A stretch of 41,876 nt of DNA from Alcanivoracaceae bacterium (lineage in GTDB: Bacteria > Pseudomonadota > Gammaproteobacteria > Pseudomonadales > Alcanivoracaceae), in the NCBI GenBank assembly GCA_002706085.1, contig PAJO01000009.1, positions 101,330 through 143,205 of the forward strand, read 5' to 3'. Position 1 is the first letter of the stretch, and each line of letters begins with the position of its first letter. Positions 1-41,876 of this stretch are shown here, one piece after another. The translations under genes and the position numbers were made by a program. The notes beneath the pieces were generated by a model. It saw nothing but the letters and a program-made list of their open reading frames with translations, was not told where the DNA came from and searched no databases.

Positions 1-654
1 GCCGGTGACGGGGTGGTTGAAGCCTAGCCATTCGGCGTGCAGCAGAAGGCGGGGGCTTAGGGCTTCGACTTCGGGAGGGGCGTACATATCACAGCCAATG
101 ATGGGGTGGCCCAGTTCCCGACAGTGGATGCGTAACTGGTGGCTGCGCCCGGTGACGGGGCTCAGGGCCAGGCGGGTGCGGTTATGCCGTTCGTCACGCT
201 CCATCACCTGATAGTGGGTCAGGGCGTGTTTGCCGGTGTCATGACAGACTTTCTGCAACGGACGATTGGGCCAGTCCGCAATCAGGGGGAGCTCAATGCT
301 GCCGGCGTCCTTCTCGACCAAACCCTGTACCACCGCCTGATACCGCTTCTTGACTGTTCGCAGCTGAAATAAACGGCTTAGCTGGCTTTGCCCTCGCTGA
401 CTCAATGCAAAGACCATAAGGCCCGAGGTATCCAGATCCAGACGATGCACCAGACGTATGTCCGGGTAAATCAGGCTGAGACGGGTAATGGCGCAGTCCT
501 TGTTCTCGGGGGCGCGCCCGGGAACGCTGAGCAAGTAGGCTGGTTTGTTGATCAGCAGAATGTCCGGATCCTGATACAGGATGCCCACCCGCTCGTGACA
601 GGTGGGCACAATGTAGTAGGGGGCAGTATCAGCCCCAGAGTTGTTGGAAGACAT
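1..654 (-). CDS. rluA: RluA-family pseudouridine synthase, 3' end cut by window edge
   Basis: Pseudouridine synthase of the RluA family, which isomerises uridines in 23S rRNA and, for RluA itself, some tRNAs. The frame stays open from the ATG at 652-654 to the window edge (218 codons), so the C-terminus is missing. Visible motifs are the catalytic HRLDLDTSG with D73, and a later PVTGRSHQLRIHC stretch followed by GHPIIG, both typical of the family. There is no N-terminal S4 domain, and the E. coli RluA is about 219 residues, so little is lost; this favours RluA over RluC/RluD. The start lies 26 nt inside the end of the upstream lon-type gene, which suggests translational coupling. The family is certain; the exact target is inferred. 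Confidence 0.85.
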   Translation of the reverse strand, partial: MSSNNSGADTAPYYIVPTCHERVGILYQDPDILLINKPAYLLSVPGRAPENKDCAITRLSLIYPDIRLVHRLDLDTSGLMVFALSQRGQSQLSRLFQLRTVKKRYQAVVQGLVEKDAGSIELPLIADWPNRPLQKVCHDTGKHALTHYQVMERDERHNRTRLALSPVTGRSHQLRIHCRELGHPIIGCDMYAPPEVEALSPRLLLHAEWLGFNHPVTG

Positions 655-2995
655 CGCTATACTGGCTGGCAAAGTGCACGGTGAGGCCGTCCTTCAGATA
701 ATCCGGCAACTCGTCGAAATCACGCCGGCAGGCATCGGGAAGAATCACTTCACGAATATTCACCCGCCGGGCGGCAATGATTTTCTCTCGGATCCCGCCA
801 ACGGCCAGAACCTGGCCGGTGAGTGTCAGCTCTCCCGTCATGGCGACCTTGCGCGGCAGCCGCTTGTTGCGCAGCAAGGACAGAATGGCGCTGGCCATGG
901 TGACCCCTGCGCTGGGGCCGTCCTTTGGCGTTGCGCCCTCCGGCACATGCAGGTGGATAAAGGCATTGTCGAGACAGTCTTCCGCCAGCCCGTAGTCCTG
1001 CAGGTGGCATGCCACGTAACTGTAGGCAATTTCCGCGGATTCTTTCATTACGTCACCGAGCTGCCCGGTCAGTTTGAAACCACGTTGCTTGCTGTGGACC
1101 AGACTGGCTTCTACAGAGAGGGTGGCACCACCCATACTGGTCCAGGCGAGGCCGGTGACAACGCCAACGCCTCGCTGGGTTTTTTCTGTCTGGAAGTAGG
1201 GCTGCCCCAGAAACTCAGACAAATTCTTGCCACTGATGCTGAGCTTCTTCTCGCCAGCCAGCAGTTTGACGGCCGACTTGCGGATAATCTTGTTCAGTTG
1301 CTTTTCGAGGTTTCGTACCCCGGCTTCCCGCGCATACCCTTCAATAACCTGCCGCAGGGCACTGTCACTGATCTTGAGCTGGCCGGGTTTTACGCCGGCA
1401 CGCTCCAGGGCGCGTGGCCACAGGTGCTGCCGGGCGATATCCACTTTCTCTTCGGTGATATAGCCGGAGAGGCGAATCACTTCCATGCGGTCGAGCAAGG
1501 GGCCAGGAATGCTGTCGAGGGTATTGGCGGTACAGATAAACAGCGAATGACTGAGGTCGAGCCGCTCATCAAGGTAATGATCCAGGAAATCCTGATTTTG
1601 CTCAGGGTCCAGTACTTCCAGCAGGGCCGAGGCCGGGTCGCCCTGAAACGATTGCCCAAGCTTGTCGATTTCATCGAGCATGATCACGGGGTTTGCCGTG
1701 CCGGTTTCTTTCAGGGCCTGAACCAGTTTGCCGGGCATGGCACCGATATAGGTGCGGCGGTGCCCCTTGATTTCGGCTTCGTCGCGCATTCCGCCAAGGC
1801 TGAAGCGGTAGAATTTGCGATCCAGCGCTTCGGCAATGGACTTGCCAATACTGGTCTTGCCGACCCCAGGGGGGCCGACAAGCAGGATAATGGAGCCTTT
1901 GACCTCACCACGTAGTGCCCCAACCGCAAGAAATTCCACAATGCGGTCTTTCACGTCCTGCAAGCCGCTATGGTGCCGGGTGAGCACTTCGCGGGCATGG
2001 CTGAGATCAAGATTGTCGTGACTGTATTGCCCCCAGGGAACACTGGTAAGCCAGTCCAGATAATTACGTGTTACGCCGTATTCAGGGGAGCCGGTTTCCA
2101 GTACAGACAGCTTTTGTAGCTCGTCTTCAAAGCGTTTGCTGACCGCATCGGTGGGAGACAGGGCCTTCATCCGTTCACGGAATTCATCCGCTTCGGCGGT
2201 CTTGTCATCTTTGCTCAGGCCGAGTTCGCGCTGAATGATCTTGAGTTGTTCGCGAAGGAAGAATTCGCGCTGGTGACGACTGACCTTCTCGTTCACTTCT
2301 TCGGAAATCTGGTTTTGTAGTCGGGCGACCTCCAGTTCCTTTTTCACCAGCGTCAGGACCTTTTCCATACGAGGCTTGAGCGGAACGGTTTCGAGTATGC
2401 TTTGCAGCTCTTTGCCTGAAGCACTGGTCAACGCTGCCGCAAAATCGGTCAGCGGGGAGGGTTCAGAAGGCGAAAAGTTTTGCAGGTAGTGACGCAGCCC
2501 TTCGTTATACAGTGGGTTGAGCGGCAGCAGCTCCTTGATGGTGTTGATGATGGCCATGCCATAGGCACGCACGGTTTCATCAGCGTCTGTACGTGGCTCT
2601 GGGTAACTGACTTCTGCCATATAGGGACGCTTGCGGTTCAGCCAACCCTGAATACGAAAGCGAGATGCGCCCTGGGCGACGAGCTGGAACTGATCATTTT
2701 CCTGATTCAGAGCGTGAACTTTCACCAGGCAGCCGTACTCCGGGAAATCCTCCAGCTCGACGGTGTCAGGGTCTTTGTCGCCCACGTAGACCAGGCCCAG
2801 CGATTGGTGGGGGGTCTGGCTAACGCGCTCGAGGGTCTGCTCCCAGATTTGCTTGTCCAGCATTACAGGTTGCACCAACCCGGGCATAAAGGGCCTGTGG
2901 CGTACAGGGATAAGATAGATGCGTTGCGGGCGCAACTGGTCGGGCAGGGCAAGGCTGCCCTGCGAGGTATCGGTGTCTTGAATATCGTCAGTCAT
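629..2995 (-). CDS. lon: ATP-dependent Lon-family protease (endopeptidase La), second-type Lon
   Basis: Cytoplasmic ATP-dependent serine protease of 788 residues, normal Lon length. It has an N-terminal LON substrate-binding domain (about 20-220), a helical linker, an AAA+ module with Walker A GPPGVGKT (K380) and a C-terminal protease domain. The catalytic Ser-Lys dyad is S695 in PKDGPSAG and K738 in GGIREK, with the same 43-residue spacing as E. coli S679/K722. The N-terminus is acidic and unlike classical Lon. Position next to rluA and away from clpX or hupB suggests an additional Lon such as AsrA of Pseudomonas; that is inference. A GGAAGTG ribosome site precedes the ATG. It is probably co-transcribed with the methyltransferase 53 bp upstream and with rluA downstream. 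Confidence 0.93.
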   Translation of the reverse strand: MTDDIQDTDTSQGSLALPDQLRPQRIYLIPVRHRPFMPGLVQPVMLDKQIWEQTLERVSQTPHQSLGLVYVGDKDPDTVELEDFPEYGCLVKVHALNQENDQFQLVAQGASRFRIQGWLNRKRPYMAEVSYPEPRTDADETVRAYGMAIINTIKELLPLNPLYNEGLRHYLQNFSPSEPSPLTDFAAALTSASGKELQSILETVPLKPRMEKVLTLVKKELEVARLQNQISEEVNEKVSRHQREFFLREQLKIIQRELGLSKDDKTAEADEFRERMKALSPTDAVSKRFEDELQKLSVLETGSPEYGVTRNYLDWLTSVPWGQYSHDNLDLSHAREVLTRHHSGLQDVKDRIVEFLAVGALRGEVKGSIILLVGPPGVGKTSIGKSIAEALDRKFYRFSLGGMRDEAEIKGHRRTYIGAMPGKLVQALKETGTANPVIMLDEIDKLGQSFQGDPASALLEVLDPEQNQDFLDHYLDERLDLSHSLFICTANTLDSIPGPLLDRMEVIRLSGYITEEKVDIARQHLWPRALERAGVKPGQLKISDSALRQVIEGYAREAGVRNLEKQLNKIIRKSAVKLLAGEKKLSISGKNLSEFLGQPYFQTEKTQRGVGVVTGLAWTSMGGATLSVEASLVHSKQRGFKLTGQLGDVMKESAEIAYSYVACHLQDYGLAEDCLDNAFIHLHVPEGATPKDGPSAGVTMASAILSLLRNKRLPRKVAMTGELTLTGQVLAVGGIREKIIAARRVNIREVILPDACRRDFDELPDYLKDGLTVHFASQYSDVFQQLWG

Positions 2996-3048
2996 GGTGT
3001 GTCACTTCCATTGAACGTGGAAATAACATGGTGCCGGGTGGCGGAATT

Positions 3049-3684
3049 TCAATTGTCGATAATCAGCAAATCGGCACAGAGATTCTTTGGGGTCTTGCTC
3101 CTGCGCTCGACGACGCGGGAATTCAGCCCTCCCTGGTCGCATTTCTCTGCCAGCGCATAAAATGGCGAGCGCCCGGGATCCGCGATGATAATCTGTTTTA
3201 CACCGGCTCTGAGCGCGCGGCGGATCAGGTTGTAGAGCACAGGGGTTAGCTCATCCCAGAAGCAAATATCGGCTCCGGCCATGACCGTAACGTCTTTAAG
3301 GCGGGCGGTAGTGAGCTTTTCAAAGCGTAGCTGCTCGGTGGTGATATCCACCTTGTTGATCTGCGCATGCAGATCAAGATAGGGGAAAACGTCTGCATCG
3401 GCATCTACGGCGGTGACCCGGCAGCCAAACCGCTTGGCGGTAAAGATCGACAGTGGCCCCCAGCCGCAGCCAATATCCAGCAGGTGATCGTCCGCGCCCA
3501 GTTTGTTGCGGGTGAGGTGATCCATGATCAGAAAGCTGGAATTCCATACCTTGTTACCGTGAATGGAGGGGGTATGGTTGGCGCGTTTGAGGCGGCGGAT
3601 TTCCTTGTGACCGGAACGCAGCAGGGTAATGCCCCGGGTGCGAATGGTGTGAGGCTCGCCTGCGCGTATAACGGGTACTGACAT
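3049..3684 (-). CDS. class I SAM-dependent methyltransferase, RsmC-like fold
   Basis: Predicted S-adenosylmethionine-dependent methyltransferase of 211 residues with a Rossmann fold. Motif I (LLDIGCGWG, residues 68-76) binds SAM, followed by an acidic strand-2 end (VTAVDAD) and a strand-4 region GADICFWDE. The NPPF motif of N-methyltransferases is absent, so the substrate is unknown. The start at 3684 (MSVPVIRAGEP) is preferred over an upstream ATG at 3723 because the upstream part is not protein-like; the ribosome site is weak. It lies head-to-tail with lon (53 bp) and divergent from the AarF-like gene. Fold assignment is firm; function is not. Confidence 0.75.
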   Translation of the reverse strand: MSVPVIRAGEPHTIRTRGITLLRSGHKEIRRLKRANHTPSIHGNKVWNSSFLIMDHLTRNKLGADDHLLDIGCGWGPLSIFTAKRFGCRVTAVDADADVFPYLDLHAQINKVDITTEQLRFEKLTTARLKDVTVMAGADICFWDELTPVLYNLIRRALRAGVKQIIIADPGRSPFYALAEKCDQGGLNSRVVERRSKTPKNLCADLLIIDN

Positions 3685-3789
3685 AATCGACCGCCAATTA
3701 AAAGATTGAAACACTAAGGTCAAGGCTCGCGGGATTCAAGCCCTGCAATGTCAGGCATAATGGGGGAATGGGTACTCGAGCGATGAAAC

Positions 3790-5031
3790 ATGATTAGGGA
3801 AAGTGTCACTGGGCTGGCTGGGCTGGCTTCCGGCAGGACGCGTTATTTGCGTGGTTTGGCGTCGCTTGCGCGTATTGGTGCGGTCTATGCCCGCGGTCGT
3901 GGGCGTTCATTGTCAGAGCGACATCATCAGGCGGCTGATATTGCCACCCAGCTTTGCCGGGCAAACGGTGGATTCTGGGTCAAAGCGGCGCAGTTTTTCA
4001 GCTGCCGCCCCGACGTGCTGCCGCTTGAGTATATTCATGCGTTTCAGCAACTGCAGAGTGACGCCCAGCCGGTGGAGTTCAGCCGTATTGCCAGGGTGCT
4101 CACTAAATCCTGGGGCAAGGACTGGCGCGATACCTTTCTGTGGTTTGAGGAAACGCCGATCGCCGTGGCGTCTATCGCCCAGGTACATCGAGCCAAGCTG
4201 AAGGATGGGCAGGAGGTTGCGGTAAAAGTCCGCTTGCCGGCGGTAAAACGCTTGTTTGAGCAGGATGCCAAGGTGTTTCAGGCGCTCGCCGCCATTGCCG
4301 CTCCCCGGTTTCGTGAGTTCGATCTTCGTCAGGCCATTGAGCAGTTGCTGGCCATGACGGCAACCGAACTGGACTTCCGTAACGAAGCAGCTAATACCTT
4401 GCGCTTTTCCCGTCAGCCCCATCCCGAGCGTATTCGGATTCCCGAGTTGGTAAAGCCTCTCTGTTGTGAACGGATATTGGTGAGCAGCTGGGAAGGGGGT
4501 AACCGTCTTCGCCAGCATCTTGATCAGCACCCCGAAGAGGCAGCGGATCTGCTTGGTGTGCTGCTCAGTAGCTACCTGCAACAGGTGACCCGGTTTGGCG
4601 TGTACCAGGCCGATCCGCACCCGGGCAATTTTCTGGTGAATGATCAGGGGCAGGTGGTGATTCTGGATTTCGGTGCCATTGGTGTGCTGAACCCAGATGA
4701 AGTGCGCCGCTATTCACGATTGTTGTTCGGCCTGATGGGATTTGAAGGGCAGGTCGATATTGGCGAGTTGTTCTACCAGGCGGGTTTTCGTGGTGGCAGT
4801 CCGGATACGTTGCGCGAACTGGCCATGTATGTGCTGACCGACAAGTTGAATCAGCAGGGGCCTGTTGGGGCCATGGGGGATCTGATGGAGCGTTTTCGTG
4901 AAGAGAGAATCAGCATCCCGGATTCGTACATTGGTATCTCGCGCGTATTGATCACCTTGGGTGGTTTTCTCATGACCTATAACGTGCCGTTCGATTGGCG
5001 GCCACCGGAGCTGCGTCGTTCAAACGGTTGA
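3790..5031 (+). CDS. AarF/UbiB/ABC1-family atypical kinase
   Basis: Protein of 413 residues from the ABC1/ADCK/UbiB atypical kinase-like family, whose members support ubiquinone and other lipid metabolism as ATPases. Visible features are an ATP-lysine motif VAVK (K146), the catalytic-loop-like QADPHPGNF (N280) and the metal-binding DFGAIG (D293). The family KxGQ motif appears as KAAQ (residues 65-68), a change at the usual glycine. There is no C-terminal double transmembrane anchor of true UbiB and no ubi gene nearby, so it is more likely an AarF-like paralogue. It is monocistronic and convergent with the hydrolase downstream. Confidence 0.85.
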   Translation: MIRESVTGLAGLASGRTRYLRGLASLARIGAVYARGRGRSLSERHHQAADIATQLCRANGGFWVKAAQFFSCRPDVLPLEYIHAFQQLQSDAQPVEFSRIARVLTKSWGKDWRDTFLWFEETPIAVASIAQVHRAKLKDGQEVAVKVRLPAVKRLFEQDAKVFQALAAIAAPRFREFDLRQAIEQLLAMTATELDFRNEAANTLRFSRQPHPERIRIPELVKPLCCERILVSSWEGGNRLRQHLDQHPEEAADLLGVLLSSYLQQVTRFGVYQADPHPGNFLVNDQGQVVILDFGAIGVLNPDEVRRYSRLLFGLMGFEGQVDIGELFYQAGFRGGSPDTLRELAMYVLTDKLNQQGPVGAMGDLMERFREERISIPDSYIGISRVLITLGGFLMTYNVPFDWRPPELRRSNG

Positions 5032-5065
5032 GCTTCCAGTGGCCGTGATGCTTGCCTTCTTTTCT

Positions 5066-6025
5066 CTAGTGCCGATTTTCGTTCCAGAATGTCCGGAAGG
5101 CATCAGCGCTTTTGGCGGGGGCTTCTGTCATCGGCAGATGGCCAATCCCATCCAGGATGACTGATCGTGCTCGGGGAAGACGCTCAAGAAACACCGGCAC
5201 ATTATCGACCCCTAACAGCCTGTCTTCCTTTCCCCACATGACGAGAGTGGGCTCATCCAGTGTTGCCAGTACATCGCTGTTTTCCAGATTCATGCCCGGA
5301 TCCGTGCCTAACTGGCGAAAGATATCTTCCGCTACGGTAGCGTTATCCGCCTTGCGTTGCCCCATGACATCCACGAAGAACTCCGGCATGTAGGGCGGAT
5401 CCTCCATGGCCCATTCCAGGGTCGTCTGGAACTCATCCCGGCTGTGGGGGATCAACGGGTTGCTGTTACTGCCTTGCAATAGGGCTTTGAACTCAGGGGT
5501 TTGGCGTGTCAGACCGGCAGAATCCACCAGCCCCATGGTCAGTACCCGTCGCGGGGCCTGTCGTGCCATCTCCAGCGTAATGGCTCCGCCCATGGAATTG
5601 CCGGCCACATGGAACTGGTCTAGCTGCAGGGCGTTCATCAGCGTCAGCAGCCGCTTGGCCTGGGCTTCCATGGTGTAGTCCAGCCCCAGATCGCGGGTGG
5701 TATCACCATGGCCGGGGAGATCAGGCACGACAAAATAGAACTCCTCTTCCAGGTTGCCGGCAAAACGCACCCAGTTGCTGGCATCGGCACCAAAACCGTG
5801 AATCAGCAGTACGGGGGTGGCATCGGCAGCAGACTCACTGACCAGCAGGTGCCACTGTATGCCGTCTTCTGTGGTGATCGTTTTTTCCTGAAGTCCGGCT
5901 CGTGAAATTTCGAATTCCAGTCCGTTCTCATAGGCCCATTGGGCAGAGTTATCACAGGCTGAAAGCAGGGAGGCAAGCAATAGTGCGGCAAGGCCGTGGG
6001 TAAAGGCGGCAAGTCGTAGGGGCAT
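5066..6025 (-). CDS. lipoprotein alpha/beta hydrolase (lipase/esterase-like)
   Basis: Predicted membrane-anchored alpha/beta-hydrolase of 319 residues. The N-terminus is a lipoprotein signal ending in the lipobox LLSAC (C24), so it should be lipidated and sit on the periplasmic or outer-membrane face. The oxyanion HGFGADASNW motif, nucleophile elbow GNSMGG (S144), the acid in WGKEDRLLG and the histidine in GIGHLP make a full catalytic set. It resembles Moraxella Lip3-type esterases. The substrate cannot be read from the sequence. It is convergent with the AarF-like gene with only 34 bp between. Confidence 0.85.
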   Translation of the reverse strand: MPLRLAAFTHGLAALLLASLLSACDNSAQWAYENGLEFEISRAGLQEKTITTEDGIQWHLLVSESAADATPVLLIHGFGADASNWVRFAGNLEEEFYFVVPDLPGHGDTTRDLGLDYTMEAQAKRLLTLMNALQLDQFHVAGNSMGGAITLEMARQAPRRVLTMGLVDSAGLTRQTPEFKALLQGSNSNPLIPHSRDEFQTTLEWAMEDPPYMPEFFVDVMGQRKADNATVAEDIFRQLGTDPGMNLENSDVLATLDEPTLVMWGKEDRLLGVDNVPVFLERLPRARSVILDGIGHLPMTEAPAKSADAFRTFWNENRH

Positions 6026-6129
6026 TATTGGGCTACTCGATCCGTAAGTGGTTTAGTCATTATAGAGTGCCATGACCGGGGCCTGCACACCGCCACGGGG
6101 GCCAAAAGTGCTCTCTTTGCAAGCGGAAA

Positions 6130-6987
6130 TCAGCCTTGTCGGCGGGGTGCCTTCAGGTTCCAAACCCCGGCGGCAACGATCAGCAGTGTGCCCAACAGTG
6201 TGGTAATTACCAGGGTTTCCCCCCAGAACATCCAGCCGAGCAGTGCCGCCCAAATGACGGAAGAATAGTTGTAGACCCCGACCTGGCCGGGGCTGGCGAT
6301 CTGATAGGCCGTGGTCATGGCAAACTGGCCACCGGTTGCCACCAGGCCAATGCCGATAAGCCACAGGTAATCGGTCCCGACGGGCACGGTACTGGTCCAG
6401 GCGAGGGGGAGGGCGGAGAACCCGGTCGCAAACAGGGCAAAGTAGAACACCACCCGTTGCGGAGGTTCGGATACCGCCATGCGGCGGATGCTGACCTTGG
6501 CGATACTCATAATCGCGGCCCCGGCCAGTGCAACCCACATTACCGGATCAATCTCACCCGAATCTGCCCGCATGATGACGGCAACGCCGACAAAGCCCAC
6601 CAGAATAGCAACCCAGGTACGCAGGCCGATCTGTTCGCGTAGCCATAGCCATCCCACCACGGGAAGGAAGAAGGGCACGGTCATTTTCACCAGTACCGCT
6701 TCTGCCAGGGCAATATGCCCGATGGTGTAAAAGAAGCAGAACATGGCGGTCACGCCCGTGAAGGCACGTATCAGATGCAGATGAATATTGGCGGTACGCA
6801 GTTGGCCAAAACCGCCACGCTGCATGATGATGGGCAGAAGGAAGAGCAGGCCGAAGAGATTGCGCGCGAAAACAATCACTTCGGTATCCAGGTGATCCGA
6901 GAGCAGTTTGATCATTGCCGCCATGATGGCCAGCAAGCCTTCCCCCAGTACCAGCAGCAGGGCGCCCTTCAGGGGTTGGTCATTCAC
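6130..6987 (-). CDS. EamA/DMT-superfamily permease
   Basis: Inner-membrane transporter of 285 residues with about ten hydrophobic segments arranged as two EamA repeats, as in the 10-TMS drug/metabolite exporter families. The start is taken as the GTG at 6985-6987, which overlaps the rimO stop as GTGA; an ATG at 7020 would add an unlikely basic, proline-containing extension inside rimO. The overlap indicates translational coupling with rimO. Substrate unknown. Another large open frame on the same strand (6053-6538) is a frame shadow. Confidence 0.85.
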
Positions 6988-8327
6988 CCGGCGGTGTGTC
7001 CGTCGAGCGGGGTGCCCCACAGATCATGTTCATCTGCATGCTCGATGGTGACCTTGAGGCGCTGGCCGGGCTGCACGTCGGTGATGCCATTGAGATAGAC
7101 CAGGCCATCGATCTCCGGTGCATCGGCGCGGGAGCGGGCAATGGCGCCTTCGTCATCTACCTCATCAATCAACACTTCCTGAACGCTGCCGATCTTTTTC
7201 TGCAGCTTGTCGGCGCTGATGCGGGCCTGCACATTCATGAAACGTTCGCGGCGCTCTTCGGCCAGTTCCGGGTCTACCGGGTTGGCCAGTGCGTTCGCCG
7301 GGGCGCCTTCCACTGGGGAGTAGGTGAAGCAGCCGACGCGATCCAGCTGTGCTTCCTCAAGCCAGTCGAGCAGCAGCTCAAAATCATCATCGGTTTCGCC
7401 GGGGAAACCAGTAATAAAGGTGCTGCGCAGGGTAATGTCGGGGCAGATTTCACGCCAGCGACGGATCCGCTCAAGGGTATTTTCGGCATGAGCAGGGCGT
7501 TTCATCGCCTTCAGTACCGTCGGGCTGGCGTGCTGGAACGGAATATCCAGATAGGGAAGGATATGACCCTCAGCCATCATCGGGATGATGTCGTCCACGT
7601 GAGGGTAGGGATAGACATAATGAAGCCGAACCCAGGCCCCCAGTTGTCCCAGGGCCTGACAGAGCTCCAGCATCCGGGTTTTCACCGGCATGCCCTGCCA
7701 GAAGCCGGTTTGGTATTTGCGGTCGACACCATAGGCGCTGGTGTCCTGACTGATCACCAGCAGTTCCTGTACCCCCGCTTTGACCAGCCTTTCAGCTTCA
7801 TCCAGAACGTCGCCCACCGGGCGTGAGTCCAGTTTGCCACGCATGCTCGGGATGATGCAGAAGCTGCATTTATGATTACAGCCTTCGGAAATCTTCAGAT
7901 AAGCATAATGACGCGGGGTCAGTTTGATCCCTTGTGGGGGGACCAGATCCAGAAAGGGATCATGGTTCTGCAGCGGTGGTACCACCTGATGAACCGCGTT
8001 GACCACCTGTTCGTACTGCTGGGGCCCAGACACGGATAACACCGAGGGGTGTACCTTGCGAATGGTCTCTTCTTCCACCCCCATGCAGCCGGTCACAATC
8101 ACCTTGCCGTTCTCGTGAAGGGCTTCACCAATGGTGTCCAGGGATTCCGCCTTGGCATCGTCAATAAACCCACAGGTATTCACCACGACCACGTCGGCAT
8201 CATCGTAAGTCGGCGTGACTTCGTAGCCTTCGGTGCGGAGCTGGGTCAAAATGCGTTCGGAGTCCACCAGGGCCTTGGGGCAACCCAGGCTGATAAAACC
8301 GACTTTGCCGGGGGCTTTACCGGACAT
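6984..8327 (-). CDS. rimO: ribosomal protein S12 methylthiotransferase RimO
   Basis: Radical-SAM enzyme that adds a beta-methylthio group to the conserved aspartate of ribosomal protein S12. The 447-residue protein has the N-terminal UPF0004 domain with cluster cysteines C16, C52 and C81, the radical-SAM CxxxCxxC motif at C150/C154/C157 ([10 protein letters not shown]), and a C-terminal TRAM domain. The opening [16 protein letters not shown] is typical of RimO rather than the tRNA enzyme MiaB. Its stop overlaps the GTG start of the DMT permease. It is divergent from thpR, with 144 bp between that hold the two promoters, not resolved here. Confidence 0.95.
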
Positions 8328-8471
8328 AGTTCACCTCGAGATTGGCTGCCGCCTGTCGGGCACAAACGGCTGGCTGAGTGTCAGAGTGGGTGGGCGCGCA
8401 ATTCTACCGTTGTCGCAGCCCTTAAGCCATGGGCGATTCCGGTATAAGGTGAGCCATCAGAGGGAGATTGT

Positions 8472-8984
8472 ATGCGCTGTTTTCTCGGCATTCCGGTCTC
8501 GGGCCCGCTGGCCCATGAATGTGTGGCGTTGTCACTGGGACTGCCTCAGGCGTCGCCGCGGCGAAACCTGCATCTGACGTTGGCCTTTTTGGGGGAGTGC
8601 TCACCGGGTTCCGTCAAACGTCTGGTCCCTGGCGTGTCTGCACTGGCTGCCCGTCATGCTCCCTTTACGATTGCCTTGACGGCCTGTGAGCCCTTCCCTG
8701 AGCCAGAGGGACCCTATCTCGCGCTGACGCAAACCACCCAAACGGCTCTGGCATCGCTCCATGACGACATTCAACAGTTGCTCAGTGCAGTCGACGGCTT
8801 CACGGCGGAGGAGCGGCGGTTTCGCCCCCATGTAACCCTGGCCAAACCTGGAGAGCCATTGCAGAGGCGCACGGGGCAGTGGATTCTGGATGCGGATCAG
8901 TTGTGGCTCTATGAAAGTGACAGCCGTCACGGAAGGCCGCCGAGTTACCATCCGTTGCAGCGTTTTGCGCTTTCCGGTGGTTGA
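8472..8984 (+). CDS. thpR: RNA 2',3'-cyclic phosphodiesterase (2'-5' RNA ligase family)
   Basis: Member of the 2H phosphoesterase superfamily, 170 residues. The two HxT motifs are HLTLAF (H34) and HVTLAK (H120). E. coli ThpR opens 2',3'-cyclic phosphates on RNA and can seal 2'-5' linkages in vitro. A GGGAGATTGT leader gives a fair ribosome site before the ATG. The PEBP-family gene follows after 65 bp on the same strand and may be co-transcribed. Confidence 0.9.
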   Translation: MRCFLGIPVSGPLAHECVALSLGLPQASPRRNLHLTLAFLGECSPGSVKRLVPGVSALAARHAPFTIALTACEPFPEPEGPYLALTQTTQTALASLHDDIQQLLSAVDGFTAEERRFRPHVTLAKPGEPLQRRTGQWILDADQLWLYESDSRHGRPPSYHPLQRFALSGG

Positions 8985-9049
8985 AATCCCCATCAGGACC
9001 CGCATGCTTCAACGGACGACCTCACACGACAGTGAACAGGAGTTTCACC

Positions 9050-9679
9050 ATGCAGTTACTCAGCAACAGCCTGACCGATCAGGCCCCCATTGGTGAGAAG
9101 TACGCCTTTGCGGTCAAGGATGCAGATACCCACGTGGCCCTTTCCAGCAACATCAATCCCCATCTGGCCTGGAAAGACGCGCCGTCACAGACCCGCTCAT
9201 TTGCCGTGGTTTGCCATGACCCGGATTGTCCCAGTGCCGGTGACGATGTGAACCAGGAAGACAGGGAAGTCCCGGCAGATTTGCCGCGGGTGGATTTTTA
9301 TCACTGGACCCTGTTCGACATTCCTGCCGGTCAGAGTGAAATCCTTGAAGGCGAGCATTCGAGCGAAGTGACCGCCCATGGCAAGAACGGCCCCACTGCC
9401 CCGCAGGGCCTGCGCCACGGCAAGAACGACTATACCGGCTGGTTTGCCGGTGATGCGGATATGGAAGGGGAGTACTTTGGTTACGATGGGCCCTGTCCGC
9501 CGTGGAATGACAGCATCGTGCACCGCTATGTCTTCACCGTGTACGCACTGGACGTGGAGCAATTGCCGACAGAAGGGGATCTCAGCGGTGCCGCGCTGGT
9601 CGGGCTGATCAAGGCGAATGCGCTGGATTCCGCCAGCATCACCGTGAGTTACACCCTGAATCCGCGACTGGCCAAGTAG
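9050..9679 (+). CDS. YbhB/YbcL-family (PEBP-like) protein
   Basis: Phosphatidylethanolamine-binding-protein-like fold, 209 residues. Characteristic stretches are NPHLAW, the ligand-site CHDPDCP, DFYHWTLFDIP, and GYDGPCPPWNDS. There is no signal peptide, so it is cytoplasmic. Bacterial members have no settled biochemical role. The start at 9050 is set by AACAGGAG seven bases upstream and by the family N-terminus; longer open sequence upstream is spurious. It ends 25 bp before a strong bidirectional terminator. Confidence 0.88.
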   Translation: MQLLSNSLTDQAPIGEKYAFAVKDADTHVALSSNINPHLAWKDAPSQTRSFAVVCHDPDCPSAGDDVNQEDREVPADLPRVDFYHWTLFDIPAGQSEILEGEHSSEVTAHGKNGPTAPQGLRHGKNDYTGWFAGDADMEGEYFGYDGPCPPWNDSIVHRYVFTVYALDVEQLPTEGDLSGAALVGLIKANALDSASITVSYTLNPRLAK

Positions 9680-9703
9680 ACGGCTGTTGGGGAATCAGGA
9701 AAG

Positions 9704-9731
9704 AAAAAAGGCCGCGGAAAGCGGCCTTTTT
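9704..9731. terminator. bidirectional intrinsic terminator
   Basis: GGCCGC (9710-9715) pairs with GCGGCC (9721-9726) around a GGAAA loop. An A-tract on the left and a T-tract on the right make it usable on both strands. It would end the PEBP transcript on plus and the tRNA-Pro transcript on minus. Confidence 0.9.
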
Positions 9732-9758
9732 CGTCAGCCCCCGGGGATGGGCTGGAAT

Positions 9759-9835
9759 TGGTCGGAATAGCAGGATTCGAACCTGCGACCCCTACGTCCC
9801 GAACGTAGTGCTCTACCAGGCTGAGCTATATTCCG
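9759..9835 (-). tRNA. tRNA-Pro, anticodon CGG
   Basis: 77-nt tRNA on the minus strand. The acceptor stem CGGAATA pairs with TATTCCG. The anticodon stem CTACG/CGTAG encloses the loop TTCGGGA, giving anticodon CGG. The T-arm GGTTCGAATCC is standard, and CCA is encoded at the 3' end (9759-9761 complement). All arms fold without mismatch problems. It reads CCG codons. Confidence 0.97.
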
Positions 9836-9851
9836 GATCTGGTGCTGGCGC

Positions 9852-9880
9852 ATTCTAGCAGCGAATTCTGAAATTGCCAT
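9852..9880 (-). promoter_or_regulatory. candidate sigma-70 promoter of tRNA-Pro
   Basis: On the minus strand a TAGAAT -10 hexamer (9852-9857) follows a weak ATGGCA -35 (9875-9880) at about 17 bp spacing. A GC-rich discriminator follows, and a start near 9845 would lie about 10 nt before the tRNA. Stable RNA promoters often look like this. Confidence 0.5.
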
Positions 9881-9977
9881 ACCTAAATCCCCCGGTGGGG
9901 GTCGTTTGCACAGATTATGGCCAACCCGGAATCACACAGGCAGAATGCCACGCCAGACTGGCAGGTGAAGAGACGCA

Positions 9978-11108
9978 ATGACGGAATTTGAGCATCCTTG
10001 GGGCACGCTAACCTTGCAGCGCTGGCCGCTAAAACGGCAGGACGCATTGCAGGCCTGGGACAACGCTGACCTCTATCTGCTGAAGACTCTGGCGGATCGG
10101 GGCGAAGGGACAGCGACGCTGTGTCTCAATGACAGTTGGGGAGCGCTGGCGCTGGCTGCAAGCCAGCATGGCGAGGCGCTGTCCTGTGGTGATTCCTGGC
10201 TGGCGTGGAAGGGGATGGCCATCAACGCACAGACCAATGGCCTTGCCCCTCCCCAATGGTGCTGGCCACAACAGGCACTTGATGTCACCCCGGATCAAAT
10301 AGTGCTGAAAGTCCCCAAATCCGTGGCCCTGCTGGAATCCCAGCTGGACTGGATCGCGCAGAATACGCCGGGCGATGTACCTGTCTGGCTTGCGGGAATG
10401 GACAAGCATTTGCCACGCCAGCTGGTTCCGCTGCTGGAGAGGTTCCTGGGGAATGGCCGCGCCGAGTACGGTTGGAAAAAAGCGCGCTTGTTCAGTGCCC
10501 GAACACCGGGGCAATCCCTGGCACAGGCGGACTATCCTTCTACCATTGATTCTCCATTCGGCCCCTTGGTTGTTCATGCGGGGGTGTTCTCACAGTCCCA
10601 GCTGGATATCGGCGCGCGCTGCTTTCTGGACCATCTGCCAAAGAATGTGACGCCAGACATGCGTGTGGCAGACCTGGGCTGTGGTAATGGCGTCATGGGG
10701 CTCGCCATGCTGGCCGCTTCGCCCGGTTGCCGGGTGACGTTTTGTGACGAGTCCTGGCTGGCCTTGCAGAGCGCCCGGGAGAATGTAGACCGCCACAGCC
10801 CGAACGCAAACGCCCGGTTTCATCTGGGCGATGGGTTGAAAGGCGCCGGAGGCCCGTTTGACCTGATCTTGCTGAACCCGCCTTTCCATGAAGGCCATGT
10901 GGTCGGGGATCATGTGGCACGCCGGTTGTTTCGGCAGGCCAGCGAGTCGCTGGCACCTGATGGCGAGTTATGGGTGATCGGAAACCGGCATCTGGGGTAT
11001 CACACCGTGTTGCAGCGGTTGTTTGAATCGGTCGAGGTAGCCGGCAGCAATCGAAAGTTTGTGGTGTGGGCTTGCCGGTTGCCACGAGGGCGACCTGGCC
11101 ACTCCTGA
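9978..11108 (+). CDS. rlmG: 23S rRNA (guanine-1835-N2)-methyltransferase RlmG
   Basis: 376 residues, close to E. coli RlmG (378). It has the duplicated architecture of the RsmC/RlmG family: an inactive N-terminal Rossmann domain and a catalytic C-terminal domain. The SAM motif is VADLGCGNGVMGL and the guanine-N2 methyltransferase motif is NPPFH (N300). Conserved blocks WKKARL, VFSxxxLDIGARxFL and NRHLxY support RlmG over RsmC. It is monocistronic, between tRNA-Pro and the first MITE-like repeat. Confidence 0.92.
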   Translation: MTEFEHPWGTLTLQRWPLKRQDALQAWDNADLYLLKTLADRGEGTATLCLNDSWGALALAASQHGEALSCGDSWLAWKGMAINAQTNGLAPPQWCWPQQALDVTPDQIVLKVPKSVALLESQLDWIAQNTPGDVPVWLAGMDKHLPRQLVPLLERFLGNGRAEYGWKKARLFSARTPGQSLAQADYPSTIDSPFGPLVVHAGVFSQSQLDIGARCFLDHLPKNVTPDMRVADLGCGNGVMGLAMLAASPGCRVTFCDESWLALQSARENVDRHSPNANARFHLGDGLKGAGGPFDLILLNPPFHEGHVVGDHVARRLFRQASESLAPDGELWVIGNRHLGYHTVLQRLFESVEVAGSNRKFVVWACRLPRGRPGHS

Positions 11109-11135
11109 CGCGCCATGGACTGGTTCGTGCTAGTA

Positions 11136-11440
11136 GGGAGCCTCTGAATAACTCCTTGCGTGCTCAGCGTGTCCTGAAGCGTGCAGCTGTTGTGTCTTGT
11201 CTCGACGGTAAGGGTGGTTCCCTTTCCTAGAGGCAAGGCGCAGCAGATGTGCGCTTCAGGCCGCGCCTTTATGCTCGTCAGGGTACGTAGGGTCTTCCAG
11301 GCTGGCCCGCACTCGTTGTTGCGCTTTTTCAATGGATGGACATACACCTTCAAAAGCGCGCCCCTCTTTACCTTTTGACCCATAGAGGGGGCGAACCAGC
11401 CTGAAAGACTGAGCACGCAAAGGGTTATACAGAGGCTCCT
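11136..11440. repeat. MITE-like structured repeat, copy 1
   Basis: A 305-bp non-coding element with imperfect 32-bp terminal inverted repeats (28 of 32 matching), flanked on both sides by TA. Inside, CCTGAAG at 11173 to CTTCAGG ending 11260 forms an 88-nt hairpin, and GCGCTTTT (11321-11328) pairs with AAAAGCGC (11352-11359). Copies 2 (23674-23988) and 3 (25682-25946) are its relatives in this window. No transposase is encoded. Together with the sequence to 11847, it fills the gap between rlmG and nrtA. Confidence 0.85.
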
Positions 11441-11523
11441 TAATACGGCCTTGGTCGCAGGCGGAGCACCGTTTTCTCCCCATGGCAGTGCAAAAACAGC
11501 GCAATGCGGCGGTAACCGGCCCC

Positions 11524-11543
11524 TGCACCAAAACGGTGGTGCA
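11524..11543 (+). promoter_or_regulatory. NtrC-like enhancer site upstream of nrtA
   Basis: TGCACC is followed by two overlapping GGTG half sites ending in GGTGCA. It resembles the NtrC consensus TGCACC-N5-GGTGCA, but the best-matching right half is at N8 spacing. Several other GTGCA/TGCAC half sites lie between 11480 and 11600. The position, 120-140 bp above a sigma-54 promoter, suits an enhancer. Medium-quality match. Confidence 0.45.
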
Positions 11544-11660
11544 TTTTGGGGAGGGAGGGGCGGTGCATAACAGTGCCGCTTGTGCAATTTATGGGCGTGC
11601 GGGGTGGGTGGCGGTGAATCGTCAATGGCTAACCATATGAAAAAAAAGGTTTTTAAAAAT

Positions 11661-11675
11661 TGGCACAGCATTTGC
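11661..11675 (+). promoter_or_regulatory. sigma-54 promoter of the nitrate-uptake operon
   Basis: Exact match to TGGCAC-N5-TTGC, with the -24 element at 11661-11666 and the -12 element at 11672-11675. Transcription would start near 11687, placing the whole leader RNA on the transcript. Sigma-54 use implies NtrC-type nitrogen-limitation control. Confidence 0.85.
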
Positions 11676-11701
11676 CTTATACGACTCATCACAGCAATAG
11701 C

Positions 11702-11811
11702 GTTGTGACGACATAACCATCTTCGTGACCAACGGCGGTCACGAGAAGATTCGAGCAAAGGCGCTCAAGGTACCCGGTCAACGATGACGGGGGACCCTGA
11801 GCGCTTTTTTT
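11702..11811 (+). ncRNA. ANTAR-target (NasT-responsive) leader RNA with attenuator
   Basis: Hairpin P1 is GTTGT/ATAAC with the hexaloop GACGAC (11702-11717). Hairpin P2 (11719-11750) is ATCTT-CGTGACC / GGTCACG-AG-AAGAT with hexaloop AACGGC. Next comes a long terminator (11761-11811). Two stem-loops with hexanucleotide loops, A at position 1 and G at position 4, are the known signature recognised by ANTAR proteins; P2 matches, P1 has G at position 1. An ANTAR protein, NasT, is encoded 5 kb downstream. Predicted logic: without nitrate, NasS holds NasT and the terminator stops transcription; with nitrate, NasT binds the leader and transcription continues into nrtA. Confidence 0.85.
11761..11811 (+). 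terminator. attenuator terminator before nrtA
   Basis: GCGCTCA (11761-11767) pairs with TGAGCGC (11798-11804), followed by seven Ts. The stem continues inward through GGT/ACC, CCC/GGG and GTC/GAC with regularly spaced mismatches, and is capped by the hexaloop AACGAT, itself of the A1/G4 type. It lies 37 bp before the nrtA start codon, so it must be bypassed for nrtA expression. Confidence 0.9.
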
Positions 11812-11847
11812 ATGCCTGCCGGAGAGCGGGCTAGTGAGGGAAGACTG

Positions 11848-13208
11848 ATGAAAAAAATGATTCGTACGGCACTGACAGCGTTGACCATGGGGCTCTCTGC
11901 CAACGCCATGGCGGCAGATTCGGTGGGCTGGCCGGAGAAGGCCGACCTGAAATTTGGTTTTATCAAACTTACGGACATGGCGCCGCTCGCCGTAGCGTAC
12001 GAGAAAGGGTATTTCGAAGAAGAGGGGCTTTTCGTCACTCTGGAAGCCCAGGCCAACTGGAAAGTGCTGCTGGACCGGGTGATTGACGGTCAGCTCGATG
12101 GCGCACATATGCTGGCAGGTCAGCCGCTGGGTGCCACGATTGGTTATGGCACCGAGGCGCATATCATTACGGCCTTCAGCATGGACCTGAATGGTAACGG
12201 CATTACCGTTTCCAACGCGGTTTGGGAAGAAATGAAGAAAAATATTCCCAGCGAGAACGGTAAACCGGTTCACCCCATCAAGGCTGATGCCCTCAAGCCA
12301 GTAGTGGAAAAGTACAAGGCGGAAGGCAAGCCTTTCAACATGGGCATGGTGTTTCCGGTATCCACCATAACTACGAGTTGCGTTACTGGCTGGCCGCCGG
12401 GGGTTTGAACCCGGGGTACTACGCTCCCCACAAGGGCGATACCAGCGGTCAATTGCAGGCGGATGTGCTGCTGTCGGTGACACCACCACCGCAAATGCCC
12501 GCCACGCTGGAAGCCGGCACTATCTATGGTTACTGCGTGGGAGAGCCCTGGAACCAGCAAGCCGTATTCAAGGGGATTGGGGTTCCGGTTATCACCGATT
12601 ACGAAATCTGGAAAAACAATCCGGAAAAAGTGTTTGGCGTGAGCAAGGGCTGGGCTGACAAGTATCCCAACACCCATATTCGTGTCGTGAAGGCGATGAT
12701 TCGTGCGGCCAAGTGGCTGGATGAAAACGATAACGCCAACCGTCCGGAAGCCGTGAAAATCCTGTCTCAGCCGAACTATGTTGGCGCCGATTATGACGTG
12801 ATCGCCAATTCCATGACAGGCACCTTCGAATACGAAAAAGGCGACAAACGCCCGGTGCCGGATTTCAACGTGTTCTTCCGCTACAACGCGACCTATCCCT
12901 ATTACTCCGATGCTATCTGGTATCTGACCCAGATGCGCCGTTGGGGTCAGATCAGCGAGAGCAAACCCGATAGCTGGTACATGGACGTAGCGAAGAAAGT
13001 GTATCGCCCGGACATCTATGCCCAGGCGGCCAAGTCACTGATCGCGGAAGGCAAGATTGCCGCCGATGAGTTTCCCGATTTTGCCACGGAAGAAGGCTTC
13101 AAACCGCCGCAGAAAGGTTTTATCGACAACATCACCTACGACGGCCGCAAGCCCAACGAATACCTGGCGAAATTCCCGATTGGTCTGAAAGAGGGTGACG
13201 CGCTTTAA
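11848..13208 (+). pseudogene. nrtA: nitrate ABC transporter substrate-binding protein, frameshifted
   Basis: Periplasmic NrtA/CmpA-family solute-binding protein. It starts at the ATG at 11848 after a GAGGGAAG site and has a Sec signal peptide ending near AMA-ADS. The first frame reads well to VFPVST, then becomes meaningless and stops at 12408. The second frame supplies [13 protein letters not shown] and the rest to 13208. One base is missing: ACCCAT, expected for Thr-His, reads ACCAT at about 12364-12368. With it restored, the protein is about 453 residues, normal for NrtA. Either a real null mutation or a homopolymer sequencing error; the intact downstream genes favour neither decisively. 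Confidence 0.85.
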
Positions 13209-13235
13209 GCGCTCGCCCGCCGAGGAGAAGCAATC

Positions 13236-14215
13236 ATGGTGACCCTGACATTCCCAACCTGGATGGAACCCTATCGCGCCCTGGCCACTGGCAAGCCCTG
13301 CTGCGTCAGCTGATTTGGCCGGTACTGGGTATCGCGGCTTTCCTGTTGCTGTGGCAACTGGCGGCTCAGCGTATCGATACCTCGCTGGGGCAGTTCCCTG
13401 GTCCTTCACAGGTCTGGGAGCAGGCTGGAAGCTTGCTGGATGAGCATCAGGCGTCACGGGCCAAAGAGGCTGCGTTTCATGAGCGGCAGGAGAAGTACAT
13501 TGCCAGCCGTCTGGCGCAGCAACCGGAATGGGAACCGGTCTATCGCAGCTACACGGGAGCGCCGACGTTTTTTGACCAGATTGGCACCAGTCTGATCACT
13601 GTGATGAGTGGTTTTCTGCTGGCCTCCATGATTGCCATTCCGCTGGGGATTTTTATCGGCCTGAGCAGCACTGCCCATGCCGCCATGAACCCGCTGATCC
13701 AGTTGTTCAAACCGGTATCGCCGCTGGCCTGGTTGCCGCTGGTGACCATGGTCGTAAGCGCGGTGTACGTAACGGATGATCCGTTGGTCGCCAAATCGTT
13801 TCTCACCTCCATGTTCACGGTGTCGCTGTGCTGTCTGTGGCCGACGCTGATGAACACGGCAGTAGGGGTGACGTCGGTAAGCCAGGATCTCACCAATGTG
13901 TCACGAGTACTGCGTCTTAACGCCATGAGCCATGTCCGCAAGATCGTACTGCCATCGGCATTGCCGATGATGTTCACCGGTCTGCGTCTTAGCCTTGGGA
14001 TCGCCTGGATGGTGTTGATCGCCGCCGAGATGCTGGCCCAAAACCCCGGGCTCGGAAAATTCGTCTGGGATGAATTCCAGAACGGTAGATCCCAATCCCT
14101 TGGCCGGATCATGGTGGCGGTCATCGTCATCGGTCTGATCGGTTTTCTGCTGGACCGCCTGATGTTGATGTTGCAGCGGGCTCTGGTCTGGGACAAGTCA
14201 TCCGTGCAGCGATAA
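13236..14215 (+). CDS. nrtB: nitrate ABC transporter permease NrtB, start region out of frame
   Basis: Inner-membrane permease with a binding-protein-dependent transport domain; the EAA-type loop lies near residues of the form LRLSLGIAWMVLIAAEMLA. The only well-placed start, ATG 13236 behind GAGGAG, is in another frame and stops at 13313. The permease frame is open from 13202 and encodes a plausible first membrane helix (IWPVLGIAAFLLLWQL) before its first in-frame ATG at 13346, which cuts that helix. Restoring one G (ATGGGT for ATGGT at 13236) joins start and frame. It lies 27 bp after nrtA and 22 bp before the ATPase gene. Confidence 0.8.
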
Positions 14216-14237
14216 ACGACCGAATAGGAGAATCTTC

Positions 14238-15077
14238 ATGAAAGCACTACTGGAACTGTCCAACGTGGGGATGAAGTTCGACACGCCGAAAGGTCAATTC
14301 GAAGCCCTTAAGGATGTAAACCTGAAAATCGAGTCTGGTGAATTTGTCTCGTTGATCGGTCACTCCGGTTGCGGTAAATCCACTGTTCTCAACATCGTCG
14401 CCGGTCTATTGCAGGCCACCGATGGCGGCGTGATTCTGGACAAGCAGGAAGTCACGGAGCCTGGCCCCGAACGGGCCGTGGTATTCCAGAATCATTCACT
14501 GTTGCCCTGGTTGAGCGCCTTCGAAAATGTGGAGTTGGCGGTCAAGCAAGTGTTCAAGAAAACCAAGAGCAAAGCCGAGATCCGTGACTGGGTGGCACAC
14601 AACCTGGAGCTGGTGCACATGGCCCATGCCATGCACAAGAAACCGGATGAAATTTCCGGCGGTATGAAACAGCGCGTGGGGATTGCCCGGGCACTGGCCA
14701 TGCAGCCACAGGTATTGTTGATGGACGAACCGTTTGGTGCTCTTGACGCACTGACCCGGGCACACCTTCAGGATTCCCTGATGGAAATCCATGCCCAGCT
14801 GGGTACCACCGTGATCATGATTACCCACGATGTGGATGAGGCGGTGTTGCTGTCCGATCGCATCGTGATGATGACCAATGGCCCGTCCGCCACCATTGGC
14901 GAAATCCTTGACGTCAAGCTGCCGCGGCCCCGGGACCGTCTTGCCTTGGCGGATGATCCCACTTTCGTGCGTTGTCGCCAGCAGGTGCTGCAGTTCCTGT
15001 ATGAAAAGCAGCGCAAGGTGGAGCCGATGCCGAAACGCAACAGCGCCAACACAGAAGGGGTGCGTAAACGCGCCTGA
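14238..15077 (+). CDS. nrtD: nitrate ABC transporter ATP-binding protein
   Basis: Cytoplasmic ABC ATPase of 279 residues energising the NrtA-NrtB importer. Walker A GHSGCGKST, the Q-loop VFQNHSLLPWLS, a signature of the form SGGMKQRVGIARALA, Walker B VLLMDEPFGALD and the switch histidine in ITHDVDEA are all intact. There is no fused NrtA-like domain, so it is NrtD-type rather than cyanobacterial NrtC. AGGAGAATCTTC precedes the ATG. It is intact although both upstream transporter genes look frameshifted. Confidence 0.92.
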   Translation: MKALLELSNVGMKFDTPKGQFEALKDVNLKIESGEFVSLIGHSGCGKSTVLNIVAGLLQATDGGVILDKQEVTEPGPERAVVFQNHSLLPWLSAFENVELAVKQVFKKTKSKAEIRDWVAHNLELVHMAHAMHKKPDEISGGMKQRVGIARALAMQPQVLLMDEPFGALDALTRAHLQDSLMEIHAQLGTTVIMITHDVDEAVLLSDRIVMMTNGPSATIGEILDVKLPRPRDRLALADDPTFVRCRQQVLQFLYEKQRKVEPMPKRNSANTEGVRKRA

Positions 15078-15202
15078 TTTTCCGCTTAACGAATACGACT
15101 GCCATTGCCCTGAACAGTGGCGGTAACAGGAAAGGTATGTCCGCACGTTGCGGAAAGCCTGAAAAGTTTTACTGGGAAGTTAACTTGCTGAGGAAGAAAA
15201 AC

Positions 15203-16381
15203 ATGAAACATTCTGCCATTGCTGCCGGCGTCATACTCTCCACGCTGGGCTTTACGGGGACGGCCAGTGCTGAAGAGGATGCCTTTATTACGGCTCTGAA
15301 AAGCGGCACGCCACTGCTCAATATGCGCCTGCGCTATGAAGAAGTGGACAGCGATGCCTTCACCGAGGAGGGCCAGGCACTGACCTTGCGTACTCGACTG
15401 GGTTACCAGAGCGGGAAATTCTATGGCTTTGATGTGATGGGGGAATTTGAGGATACCCACATCGTCGGCCAGGTGGATAATTATGCCCCGAACCAGGCCG
15501 GCTACCCGGTGATTGCCGACCCGGAAGTGACCGAGCTGAACCGTGCGGCGATCAGCTACACCGGCAGCAATGCACTGGAAGGTTTTTCTGCCATCTACGG
15601 TCGTCAACGCATCATCTATGACAATGCGCGCTTTGTGGGCAACGTGGGCTGGCGGCAGGACGAACAGACCTTCGATGGTGCCAAAGTGGATTATGCCCTC
15701 AGTGATTTCACTTTCTCTGCCGCTCATCTGACTGCGGTCAACGGCATCACTCCCGTATTCGACGCCAATGTGTCCAGCAACCTGTTCAACGTGGGCTGGA
15801 AAGGGGCGCCCGGCGGCTCCCTGACGGCCTACGGTTATTTGCTGGAAACCGACAACGTGCCGGATTCCAACAATGACACCTGGGGTCTGCGTTACGCCGG
15901 GGCCTTCGATCTGGATGCCATCAAATTGCTGTTGACCCTGGAGGGTGCCCAGCAAGAGGTGGAAGCGGGCGATACCGAGTACTACTTTGCTGAGCTGGGC
16001 GCAGAAGTCGCCGGCGTTACGGTGAAAGTGGCACAGGAAGTGCTTGGTTCAGACGACGGCACGGTCGCATTCCAGACCCCGTTGGCGACAAAACATGCCT
16101 TCAATGGTTGGGCGGACCTGTTTCTGGCGACCCCTGCAAATGGTTTGCAGGATACCTTTGTGAGCGTGGGCAGCAAGCTGGCGGGATTCAAGCTGGCGGC
16201 GGTCTATCACGACTTTCAGTCTGATGAAGGTAGCAGCGACTACGGGTCGGAACTGGATGTACTGGTGGCGCGCCCGATAGGCAAGCACTACGTGGTAGGC
16301 ATGAAGTATGCCGATTACAGTGCGGAGGATTTTGCCGACGATACCCGTAAAGCGTGGGTGTGGGGTGAGATTAAATTCTGA
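15203..16381 (+). CDS. outer-membrane porin-like beta-barrel of the nitrate operon
   Basis: A 392-residue predicted outer-membrane protein, similar in style to the alginate-export/porin families. The signal peptide is MKHSAIAAGVILSTLGFTG and cleaves near ASA-EED. Alternating hydrophobic strands and a C-terminal phenylalanine (GEIKF) are typical of outer-membrane barrels. The start at 15203 is set by AGGAAG 8 bp upstream. Its place after the ATPase gene suggests nitrate passage across the outer membrane; this is inferred from context only. Confidence 0.8.
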   Translation: MKHSAIAAGVILSTLGFTGTASAEEDAFITALKSGTPLLNMRLRYEEVDSDAFTEEGQALTLRTRLGYQSGKFYGFDVMGEFEDTHIVGQVDNYAPNQAGYPVIADPEVTELNRAAISYTGSNALEGFSAIYGRQRIIYDNARFVGNVGWRQDEQTFDGAKVDYALSDFTFSAAHLTAVNGITPVFDANVSSNLFNVGWKGAPGGSLTAYGYLLETDNVPDSNNDTWGLRYAGAFDLDAIKLLLTLEGAQQEVEAGDTEYYFAELGAEVAGVTVKVAQEVLGSDDGTVAFQTPLATKHAFNGWADLFLATPANGLQDTFVSVGSKLAGFKLAAVYHDFQSDEGSSDYGSELDVLVARPIGKHYVVGMKYADYSAEDFADDTRKAWVWGEIKF

Positions 16382-16402
16382 TCACATTTTGGTGCCAGGA
16401 AG

Positions 16403-16432
16403 TGCATCGCACTGGTGCACTTTTGGGGTGCA
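16403..16432 (+). promoter_or_regulatory. two overlapping NtrC-like sites upstream of nasT
   Basis: TGCATC-N5-GGTGCA at 16403-16419 and TGCACT-N5-GGTGCA at 16416-16432 each match TGCACC-N5-GGTGCA at 11 of 12 positions. They share the central TGCA. They lie 55-85 bp upstream of a perfect sigma-54 promoter, a usual enhancer distance. Confidence 0.8.
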
Positions 16433-16486
16433 CGAATGCTGGTTTAATAAACACATTATAAATCATCAGGTTATGAATAGGATGGC

Positions 16487-16501
16487 TGGCACAACCGTTG
16501 C
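16487..16501 (+). promoter_or_regulatory. sigma-54 promoter of nasT-nasS
   Basis: Exact TGGCAC-N5-TTGC match. The expected start near 16513 excludes the upstream ATGs at 16473 and 16482 and leaves 16545 as the nasT start codon. Confidence 0.85.
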
Positions 16502-16544
16502 AAAAGAATCCAGAACAACCACGATTCCGGACGCGCACGACGTT

Positions 16545-17132
16545 ATGGCCCTGAAAATCATGCTGGTGGACGACCAGCCACCTCGCGCTGCCATTCTGGA
16601 GCGGGCTCTTATTGATGAGGGCCATGAAATCCTGTGTCGCCTCACCAGTGCGGCTGGCTTGGCGGAAAAGGTACAGGACAGCAATCCGGATGTAGTGATC
16701 GTTGATATGGATGCGCCGGACCGGGACACCCTGGAAAGTATGGCGCTGGTACAGCGTGATATGCCGCGCCCCATGGTGATGTTCTGCAACCAGGATGACG
16801 AAGACCTGGTCGTGGCCGCTCTGCGGGCAGGGGTGAGTGCGTATGTGGCAGGGGAAACGGATCTGACCCGGGTACGTGGTGTCATGCGGGTGGCCACCGC
16901 CCGTTTTCGTGAGTACCAGGCTCTGCGTGAAGAGCTGGAACAAACCCGCGAAGCACTGGCCGAACGCAAGATTATTGAGCGTGCCAAAGGGTTGCTGATG
17001 CAGCGTCGGCGGCTCAATGAACAGGATGCTTACAGCACCTTGCGCCGCCAGGCGATGAATACCGGGCAGCCCCTGGTTCAGGTGGCGCGTTCGGTGCTCG
17101 ATTATGCCGAGATGCTGAAGGCACAGGGATAG
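16545..17132 (+). CDS. nasT: NasT, ANTAR-domain antitermination regulator
   Basis: 195-residue RNA-binding antiterminator: a pseudo-receiver domain (acidic D9/D10, D54 in VVIVDMD) then a coiled linker and a C-terminal ANTAR domain (ERKIIERAKGLLMQ onward) that binds paired hexaloop hairpins. The start MALKIMLVDD matches the family N-terminus and lies about 32 nt after the sigma-54 start point; the ribosome site is weak. The expected target is the leader at 11702-11811. NasS is encoded next and would sequester NasT when nitrate is absent, as in Azotobacter and Paracoccus. Confidence 0.92.
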   Translation: MALKIMLVDDQPPRAAILERALIDEGHEILCRLTSAAGLAEKVQDSNPDVVIVDMDAPDRDTLESMALVQRDMPRPMVMFCNQDDEDLVVAALRAGVSAYVAGETDLTRVRGVMRVATARFREYQALREELEQTREALAERKIIERAKGLLMQRRRLNEQDAYSTLRRQAMNTGQPLVQVARSVLDYAEMLKAQG

Positions 17133-17197
17133 TGGGAGCGGTGGTTTCATTGTGATCTTTGGCGCAGGCCCAATTCCGGTTGAGCGACCGCTCTCAC
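17132..17197. repeat. REPIN-like inverted repeat, GGTGGTT class
   Basis: GTGGGAGCGGTGGTTTC at the left and GAGCGACCGCTCTCAC at the right form an inverted pair. It begins at the last base of the nasT stop codon and separates nasT from the basic small ORF and nasS. Confidence 0.7.
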
Positions 17198-17213
17198 AAA
17201 CACAGGAGAGAAC

Positions 17214-17369
17214 ATGCGACGTGTGATGCCATTGAAGAAGTCTCGAAGCCTGATTGCTGCTCCGGCCAAACCCGTCAGCAGGGCACGGCGTCCCGTTGAA
17301 GTGTGTGAGCCTCTGCGGCGTTCCGCCGCCAGCGTTCGGCGTCAGGGACTTGCGGAGCAAGGTGAATGA
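17214..17369 (+). CDS. 51-residue arginine-rich ORF coupled to nasS
   Basis: Small unrecognised ORF. It has the best ribosome site of the cluster (CACAGGAGAGAAC before ATG) and its TGA overlaps the nasS ATG as ATGA. The product is strongly basic, with eleven Arg, several Lys, one Cys and several Pro, and no clear signal peptide or membrane segment. It could be a leader peptide whose translation delivers ribosomes to nasS, since nasS has no strong site of its own, or a small RNA-binding protein. No homologue recognised. Confidence 0.5.
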   Translation: MRRVMPLKKSRSLIAAPAKPVSRARRPVEVCEPLRRSAASVRRQGLAEQGE

Positions 17370-18526
17370 AAATTCGTATTGGCTACATGCCGTTGACCGA
17401 CAGCCTGCCGCTGGCAGTGGCACAAGAAGCGGGTTACTTCAGTGCCGAAGGGCTGGATGTGGAGTTGCAGCCGGAATGGAGCTGGGCAAGTCTGCGCGAT
17501 CGCCTGTTGGTAGGCCAGCTGGATGCGGCCCCCATGCTGGCGCCCATGTTGATGGCCACGACGCTGGGGTTGGGCTGTATCAAAAAACCACTGGCCACTG
17601 CATTTTCAATGGGTTTGAACGGTAACGGCATTACTGTGTCGCCGATGCTGTTCCAGGGGCTGTGTGCGTTGTCCGAAGGGCCGACCCCCAACGACATGGC
17701 CAATGCCATGAACAAATTAGTGGCGGCGCGGGCCAGTAGTGGTGAAGACCCTCTGGTGCTGGCGGTCGTTTTCCCTTTTTCCTGTCATGCCTACCAGTTG
17801 CGTCATTGGTTGAGTGTGGCGGGATTGGACCCGGATCACGACGTCAAGCTGGTGGTGCTGCCGCCATCGCAGATGGTGGACCACTTGCGCATGGGCCATA
17901 TCGATGGCTTTTGCGTCGGCGAGCCCTGGAATAGCCTGGCGGCGCTGACCGGGGCCGGCCATTGCGTCCTGTCGGGTTATCAAATCTGGGAGAACGCGCC
18001 GGAGAAAGTGTTGGCAGTCTCCCGCGACTGGGTGGCTCGCCATCCGGATGAACATCGGGCATTGCTGCGAGCCTTGTACAAGGCGGCCTGTCATGCCGAC
18101 GAGAATCTGGTCGATAGCTTGTCATTGCTGGCACATCCCGCCTGGCTGGATGTGCCGGAAGAAATCATTCGGGCCCCGTTCAGTCAACGCCTGCCAGGCG
18201 GTCTGACCGGGCAGCCGTTCCCGGCGCACCATTTTCATGTGTTCGCCGGGTTCCACGCCAATTTCCCCTGGCGTTCCGATGCCCGTTTCCTGCTTGAAGA
18301 AATGCAGCGCTGGCGTCAGTGTTCGCTGGAAGAAAAACAGACTTTTGCTGCCCAGTGCTACCGCACGGACCTGTTCCGCGATGCACTGGCGGATCTCACC
18401 AGCCTGCCGCTGATGGACAGCAAACCCGATGAACGCCACGCCGGCCACTGGGAATTACCCGGCGAACCCAGGCCCCTGGAACTGGGCCCGGATCGCTTGT
18501 TGAAAGTCATTGAAACCGAAGAATAG
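17366..18526 (+). CDS. nasS: NasS, cytoplasmic nitrate-sensing NrtA-like protein
   Basis: 386-residue nitrate sensor related to NrtA but without a signal peptide, starting directly with MKIRIGYMPLTDSLPLAVAQ. Shared NrtA motifs include [10 protein letters not shown], the HAYQLRHWL block (the region broken in nrtA), FCVGEPWN and a C-terminal NFPWRSDARFLL. Family knowledge: NasS binds NasT without nitrate and releases it when nitrate binds. The start ATG overlaps the stop of the basic small ORF. It is the last gene of the sigma-54-driven nasT unit. Confidence 0.92.
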   Translation: MKIRIGYMPLTDSLPLAVAQEAGYFSAEGLDVELQPEWSWASLRDRLLVGQLDAAPMLAPMLMATTLGLGCIKKPLATAFSMGLNGNGITVSPMLFQGLCALSEGPTPNDMANAMNKLVAARASSGEDPLVLAVVFPFSCHAYQLRHWLSVAGLDPDHDVKLVVLPPSQMVDHLRMGHIDGFCVGEPWNSLAALTGAGHCVLSGYQIWENAPEKVLAVSRDWVARHPDEHRALLRALYKAACHADENLVDSLSLLAHPAWLDVPEEIIRAPFSQRLPGGLTGQPFPAHHFHVFAGFHANFPWRSDARFLLEEMQRWRQCSLEEKQTFAAQCYRTDLFRDALADLTSLPLMDSKPDERHAGHWELPGEPRPLELGPDRLLKVIETEE

Positions 18527-18611
18527 TCACTGATTGGCCCGTCATTGAGACGGTAGGCGCAGTGCGAGAGCTTGCTCGCTATCCTCCCCCGCGCCGTACT
18601 CAGGCGACACA

Positions 18612-18681
18612 GTGGGAGCGGTGGTTCCACCGCGAATACAAGGTCAGGCAAGGGCAATCGCGGTCGGACGACCGCTCCCAC
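18612..18681. repeat. REPIN, GGTGGTT class
   Basis: Two inverted REP units: GTGGGAGCGGTGGTTCCACC at the left and a right unit ending GACCGCTCCCAC, about 70 bp in all. It lies between the convergent nasS and TauE-family genes. The rest of the 18527-18755 gap shows nothing else. Confidence 0.8.
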
Positions 18682-18755
18682 TTTACGGCCCTGCCTGCTG
18701 TGAGCGTCTGCAGCAGGATCATGACCTCGGTGTGGTGTCACGTTGGAGGTGCTCC

Positions 18756-19538
18756 TCAAACGAGAAAACTCACCCCCACGCCCAGCAACAGCAGGGCGAA
18801 CAGCCGTTTCAACAGCAGTGGCGATAACCGGTGTGCGAGACGCGCGCCAAACCGGGCGAAGAACATGCTGGTCAACGCGACCCCCAACATGGCAGGAAGG
18901 TACACGTACCCCAGGCTCCACTCGGGCAGTTGTGGCTGACGCCAGCCAATCAGCATGAAACTCAAGGCACTGGCGGCGGCGATGGGTAACCCGCACGCTG
19001 ACGAGGTGGCCACTGCCTGCTGCATGGGCAGGCTGCGCCAGGTAAGGAAAGGGACATTCAGGGTGCCACCGCCGATGCCAAAGATTGCGGAGGCCCAGCC
19101 GATTACCCCGCCAGTGGTCGTCAGGCCCAGCTTGCCAGGCACCGCACGGCTGGCACTGGGTTTCAGATCCAGCGCCATTTGAATAGCGATGACGATGGCG
19201 AACACACCAATAATCTTTTGTAGCATCGGCCCCTGAATTGAAGCGGCGGTTAGCGAACCCAGCCCGGCACCCAGCAGGATACCCACAGTCATCCAGGCAA
19301 CAATAGACCATTGCACCGCGCCCTTGCGGTGGTGTTCCATCACCGAGTTGATGGATGTGAAAACGATGGTCGCCAACGATGTGCCCACCGCCAGATGGGT
19401 CAAGACTTGCGGGTCGATGCCCTGAGCGGTAAAGCTCAAGACCAGTACCGGCACGATGATGATGCCACCGCCGACCCCAAACAGACCGGCCAATACCCCG
19501 GCCGCAGCCCCCAAAACCAGATAAAGCAAAAATTCCAT
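18756..19538 (-). CDS. TauE/SafE-family sulfite/anion exporter
   Basis: Polytopic inner-membrane protein of 260 residues with two copies of the family motif, GLFGVGGGIIIVP near the N-terminus and AIFGIGGGTLNVPF in the middle. About eight hydrophobic segments are visible. The start at 19538 (MEFLLYLVLG) follows AAGGGTTGAGT; an upstream ATG at 19583 would add a non-membrane extension. Members export sulfite, sulfoacetate or similar anions; the substrate here is unknown. It lies downstream of the flavin reductase and mesD on the same strand. Confidence 0.85.
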   Translation of the reverse strand: MEFLLYLVLGAAAGVLAGLFGVGGGIIIVPVLVLSFTAQGIDPQVLTHLAVGTSLATIVFTSINSVMEHHRKGAVQWSIVAWMTVGILLGAGLGSLTAASIQGPMLQKIIGVFAIVIAIQMALDLKPSASRAVPGKLGLTTTGGVIGWASAIFGIGGGTLNVPFLTWRSLPMQQAVATSSACGLPIAAASALSFMLIGWRQPQLPEWSLGYVYLPAMLGVALTSMFFARFGARLAHRLSPLLLKRLFALLLLGVGVSFLV

Positions 19539-19617
19539 ACTCAACCCTTGGAAGAAATCTGTGCAAAGCCACATCGGTGGCAATGTAATAACGGAAAAAA
19601 GAAGCGGGGGAGGGCTC

Positions 19618-20127
19618 TCAGGTGCGAATAGCCGCGTCCAGATTGCAATATTGCCCTTTGAAATACAGCAGCGGCTGTGTGTCGCACGTTTGCTGCAGGC
19701 TCAGTGCCCGCACTTCACCAATCACGATCAAGTGATCGCCGGCTTCGTGCTCGGCGTGAATGACGCAGTCCAGCCAGTGCAGGCTGCCACCAATCACCGG
19801 GTTGCCCAGGGGGGAACGAGTCCAGTCGATGGCTTGCCACTTGTCCGCGCCCTGTTGGGCAAAGCGGTTGGAGACCGCCACTTGCTCATCGGAAAGAATG
19901 TTCACCGCAAAGCGGCCCGCCCGACGGATCTTGGGGTAGCTGAAAGAGTCACGCTTCACACTGAAGGACACCAGCGGCGGGGTGGTCGATACGCTGTAGA
20001 ACGACTGGCAGGTAAAGCCGATGGGCTCATCATCAATGTGTGACGTAATGACGGTGAGCCCGGAGGCGAAATGCCCGAGCGCCTGGCGAAAATGCAGTGG
20101 GTCGATGGCCGGTGTGGTGAGTGACAT
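19618..20127 (-). CDS. flavin reductase (FMN-dependent NAD(P)H:flavin oxidoreductase)
   Basis: 169-residue flavin-reductase-like split-barrel protein. Visible are the FASGLTVIT opening, the flavin-site block GFTCQSFYSVSTTPPLVSFSV, FAVNILS and a GDHLIVIGEV strand. Such enzymes deliver reduced FMN/FAD to a partner. ATG 20127 is preferred to 20133 for ribosome-site spacing (GGA seven bases upstream). It follows mesD by 86 bp on the same strand, so it may supply reduced flavin to the oxygen-dependent MesD/MesX step; this link is inference. Confidence 0.85.
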   Translation of the reverse strand: MSLTTPAIDPLHFRQALGHFASGLTVITSHIDDEPIGFTCQSFYSVSTTPPLVSFSVKRDSFSYPKIRRAGRFAVNILSDEQVAVSNRFAQQGADKWQAIDWTRSPLGNPVIGGSLHWLDCVIHAEHEAGDHLIVIGEVRALSLQQTCDTQPLLYFKGQYCNLDAAIRT

Positions 20128-20213
20128 AGTCATTCCAGAATAGAAGTAACGCAGATGAGTGAATCAGGCGGGCTGTCCTGACAATGCAGAACCCCCGCTC
20201 TTGCCGGCGGTAT

Positions 20214-21239
20214 TCAGGCCAGCTCGTTGCGGACGATCTCTGCCCCTGCACTCAGTGCTCGCAGTTTTCCCTGGGCCACGTGGCGGGGCAGGGGGGCCAT
20301 GCCGCAGTTGGTGCATGGATACAGTTTGTCGGAATCCACGAATTGCAGTGCCCGTCGCAAGGTGCTGGCCACTTCTTCCGGGCTTTCTACGGTGTGACTC
20401 GCCACATCAATCGCGCCTACCATCACTTTCTTGCCGCGAATCAGCTCAATCAGGTCCATGGGGACATGGGAGTTGTGGCACTCCAGGGACACGATATCGA
20501 TGGTTGAGGCTTTTAGCTTGGGGAAGGCTTCTTCATATTGCCGCCACTCGGAACCCAGCGTTTTTTTCCAGTCGTTATTGGCTTTGATGCCGTAGCCATA
20601 ACAAATATGCACGGCGGTTTCACACTTGAGCCCTTCAATGGCTCTTTCCAGTGTGGCCACGCCCCAGTCATTGACCTCATCAAAAAACACATTAAAGGCC
20701 GGTTCGTCGAACTGGATGATATCGACGCCAGCTGCCTCCAGCTCTCTGGCTTCCTGATTAAGGATCCTGGCGAATTCCCATGCCAGTTTCTCCCGGCTTT
20801 TGTAATGGGCATCGTAAAGCGTATCGATCATGGTCATGGGGCCGGGCAGGGCCCACTTGATCGGCTGCCGGGTTTGTTCACGCAGAAAGCGGGCATCCTC
20901 ATCAAATACCGGCTTCTGACGACTCACCGCCCCGACCACCGTGGGGACACTGGCATCGTAACGGTCACGAATCTTCACCGTCTCGCGCTTTTCGAAATCG
21001 ACTCCGTCCAAATGTTCGATAAAGGTGGTAACGAAGTGTTGGCGGGTTTGTTCACCATCGCTGACGATGTCGATGCCGGCCAGCTGCTGCTCATGCAAGC
21101 TCAGGCGCAGGGCGTCCTGTTTGCCTTCAGCGAGCGTCTCGCCCTGCAACTTCCAGGGGGACCAGAGCGTTTCGGGCTCGGCCAGCCAGCTGGGCTTGGG
21201 CAGACTGCCCGCGGTGGATGTGGGTAACAATCGTTTCAT
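20214..21239 (-). CDS. mesD: MesD-type folate-independent methionine synthase (core MetE)
   Basis: 341-residue protein equal to the C-terminal catalytic barrel of cobalamin-independent methionine synthase, lacking the N-terminal half. The zinc ligands are present: H211 and C213 (HIC), E253 (SLE) and C312 (TNCG). The lack of the folate-binding N-terminal domain and adjacency to a DUF1852 gene match MesD of the four folate-independent methionine synthase families. MesD is reported to need MesX and oxygen, with an uncertain methyl donor. It follows mesX by 15 bp in one operon. Confidence 0.85.
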   Translation of the reverse strand: MKRLLPTSTAGSLPKPSWLAEPETLWSPWKLQGETLAEGKQDALRLSLHEQQLAGIDIVSDGEQTRQHFVTTFIEHLDGVDFEKRETVKIRDRYDASVPTVVGAVSRQKPVFDEDARFLREQTRQPIKWALPGPMTMIDTLYDAHYKSREKLAWEFARILNQEARELEAAGVDIIQFDEPAFNVFFDEVNDWGVATLERAIEGLKCETAVHICYGYGIKANNDWKKTLGSEWRQYEEAFPKLKASTIDIVSLECHNSHVPMDLIELIRGKKVMVGAIDVASHTVESPEEVASTLRRALQFVDSDKLYPCTNCGMAPLPRHVAQGKLRALSAGAEIVRNELA

Positions 21240-21254
21240 TATCTGTGCTGCCTT

Positions 21255-22232
21255 TTAAGCGCCGAAATTCGCAGACCATTGATTCAGCACCGCCCGGTAA
21301 GGCTCAATCAGATGCTGCTCAGCGAACTTGCCTTGTTTGATGGCCAATTGGCTGCGTTCTTCCCGGTCGTAATGAATGCGGGTCAGTGAGTAATCCGAGT
21401 GCTTGAGGCTGGGCTGGTAGCGGTTGCCGGCCTCGGAATTGGCGTTGTAAATCTCGGGTCGATAGATTCTCTGGAACGTCTCCATGGTGCTGATGGTGCT
21501 GATCAGCTCCAGGTTGGTGTAGTCGTTCACCAGGTCGCCAAAGAAGAAAAAGGCCAGCGGCGCTACGCTGTGGGGGGGCATGAAATAGCGCACGCTCAAT
21601 CCCATTTTCTTGAAGTAACTCTCGGTCAATGATGATTCATTGGGCAGGTATTCGAACCCCAGCACGGGATGGTGATTCTCGGTGCGGGTGTACACCTTGT
21701 TATCCGATACGCTGATACAGATCACGGGCAGTTTGCTGAAGTTTTCCCGGTACGCGCTTGAGTGAACGAAGTGCTGGAACAGCTTGCCGTGCAGATCACC
21801 AAAGTTCTCAGGGATGCTGAAATGGGGCTGATCCTTGTTATGGTTTTGCAGGGCAATGCTGAAGTCGTAATCCCGCACGTAGGAGGAGAAGTTGTTCCCG
21901 ACAATCCCCTCGATGTGCTTGTTGGTATGCCGGTCAACGATGGTGGTTTTCAGGATTTCGATGGTCGGGAAAGTGTCGCCATTGCCTTCAATATCGATAT
22001 CCACCGACACAATGTCATGCTGCACGGCGTAGCGATCGCCATTGGGGTTGTCCCAGTGTGCCAGCGCATTAAACCGGTTGTTGATCATCGTCAGGGTGTC
22101 GCGCAGGTTCTCCTTGCGCCGCTCACCCCGCGCCAGGTTGGCAAAGTTGGTGGTGATGCGCGTGCTGTCGGATGGACGGTAATCCTCATCGAAACAAATG
22201 CGCTTGATGCTGAAAGTCAGTTCGTTGCTCAT
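21255..22232 (-). CDS. mesX: MesX (DUF1852), partner of MesD
   Basis: 325-residue DUF1852 protein with the family opening FSIKRICFDEDYRPSDSTR and the conserved RGERRKENL and HWDNPNGDRY blocks. No signal peptide or membrane segment. In Acinetobacter the DUF1852 protein MesX is required for MesD to make methionine; its chemistry is unknown. It is the first gene of the minus-strand operon mesX-mesD-(flavin reductase) and is divergent from the LysR regulator. Confidence 0.88.
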   Translation of the reverse strand: MSNELTFSIKRICFDEDYRPSDSTRITTNFANLARGERRKENLRDTLTMINNRFNALAHWDNPNGDRYAVQHDIVSVDIDIEGNGDTFPTIEILKTTIVDRHTNKHIEGIVGNNFSSYVRDYDFSIALQNHNKDQPHFSIPENFGDLHGKLFQHFVHSSAYRENFSKLPVICISVSDNKVYTRTENHHPVLGFEYLPNESSLTESYFKKMGLSVRYFMPPHSVAPLAFFFFGDLVNDYTNLELISTISTMETFQRIYRPEIYNANSEAGNRYQPSLKHSDYSLTRIHYDREERSQLAIKQGKFAEQHLIEPYRAVLNQWSANFGA

Positions 22233-22361
22233 GGTGACAGGGCGTCCGCGTCAGTATTGGGCATGGCTTGCACCGCAGGGTGTGTACCGCAATGCAACCT
22301 GATTGGCGGCCATTATGCGCAAGTCTCGACTTGAGGTTAATTGGTATTATTTCAACATTTC

Positions 22362-22376
22362 ATGAGTTATTCTCAT
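22362..22376. promoter_or_regulatory. candidate LysR/MetR operator
   Basis: Perfect inverted repeat ATGAG-TTATT-CTCAT in the 294-bp gap between mesX and the LysR gene. It resembles the MetR consensus TGAA-N5-TTCA in spacing, with G/C instead of A/T at one position each side. The rest of the gap shows no gene. Confidence 0.5.
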
Positions 22377-22526
22377 TTTGGTGTTGACCCCTGCCATGGG
22401 GGACCCGGCTGTCAGGGTGTGTACTCTGGATGGGCGCGAGGCTTGGGGCGCTGTTGCGAGAGAGTGTGTAGCAGGGCTCACGGCGGTGCAGGCCCCGTCC
22501 CACAATGGACATTATTGGAGGATCTG

Positions 22527-23450
22527 ATGCTGGAACTACGACATCTTGCCACCCTGCGAGCGATTGATGAGGCCGGCTCGATGGTGGACGCGGCCGATCG
22601 ACTGCATGTCACCCAGTCTGCCTTATCGCATCAGCTGAAAGATCTGGAACACCGGCTGGGCATGGAACTCGTCGTGCGGCGCTCCCGCCCGGTGCGGTTT
22701 ACCACCGCCGGGCTGCGATTGCTGACGCTGGCGCAGGACGTGCTTCCCAGGGTGCAGCAGGCCGAACGGGAGTTGAAGCGGCTTGCCGAGGGGCAGTCGG
22801 GCCGGCTGCATATCGCGATTGATTGCCACTCCTGTTTTCAGTGGCTGATGCCGGCACTGGATGCCTTTCGCGAACACTGGCCAGACGTGGAACTGGATCT
22901 GTCGGCGGCCTTCAGTTTTGCGCCATTACCGGCGCTGTTGCGCGGCGATCTGGATATGGCGATCACCTCGGATCCGGTGGAGGATGCCGCGGTACAGTTC
23001 CTGCCGCTGTTTCGCTATGAGCTGGTGCTGGCGGTATCGGGGCGCTCGCCGTTGGCGGGCCGCAAATGGATCGAACCGACCGATATCAGTGACCAGACCC
23101 TGATCACCTATCCCGTCGAGCGCGAGCGTCTGGATGTGTTCACTGCGTTTCTTGCCCCCGCCGGTGCCGAGCCCGCGGCGGTACGCACTGCTGAACTGAC
23201 GCCCATGACCGCGCAGCTGGTGGCAGCAGGCCGCGGCGTGGCGGCGCTTCCTAATTGGGCGCTGACCGAATATACCGCCCATGATTTGCTGAAAACCGTG
23301 CGCCTGGGAGAGAGCGGCGTGTGGCGGACCCTGTATGCGGCGGTGCGTATCGAGGATGCCCAGCGTCCCTACATTCAGGAGTTCCAGGAGACGGCGCGGG
23401 AGGTGTGTTTCAAGACGTTGAGTGGGGTGAAGGCGGTTAAGGGCAGTTAA
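22527..23450 (+). CDS. LysR-family regulator, MetR-like
   Basis: 307 residues: N-terminal winged helix-turn-helix (VDAADRLHVTQSALSHQLKDLEHRLG) and a C-terminal LysR substrate domain (from about 90). MLELRHLATLRAIDEAGS is close to MetR, which uses homocysteine as co-effector. GGAGG lies six bases before ATG 22527; longer upstream sequence is not coding. Divergent from mesX-mesD, it probably controls that operon. The last codons and stop are formed from the first heptamer of a repeat array. Confidence 0.88.
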   Translation: MLELRHLATLRAIDEAGSMVDAADRLHVTQSALSHQLKDLEHRLGMELVVRRSRPVRFTTAGLRLLTLAQDVLPRVQQAERELKRLAEGQSGRLHIAIDCHSCFQWLMPALDAFREHWPDVELDLSAAFSFAPLPALLRGDLDMAITSDPVEDAAVQFLPLFRYELVLAVSGRSPLAGRKWIEPTDISDQTLITYPVERERLDVFTAFLAPAGAEPAAVRTAELTPMTAQLVAAGRGVAALPNWALTEYTAHDLLKTVRLGESGVWRTLYAAVRIEDAQRPYIQEFQETAREVCFKTLSGVKAVKGS

Positions 23451-23474
23451 CAGTTAACAGTGAATAGTTAACAG
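23444..23474. repeat. heptamer array A at the MetR-like gene stop codon
   Basis: Four units in tandem: CAGTTAA, CAGTTAA, CAGTGAA, TAGTTAA. The stop codon TAA (23448-23450) is part of the first unit. Unit order matches the left arm at 38258. No inverted partner is seen nearby. Confidence 0.8.
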
Positions 23475-23564
23475 CGAAAAACCAGGGCTGCTGTGGTGCT
23501 TGTCTGCAAGCGATGATGAGATTTGGCGTTGAGACTAACGCGTTTCGAAAGGCACAACGTTGCC

Positions 23565-23589
23565 GTAGGAGCGTCGCTCGCGGCGCGAT
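23565..23589 (+). repeat. REP sequence, left unit of a split pair
   Basis: GTAGGAGCGTCGCTCGCGGC followed by GCGAT. Its 21 bases from GAGCGTC to GCGAT are repeated exactly inverted at 24015-24035, on the far side of the MITE-like copy 2. Confidence 0.8.
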
Positions 23590-23673
23590 AAACCATCAGG
23601 ATCGACAGCGGTTCGCCACAGAGCGCAAGAGTCAAAACCTTTTTCCTCGGTGATCTCGGTGCGCTCTATGTTA

Positions 23674-23988
23674 AGGAGCCTTTGAATAACGCCTCGCATG
23701 CTCAGCGTGTCCTGAAACGTGTAGCTGTTGTGTCTTGCGACGGTAAGGGTGGTTCCTTTCCTGGAGGCAAGGCGCAGAAGATGTGCGCTTCAGGCCGCGC
23801 CTTTATGCTCGTCAGGGTACGTAGGCTCTGCCAAGCTGTCCCGCACTCGTTGTTGCGCTTCCTTCGAAGGTGAAGAGCCGATGGATAGACATACACCTTC
23901 AAAAACGCGCCCCTCTTTACCTTTTGACCCATAGTGGGGCGAACCAGCCTGAAAGACTGAGTACGCGAGGTGTTATTCAGAGGTTCCT
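23674..23988. repeat. MITE-like structured repeat, copy 2
   Basis: 315-bp relative of the element at 11136. The 32-bp terminal inverted repeats match at 27 positions and are flanked by TA on both sides. Between the arms it keeps the long hairpin and a CGCCCC/GGGGCG hairpin near the right end. It fills most of the 23451-24196 gap, along with the heptamer array, the REP pair and the fabG terminator. Confidence 0.85.
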
Positions 23989-24014
23989 TAAACCCTGTTT
24001 TTAAAGGTTCAGGC

Positions 24015-24035
24015 ATCGCGCCGCGAGCGACGCTC
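24015..24035 (-). repeat. REP sequence, right unit of a split pair
   Basis: Exact reverse complement of 21 bases of the REP at 23565-23589. With the MITE-like element removed, the two units would be about 110 bp apart, a REPIN-like spacing. Confidence 0.75.
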
Positions 24036-24103
24036 ATATGTCGTGAAACGCTCCTGTTGGAGCCAACTCGGCCTCAGCTGCGCTGTCGTAATGCTTGCCC
24101 CAC

Positions 24104-24133
24104 AAAAAAGCCGCACCTTGCGGCGCGGCTTTT
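24104..24133. terminator. terminator of the FabG-like gene
   Basis: AAAAGCCGC pairs with GCGGCTTTT around a ten-base centre. On the minus strand the stem is followed by a T-run, 63 bp after the reductase stop codon. The symmetry allows action on both strands. Confidence 0.8.
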
Positions 24134-24196
24134 CTGTCTATCGAGTAGCCCAAGCTTCACACCCCGTTGCGGGCTGAAGCCTGCCGCTGGAGGCGG

Positions 24197-25615
24197 TTAC
24201 GCACCCAGCAGCATCTGGCCACACACTCGCACAACGTTGCCGGTCAGGCCCTGAGAGGCCGGGCTGGCAAAGAAGGCGATGGTTTCGGCCACGTCCACCG
24301 GCTGACCGCCCTGGTTCATGGCGTTCATACGACGGCCCGCTTCACGAATGGTGAAGGGGATGGCAGCGGTCATCTGGGTTTCAATGAAGCCCGGAGCCAC
24401 GGCATTGATGGTGATGCCTTTCTCGGCGTACTCATCCTTGTAGGCATCGATCATGCCAATCACGGCCGCTTTGGAGGCTCCGTAGTTGGTCTGACCCAGG
24501 TTGCCCGCAATACCGGCGATGGAGCTGATGGAAATGATGCTGCCGCCTTCGCTGATGCCGCCATCGGCCAACAGCTTTTCATTGATGCGCAGCTGGCTGG
24601 CGATGTTGATGTCCAGCACCATGTCCCAGAATTTCTCCGGCATGTTGCCCAGCATCTTGTCGCGGGTGACGCCGGCGTTGTGAACGATGACATCGAAACC
24701 GCCGACCGCTTTGCCCTTGGCTGCGATGGCTTCGGGTGCTTCGGCTGCAGTGATGTCCAGCTCCAGGGTGTCACCACCAATCTGCTCGGCAACCTTGTTC
24801 AGGTCGTCGGCCATGGGCGGGATGTCCAGCACGGTTACGGTCGCGCCGTCACGGGCCAGCACTTCGGCGATGGCAGCACCAATACCGCGAGAGCCGCCAG
24901 TGACCAGGGCTTTTTTACCAGCCAGAGGCTTGTCCCAGTCGAATTTTTTGGCGTCGAAACCGGCTTCAGAAACACGTACGACCTGGGCAGAGACGTAAGC
25001 GGATTTGGGCGACAGGAAGAAGTGCAGCGGGGAGGCCAGTTGCGCCTCGGCACCTTCATTCACATAGACCAGCTGTGCGGTTGCGCCTTTCTTGATTTCC
25101 TTGCCCACAGAGCGGGTGAAACCTTCCAGAGCACGTTGGGCCACGCGGGCGGTGCCGGTCTGGGTTTCCGGGGTGCGGCCAACGACCACAACTCGGGCAC
25201 ACTTTTCCAGCTTGCGGATCACCGGGTGGAAGAACTCCCACAGGGCTTTCAGCTCGTCGGGGTTTTGAATACCGGTGGCATCAAAGACCAGGCCCTTGAA
25301 CTTGGCATCGTCATCGCGGTTGGCGGTGTAGTTGTCCGCATCAACGCCCAGCTTGCCGGCTTTCTTTTGCAGCTCGGAAGCATTGCCGTTGTTGGCCAAC
25401 ACGGAAACCTTGGCTTCCGGTGCCCCTTTCAGGGTGCCGAGAATGCTGTCGACAGCGGTAGAACCGTTGGCGGCACCTACCAGTACACGGCCCTTGATGA
25501 AGGAGGCCTGGCCCGGCTGCCAACGATCGAGAATGACCGGAATGGGGAGGTTGATTGCGCCAAACAGCGCCTTGCCCATGGGGGAATTGGCAATCGCCTG
25601 ATAGGTATCGCTCAT
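24197..25615 (-). CDS. fabG: high-molecular-weight FabG-like 3-oxoacyl-(ACP/CoA) reductase
   Basis: 472-residue short-chain dehydrogenase, about twice the size of classic FabG. The N-terminal 220 residues form an extra Rossmann-like domain without catalytic residues. The C-terminal half has the cofactor motif TGGSRGIG (239-246), NAG, the serine in SISSIAG and YGASK (Y378, K382). This matches the HMwFabG/FabG4 type, which reduces 3-oxoacyl-CoA. It starts at ATG 25615 after AGGACAGGATC. Divergent from fadI, it suggests a paired acyl-CoA chemistry role, in beta-oxidation or storage lipid. MITE-like copy 3 sits 66 bp upstream of the start. Confidence 0.85.
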   Translation of the reverse strand: MSDTYQAIANSPMGKALFGAINLPIPVILDRWQPGQASFIKGRVLVGAANGSTAVDSILGTLKGAPEAKVSVLANNGNASELQKKAGKLGVDADNYTANRDDDAKFKGLVFDATGIQNPDELKALWEFFHPVIRKLEKCARVVVVGRTPETQTGTARVAQRALEGFTRSVGKEIKKGATAQLVYVNEGAEAQLASPLHFFLSPKSAYVSAQVVRVSEAGFDAKKFDWDKPLAGKKALVTGGSRGIGAAIAEVLARDGATVTVLDIPPMADDLNKVAEQIGGDTLELDITAAEAPEAIAAKGKAVGGFDVIVHNAGVTRDKMLGNMPEKFWDMVLDINIASQLRINEKLLADGGISEGGSIISISSIAGIAGNLGQTNYGASKAAVIGMIDAYKDEYAEKGITINAVAPGFIETQMTAAIPFTIREAGRRMNAMNQGGQPVDVAETIAFFASPASQGLTGNVVRVCGQMLLGA

Positions 25616-25681
25616 GATCCTGTCCTTTGCCATCAGAGATGAATGTGTCCGGTTAACCTTATGCCAACCAGAACGGGTTAT

Positions 25682-25946
25682 ACAGGCTGCTGAGCACCCC
25701 CTTGCATGCTCAGCGTGGCCTGAAGCGTGCAGTTGTTGTGTCTTGATTCGACGGACAGGGTGGTGCCCTTTCCTAGAGTCAAGGCGCAGCAAATGGGCGC
25801 TTCAGGCCGCGCCCTCCGGGTCTTCCATGCAGACTCGTACTCGTCGTTGCAATTTTTTGATGGATCGACATACACCTTCAAAATTGCGCCTAGATTACGA
25901 GCCAGCCTGAAAGACTGAGTACGCAAGGGGGTGCTCAGCAGCCTGT
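25682..25946. repeat. MITE-like structured repeat, copy 3 (variant arms)
   Basis: 265-bp relative of copies 1 and 2. The 32-bp inverted arms match at 30 positions, but their outer half differs from the other copies and has changed on both sides together. The inner stem reads GCAATTTT (25849-25856) with AAAATTGC (25880-25887) where copy 1 has GCGCTTTT/AAAAGCGC. The small right-hand hairpin of copies 1 and 2 is missing. It lies between the divergent FabG-like gene and fadI. Confidence 0.85.
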
Positions 25947-26143
25947 CCAAGGGGTGCCGAAAGAAGACAGCGCAAAATCAGACTTCTTTCGTAGGGCAGT
26001 CAAACCGGCCCTGTCGCACACTGGCGCGTATTGAATCACTGCAATGTTGCGGGTGTATTGACCGGCACCCATGTTCAAACAGTCGTTTGAGCCAATGAGG
26101 CATTGACCGGTGCGGGTAGACTGCGCCCTGAGTAGTGAATACC

Positions 26144-26160
26144 GTGGTCGCGCTGACCAC
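26144..26160. promoter_or_regulatory. perfect inverted repeat upstream of fadI (operator candidate)
   Basis: GTGGTC-GCGCT-GACCAC, 17 bp, 48 bp before the fadI start codon. Length and position suit a dimeric repressor. It does not match the PsrA/FadR motifs I know. Confidence 0.5.
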
Positions 26161-26164
26161 AGAC

Positions 26165-26180
26165 GTCATCCTGAGATGAC
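26165..26180. promoter_or_regulatory. second perfect inverted repeat upstream of fadI
   Basis: GTCATC-CTGA-GATGAC, 16 bp, starting five bases after the first palindrome. It could be a second operator or a small RNA hairpin in the 5' leader. Confidence 0.45.
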
Positions 26181-26207
26181 TGCCTGATTCTGTTAGAGGA
26201 CATTGTT

Positions 26208-27494
26208 ATGCTGGCAGGTAAAGCCGTACGCAAGGTTGCCATTATTGGCGGCAACCGTATCCCGTTTGCCCGTTCCAACTCTGCTTACATCGACACCAGC
26301 AACCAGGAAATGCTGACTGCTGCTATCGATGGCCTGGTAGACCGTTTCAAGCTGCACGGCCAGAAGATTGACGAAGTGGCGGCCGGCGCTGTAATGAAGC
26401 ACGCCCGTGACTTTAATCTGGTGCGTGAATCCGTACTGGGTTCCAAACTGGCCCCGGAAACCCCGGCGTATGACCTTCAGCAAGCCTGTGGTACCGGCCT
26501 GGAAGCAGCCATCCTGGTTGCCAACAAGATCGCACTGGGTCAGATCGATTGCGCCATCGCTGGCGGTGTGGACACCACCTCCGATGCGCCGCTGGGTGTG
26601 AACGAAGATGCCCGCAAGGTATTCATGGCCCTGAACCGTGCCAAGACCAATGGTGAGCGTGCCAAGCTGGGTCTGAAGCTGCTGAACCCGAAATCCCTGA
26701 TGCCCGACATCCCCAAGAATGGCGAGCCGCGCACTGGCTTGTCCATGGGTGAGCACCAGGCGATCACGGCGAAAGAGTGGGGCATTGCCCGTGAAGCGCA
26801 GGACGAACTGGCGTGGAAATCCCACCAGAACCTGGCCAAGTCCTATGAAGACGGCTGGCAGGATGACCTGATCACCCCGTTCAAGGGGCTGGAACGCGAC
26901 AACAACATGCGTGGCGACTCCACCCTGGAAAAGCTGGGCACCCTGAAGCCGTGCTTTGGTGGTCCGGACGGCACCATGACCCCGGCTAACTCCACCCCGC
27001 TGACTGATGGTGCCTCTGCGGTACTGCTGGCCACCGAAGAGTGGGCCAAAGAGCGTGGTCTGCCGGTACTGGCTTACCTGACTCTGGGCGAAGCTGCTGC
27101 CGTTGACTTCATCGGCAAGAAAGAAGGCCTGCTGATGGCGCCGGCTTATGGCGTGCCGAGCATGCTCGACAAGGCCGGTATCACCCTGCAGGACTTCGAT
27201 TTCTATGAAATCCACGAAGCGTTTGCGTCCCAGGTACTGACCACCCTGAAAATGTGGGAAGACGAAAACTTCTGTAAAGAGAAGCTGGGCCGCGACAAGG
27301 CGCTGGGCAGCATCGATCGCAGCAAGCTGAACGTGAAAGGCTCCTCTCTGGCAGCCGGTCACCCGTTCGCGGCTACCGGTGGCCGTATTATTGCCAACGC
27401 TGCCAAGCTGCTGAACGAGAAAGGCTCTGGTCGTGCACTGATCTCCGTGTGTGCTGCGGGTGGTCAGGGTGTGGTCGCCATCCTCGAGAAGTAA
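26208..27494 (+). CDS. fadI: FadI-type 3-ketoacyl-CoA thiolase / acetyl-CoA acyltransferase
   Basis: Thiolase of 428 residues, the last step of fatty-acid beta-oxidation (or acetoacetyl-CoA formation in reverse). Catalytic residues are present: acyl-accepting C94 in QQACGTGLEAA, H385 in GHPFAATG, and C415 in CAAGGQG. Length and the VAIIGGNRIPFARS opening fit the FadI class. GAGGAC precedes the ATG. It is monocistronic and ends at a strong terminator. Codon use is strongly biased, suggesting high expression. It is divergent from the long FabG-like reductase. Confidence 0.9.
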   Translation: MLAGKAVRKVAIIGGNRIPFARSNSAYIDTSNQEMLTAAIDGLVDRFKLHGQKIDEVAAGAVMKHARDFNLVRESVLGSKLAPETPAYDLQQACGTGLEAAILVANKIALGQIDCAIAGGVDTTSDAPLGVNEDARKVFMALNRAKTNGERAKLGLKLLNPKSLMPDIPKNGEPRTGLSMGEHQAITAKEWGIAREAQDELAWKSHQNLAKSYEDGWQDDLITPFKGLERDNNMRGDSTLEKLGTLKPCFGGPDGTMTPANSTPLTDGASAVLLATEEWAKERGLPVLAYLTLGEAAAVDFIGKKEGLLMAPAYGVPSMLDKAGITLQDFDFYEIHEAFASQVLTTLKMWEDENFCKEKLGRDKALGSIDRSKLNVKGSSLAAGHPFAATGGRIIANAAKLLNEKGSGRALISVCAAGGQGVVAILEK

Positions 27495-27545
27495 TCGCTT
27501 CGGCGTATCTGCCGAGCGCTGGGTGACGTAACGTCGCCAAGGAAA

Positions 27546-27571
27546 ACGGGCCCCTCGGGGCCCGTTTTTTT
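27546..27571 (+). terminator. intrinsic terminator of fadI
   Basis: ACGGGCCCC pairs with GGGGCCCGT across a two-base apex, followed by seven Ts. Confidence 0.93.
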
Positions 27572-27603
27572 ATGCCCGCAAAGCGCTCTTTCTCCTGCTA
27601 TGC

Positions 27604-27647
27604 CTTAAGCTGGCGGTCAGCTTGCGTTAAGGCTGGGTTCAGCTTGG
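27604..27647 (+). promoter_or_regulatory. four 11-bp direct repeats (response-regulator operator)
   Basis: Consecutive units CTTAAGCTGGC, GGTCAGCTTGC, GTTAAGGCTGG, GTTCAGCTTGG. Eleven-bp tandem half sites are the usual target of OmpR-family dimers; the TTAAG-N6 pattern recalls the BqsR box of Pseudomonas. They lie about 60-100 bp before the first PepSY gene, so the system probably controls itself. Confidence 0.75.
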
Positions 27648-27705
27648 GCGTCTACAGTCTCTCCTGTGTTCAACAGACATGTGTTCAACCCAAAGGAGAT
27701 TCGCC

Positions 27706-28014
27706 ATGAACACCACAGCTAAACTGATGATCGCCACCCTGATGGGGCTGACCGCAAGCACCGCCGTACTGGCTGATGATGTACCCCATAATCAGGTACA
27801 GTCTCTGGTGAAAGAGGGGACCATCCTGTCTCTGGACAAGCTGGATAAGGTGGCAACCGACAAGCACCCCCAAGCGAAAATTACCGATACGGACCTGGAG
27901 CACGAATATGGCCGCTACATCTACCAGGTGGAGCTGCGTGATGCACAAGGTCAGGAATGGGATCTGGATATCGATGCAACCAGCGGCGAGCTGCTCGGTG
28001 AAGAGCGCGATTAA
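27706..28014 (+). CDS. exported PepSY-domain protein 1
   Basis: 102-residue periplasmic protein: signal peptide (MNTTAKLMIATLMGLTASTAVLA) then one PepSY domain with the strand pairs YIYQVELRD and [16 protein letters not shown]. The C-terminus is acidic. AAGGAG lies before ATG 27706. Small PepSY proteins next to a two-component pair are thought to tune sensing of cations or peptides. It overlaps the next PepSY gene. Confidence 0.88.
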   Translation: MNTTAKLMIATLMGLTASTAVLADDVPHNQVQSLVKEGTILSLDKLDKVATDKHPQAKITDTDLEHEYGRYIYQVELRDAQGQEWDLDIDATSGELLGEERD

Positions 28015-28336
28015 CACAGCCGTATTTGTGCATTTTGGCAGCAGGGTGGCACTGGTCACCCTGCTGTTATTGTGTCCGCTGAGGCTGATTGCGGATGATG
28101 TCAGCCATGATGAGGCGCTCCGGCTTCGGGAGCAGGGCGAAATCATGTCGCTAAATGCCTTGCTTAAAACGCTGGATACTCACTACCCGGATTTCCGCTT
28201 GCTGGAAGTGGAGCTGGAGCGCGACGATGGCCGTCTGATCTACGAGATTGAATTGCTGACGCGTGAGCGTGTGGTACGTGAATTGGAAGTGGACGCCCGT
28301 GACGGCCGCATCCTCGATGATGAGATAGACGACTGA
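27998..28336 (+). CDS. exported PepSY-domain protein 2
   Basis: 112-residue paralogue of the preceding protein. The GTG at 27998 overlaps the end of PepSY 1 and gives a signal peptide ending near [10 protein letters not shown]; GTGs at 28028 and 28046 are alternatives. The domain has LIYEIELL and [15 protein letters not shown] and an acidic tail. Its TGA overlaps the ATG of the response regulator (TGATG). Confidence 0.8.
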
Positions 28337-29004
28337 TGCGCATCCTGCTGGTGGAAGACAGTGTCGCGCTGGCCGATCAACTGGTTCCGCTGTTGAAAGA
28401 GCATGGTTATGCCGTTGACTGGCTCGCTGACGGGCGTGATGCGGTGGTGCGGGTTCATGATGATCCTTTTGATCTGGTGGTATTGGACCTTGGGCTGCCG
28501 GGCATGGATGGCCTGCAGGTGCTGAAACAGTGGAGGCAGGAAGGGCTGTCGATTCCGGTGTTGATCCTCACTGCACGGGACAGTTGGTCCGAGCGCATTG
28601 AGGGGCTACGTCAGGGGGCGGATGATTACCTGACCAAACCCTTCCATCCGGATGAATTGTTGCTGCGTATTCAGGCCTTGCTGCGGCGGAGCCATGGCAA
28701 TGCCAATGACGAGCGGCTGAGCGCGGGAATGCTGAAACTGGATGAAAGCCGGCAGACCGTGTGGCACGGAGAAGAAGAAATCGCCCTTACTGGAGCCGAG
28801 TTCCGTATGCTCCGTTATTTCATGCACAACCCGGGGAGGCTGCTCTCGAAAGGGCAGTTGGCCTCTCACCTTTATGACAACGAAAGCGATCGGGATTCCA
28901 ATGTGCTTGAAGTGCATGTGAATCGCCTGCGCCGCAAACTCGGCAAGGCGGTGATCGAAACCCGTCGTGGCCAGGGGTATGTCTACACGGGGCAATTGCC
29001 GTGA
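28336..29004 (+). CDS. OmpR-family response regulator
   Basis: 222 residues: receiver (phospho-acceptor D51 in [10 protein letters not shown] in LTKPFHPDE) and a C-terminal winged helix (LTGAEFRML to [11 protein letters not shown] and GQGYVY). It is closest in style to QseB/PmrA/BqsR regulators. Its stop overlaps the kinase GTG start (GTGA). The likely target is the array of 11-bp repeats at 27604. Confidence 0.92.
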
Positions 29005-30323
29005 CCTCTTCCATGGGGCGGCGACTGGCGATCAGCCTCTTTGCCAGCCTGCTGGTGGCTGGACTGCTGATCAGTCAGGCGGCGCTGTGGTGGCTGGAAC
29101 AGGAACAACGGGGCCGGCTGGTGGAGCAACTGCGGGCCGATGCCGCTGGTGTGCTTGCTGCGTTGGAACCGGGATCGGATGGGGCTCTGACTCTACGAAA
29201 TGAACGATTGCATCCCGCTTATCGACGGCCGTATTCGGGCCGTTATTTCATTGTGGATACCCCGCAAGCCCGTTGGCGTTCCCGTTCCCTGTGGGATGCA
29301 CCATTGGCACCCCCGGTGACCCCGGGCGTCGCCAGTGGTCTGCTGGAAGGGCCGGCAGAGCAATTGCTGCTTGGCTATAAAGAGCAATATCAGGTGCGTG
29401 GGCAGCCGGTCATCGTGTCGGTTGCCCAGGATTACTCACCAGTGCGTCAGGCCTATCAGCGAGCCCGTGCGGCTATGTTAGTGTTCTGGCCGTTGATCCT
29501 GGCGTTGCTTGCGCTGGTGCAGCAATGGCTGTTGCGGCGAGGGCTGTCTCCACTGCGTCGGGCCCGTGCCGAAATCGAACAGCTTCGTCAGGGCAAGCGC
29601 TCGGCGCTGACGGGCAATGTGGTCCGGGAGCTGCAGCCCCTGGTGGCAGAAATCAATCGCCTGCAACAACACACCGAGCAACAGCTGCAACGTTCCCGCC
29701 ATGCCATGGGCGATCTGGGCCATGCCCTGAAGACGCCACTGGCAGTACTCAAGAACCGTTGCAACCAGGATCTGCTACTGAAAGATCCGGATTTGCATCA
29801 CTTGATGAATGATCAGGTATCGCAAATGGAAGGGCAGGTTCGGCGTGCGCTCAGTCGGGCCCGGGTCGCGGCCGGCGCTACGGCGGCCAACCGGTTCTGC
29901 CCGGAAGAGGATCTGCCGCTGGTGATCATGACCCTTGAGCGTGCTCATGACCGGCAATTGACCTTCGAGATGAGTGGGCTCAACGGGGAGACGTTGCCCT
30001 TTGAACGTGAAGACATGCTGGAGCTGTTCGGTAACCTGTTGGACAACGCTTTTAAATGGGCAGATTCGCGTATCGCATTGCGCTTCGAACTCGACGAGGC
30101 GCAGTGTGTTGTCGTTGTAGAGGATGACGGCCCGGGGATACCCGCAGCACGCAGGGACACCGTGTTACAGCGGGGCGAACGTCTGGACGAGCGCCAGCAG
30201 GGTTATGGGCTGGGCCTGGCCATTGCCCATGATCTGGCCGTGGCCTATCAAGGCACCCTGGCACTGGACCGCAGCGAGATGGGTGGGTTGGCGGTAAGGG
30301 TCAGTCTGCCGTTACCGTCATAA
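29001..30323 (+). CDS. sensor histidine kinase of the PepSY-linked system
   Basis: 440 residues: first membrane helix about 9-31, a roughly 120-residue periplasmic domain, second helix about 155-175, a short HAMP-like linker, the dimerisation helix with H241 ([11 protein letters not shown]), N box [14 protein letters not shown]1 DDGPGI and G2 GYGLGLAIA. The GTG start overlaps the regulator stop. The PepSY-PepSY-regulator-kinase order resembles the cation-responsive bqs (car) operon of Pseudomonas; no RExxE iron motif is seen in the sensor, so the signal is open. It is convergent with the LuxR gene, 3 bp apart. Confidence 0.9.
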
Positions 30324-30326
30324 CAG

Positions 30327-31439
30327 CTATGCCAGCGCCCCGGTAGACAACAACACCCGGATCACGTCCTGCTGCTTTTTCACCCCCATTTTGGAATAGA
30401 TGCTTTTCAGTTGAGAGCGCACCGTATCCACCGACACGCCGTGCAGCTGACTGATTTGGGTGGGGGATTGCCCGTTCACTAGTGCGATGGCCACGTTGGC
30501 CTCTTTCGGGGTCATGTCATAGAGCGATTGCAGTGCACTGGCAGGCAGGTTCAGTGATGAATCCGGATCCGACAAATACAGTGCCAGGCTACCGGGTTGG
30601 GGACCCTCTTCGTGTCCCAGCGCAGCCATCATGATGTTCATGTTCAGCTCTCGGTCTGGGTGGTGAACCCCAAGTGCTTCGGTGCGGGTTTGCGTGTCTT
30701 TACGATCGGATTTCAGCAGGCGCTTGATGATTGTCTGCAGACGATGGTCTTCATCGGCGTAGTAAGCTTTGGGCATGCCATTGCTGAGTGACAAACCGCC
30801 ATGTTGAGCCATCAGGGTCTCAGCGACAGGGTTCAGGTAGGTGACTTTCCCTGAGGCGTCCACAATGACCAGACCGATCATGAAACGGGACAGCGCTTCA
30901 TGAAGCGATTGCTGGCGGGTCTTCAAGCGGTGAAATTCCCGGTGAATCCGTAATGCCCGGTTGAAATGTGGATACAGCAAGGTGAGGGTACGACAGTCCT
31001 GATCGGAAAAGGGGGTGGCATTAAAGGAGCGGTGCAGGCCGATCCCCACATGCCATTCGTCATCGTTGTAGACGTTGATGGCAGAGATAAAACCGATATC
31101 GTTGGGTTTGAGAATCAGCCGGTAATAAAAGGGATGGTCGTTACGGACCGCTTCGGCATCGGTGATTTGTGATGCCTGGCCTACCGGCATTCTACTCTGC
31201 AGTTGAAAGGTATGGTCGTATTTGGCCATGCCGAAACGGTAAGACGCCTTTACTGCGGCGGGCAGGCCATAGGCGCCAATCATACTGCGGGTCTGCGCTT
31301 GACGGTCTTCTACAAAGATGGCGCCGGATTTTGCACAAAGGATCTCACAACACAACGTCTCCACAACCTTGTCCCAGTGCCCAGGGTTGTAAGAGGCCTC
31401 GTAAATTTCCCCGACGAAGCTCAATAATGATTCAAGCAT
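30327..31439 (-). CDS. LuxR-family (C-terminal HTH) regulator
   Basis: 370 residues. The C-terminal LuxR-type HTH starts at MTPKEANVAIALVNG and continues through ISQLHGVSVDTVRSQLKSIYSKMGV. The middle carries a PAS-like segment (GLVIVDASGKVTYLNPVAETLM). The N-terminal half is of the single-domain transcription-activator type often found next to lipases or esterases. Start chosen at ATG 31439 (MLESLLSFVGEIYEA). Divergent from the exported hydrolase, which it may regulate. The 270-bp gap between holds no other feature I can support. Confidence 0.85.
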   Translation of the reverse strand: MLESLLSFVGEIYEASYNPGHWDKVVETLCCEILCAKSGAIFVEDRQAQTRSMIGAYGLPAAVKASYRFGMAKYDHTFQLQSRMPVGQASQITDAEAVRNDHPFYYRLILKPNDIGFISAINVYNDDEWHVGIGLHRSFNATPFSDQDCRTLTLLYPHFNRALRIHREFHRLKTRQQSLHEALSRFMIGLVIVDASGKVTYLNPVAETLMAQHGGLSLSNGMPKAYYADEDHRLQTIIKRLLKSDRKDTQTRTEALGVHHPDRELNMNIMMAALGHEEGPQPGSLALYLSDPDSSLNLPASALQSLYDMTPKEANVAIALVNGQSPTQISQLHGVSVDTVRSQLKSIYSKMGVKKQQDVIRVLLSTGALA

Positions 31440-31709
31440 GGTTACACCATGGCGCTGTCCTGTCCTTCCCGGTACGGCACAACGATACAATTTCAGGTCG
31501 CCAATCCCTGTTTATCCCCCAGTTGGGGGATGCTGGCGTATTGTATTGCACTATATGCTAATTATTGGGCAATTCTAACTGCATCACATTCTCAGGGTGG
31601 GGTCTTTCCGGTCAATCGGTCTGTTTTGGGGGGGGGAAGGTAGTGGTGAGGAACTTCACCGAGTCACAAGGTTCAGACCCTTTCAGGATCATGTTATTGG
31701 GGAGTTCGC

Positions 31710-32720
31710 ATGCGATACGGCAAGCAAGGGGTTGTTCTGTGGGTTGGGTTGATGATTGCCGGGTGGGTTCAGGCCGCCGCCCCGGCTCTGGACGCCCGTT
31801 TAAGCCAATATGACTACCCGTACCCCGTGCATTCTCTGGCGTTAAGCGAACAACAGCAGTCCTTGCAGATGGCCTACATGGATATCAAACCGGCCAAGGC
31901 CAACGGGCAGGCGGTATTGCTACTGCACGGCAAGAACTTCTCTGGCGCCTATTGGGACGACACCATCGCGGCCCTGTCGGCACAGGGCTATCGGGTGGTA
32001 GTGCCCGACCAGATCGGGTTCGGTAAATCGTCCAAGCCAAAGGCATTCCAGTATTCCTTCCATACCCTGGCCGACCAGACCCGTCGCTTGCTGGACGAAC
32101 TGGAGGTAGACACGGTCAATGTCGTGGGGCACTCCATGGGAGGCATGCTGGCCACCCGCTTCGCGCTGATGTTCCCGGAGCGCGCTGCTTCACTGACGCT
32201 GGTCAACCCCATTGGTCTCGAAGACTGGCAGCAAAAGCAGGTGCCCTGGCAGTCTGTTGATGCCTGGTACAAGGGGGAGCTGGGCAAGACCCCGGAAAAA
32301 GTGAAGGCGTACATGACGGCGAGCTATTTTGATGGCCAATGGAAAGCCGCCTATGACCCGTTGCTCGAATTGCAGCAGGGCTGGATTCGGGGCCCGGATT
32401 ACCCGCTGATTGCGTGGAACTCGGCACTGGCCTACGACATGATCTATAGCCAGCCGGTGGTGCATGAGTTCGGCCGACTTGCCGTTCCGACCTTGTTGAT
32501 CATCGGCACCCGCGACCGCACGGCACTGGGCCGCAACCGTGCCCCACAAGCCTTGCAAGGGGCGTTGGGCCAGTACGGGGAGTTAGGCGAGCAGGCGGCA
32601 CAACAGATACCCGATGCCACCCTGGTCGAGCTGGATGGGATCGGCCACGTGCCGCAGTTCGAAGCGTTTGAGGATTACATCAAGGCGCTGAGTGAATTCC
32701 TTGGCCATTTGAATCAATAA
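31710..32720 (+). CDS. exported alpha/beta hydrolase
   Basis: 336 residues with a signal peptide ending near QAA-APALD, so periplasmic or secreted. The fold motifs are [13 protein letters not shown], the nucleophile GHSMGG (S142), the acid in [10 protein letters not shown] and the histidine in [16 protein letters not shown] precedes the ATG. No lipobox. It is unlike the lipoprotein hydrolase at 5066 in the oxyanion region. Possible esterase or haloalkane/epoxide-type activity; the substrate cannot be read from sequence. Control by the adjacent LuxR gene is a guess from position. Confidence 0.85.
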
Positions 32721-32774
32721 GGCGGTGCGGCAACCCGTCTCGCCCGCGGGGAGCTTTCGGGTACAATGCGCGCC

Positions 32775-33680
32775 ATGAATCATAAAACCATCGAACAGAC
32801 CGTGGGCAATACGCCCCTGGTTCGCCTGCAGCGGATGCCGGGCGAGACCTCCAATACCCTGTTGGTGAAGCTGGAAGGGAATAACCCGGCGGGCTCCGTG
32901 AAGGATCGCCCGGCCCTGAACATGATCCTCAAGGCGGAAGAGCGCGGTGAGATCAAACCCGGGGATACCCTGATCGAAGCCACCAGCGGCAATACCGGCA
33001 TTGCCCTGGCTATGGCGGCGGCCATGCGGGGCTACCGCATGAAACTGATCATGCCCGCCAACCAGAGCCAGGAGCGCCGTGATGCCATGGCAGCCTACGG
33101 CGCCGAGCTGATTTCAGTGAGTCAGGAAGAGGGCATGGAAGGCGCCCGGGATCTGGCCCAGGCCATGCAGGCCCGCGGCGAAGGCCGGGTGCTGGATCAA
33201 TTCGCCAACCCGGACAATCCGCTGGCCCACTATGTGAGCACCGGCCCGGAAATCTGGCGCGATACCGACGGCAAGATCACCCACTTCGTCAGCTCCATGG
33301 GCACCACCGGTACCATCATGGGGTGCAGCATGTATTTGAAAGAGCAGAACCCGGCGATCCAGATTGTTGGCCTGCAGCCCACCGAGGGCTCAGCCATTCC
33401 CGGCATTCGCCGTTGGCCCAAAGAGTACCTGCCGTCCATCTACGATGACCGGCGGGTAGATCAGGTCATGGATATGGATCAGGCGCTGGCGGAGCAGACC
33501 ATGCGCCGTCTGGCCAGGGAAGAGGGCATCAGCTGTGGGGTGTCGTCCGGCGGTGCGGTGGCCGGTGCCCTGCGCCTGAGCGAGCAACTGGAAAACGCAG
33601 TGATTGTGGCGATCATTTGTGATCGCGGCGACCGTTACCTTTCCACCGGGGTCTTTCAGGACAAGGGAGTGCAGGGATGA
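32775..33680 (+). CDS. cysM: cysteine synthase B
   Basis: PLP enzyme of 301 residues making cysteine from O-acetylserine and sulfide or thiosulfate. The PLP lysine is K43 in NPAGSVKDRPA; TSGNTG binds phosphate, and the family opening EQTVGNTPLVRLQRM is intact. The start ATG 32775 is preferred to 32766 by family length. There is no Shine-Dalgarno upstream. A TACAAT -10 at 32762-32767 would place the transcript start at about the A of this ATG. It overlaps the exonuclease gene by ATGA. Confidence 0.92.
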   Translation: MNHKTIEQTVGNTPLVRLQRMPGETSNTLLVKLEGNNPAGSVKDRPALNMILKAEERGEIKPGDTLIEATSGNTGIALAMAAAMRGYRMKLIMPANQSQERRDAMAAYGAELISVSQEEGMEGARDLAQAMQARGEGRVLDQFANPDNPLAHYVSTGPEIWRDTDGKITHFVSSMGTTGTIMGCSMYLKEQNPAIQIVGLQPTEGSAIPGIRRWPKEYLPSIYDDRRVDQVMDMDQALAEQTMRRLAREEGISCGVSSGGAVAGALRLSEQLENAVIVAIICDRGDRYLSTGVFQDKGVQG

Positions 33681-34456
33681 ACGTACTGGTCTTTGATATC
33701 GAAACCATTCCGGATCTGGACGGTGGCCGCAAGATCTACGATCTGGATGGCCTCAACGACAAGGACACCGCCAGCGCCTTGTTCAACCTGCGCCGCCAGG
33801 AAAACGGCACCGAATTCCTGCGCCTGCACCTGCACCGCATTGTGGCCATTTCGGTCGTGCTGCGCTCGACCCAGGGCATCAAGGTCTGGTCATTGGGCGA
33901 CGAGGACAGCACCGAGAAAGAGCTGATCGAGCGTTTCTACGATGGCATCGAGCGCTTCACGCCTAACCTGGTGAGCTGGAATGGCGGGGGGTTTGACCTG
34001 CCGGTGCTGCATTACCGTGCCCTCAAGCATGGCGTGCAAGCCCGCCGTTACTGGGATACCGGTAACGAGGATTCCAGCTTCAAGTGGAACAACTACCTGA
34101 GCCGTTACCACCAGCGTCATCTGGACCTGATGGATGTGCTGGCCATGTACAATGGCCGCGCCAATGCACCGCTGGACCAGATCGCCACTCTGCTGGGTTT
34201 TCCCGGCAAGATGGGCATGAGTGGCGCCAAGGTGTTTGATGCCTTCCAGGACGGTGACATCAAGGGCATTCGCGATTACTGCGAAACCGATGTACTCAAC
34301 ACCTGGCTGGTGTACCTGCGTTTCCAGCTGATGCGCGGGGATCTGGACCCCACCGGCTACGAGCAGGAACTGAGCCTGCTGCAGGACTACCTGAAAGAGG
34401 AAGGGCAGCCGCACTTCCTGTCTTTCCTGGAAGCCTGGACATCAGTTGACAGTTGA
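33677..34456 (+). CDS. DEDDy 3'-5' exonuclease related to PolB exonuclease domain
   Basis: 259-residue stand-alone exonuclease domain. ExoI motif DIET (D7, E9), ExoII around SWNGGGFDLPVL, and ExoIII YCETD are present, giving the two-metal site. It is the YprB/PolB-exo-like family, found widely but with little experimental work. The start overlaps the cysM stop (ATGA), so they are coupled. The last codons and TGA lie in heptamer repeats, which suggests that the original C-terminus was altered by the repeat element. Confidence 0.85.
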   Translation: MNVLVFDIETIPDLDGGRKIYDLDGLNDKDTASALFNLRRQENGTEFLRLHLHRIVAISVVLRSTQGIKVWSLGDEDSTEKELIERFYDGIERFTPNLVSWNGGGFDLPVLHYRALKHGVQARRYWDTGNEDSSFKWNNYLSRYHQRHLDLMDVLAMYNGRANAPLDQIATLLGFPGKMGMSGAKVFDAFQDGDIKGIRDYCETDVLNTWLVYLRFQLMRGDLDPTGYEQELSLLQDYLKEEGQPHFLSFLEAWTSVDS

Positions 34457-34589
34457 CTGCGTCGCGGGCAAAGCGGGGCGAATCTGGAAGGCTTCTGGCC
34501 GCGTCCAGACTTTCCCGCGGCCACTGCGGATCTGTCACTGAAGTCTCTATCGCGTAACTGTCAACTGTCCACTCTCAACTGTTAACTGT
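34443..34589. repeat. inverted heptamer-array element B
   Basis: The left array (34443-34456) has two CAGTTGA units. The right array (34554-34589) has five inverted units of the TAACTGT/CAACTGT type. Between is a GC-rich 97-bp centre. The left array contains the exonuclease stop codon. The right array ends 11 bp before the rlmD ATG, and no Shine-Dalgarno lies between. Confidence 0.8.
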
Positions 34590-34600
34590 GATTTATAACC

Positions 34601-35941
34601 ATGGCCCGTAAACGCAAGCCGCTTCCGGAAACCCCGGAACCCGCCAGCATTGAATCCCTCAGCCACGATGGCCGGGGTATCGCCCGCCGTGAAGGCAAGA
34701 CCACCTTTATCGATAATGCCCTGCCCGGCGAAGAGGTGATGTTCAAGTTCACCTACATGCGCAGTAAATTCGACGAGGGCAAGGCCGTCGAGATTGTCAC
34801 GCCCTCGGCGGACCGGGTTACCCCGCCCTGTGAGCACAGCACTCTGTGCGGCGGTTGTAGCCTGCAGCACATGAATCCCGAGGTGCAGATCGCGCGAAAG
34901 GAAGCCGTGCTGCGCGAACAACTGGAACATTTTGGCGGGTTAGCCCCAAAAGAATGGCTGGCGCCCCTGGCCGGGCCGATCACCGGCTACCGCAGCAAAG
35001 CCCGCATGGGCGTGAAGTATGTGGAAGCCAAGGATGAAACCCTGGTGGGTTTCCGCGAAAAGCGCAACAGCTTCATTGCCCAGCTGCGCACCTGCGAAGT
35101 GCTGGTGCCCCAGGTGGGCCACCGGTTGAATGATCTGCGGGGTCTCATGCATGGCCTGCAAAGTCGCAGCCGTATCCCGCAAATCGAGCTGGCCGCCGGC
35201 GATGACATCGTTGCTTTGATTATTCGCCATCTGGACCCACTTCCTGAGGCAGACCAACAGGCGCTGCTGGATTTTTGTCAGCCACTGGGCTGGCATCTGT
35301 ACCTACAGCCGGGCAACGAGAGCACCGTGCACCGCATCTGGCCTGCACTGACCGGGGCCGAAAACGAAGAGCGGCTGTACTACCGGCACCCCTCCGCGGA
35401 CGTGGAATTGGCCTTCCACCCCACGGATTTCACCCAGGTGAATGCGGAAATCAATCGCAAGATGGTGCCTCTGGCACTGGATTTGCTGGATATCGAGCCG
35501 CATCACACCGTGCTGGACCTGTTCTGCGGGCTGGGGAACTTCACTATCCCCGCAGCCAAGCGCGCGGCGAAGGTGGTCGGGGTCGAGGTCAGCCAGGCCA
35601 TGGTCAAGCGCGGCTATGAGAATGCCGCCCGTAACGGCCTGGAAAACCTGGAGTTTCATGCCTGGGACCTGAGTCAGGATGTCTACGGGCAAGCGTGGGC
35701 CGCAAAGGAGTATGATCGTATCCTGATCGACCCACCCCGCACCGGGGCCCTGGAAATGGTGAAACTAATGCCCCGGTTTGGTGCAAAGAAGATCGTTTAT
35801 GTCTCCTGCAACCCGGCCACGCTGGCCCGGGATGCCGGGGAACTCACGGCGTTGGGTTACCGTCTCAAGTCGGCTGGGGTGATGGATATGTTCCCGCACA
35901 CCACCCATGTGGAATCTATCGCGGTGTTTGAAAAGAAATAA
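34601..35941 (+). CDS. rlmD: 23S rRNA (uracil-1939-C5)-methyltransferase RlmD
   Basis: 446 residues: an N-terminal TRAM domain, a [4Fe-4S] centre with C77, C83, C86 and C165 (CEHSTLCGGC), and a C-terminal SAM domain with FCGLGNFTIPAA and the nucleophile C403 in VSCNPATL. It modifies U1939 of 23S rRNA. ATG 34601 follows a heptamer array with no ribosome site. Downstream is relA, 76 bp away, in the order rlmD-relA-mazG, also seen in E. coli and relatives. Confidence 0.95.
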   Translation: MARKRKPLPETPEPASIESLSHDGRGIARREGKTTFIDNALPGEEVMFKFTYMRSKFDEGKAVEIVTPSADRVTPPCEHSTLCGGCSLQHMNPEVQIARKEAVLREQLEHFGGLAPKEWLAPLAGPITGYRSKARMGVKYVEAKDETLVGFREKRNSFIAQLRTCEVLVPQVGHRLNDLRGLMHGLQSRSRIPQIELAAGDDIVALIIRHLDPLPEADQQALLDFCQPLGWHLYLQPGNESTVHRIWPALTGAENEERLYYRHPSADVELAFHPTDFTQVNAEINRKMVPLALDLLDIEPHHTVLDLFCGLGNFTIPAAKRAAKVVGVEVSQAMVKRGYENAARNGLENLEFHAWDLSQDVYGQAWAAKEYDRILIDPPRTGALEMVKLMPRFGAKKIVYVSCNPATLARDAGELTALGYRLKSAGVMDMFPHTTHVESIAVFEKK

Positions 35942-36017
35942 GATGGCTGGCGCATGCCGGTGTCTTGTCTGAAAGGCAGGGCGGCTGCAGCGGCAGGCTG
36001 ACAATGAAGGAAAGCCC

Positions 36018-38258
36018 ATGGTAACGGTTCGTCGACAGCCAACAGAAGGGGAGCTCGGTCACTGGCGTGACTGGGTCGCCCAGCTCGAATCCCGCGTGCC
36101 GCTGCGCAATCGCGAGATGCTGGAGCAGGCCTGTGAGCGGGCAGAGCAGTGCCAGTTGGCCGGCGAGGCGGCCGGGCGCAAATGGCCTTATGGCAAGGGC
36201 TGCCTGATCATCGGTCTGGAGATGGCCGAGGTACTGGTGGATCTCGGCGCAGATACCGATGTGCTGCCTGCGGCGGTGCTGTATCGCTCGGTCAGGGAAG
36301 GGCAGATTTCCCTGGTCGAAGTGGAAAAAGAATTCGGCTCCGAACTGGCGCGTCTGATTGAGGGCGTGCTGCGCATGGCGGCAATCAGCACCAACCTGAA
36401 CCCCACCCGCAAGGCGGTGCTGGGCCAGCAGGACGGCCAGCTGGACAACATGCGCAAGATGCTGGTGGCCATGGTCGACGACGTCCGGGTTGCTCTGGTG
36501 AAGCTGGCCGAACGGACGGTCATCATTCGCGCGGTCAAGGAAGCCGAGCCGGACCGCCAGCGCAAGGTGGCCCAGGAAATCTTTGATATCTACGCCCCAC
36601 TGGCGCATCGCCTCGGGGTCGGCCAGCTCAAGTGGGAGCTGGAAGATCTGTCGTTCCGCTACCTGCAGCCCGGTGCCTACAAGAAGATTGCCAAACTGCT
36701 GGACGAGAAGCGCCTGGCCCGTGAAGAGTACATCCGGGATGTGCTGGAACAGCTGCGCGGTTACCTGGACAAGAACGGTATCACCGGTGCCGAGGTGCAC
36801 GGCCGGGCCAAGCACATCTACAGCATCTGGCGGAAAATGCAGAAGAAACATCTGGATTTCGGCGAAGTCTATGATGTGCGCGCGGTTCGTATCCTGGTGC
36901 CAGAAGTGCGTGACTGTTACGCCGCGCTCGGGATCGTCCACTCCCTGTGGAAGCATGTCCCCAAGGAATTCGACGACTACATCGCCAGCCCCAAGAGCAA
37001 CGGCTACCAGAGCCTGCATACCGCGGTGGTGGGCCCCGAGCGCAAAATGCTGGAGGTGCAGATTCGTACCTTCGACATGCACGAGGACGCTGAGCTGGGG
37101 GTGTGCGCCCACTGGCGGTACAAGGAAGGGGCCAAGAAGGGCAAAGGCGGTGTCAGCGATTACGAACAGCGCATTGCCTGGTTGCGGCAGGTGCTGGAAT
37201 GGCACGAAGAACTGGGCGAGGACAGCCCGGACACCATGGTGGACGAGCTGCGCCATGGGCTGGTGAGCGAGCGGGTGTATGTATTCACCCCGGATGGCCA
37301 TGTGGTGGATCTGGAATCCGGCGCCACGCCGGTGGATTTTGCTTACCACATTCATACCGAAGTCGGGCACCGCTGCCGGGGCGCCAAGGTGAACGGCCAG
37401 ATTGTGCCGCTCAACTACACCCTCAATACCGGTGAGCAGGTCTCGATCCTGACTACCAAGGAAGGCGGCCCCAGCCGCGACTGGCTGACTCCGTCACTGG
37501 GGTATGTGGCCACGTCTTCCGCGCGGGCCCGTATCCAGCAGTGGTTCAAGCGTCAGGACCGCGATGTGCATATCGCCCAGGGCCGCGCCATGCTCGAGAA
37601 AGAGATGTCACGGCTGGCCCTCGACAAGGTCGACCTTGATACCCTGGCGCCACATCTGAACCTGAAAAGCGGCGACGATGTGCTGGCCGCATTGGGGGCA
37701 GGGGATCTGCGTCCGGGGCATGTGGTCAATCAGGTGCAGTCTCTGCAGCCGGACAGCAACCAGCAGGAACTGGACTTTGTGCCCGCCAAGCCCAAGGCGT
37801 CCCTGACTGGTGATGTCACCATTCAGGGCGTGGGGAATCTGATGACTCACATGGCCGGCTGTTGTCAGCCTGTGCCCGGTGAGCCGGTGATGGGCTTCAT
37901 CACCCTGGGCCGTGGGGTCACCGTGCACCGGGCCGACTGCGAGAAGCTGCTGGCCATGCAGAGCGATGATCCCAACCGGGTCATCGAAGTAACCTGGGGC
38001 GAGGCGGACCGCATCACCTACCCGGTGGACATCTTCCTGCGCGCCTGGGACCGTCAAGGCTTGCTGCGCGACGTGATTGCCGTGTTGTCCAATGAAAAGG
38101 TCAACGTCACCGCCGTGCACACCCAGTCCCACCAGGACGACAACACCGCCACCATGCTCCTCACCCTGGAAATCGCCACCCTCGGCAACCTGGGCAAGGT
38201 ACTGGCCAAGATGGACCAGCTGAAAGGGGTGTTGGAGGTTCGGCGCTACAAAAAGTAG
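36018..38258 (+). CDS. relA: GTP pyrophosphokinase RelA, (p)ppGpp synthetase I
   Basis: 746 residues, RelA size. The N-terminal hydrolase domain lacks the HD catalytic pair, so it should be inactive. The synthetase domain carries EFDD (317-320), the EXDD signature of monofunctional RelA, followed by YIASPKSNGYQSLHT. Then come TGS (VYVFTPDGHVVDL), a zinc-finger region with AGCCQPVPG, and an ACT domain at the C-terminus. It makes (p)ppGpp on ribosomes with uncharged tRNA. AAGGAAAG lies before the ATG. Its TAG stop touches the first base of the heptamer element. Confidence 0.96.
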   Translation: MVTVRRQPTEGELGHWRDWVAQLESRVPLRNREMLEQACERAEQCQLAGEAAGRKWPYGKGCLIIGLEMAEVLVDLGADTDVLPAAVLYRSVREGQISLVEVEKEFGSELARLIEGVLRMAAISTNLNPTRKAVLGQQDGQLDNMRKMLVAMVDDVRVALVKLAERTVIIRAVKEAEPDRQRKVAQEIFDIYAPLAHRLGVGQLKWELEDLSFRYLQPGAYKKIAKLLDEKRLAREEYIRDVLEQLRGYLDKNGITGAEVHGRAKHIYSIWRKMQKKHLDFGEVYDVRAVRILVPEVRDCYAALGIVHSLWKHVPKEFDDYIASPKSNGYQSLHTAVVGPERKMLEVQIRTFDMHEDAELGVCAHWRYKEGAKKGKGGVSDYEQRIAWLRQVLEWHEELGEDSPDTMVDELRHGLVSERVYVFTPDGHVVDLESGATPVDFAYHIHTEVGHRCRGAKVNGQIVPLNYTLNTGEQVSILTTKEGGPSRDWLTPSLGYVATSSARARIQQWFKRQDRDVHIAQGRAMLEKEMSRLALDKVDLDTLAPHLNLKSGDDVLAALGAGDLRPGHVVNQVQSLQPDSNQQELDFVPAKPKASLTGDVTIQGVGNLMTHMAGCCQPVPGEPVMGFITLGRGVTVHRADCEKLLAMQSDDPNRVIEVTWGEADRITYPVDIFLRAWDRQGLLRDVIAVLSNEKVNVTAVHTQSHQDDNTATMLLTLEIATLGNLGKVLAKMDQLKGVLEVRRYKK

Positions 38259-38419
38259 TGAACAGTTAACAGTGAATAGTTAACCGTTCGCGAGCTGGCG
38301 TTACCGGTATTTGAAGCACGCGGGCCGCGCTCAGGCCATGGGCGCGGCGTAAAGCCATGAAGAATGAACGGCATGTGATCGCGCCGCTGTTCACTATTCA
38401 CTGTTAACTGTTCACTGTT
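38258..38419. repeat. inverted heptamer-array element C
   Basis: GTGAACAGTTAACAGTGAAT plus AGT (38258-38280) is repeated exactly inverted at 38393-38415, giving a 23-bp perfect stem with four to five heptamers (CAGTTAA, CAGTGAA, TAGTTAA type) per side. It begins at the last base of the relA stop codon and ends at the base before the mazG ATG. The GC-rich centre has its own small hairpins. Confidence 0.88.
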
Positions 38420-39199
38420 ATGTCTGACTCCCCAATCACCCAGCTTCTCTCCATCATGTCCCGCCTGCGCGATCCGGAAACCGGCTGCCCGTGGGATATC
38501 AAGCAGGACTTTGATTCCATCGCCCCGTACACCATCGAAGAGGCCTTCGAAGTGGCCGAGGCCATTGCCCAGCGCGATTACCCGGAGTTGAAGGAAGAGT
38601 TGGGGGATCTGTTGCTGCAGGTGGTGTTCCACTCCCAGATAGCACGGGAGCAGGGGCTGTTTGACTTCAATGAGGTGGTGCAGGTGCTGTGCGACAAGAT
38701 GGTTCGCCGGCACCCCCATGTGTTTGGCGAGTCAGACGCCGCCGACGAGCAGGCGGTCAAGGTCAACTGGGAACAGATCAAGCAGCAGGAGAGGGCGCGC
38801 AAGGGGAAAACCCACCAGAGTGCCCTCGACGGGGTCCCGGCAGGTTTGCCGGCCTTGCAGCGGGCCTCGAAAGTACAGAAGAAGGCCGCCAGAGTCGGGT
38901 TCGACTGGCCGGAGACCGGCCCCGTGCGTGAGCAGGTGAACCTGGAGCTGGCGGAGTTGGATGAGGCGTTGCACCGTGGCCATCAGGCTGACATCGAGGA
39001 TGAGCTTGGCGATGTCATCTTTACCCTCGTCAATCTGTCACGGCACCTGAAAATCGACCCGGAGCAGGCCCTTCGCAAGGCCACTGCCAAATTCGAGACG
39101 CGCTTTCGGCAAATGGAACAGGACCAGCCCGCCCCCCTGGACACCCTCGACCCGGCGGCACTGGAAGCCGCCTGGCAACACGCTAAACGCCGCACTTGA
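38420..39199 (+). CDS. mazG: nucleoside triphosphate pyrophosphohydrolase MazG
   Basis: 259 residues with two MazG domains. The first has EE40-41 and the ELGD motif (60-63) for magnesium; the second is ELDEALHRG with EDELGDVIFT. It cleaves NTPs to NMP and PPi and is linked to ppGpp control in E. coli. ATG 38420 sits directly after the heptamer array and has no Shine-Dalgarno. It follows relA and is likely in the same unit. Confidence 0.94.
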   Translation: MSDSPITQLLSIMSRLRDPETGCPWDIKQDFDSIAPYTIEEAFEVAEAIAQRDYPELKEELGDLLLQVVFHSQIAREQGLFDFNEVVQVLCDKMVRRHPHVFGESDAADEQAVKVNWEQIKQQERARKGKTHQSALDGVPAGLPALQRASKVQKKAARVGFDWPETGPVREQVNLELAELDEALHRGHQADIEDELGDVIFTLVNLSRHLKIDPEQALRKATAKFETRFRQMEQDQPAPLDTLDPAALEAAWQHAKRRT

Positions 39200-39247
39200 C
39201 GCCAGCCGGGTTGGACGAAGGCCCGTCGACTCCACCCGTCCCTCTCT

Positions 39248-39290
39248 GTAGGAGCTATGCTCGCATAGCGATAACGAGCCTCAGCGAGGA
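39248..39290 (+). repeat. REP sequence, CTATGC class
   Basis: GTAGGAGCTATGCTCGCATAGCGATAAC-type unit with a six-base stem CTATGC/GCATAG, followed by GAGCCTCAGCGAGGA. An almost identical copy lies at 39483-39525. The 39200-39762 gap holds three REPs and no gene. Confidence 0.85.
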
Positions 39291-39396
39291 CAAGCCCTGT
39301 CACCACAAAGTTCACAGACATCACCGAGGTAAACCCGGGGATGTCTCTGTGCGTCAGTATGCACTGCGATGATGGTGGGTTTGTCCGGGGTGGGCT

Positions 39397-39421
39397 TTCG
39401 CGGCGGAACCTCCGCTCCTAC
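39397..39421 (-). repeat. REP sequence, GGAGGTT class (minus)
   Basis: Reverse complement reads GTAGGAGCGGAGGTTCCGCC, then GCGAA. Same class as 41024-41049. Confidence 0.75.
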
Positions 39422-39482
39422 AGCGGCTTCGCTTACAGGGTAGGGGAACTCCCTCCTCGCGAGAGATCCCCTCCAACTCGTT

Positions 39483-39525
39483 GTAGGAGCTATGCTCGCA
39501 TAGCGATAACAAGCCTCAGCGAGGA
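39483..39525 (+). repeat. REP sequence, CTATGC class (second copy)
   Basis: Near-identical direct copy of 39248-39290, 235 bp downstream, differing at one base in the tail (AACAAGCC for AACGAGCC) over most of its length. Confidence 0.85.
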
Positions 39526-39762
39526 AAGATCGCCGTTCAGGCATGCACCTGCGCTGAGAGAGGTCGACGGCTGAAACCCCTGCAAAACCCTGCCTAGCCT
39601 CACAAAGTTCCCAGTGAAATAAAAACTTCACATAAGAGCAACCTTTCCGTCACTACCCCTCCCCATACTGCCCCCCCAAGCAGAAAGCGATGCTTAAAAA
39701 CAGGGCATCAGCATTTGCTGATCCCTGCTTATTACATATTGCCTGATTGAAGGAGTGTTGGA

Positions 39763-40779
39763 ATGAAGAAGAATTTGCTTGCGATCGCTGTGGGGGCTGC
39801 CGTTGCCATGCCGGGCGTTGTACTGGCTGACGGTCCGACTGTTTACGGTAAAGTGAACATCTCCCTGGAGAACACTGAATTCGACGATGGTGTTAACCCG
39901 AGCGAAGATCAGTGGGAACTGAACAGCAACGCTTCCCGCCTGGGCGTTAAAGGTGATTTCGATCTGGACGTGGCTGGTCTGAAAGCTATCTACCAGGCTG
40001 AGTTCGAAATCAATGTTGATGACGGTGTTAAAACTCAAGACGGTGTTGGCCAAACCTTCACCCAGCGTAACATCTTTGGTGGCCTGAAGGGCGGTTTTGG
40101 TACTCTGATGGCGGGTAAGTTCGACACCCCCACCAAGAAAGCCCAGGGCAAGATCGACCAGTTCAACGATATCGGCGGTGATATCAAGAACGTACTGTCC
40201 GGTGAAAACCGTGCATCCAATATCATCCAGTACAGCACTCCGAAACTGGCTGACATGCTGACCCTGAACGCTGCCTTCATCCCTGCTGAGGGTGATGATC
40301 TGGACGGCGACGGCGAAGGCGAAACTGGCTTGGCTGACACCATCTCCGTGTCTCTGGTCGCTGAAAAAGACATGTTCTACGGTGCGGTTTCTCACGATGC
40401 CGACATGGAAGACGAGCTGGTTTCTGACGAGACTGGCGGCAGCGCTACCATCGACATCACTCGCGCCGTGGTCGGTCTGAAGCCGGGCAACCTGGAACTG
40501 GGTTTCCTGTACCAGATGGCTGAAGAAACTGAAGCGGATGGCGAAGAAACCTCTGCCATCGTCAGCGCCGCGTTCAAGATTGATCGCGTCAAGCTGAAAG
40601 CCCAGTACGGCATGACCGAGGGCGATGTGTCTGACGAAGAAGTTACCCAGATTAGCTTGGGTGCGGACTATAAACTTGCCAAAGCCAGCAAAGTCTACGC
40701 TTACGGTACGCAGCTTGAGTTCGACGTAGCTGATGAAGAAGAGACTATCTTCGGTATCGGTATGGAACACAAGTTCTAA
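39763..40779 (+). CDS. Gram-negative (OmpC/OprQ-type) porin
   Basis: 338 residues: signal peptide MKKNLLAIAVGAAVAMPGVV cleaved after VLA, then a 16-strand-type barrel. Typical general-porin stretches are TVYGKVNISLE, SRLGVKGDFDL, and FGTLMAGKFDTP in loop 3 position; the C-terminus ends in EHKF. Acidic composition and strongly biased codons indicate a major outer-membrane protein. GGAGTG precedes the ATG. It is monocistronic and followed by two hairpins. Confidence 0.9.
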   Translation: MKKNLLAIAVGAAVAMPGVVLADGPTVYGKVNISLENTEFDDGVNPSEDQWELNSNASRLGVKGDFDLDVAGLKAIYQAEFEINVDDGVKTQDGVGQTFTQRNIFGGLKGGFGTLMAGKFDTPTKKAQGKIDQFNDIGGDIKNVLSGENRASNIIQYSTPKLADMLTLNAAFIPAEGDDLDGDGEGETGLADTISVSLVAEKDMFYGAVSHDADMEDELVSDETGGSATIDITRAVVGLKPGNLELGFLYQMAEETEADGEETSAIVSAAFKIDRVKLKAQYGMTEGDVSDEEVTQISLGADYKLAKASKVYAYGTQLEFDVADEEETIFGIGMEHKF

Positions 40780-40787
40780 AATAATAA

Positions 40788-40807
40788 GGCCGGGGCCCAC
40801 CCCGGCC
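40788..40807 (+). other. GC-rich hairpin after the porin stop
   Basis: GGCCGGGG pairs with CCCCGGCC around CCCA. No T-run follows, so it may stabilise the 3' end of the porin mRNA rather than terminate it. Confidence 0.65.
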
Positions 40808-40834
40808 ACGATTTCCTCGACGCAAGTGACAGCT

Positions 40835-40858
40835 GCCCGCCTTTTGGCGGGCTTTTTT
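40835..40858 (+). terminator. intrinsic terminator of the porin gene
   Basis: GCCCGCC pairs with GGCGGGC around TTTT, followed by six Ts. Confidence 0.93.
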
Positions 40859-40907
40859 CGTTTGGCGGGAAGGGCCCCCATGCGAGCGATTAGAGCGCGC
40901 ATCCAGT

Positions 40908-40980
40908 GAACGCTGCAGGAGACCATGCTTGCATGACGATGCCTTTGGTCATTCGCATTACGAATGCTCGGCGAGCAAGA
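40908..40980 (+). repeat. degenerate REP, CTATGC class
   Basis: GCAGGAGACCATGCTTGCAT followed by GACGAT is a diverged unit with the CATGC/GCATG stem kept. A tail with GCTCGGCGAGC follows. Confidence 0.55.
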
Positions 40981-41023
40981 ATATCTAGCGGGGATGGCCC
41001 CTTGCTCTGAACACGAAGCCGCT

Positions 41024-41049
41024 GTAGGAGCGGAGGTTCCACCGCGAAT
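41024..41049 (+). repeat. REP sequence, GGAGGTT class
   Basis: GTAGGAGCGGAGGTTCCACC followed by GCGAA. The 40860-41380 stretch holds three REPs and no gene I can support. Confidence 0.75.
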
Positions 41050-41155
41050 CCCAACCTTGAATTTACCCTCTGCCATGACCAAAAACACTTGGGCAAAGAG
41101 ACCTGATGGGTTTTACCTCGTGATCAGGTGGCCTCGGTAGTGATAGGTTTTTTAT

Positions 41156-41200
41156 CCTCGGCGAGGCTCAGGATCGCCTTGCGAGCAAGGCTCCTACAGG
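41156..41200 (-). repeat. REP sequence upstream of the RAYT gene
   Basis: The minus strand reads GTAGGAGCCTTGCTCGCAAG then GCGAT, with a tail similar to the 39248 copy. The stem is CTTGC/GCAAG, a paired change relative to CTATGC/GCATAG. Confidence 0.8.
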
Positions 41201-41380
41201 AGTTCTGGCAGGGCGATTCTGTCGTTAATGGGGGGCGTCGCGAGATCAAGACCGCACCCCAATAGCCAATCACCCTGTCTTGGAATGGTGGTCGGCTTAC
41301 ATCAAGGGGCTGTCTGCACCCACAGCATTTCCATCTAACCGCTGATACCCCGGTCTGGCCTGTCACACCATTCTTGGCGG

Positions 41381-41824
41381 ATGAAAATTACACACCACGG
41401 ATCACGGCTTCGTAGCGGGCGCCACTCCCTTGTTGGCCAGCCGTATTTGATCACGATTTCAGCCCGTAAACGTCATGCCTTTTTCAAGGATCATGACATT
41501 GCCAAACGGACCTGCAGGGTCATTCACGAGATCGATTCGCTAGGGGCAAGCCACACCTGGTGCTTTGTGATCATGCCGGATCACTGCCACTGGATGTTGA
41601 CGCTGGAGGGCAATTATTCGTTGTCGCAAACCGTGCGGATGTTTAAAGGCCAGAGCTCGCGCCTGGCGGGCGTATCGCTGTGGCAGAGAGGTTTCCACGA
41701 TCGGGCCTTGCGCCGTGAGTCAGACCTGCTGCCCACGGCGCGGTATGTCATTGCCAATCCGCTGCGGGCGGGGTTGGTGACCCGGTTGGGGGATTATCCG
41801 TATTGGGATGCGGTCTGGTTGTAG
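41381..41824 (+). CDS. REP-associated tyrosine transposase (RAYT)
   Basis: 147-residue Y1/HUH single-strand nuclease of the IS200-like REP-associated group. The metal-binding HUH motif is H68-x-H70 in VIMPDHCHWML; the nucleophile is Y122 in ARYVIANPLRAGLV. Members cut at REP sequences and are held to move or spread REPINs. It is a single-copy gene flanked by REPs of the same class and orientation at 41156 and 41833. GGCGG lies just before the ATG. The protein looks complete, so it may still be active. Confidence 0.9.
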   Translation: MKITHHGSRLRSGRHSLVGQPYLITISARKRHAFFKDHDIAKRTCRVIHEIDSLGASHTWCFVIMPDHCHWMLTLEGNYSLSQTVRMFKGQSSRLAGVSLWQRGFHDRALRRESDLLPTARYVIANPLRAGLVTRLGDYPYWDAVWL

Positions 41825-41832
41825 GTTTGAGA

Positions 41833-41858
41833 ATCGCCATGCAAGCATAGCTCCTACA
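41833..41858 (-). repeat. REP sequence downstream of the RAYT gene
   Basis: The minus strand reads GTGTAGGAGCTATGCTTGCA then TGGCGAT. Same orientation as the upstream REP at 41156, as commonly seen around RAYT genes. Confidence 0.75.
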
Positions 41859-41876
41859 CGGGGCGGGGGTGATGTC

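Follow-up and report, generated by a model that had tools for sequence, protein, structure and literature searches.

Whether paired changes in long palindromes arise by stepwise compensation, by selection on both ends or by template switching is an open question. The window studied here, a stretch of 41,876 nucleotides from an Alcanivoracaceae bacterium (contig PAJO01000009.1), raises this question through three foldable elements. More than 100 copies of the same element, some located at sites shared between sister species, are available together with empty sites and helper-like elements, which renders the question testable. All three elements claimed in a preliminary description were recovered, their true ends lying one base inside the bounds given there:

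11137..11439, + strand: copy 1, 303 bp, end type A (GGAGCCTCTGAATAACTCC / ...GGCTCC), flanks GTAG and TTAA
11166..11266, + strand: inner hairpin of copy 1, about 100 nt including the basal stem
11321..11359, + strand: inner stem of copy 1, GCGCTTTT (11321-11328) / AAAAGCGC (11352-11359)
23671..23674, + strand: left target duplication TTAA of copy 2 (right TTAA at 23988-23991)
23675..23987, + strand: copy 2, 313 bp, end type A, bounds from the empty site in genome G006
25679..25682, + strand: decayed target duplication of copy 3, left TATA (right TCCA at 25946-25949)
25683..25945, + strand: copy 3, 263 bp, end type B (CAGGCTGCTGAGCACCCCC), mirrored arms identical over the outer 23 nt
25849..25887, + strand: inner stem of copy 3, GCAATTTT (25849-25856) / AAAATTGC (25880-25887)

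The three elements are copies of one miniature inverted-repeat transposable element (MITE) and carry no transposase gene of their own. Across the family the element is short (about 263-322 bp), multicopy, bounded by terminal inverted repeats, flanked by target duplications and related to autonomous elements. According to a repeat finder, the terminal arms of copy 1 measure 37 nt with 86 % complementarity, and those of copy 3 measure 32 nt with 94 %. The predicted folds of all three copies surpass every shuffled sequence, with z-scores of -11.2 (copy 1, 100 shuffles), -6.2 (copy 2, 100 shuffles) and -13.4 (copy 3, 200 shuffles); the interior of copy 2 is rearranged in its minimum-energy fold. 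As previously noticed, the outer arms of copy 3 (CAGGCTGCTGAGCACCCCC) differ from those of copy 1 (GGAGCCTCTGAATAACTCC) and yet are mutually complementary, and the inner stem reads GCAATTTT/AAAATTGC in copy 3 versus GCGCTTTT/AAAAGCGC in copy 1. The inner stem of copy 2 is imperfect (GCGCTTCC/AAAAACGCGC), a point absent from the preliminary description. ORFs crossing copies 1 and 2 had no Pfam match at E 0.1.

Insertion is demonstrated for copies 2 and 3 by empty sites, the target being the 4-bp sequence TTAA. Copy 2 retains TTAA on both sides and has a clean empty site in G006; a rearrangement at this position was considered and rejected, the two sequences parting only at about 24036, at REP-like sequence. 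A Y1_Tnp gene and REP-like repeats are present in the same window. For copy 3, the duplication has decayed to TATA/TCCA, as compared to TTAA in 12 aligned empty sites, and copy 1 (GTAG/TTAA) is without intact duplication. Identical 4-bp flanks occur in 60 of the 178 full copies and are YTAR-like (CTAG 18, TTAA 14, TTAG 7, CTAA 5), the other 16 being CTGG (4), CAAG (4), CTTG (4), TTGA (2), TAAA (1) and TCAA (1). In a first set of 117 copies, 46 had identical 4-bp flanks (shuffle mean 9.9, maximum 19) and none had identical flanks at 5 or 6 bp. The TA target suggested earlier is thus replaced by a 4-bp YTAR-like one; the accompanying proposal, that a transposase acts in trans, is likely to hold, since insertion sequences with ends of the same kind exist.

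In total, at least 371 matches were located, of which 289 possess both arms and 178 were retained as distinct full copies; 82 of the 371 were left out because they were partial, lay at the end of a contig or had diverged anchors. The candidates scored were 40 of 92 in the window's own genome and at most 40 (genus) or 16 (family) in other genomes; a named scan covered at least 87 stretches. The element was found in 17 of 17 genomes of the oil-degrading genus Alcanivorax, in 32 of the 46 Alcanivoracaceae genomes (6 of 8 genera) and in one genome outside the family. Based on naive ORFs, 64 of the 66 copies with 1.2 kb on each side have ORFs on both sides (23 divergent, 12 convergent, 29 tandem), and none of these 64 appears to split a gene. 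Copy 3 had no match in a plasmid collection and copy 1 none in a phage collection.

At least two end types share one core. After exclusion of two of the 178 copies for N from arm counts and tree, type A was assigned to 154 and type B to 21 of 176 copies; a mixed copy (L290), with both ends B-like and one shifted by one base, was kept out of the A/B counts. Type B is abundant in G045, the genome of another Alcanivoracaceae genus, and the arms of copy 3 represent this second end type rather than a private novelty. The search for autonomous elements with the same ends, advised in the preliminary description, yielded a helper-like insertion sequence for each type. The one in G004 (1150-1153 bp) has ends with 2 and 4 mismatches in 19 relative to type A and a similar target, its own two ends differing at 4 of 19 positions; a 1292-bp element (L333) carries type B ends. 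Both transposases score above the NCBIfam cut-off for the IS5 family (NF033581). For the type B element, assignment to IS1182 was rejected (183.1, below the cut-off of 270, versus 255.8 bits for NF033581, cut-off 140). Furthermore, type A differs at 1 of 16 positions from the left end of an insertion sequence on a Marinobacter plasmid, an IS5-like element in G035 has the ends GGATGCTCTGCACAACCC, and longer DDE_Tnp_1 proteins in G002 and G034 (open frames of 454-511 aa) are associated with ends having 4 mismatches in 16 relative to type B. The genome containing the window lacks a DUF772 match, and its one DDE_Tnp_1 match is located at a contig end; no type B helper was found among the DDE_Tnp_1 loci examined within Alcanivorax. 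The IS5 family targets YTAR. Ends close to those of an IS5-family element and a 4-bp YTAR-like target characterize the MITE as an IS5-family derivative, which IS5-family transposases likely move in trans. That one core occurs with at least two matched end types bears on how a MITE may survive beyond a given helper.

Mirrored arm change is a general property of the family: 200 mirrored changes were counted in 102 distinct arm pairs (154 type A copies), versus 21.7 by shuffling. Compared over 19 nt, 90 of 154 type A copies have identical arms, 47 have arms with one difference and 17 have arms with two to five. The refuting condition named beforehand, unpaired arm changes in many copies, did not refute the claim (137 of 154 with no or one difference); with the ends of the G004 helper differing at 4 of 19, this symmetry exceeds the apparent need of the helper. 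Co-variation extends to the inner stems, with 18 double types across 24 hairpin pairs (0.75 per pair) and 18 across 22 inner pairs (0.82), versus 2.13 double types per pair in the arms. Mirrored changes number 1.57 per copy with decayed versus 0.65 with intact duplication (p = 0.0007; 7 of the 154 type A copies excluded for strongly shifted arms), duplication decay being only a proxy of age; old copies may also stem from old masters with other ends. On the end branches of the core tree, a tree of low support with 15 of 170 inner branches starred, 47 arm double changes fall into the decayed class (61 copies) and 17 into the intact class (54 copies), and single changes rise alike (46 versus 16). 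One-base length changes are mirrored in both arms of L404, L425, L378 and L379. Among 27 listed copies with at least three mirrored changes, most appear to have arms that no other listed copy shares, an orthologue or a close relative at a few places excepted. Paired change is hence real and family-wide, as claimed initially; of its two proposed causes, selection and arm copying, either may apply.

Orthologous copies inform on change after insertion. In 13 pairs, chosen for recognisable elements and not independent (L453, L228 and L398 represent one site), the element has 0.0157 and the flanks 0.0571 changes per site, i.e. 3.6 times less. The element is significantly slower than its flanks in 9 of 13 pairs, significantly faster in none and nominally slightly faster in 3. 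Changes at paired sites are 23 one-sided versus 2 double (repeated L228/L398 pair excluded), several of the one-sided ones breaking a pair; the two double changes arose between orthologues.

We favour, with a probability of about 0.5, a non-autonomous MITE moved by IS5-family transposases, the pairing of which is kept after insertion, most likely by selection, with template switching aiding. Transposases would insert the element in trans into 4-bp YTAR-like intergenic sites, with types A and B on one core each matched to a different IS5-family element. Thereafter the paired structure would be maintained, most likely by selection for the folded element, either as DNA cruciform or as transcript hairpin read from either side, and replication template switching between the arms is a likely source of some double changes. 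Selection after insertion is suggested by the double changes in inner stems, which no transposase should read, by the mirrored changes being commoner at decayed duplications and by orthologous elements evolving slower than their flanks; the mostly one-sided orthologue changes count against it. These one-sided changes would rather be expected if mirrored change were fixed before insertion, both ends having to fit one transposase, so that variants record extinct or unseen IS5-family helpers and inserted copies decay. The distinct ends of distinct IS5-like elements (A, B, GGATGCTCTGCACAACCC, Marinobacter) and the surplus of double types in the arms agree with such an origin, which is nevertheless considered unlikely in view of co-varying inner stems, unequal helper ends, the increase of mirrored changes with target-site decay, the apparently unshared arms of most copies with at least three mirrored changes and the two double changes that arose between orthologues.

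Neutral arm copying, whereby one arm is rewritten from the other and pairing persists without selection, draws on a described mechanism, template switching or quasipalindrome correction during replication (PMC8794818). It accords with the mirrored one-base length changes and with the lack of a robust one-strand G-U excess, expected from stepwise RNA compensation. As the sole cause it appears improbable, because it predicts divergence near flank level, against the 3.6 times lower overall value observed in the element, and because the short-loop inner hairpin, a better substrate, has fewer double types than arms about 220 nt or more apart. Selection on a strand-specific RNA, with the inner hairpin transcribed from the + strand, seemed strong at first: with pairs predicted on that strand, 105 changes of Watson-Crick pairs in the hairpin led to G-U and 39 to A-C, and in all 176 of 176 copies the + strand gives the better hairpin fold (mean 21 kcal/mol). 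It was dropped and is now regarded as very improbable, since the G-U excess is lost once pairs are required to be predicted on both strands (18 versus 26), amounts to 87 versus 62 for the union of pairs (p = 0.049) and is reversed in the inner stem (54 versus 93). Composition alone favours the + strand of the whole element (40 shuffled sequences, -7.4 kcal/mol, sd 7.4), and for the right inner stem the - strand has the better fold in 157 of 176 copies. Likewise, no Rfam family reached its gathering score at the element (window: tRNA alone; copy 1 alone: one chance-level match, E 0.56), and 11100-11480 is without promoter-like site and holds one terminator-like site (0.4 expected). Beyond the favoured post-insertion pairing, it may tentatively be proposed that hosts in Alcanivorax and related bacteria retain the element as a folded intergenic device with constrained pairing, double changes supplied by arm copying and end types, each suited to a different IS5-family transposase, swapped on the core.

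Among known systems, REP/REPIN elements are defined as short tagged palindromes that have no target duplication; a Y1 transposase (RAYT) moves them. The Alcanivorax MITE is likewise palindromic and intergenic, yet its long inverted ends and 4-bp duplications set it apart from them. Correia/NEMIS, ERIC and other bacterial MITEs with hairpin transcripts have other ends and helpers, the distinction being drawn from their descriptions. The Alcanivorax MITE shares with IS5-family elements (NF033581 group) the ends, the 4-bp YTAR-like target and the transposases of its helper-like elements, but lacks a transposase gene and has more symmetric ends. Correia/NEMIS, ERIC and other hairpin MITEs are similarly multicopy, palindromic, foldable and mostly intergenic (PMC10969869, PMC2229807), and Correia transcripts are cut by RNase III (PMC10969869). 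MITEPsy1 of Pseudomonas syringae, marked as 'IS5?' (PMC3189936), differs in its length of 100 nt, its two unequal ends (GGAAGGTCTGAAAAAGCC / GTATCCTCTGAAAAAGCC) and in that the part of the source drawn on here reports no such folded core. Present in six copies in the studied strain and caught transposing in vivo (PMC3189936), MITEPsy1 resembles the Alcanivorax MITE in its IS5-like ends, its 4-nt duplication (CTAG or YTAA) and its lack of a transposase.

The window carries three copies of the non-autonomous Alcanivorax MITE:

11137-11439 (+), copy 1, MITE, 303 bp
23675-23987 (+), copy 2, MITE, 313 bp
25683-25945 (+), copy 3, MITE, 263 bp

Copies 1 and 3 contain inverted arms at their termini, a ~100-nt inner hairpin and additional inner stems; copy 2 has the same parts, with an imperfect inner stem and an interior rearranged in the minimum-energy fold. 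Folding energies were below those of all dinucleotide shuffles (z = -11.2, -6.2 and -13.4 for copies 1, 2 and 3, respectively). Other repeats comprise a 31-33 nt sequence rich in GTTAAC/CAGTTAA units (23444-23476, 34558-34588 and 38385-38417, the latter two inverted relative to the first) and a REP-like repeat (39242-39290 and 39477-39525) near a 147-aa RAYT-like ORF with a Y1_Tnp domain (PF01797; 41381-41824, + strand). The window and genome G006 diverge at a further REP-like sequence (GCCGCGAGCGACGCTC, 24020-24036), situated tens of nucleotides past the end of copy 2.

The genome containing the window (3.78 Mb, 67 contigs) matches the MITE over at least 100 bases at 40 or more places (best 40 of 92 candidates), many of which are at contig ends, in keeping with repeats breaking assemblies. 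Matches were detected in all 17 genomes of the genus examined, from few (G001, G007, G010) up to dozens among the matches listed. A wider scan yielded at least 87 stretches, among the matches listed only from Alcanivorax records and one Pseudomonadales MAG; when a type B copy served as query, matches came from 32 of 46 genomes and six of the eight genera of the family, and one copy (L352) resides in G101, a genome from another family of the same order. Overall, 178 distinct full copies were collected. No description of the family was found among the articles listed on Alcanivorax with MITEs or repeats, in a search that covered few subscription journals and does not prove novelty.

The common type A ends (copies 1 and 2) read GGAGCCTCTGAATAACTCC, while those of type B (copy 3) read CAGGCTGYTGAAAARCCCC in most copies. 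Type A was assigned to 154 of 176 copies and type B to 21, with one copy mixed; both ends agree in type in 175, the remaining copy having two B-like ends, one of them shifted. A third end type is present in G004 (L448, L449). On a weakly supported tree of the core without arms, the A/B label requires 11 changes, at least four of them forced by well-supported branches; recombination between copies could be an alternative source of these switches. G034 and G035, from another genus of the family, contain a different short MITE-like element (L305-L310; mostly ~150 bp) whose ends, CAGGCTGTTGAAAAACAGCC and CAGGGTGTTGAAAAA, resemble type B. Minimal type B elements were also seen: one of ~50 nt flanked on either side by TTAG (L294 in G045, end at 1516, - strand), and one of 47 nt (L331 in G290, 1505-1551) with little beyond a pair of type B ends: CAGGCTGTTGAAAAAC and, with two mismatches, its inverse.

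Identical 4-bp flanks, mostly CTAG, TTAA, TTAG and CTAA, border 60 of 178 copies (A, 54/154; B, 6/21). Among the first 117 copies, 46 had such flanks versus a shuffle mean of 9.9 (maximum 19), and none had identical flanks of 5 or 6 bp. The empty site of copy 2 in G006 reads ATG-TTAA-ACCCTG; in the window, the element is bordered by TTAA left and right. Of 14 other genomes compared at copy 3, 12 have the site empty and reading TTAA; the corresponding letters of the window are TATA and TCCA. The remaining two, G007 and G012, have in common a different MITE copy located elsewhere in this intergenic region. This different copy (orthologues L262 and L263) has its own mirrored arm variant and maps close to the start of the gene that follows downstream from the site of copy 3.

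An insertion sequence of G004 (1150-1153 bp), a potential helper providing transposase in trans, has ends with 2 and 4 mismatches in 19 to type A. Its flanking 4-mers (TTAG, CTAG, TTAA or CAAG) are identical at 11 of 12 places with both ends found, the exception being L144; L134 and L145, with the same flanking letters, may represent one duplicated stretch. Its transposase (DDE_Tnp_1 and DUF772 domains; IS5 family by NCBIfam NF033581, 354 bits) shares ~60% identity with plasmid-borne annotated IS5 transposases and 70% with a Marinobacter transposase. A 1292-bp insertion sequence with type B ends in G141 also encodes a transposase of the NF033581 group (255.8 bits); it is flanked by two different 4-mers, TTAG and CTAA. 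In G061 and G152, of the same order, stretches of 1274-1309 bp between type B ends, two of three with identical flanks, are candidate insertion sequences of this kind. Of the 17 genomes of the genus, only five have a DDE_Tnp_1 match; there is none in G012, which harbours dozens of MITE copies and may have lost its helper or contain one missed by this model.

Arm changes were counted over the outer 23 nt in 102 distinct arm pairs from 154 type A copies. Departures from consensus numbered 260 (left) and 254 (right), with 200 mirrored changes versus 21.7 (at most 51) upon shuffling partners; type B gave 31 versus 9.2 (at most 20; 22 copies, looser rule), shared descent being ignored in both statistics. 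Variants with at least three mirrored and zero unmatched changes include L025, L442 and L439, and one-base length changes are likewise mirrored (L404, L425, L378, L379). Among pairs with Watson-Crick consensus, 18 double types were found in 24 hairpin pairs, 18 in 22 inner pairs and 49 in 23 arm pairs, with similar one-sided types per pair (2.29, 2.36 and 2.61). Co-variation, preliminarily described for copy 3, is thus general and richest at the ends. A first count favoured + strand RNA; with pairs predicted from both strands the hairpin excess vanished and the inner stem leaned the opposite way, leaving room for DNA or transcripts from either side.

If both ends had been fixed before insertion to suit one transposase, the mirrored arms would be accounted for; inner-stem co-variation, however, would not, nor would a MITE symmetry exceeding that of the helper's own ends (4/19 unequal in G004). 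The timing of changes also bears on this. Mirrored and unmatched arm positions per copy average 0.65 and 0.44 where the duplication is intact (n=54), 0.62 and 0.74 where three bases match (n=39), and 1.57 and 1.02 where at most two do (n=54; p = 0.0007 and 0.003 versus intact), 7 copies with strongly shifted arms being left out. Along the terminal branches of the core tree, arm doubles and singles are equally frequent within each class and rise jointly from 54 intact (17/16) to 61 decayed copies (47/46); the corresponding values are 8/25 and 12/17 for the hairpin, and 0/16 and 11/26 for inner stems.

Between 13 orthologue pairs, three of them from one site, paired-site changes are mostly one-sided and two are double (149/223, L453 vs L398; 21/244, L378 vs L379). 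Changes per site amount to 0.0157 in the element versus 0.0571 in 120 bp on each side; the element is slower at p < 0.05 in nine pairs, all significant differences having this direction, and nominally faster in three of the other four. Such slow orthologous elements are unexplained by fixing before insertion and equally by neutral copying between arms, a mechanism described in PMC8794818 that would produce the mirrored blocks. As each leaves observations unexplained, we favour, at about even odds, post-insertion selection on the folded element: once inserted, the structure would be maintained, and arm-to-arm copying may supply the double changes.

A related element, MITEPsy1 of Pseudomonas syringae, was caught moving and has ends of the same kind and the same 4-nt target as the Alcanivorax MITE (PMC3189936).
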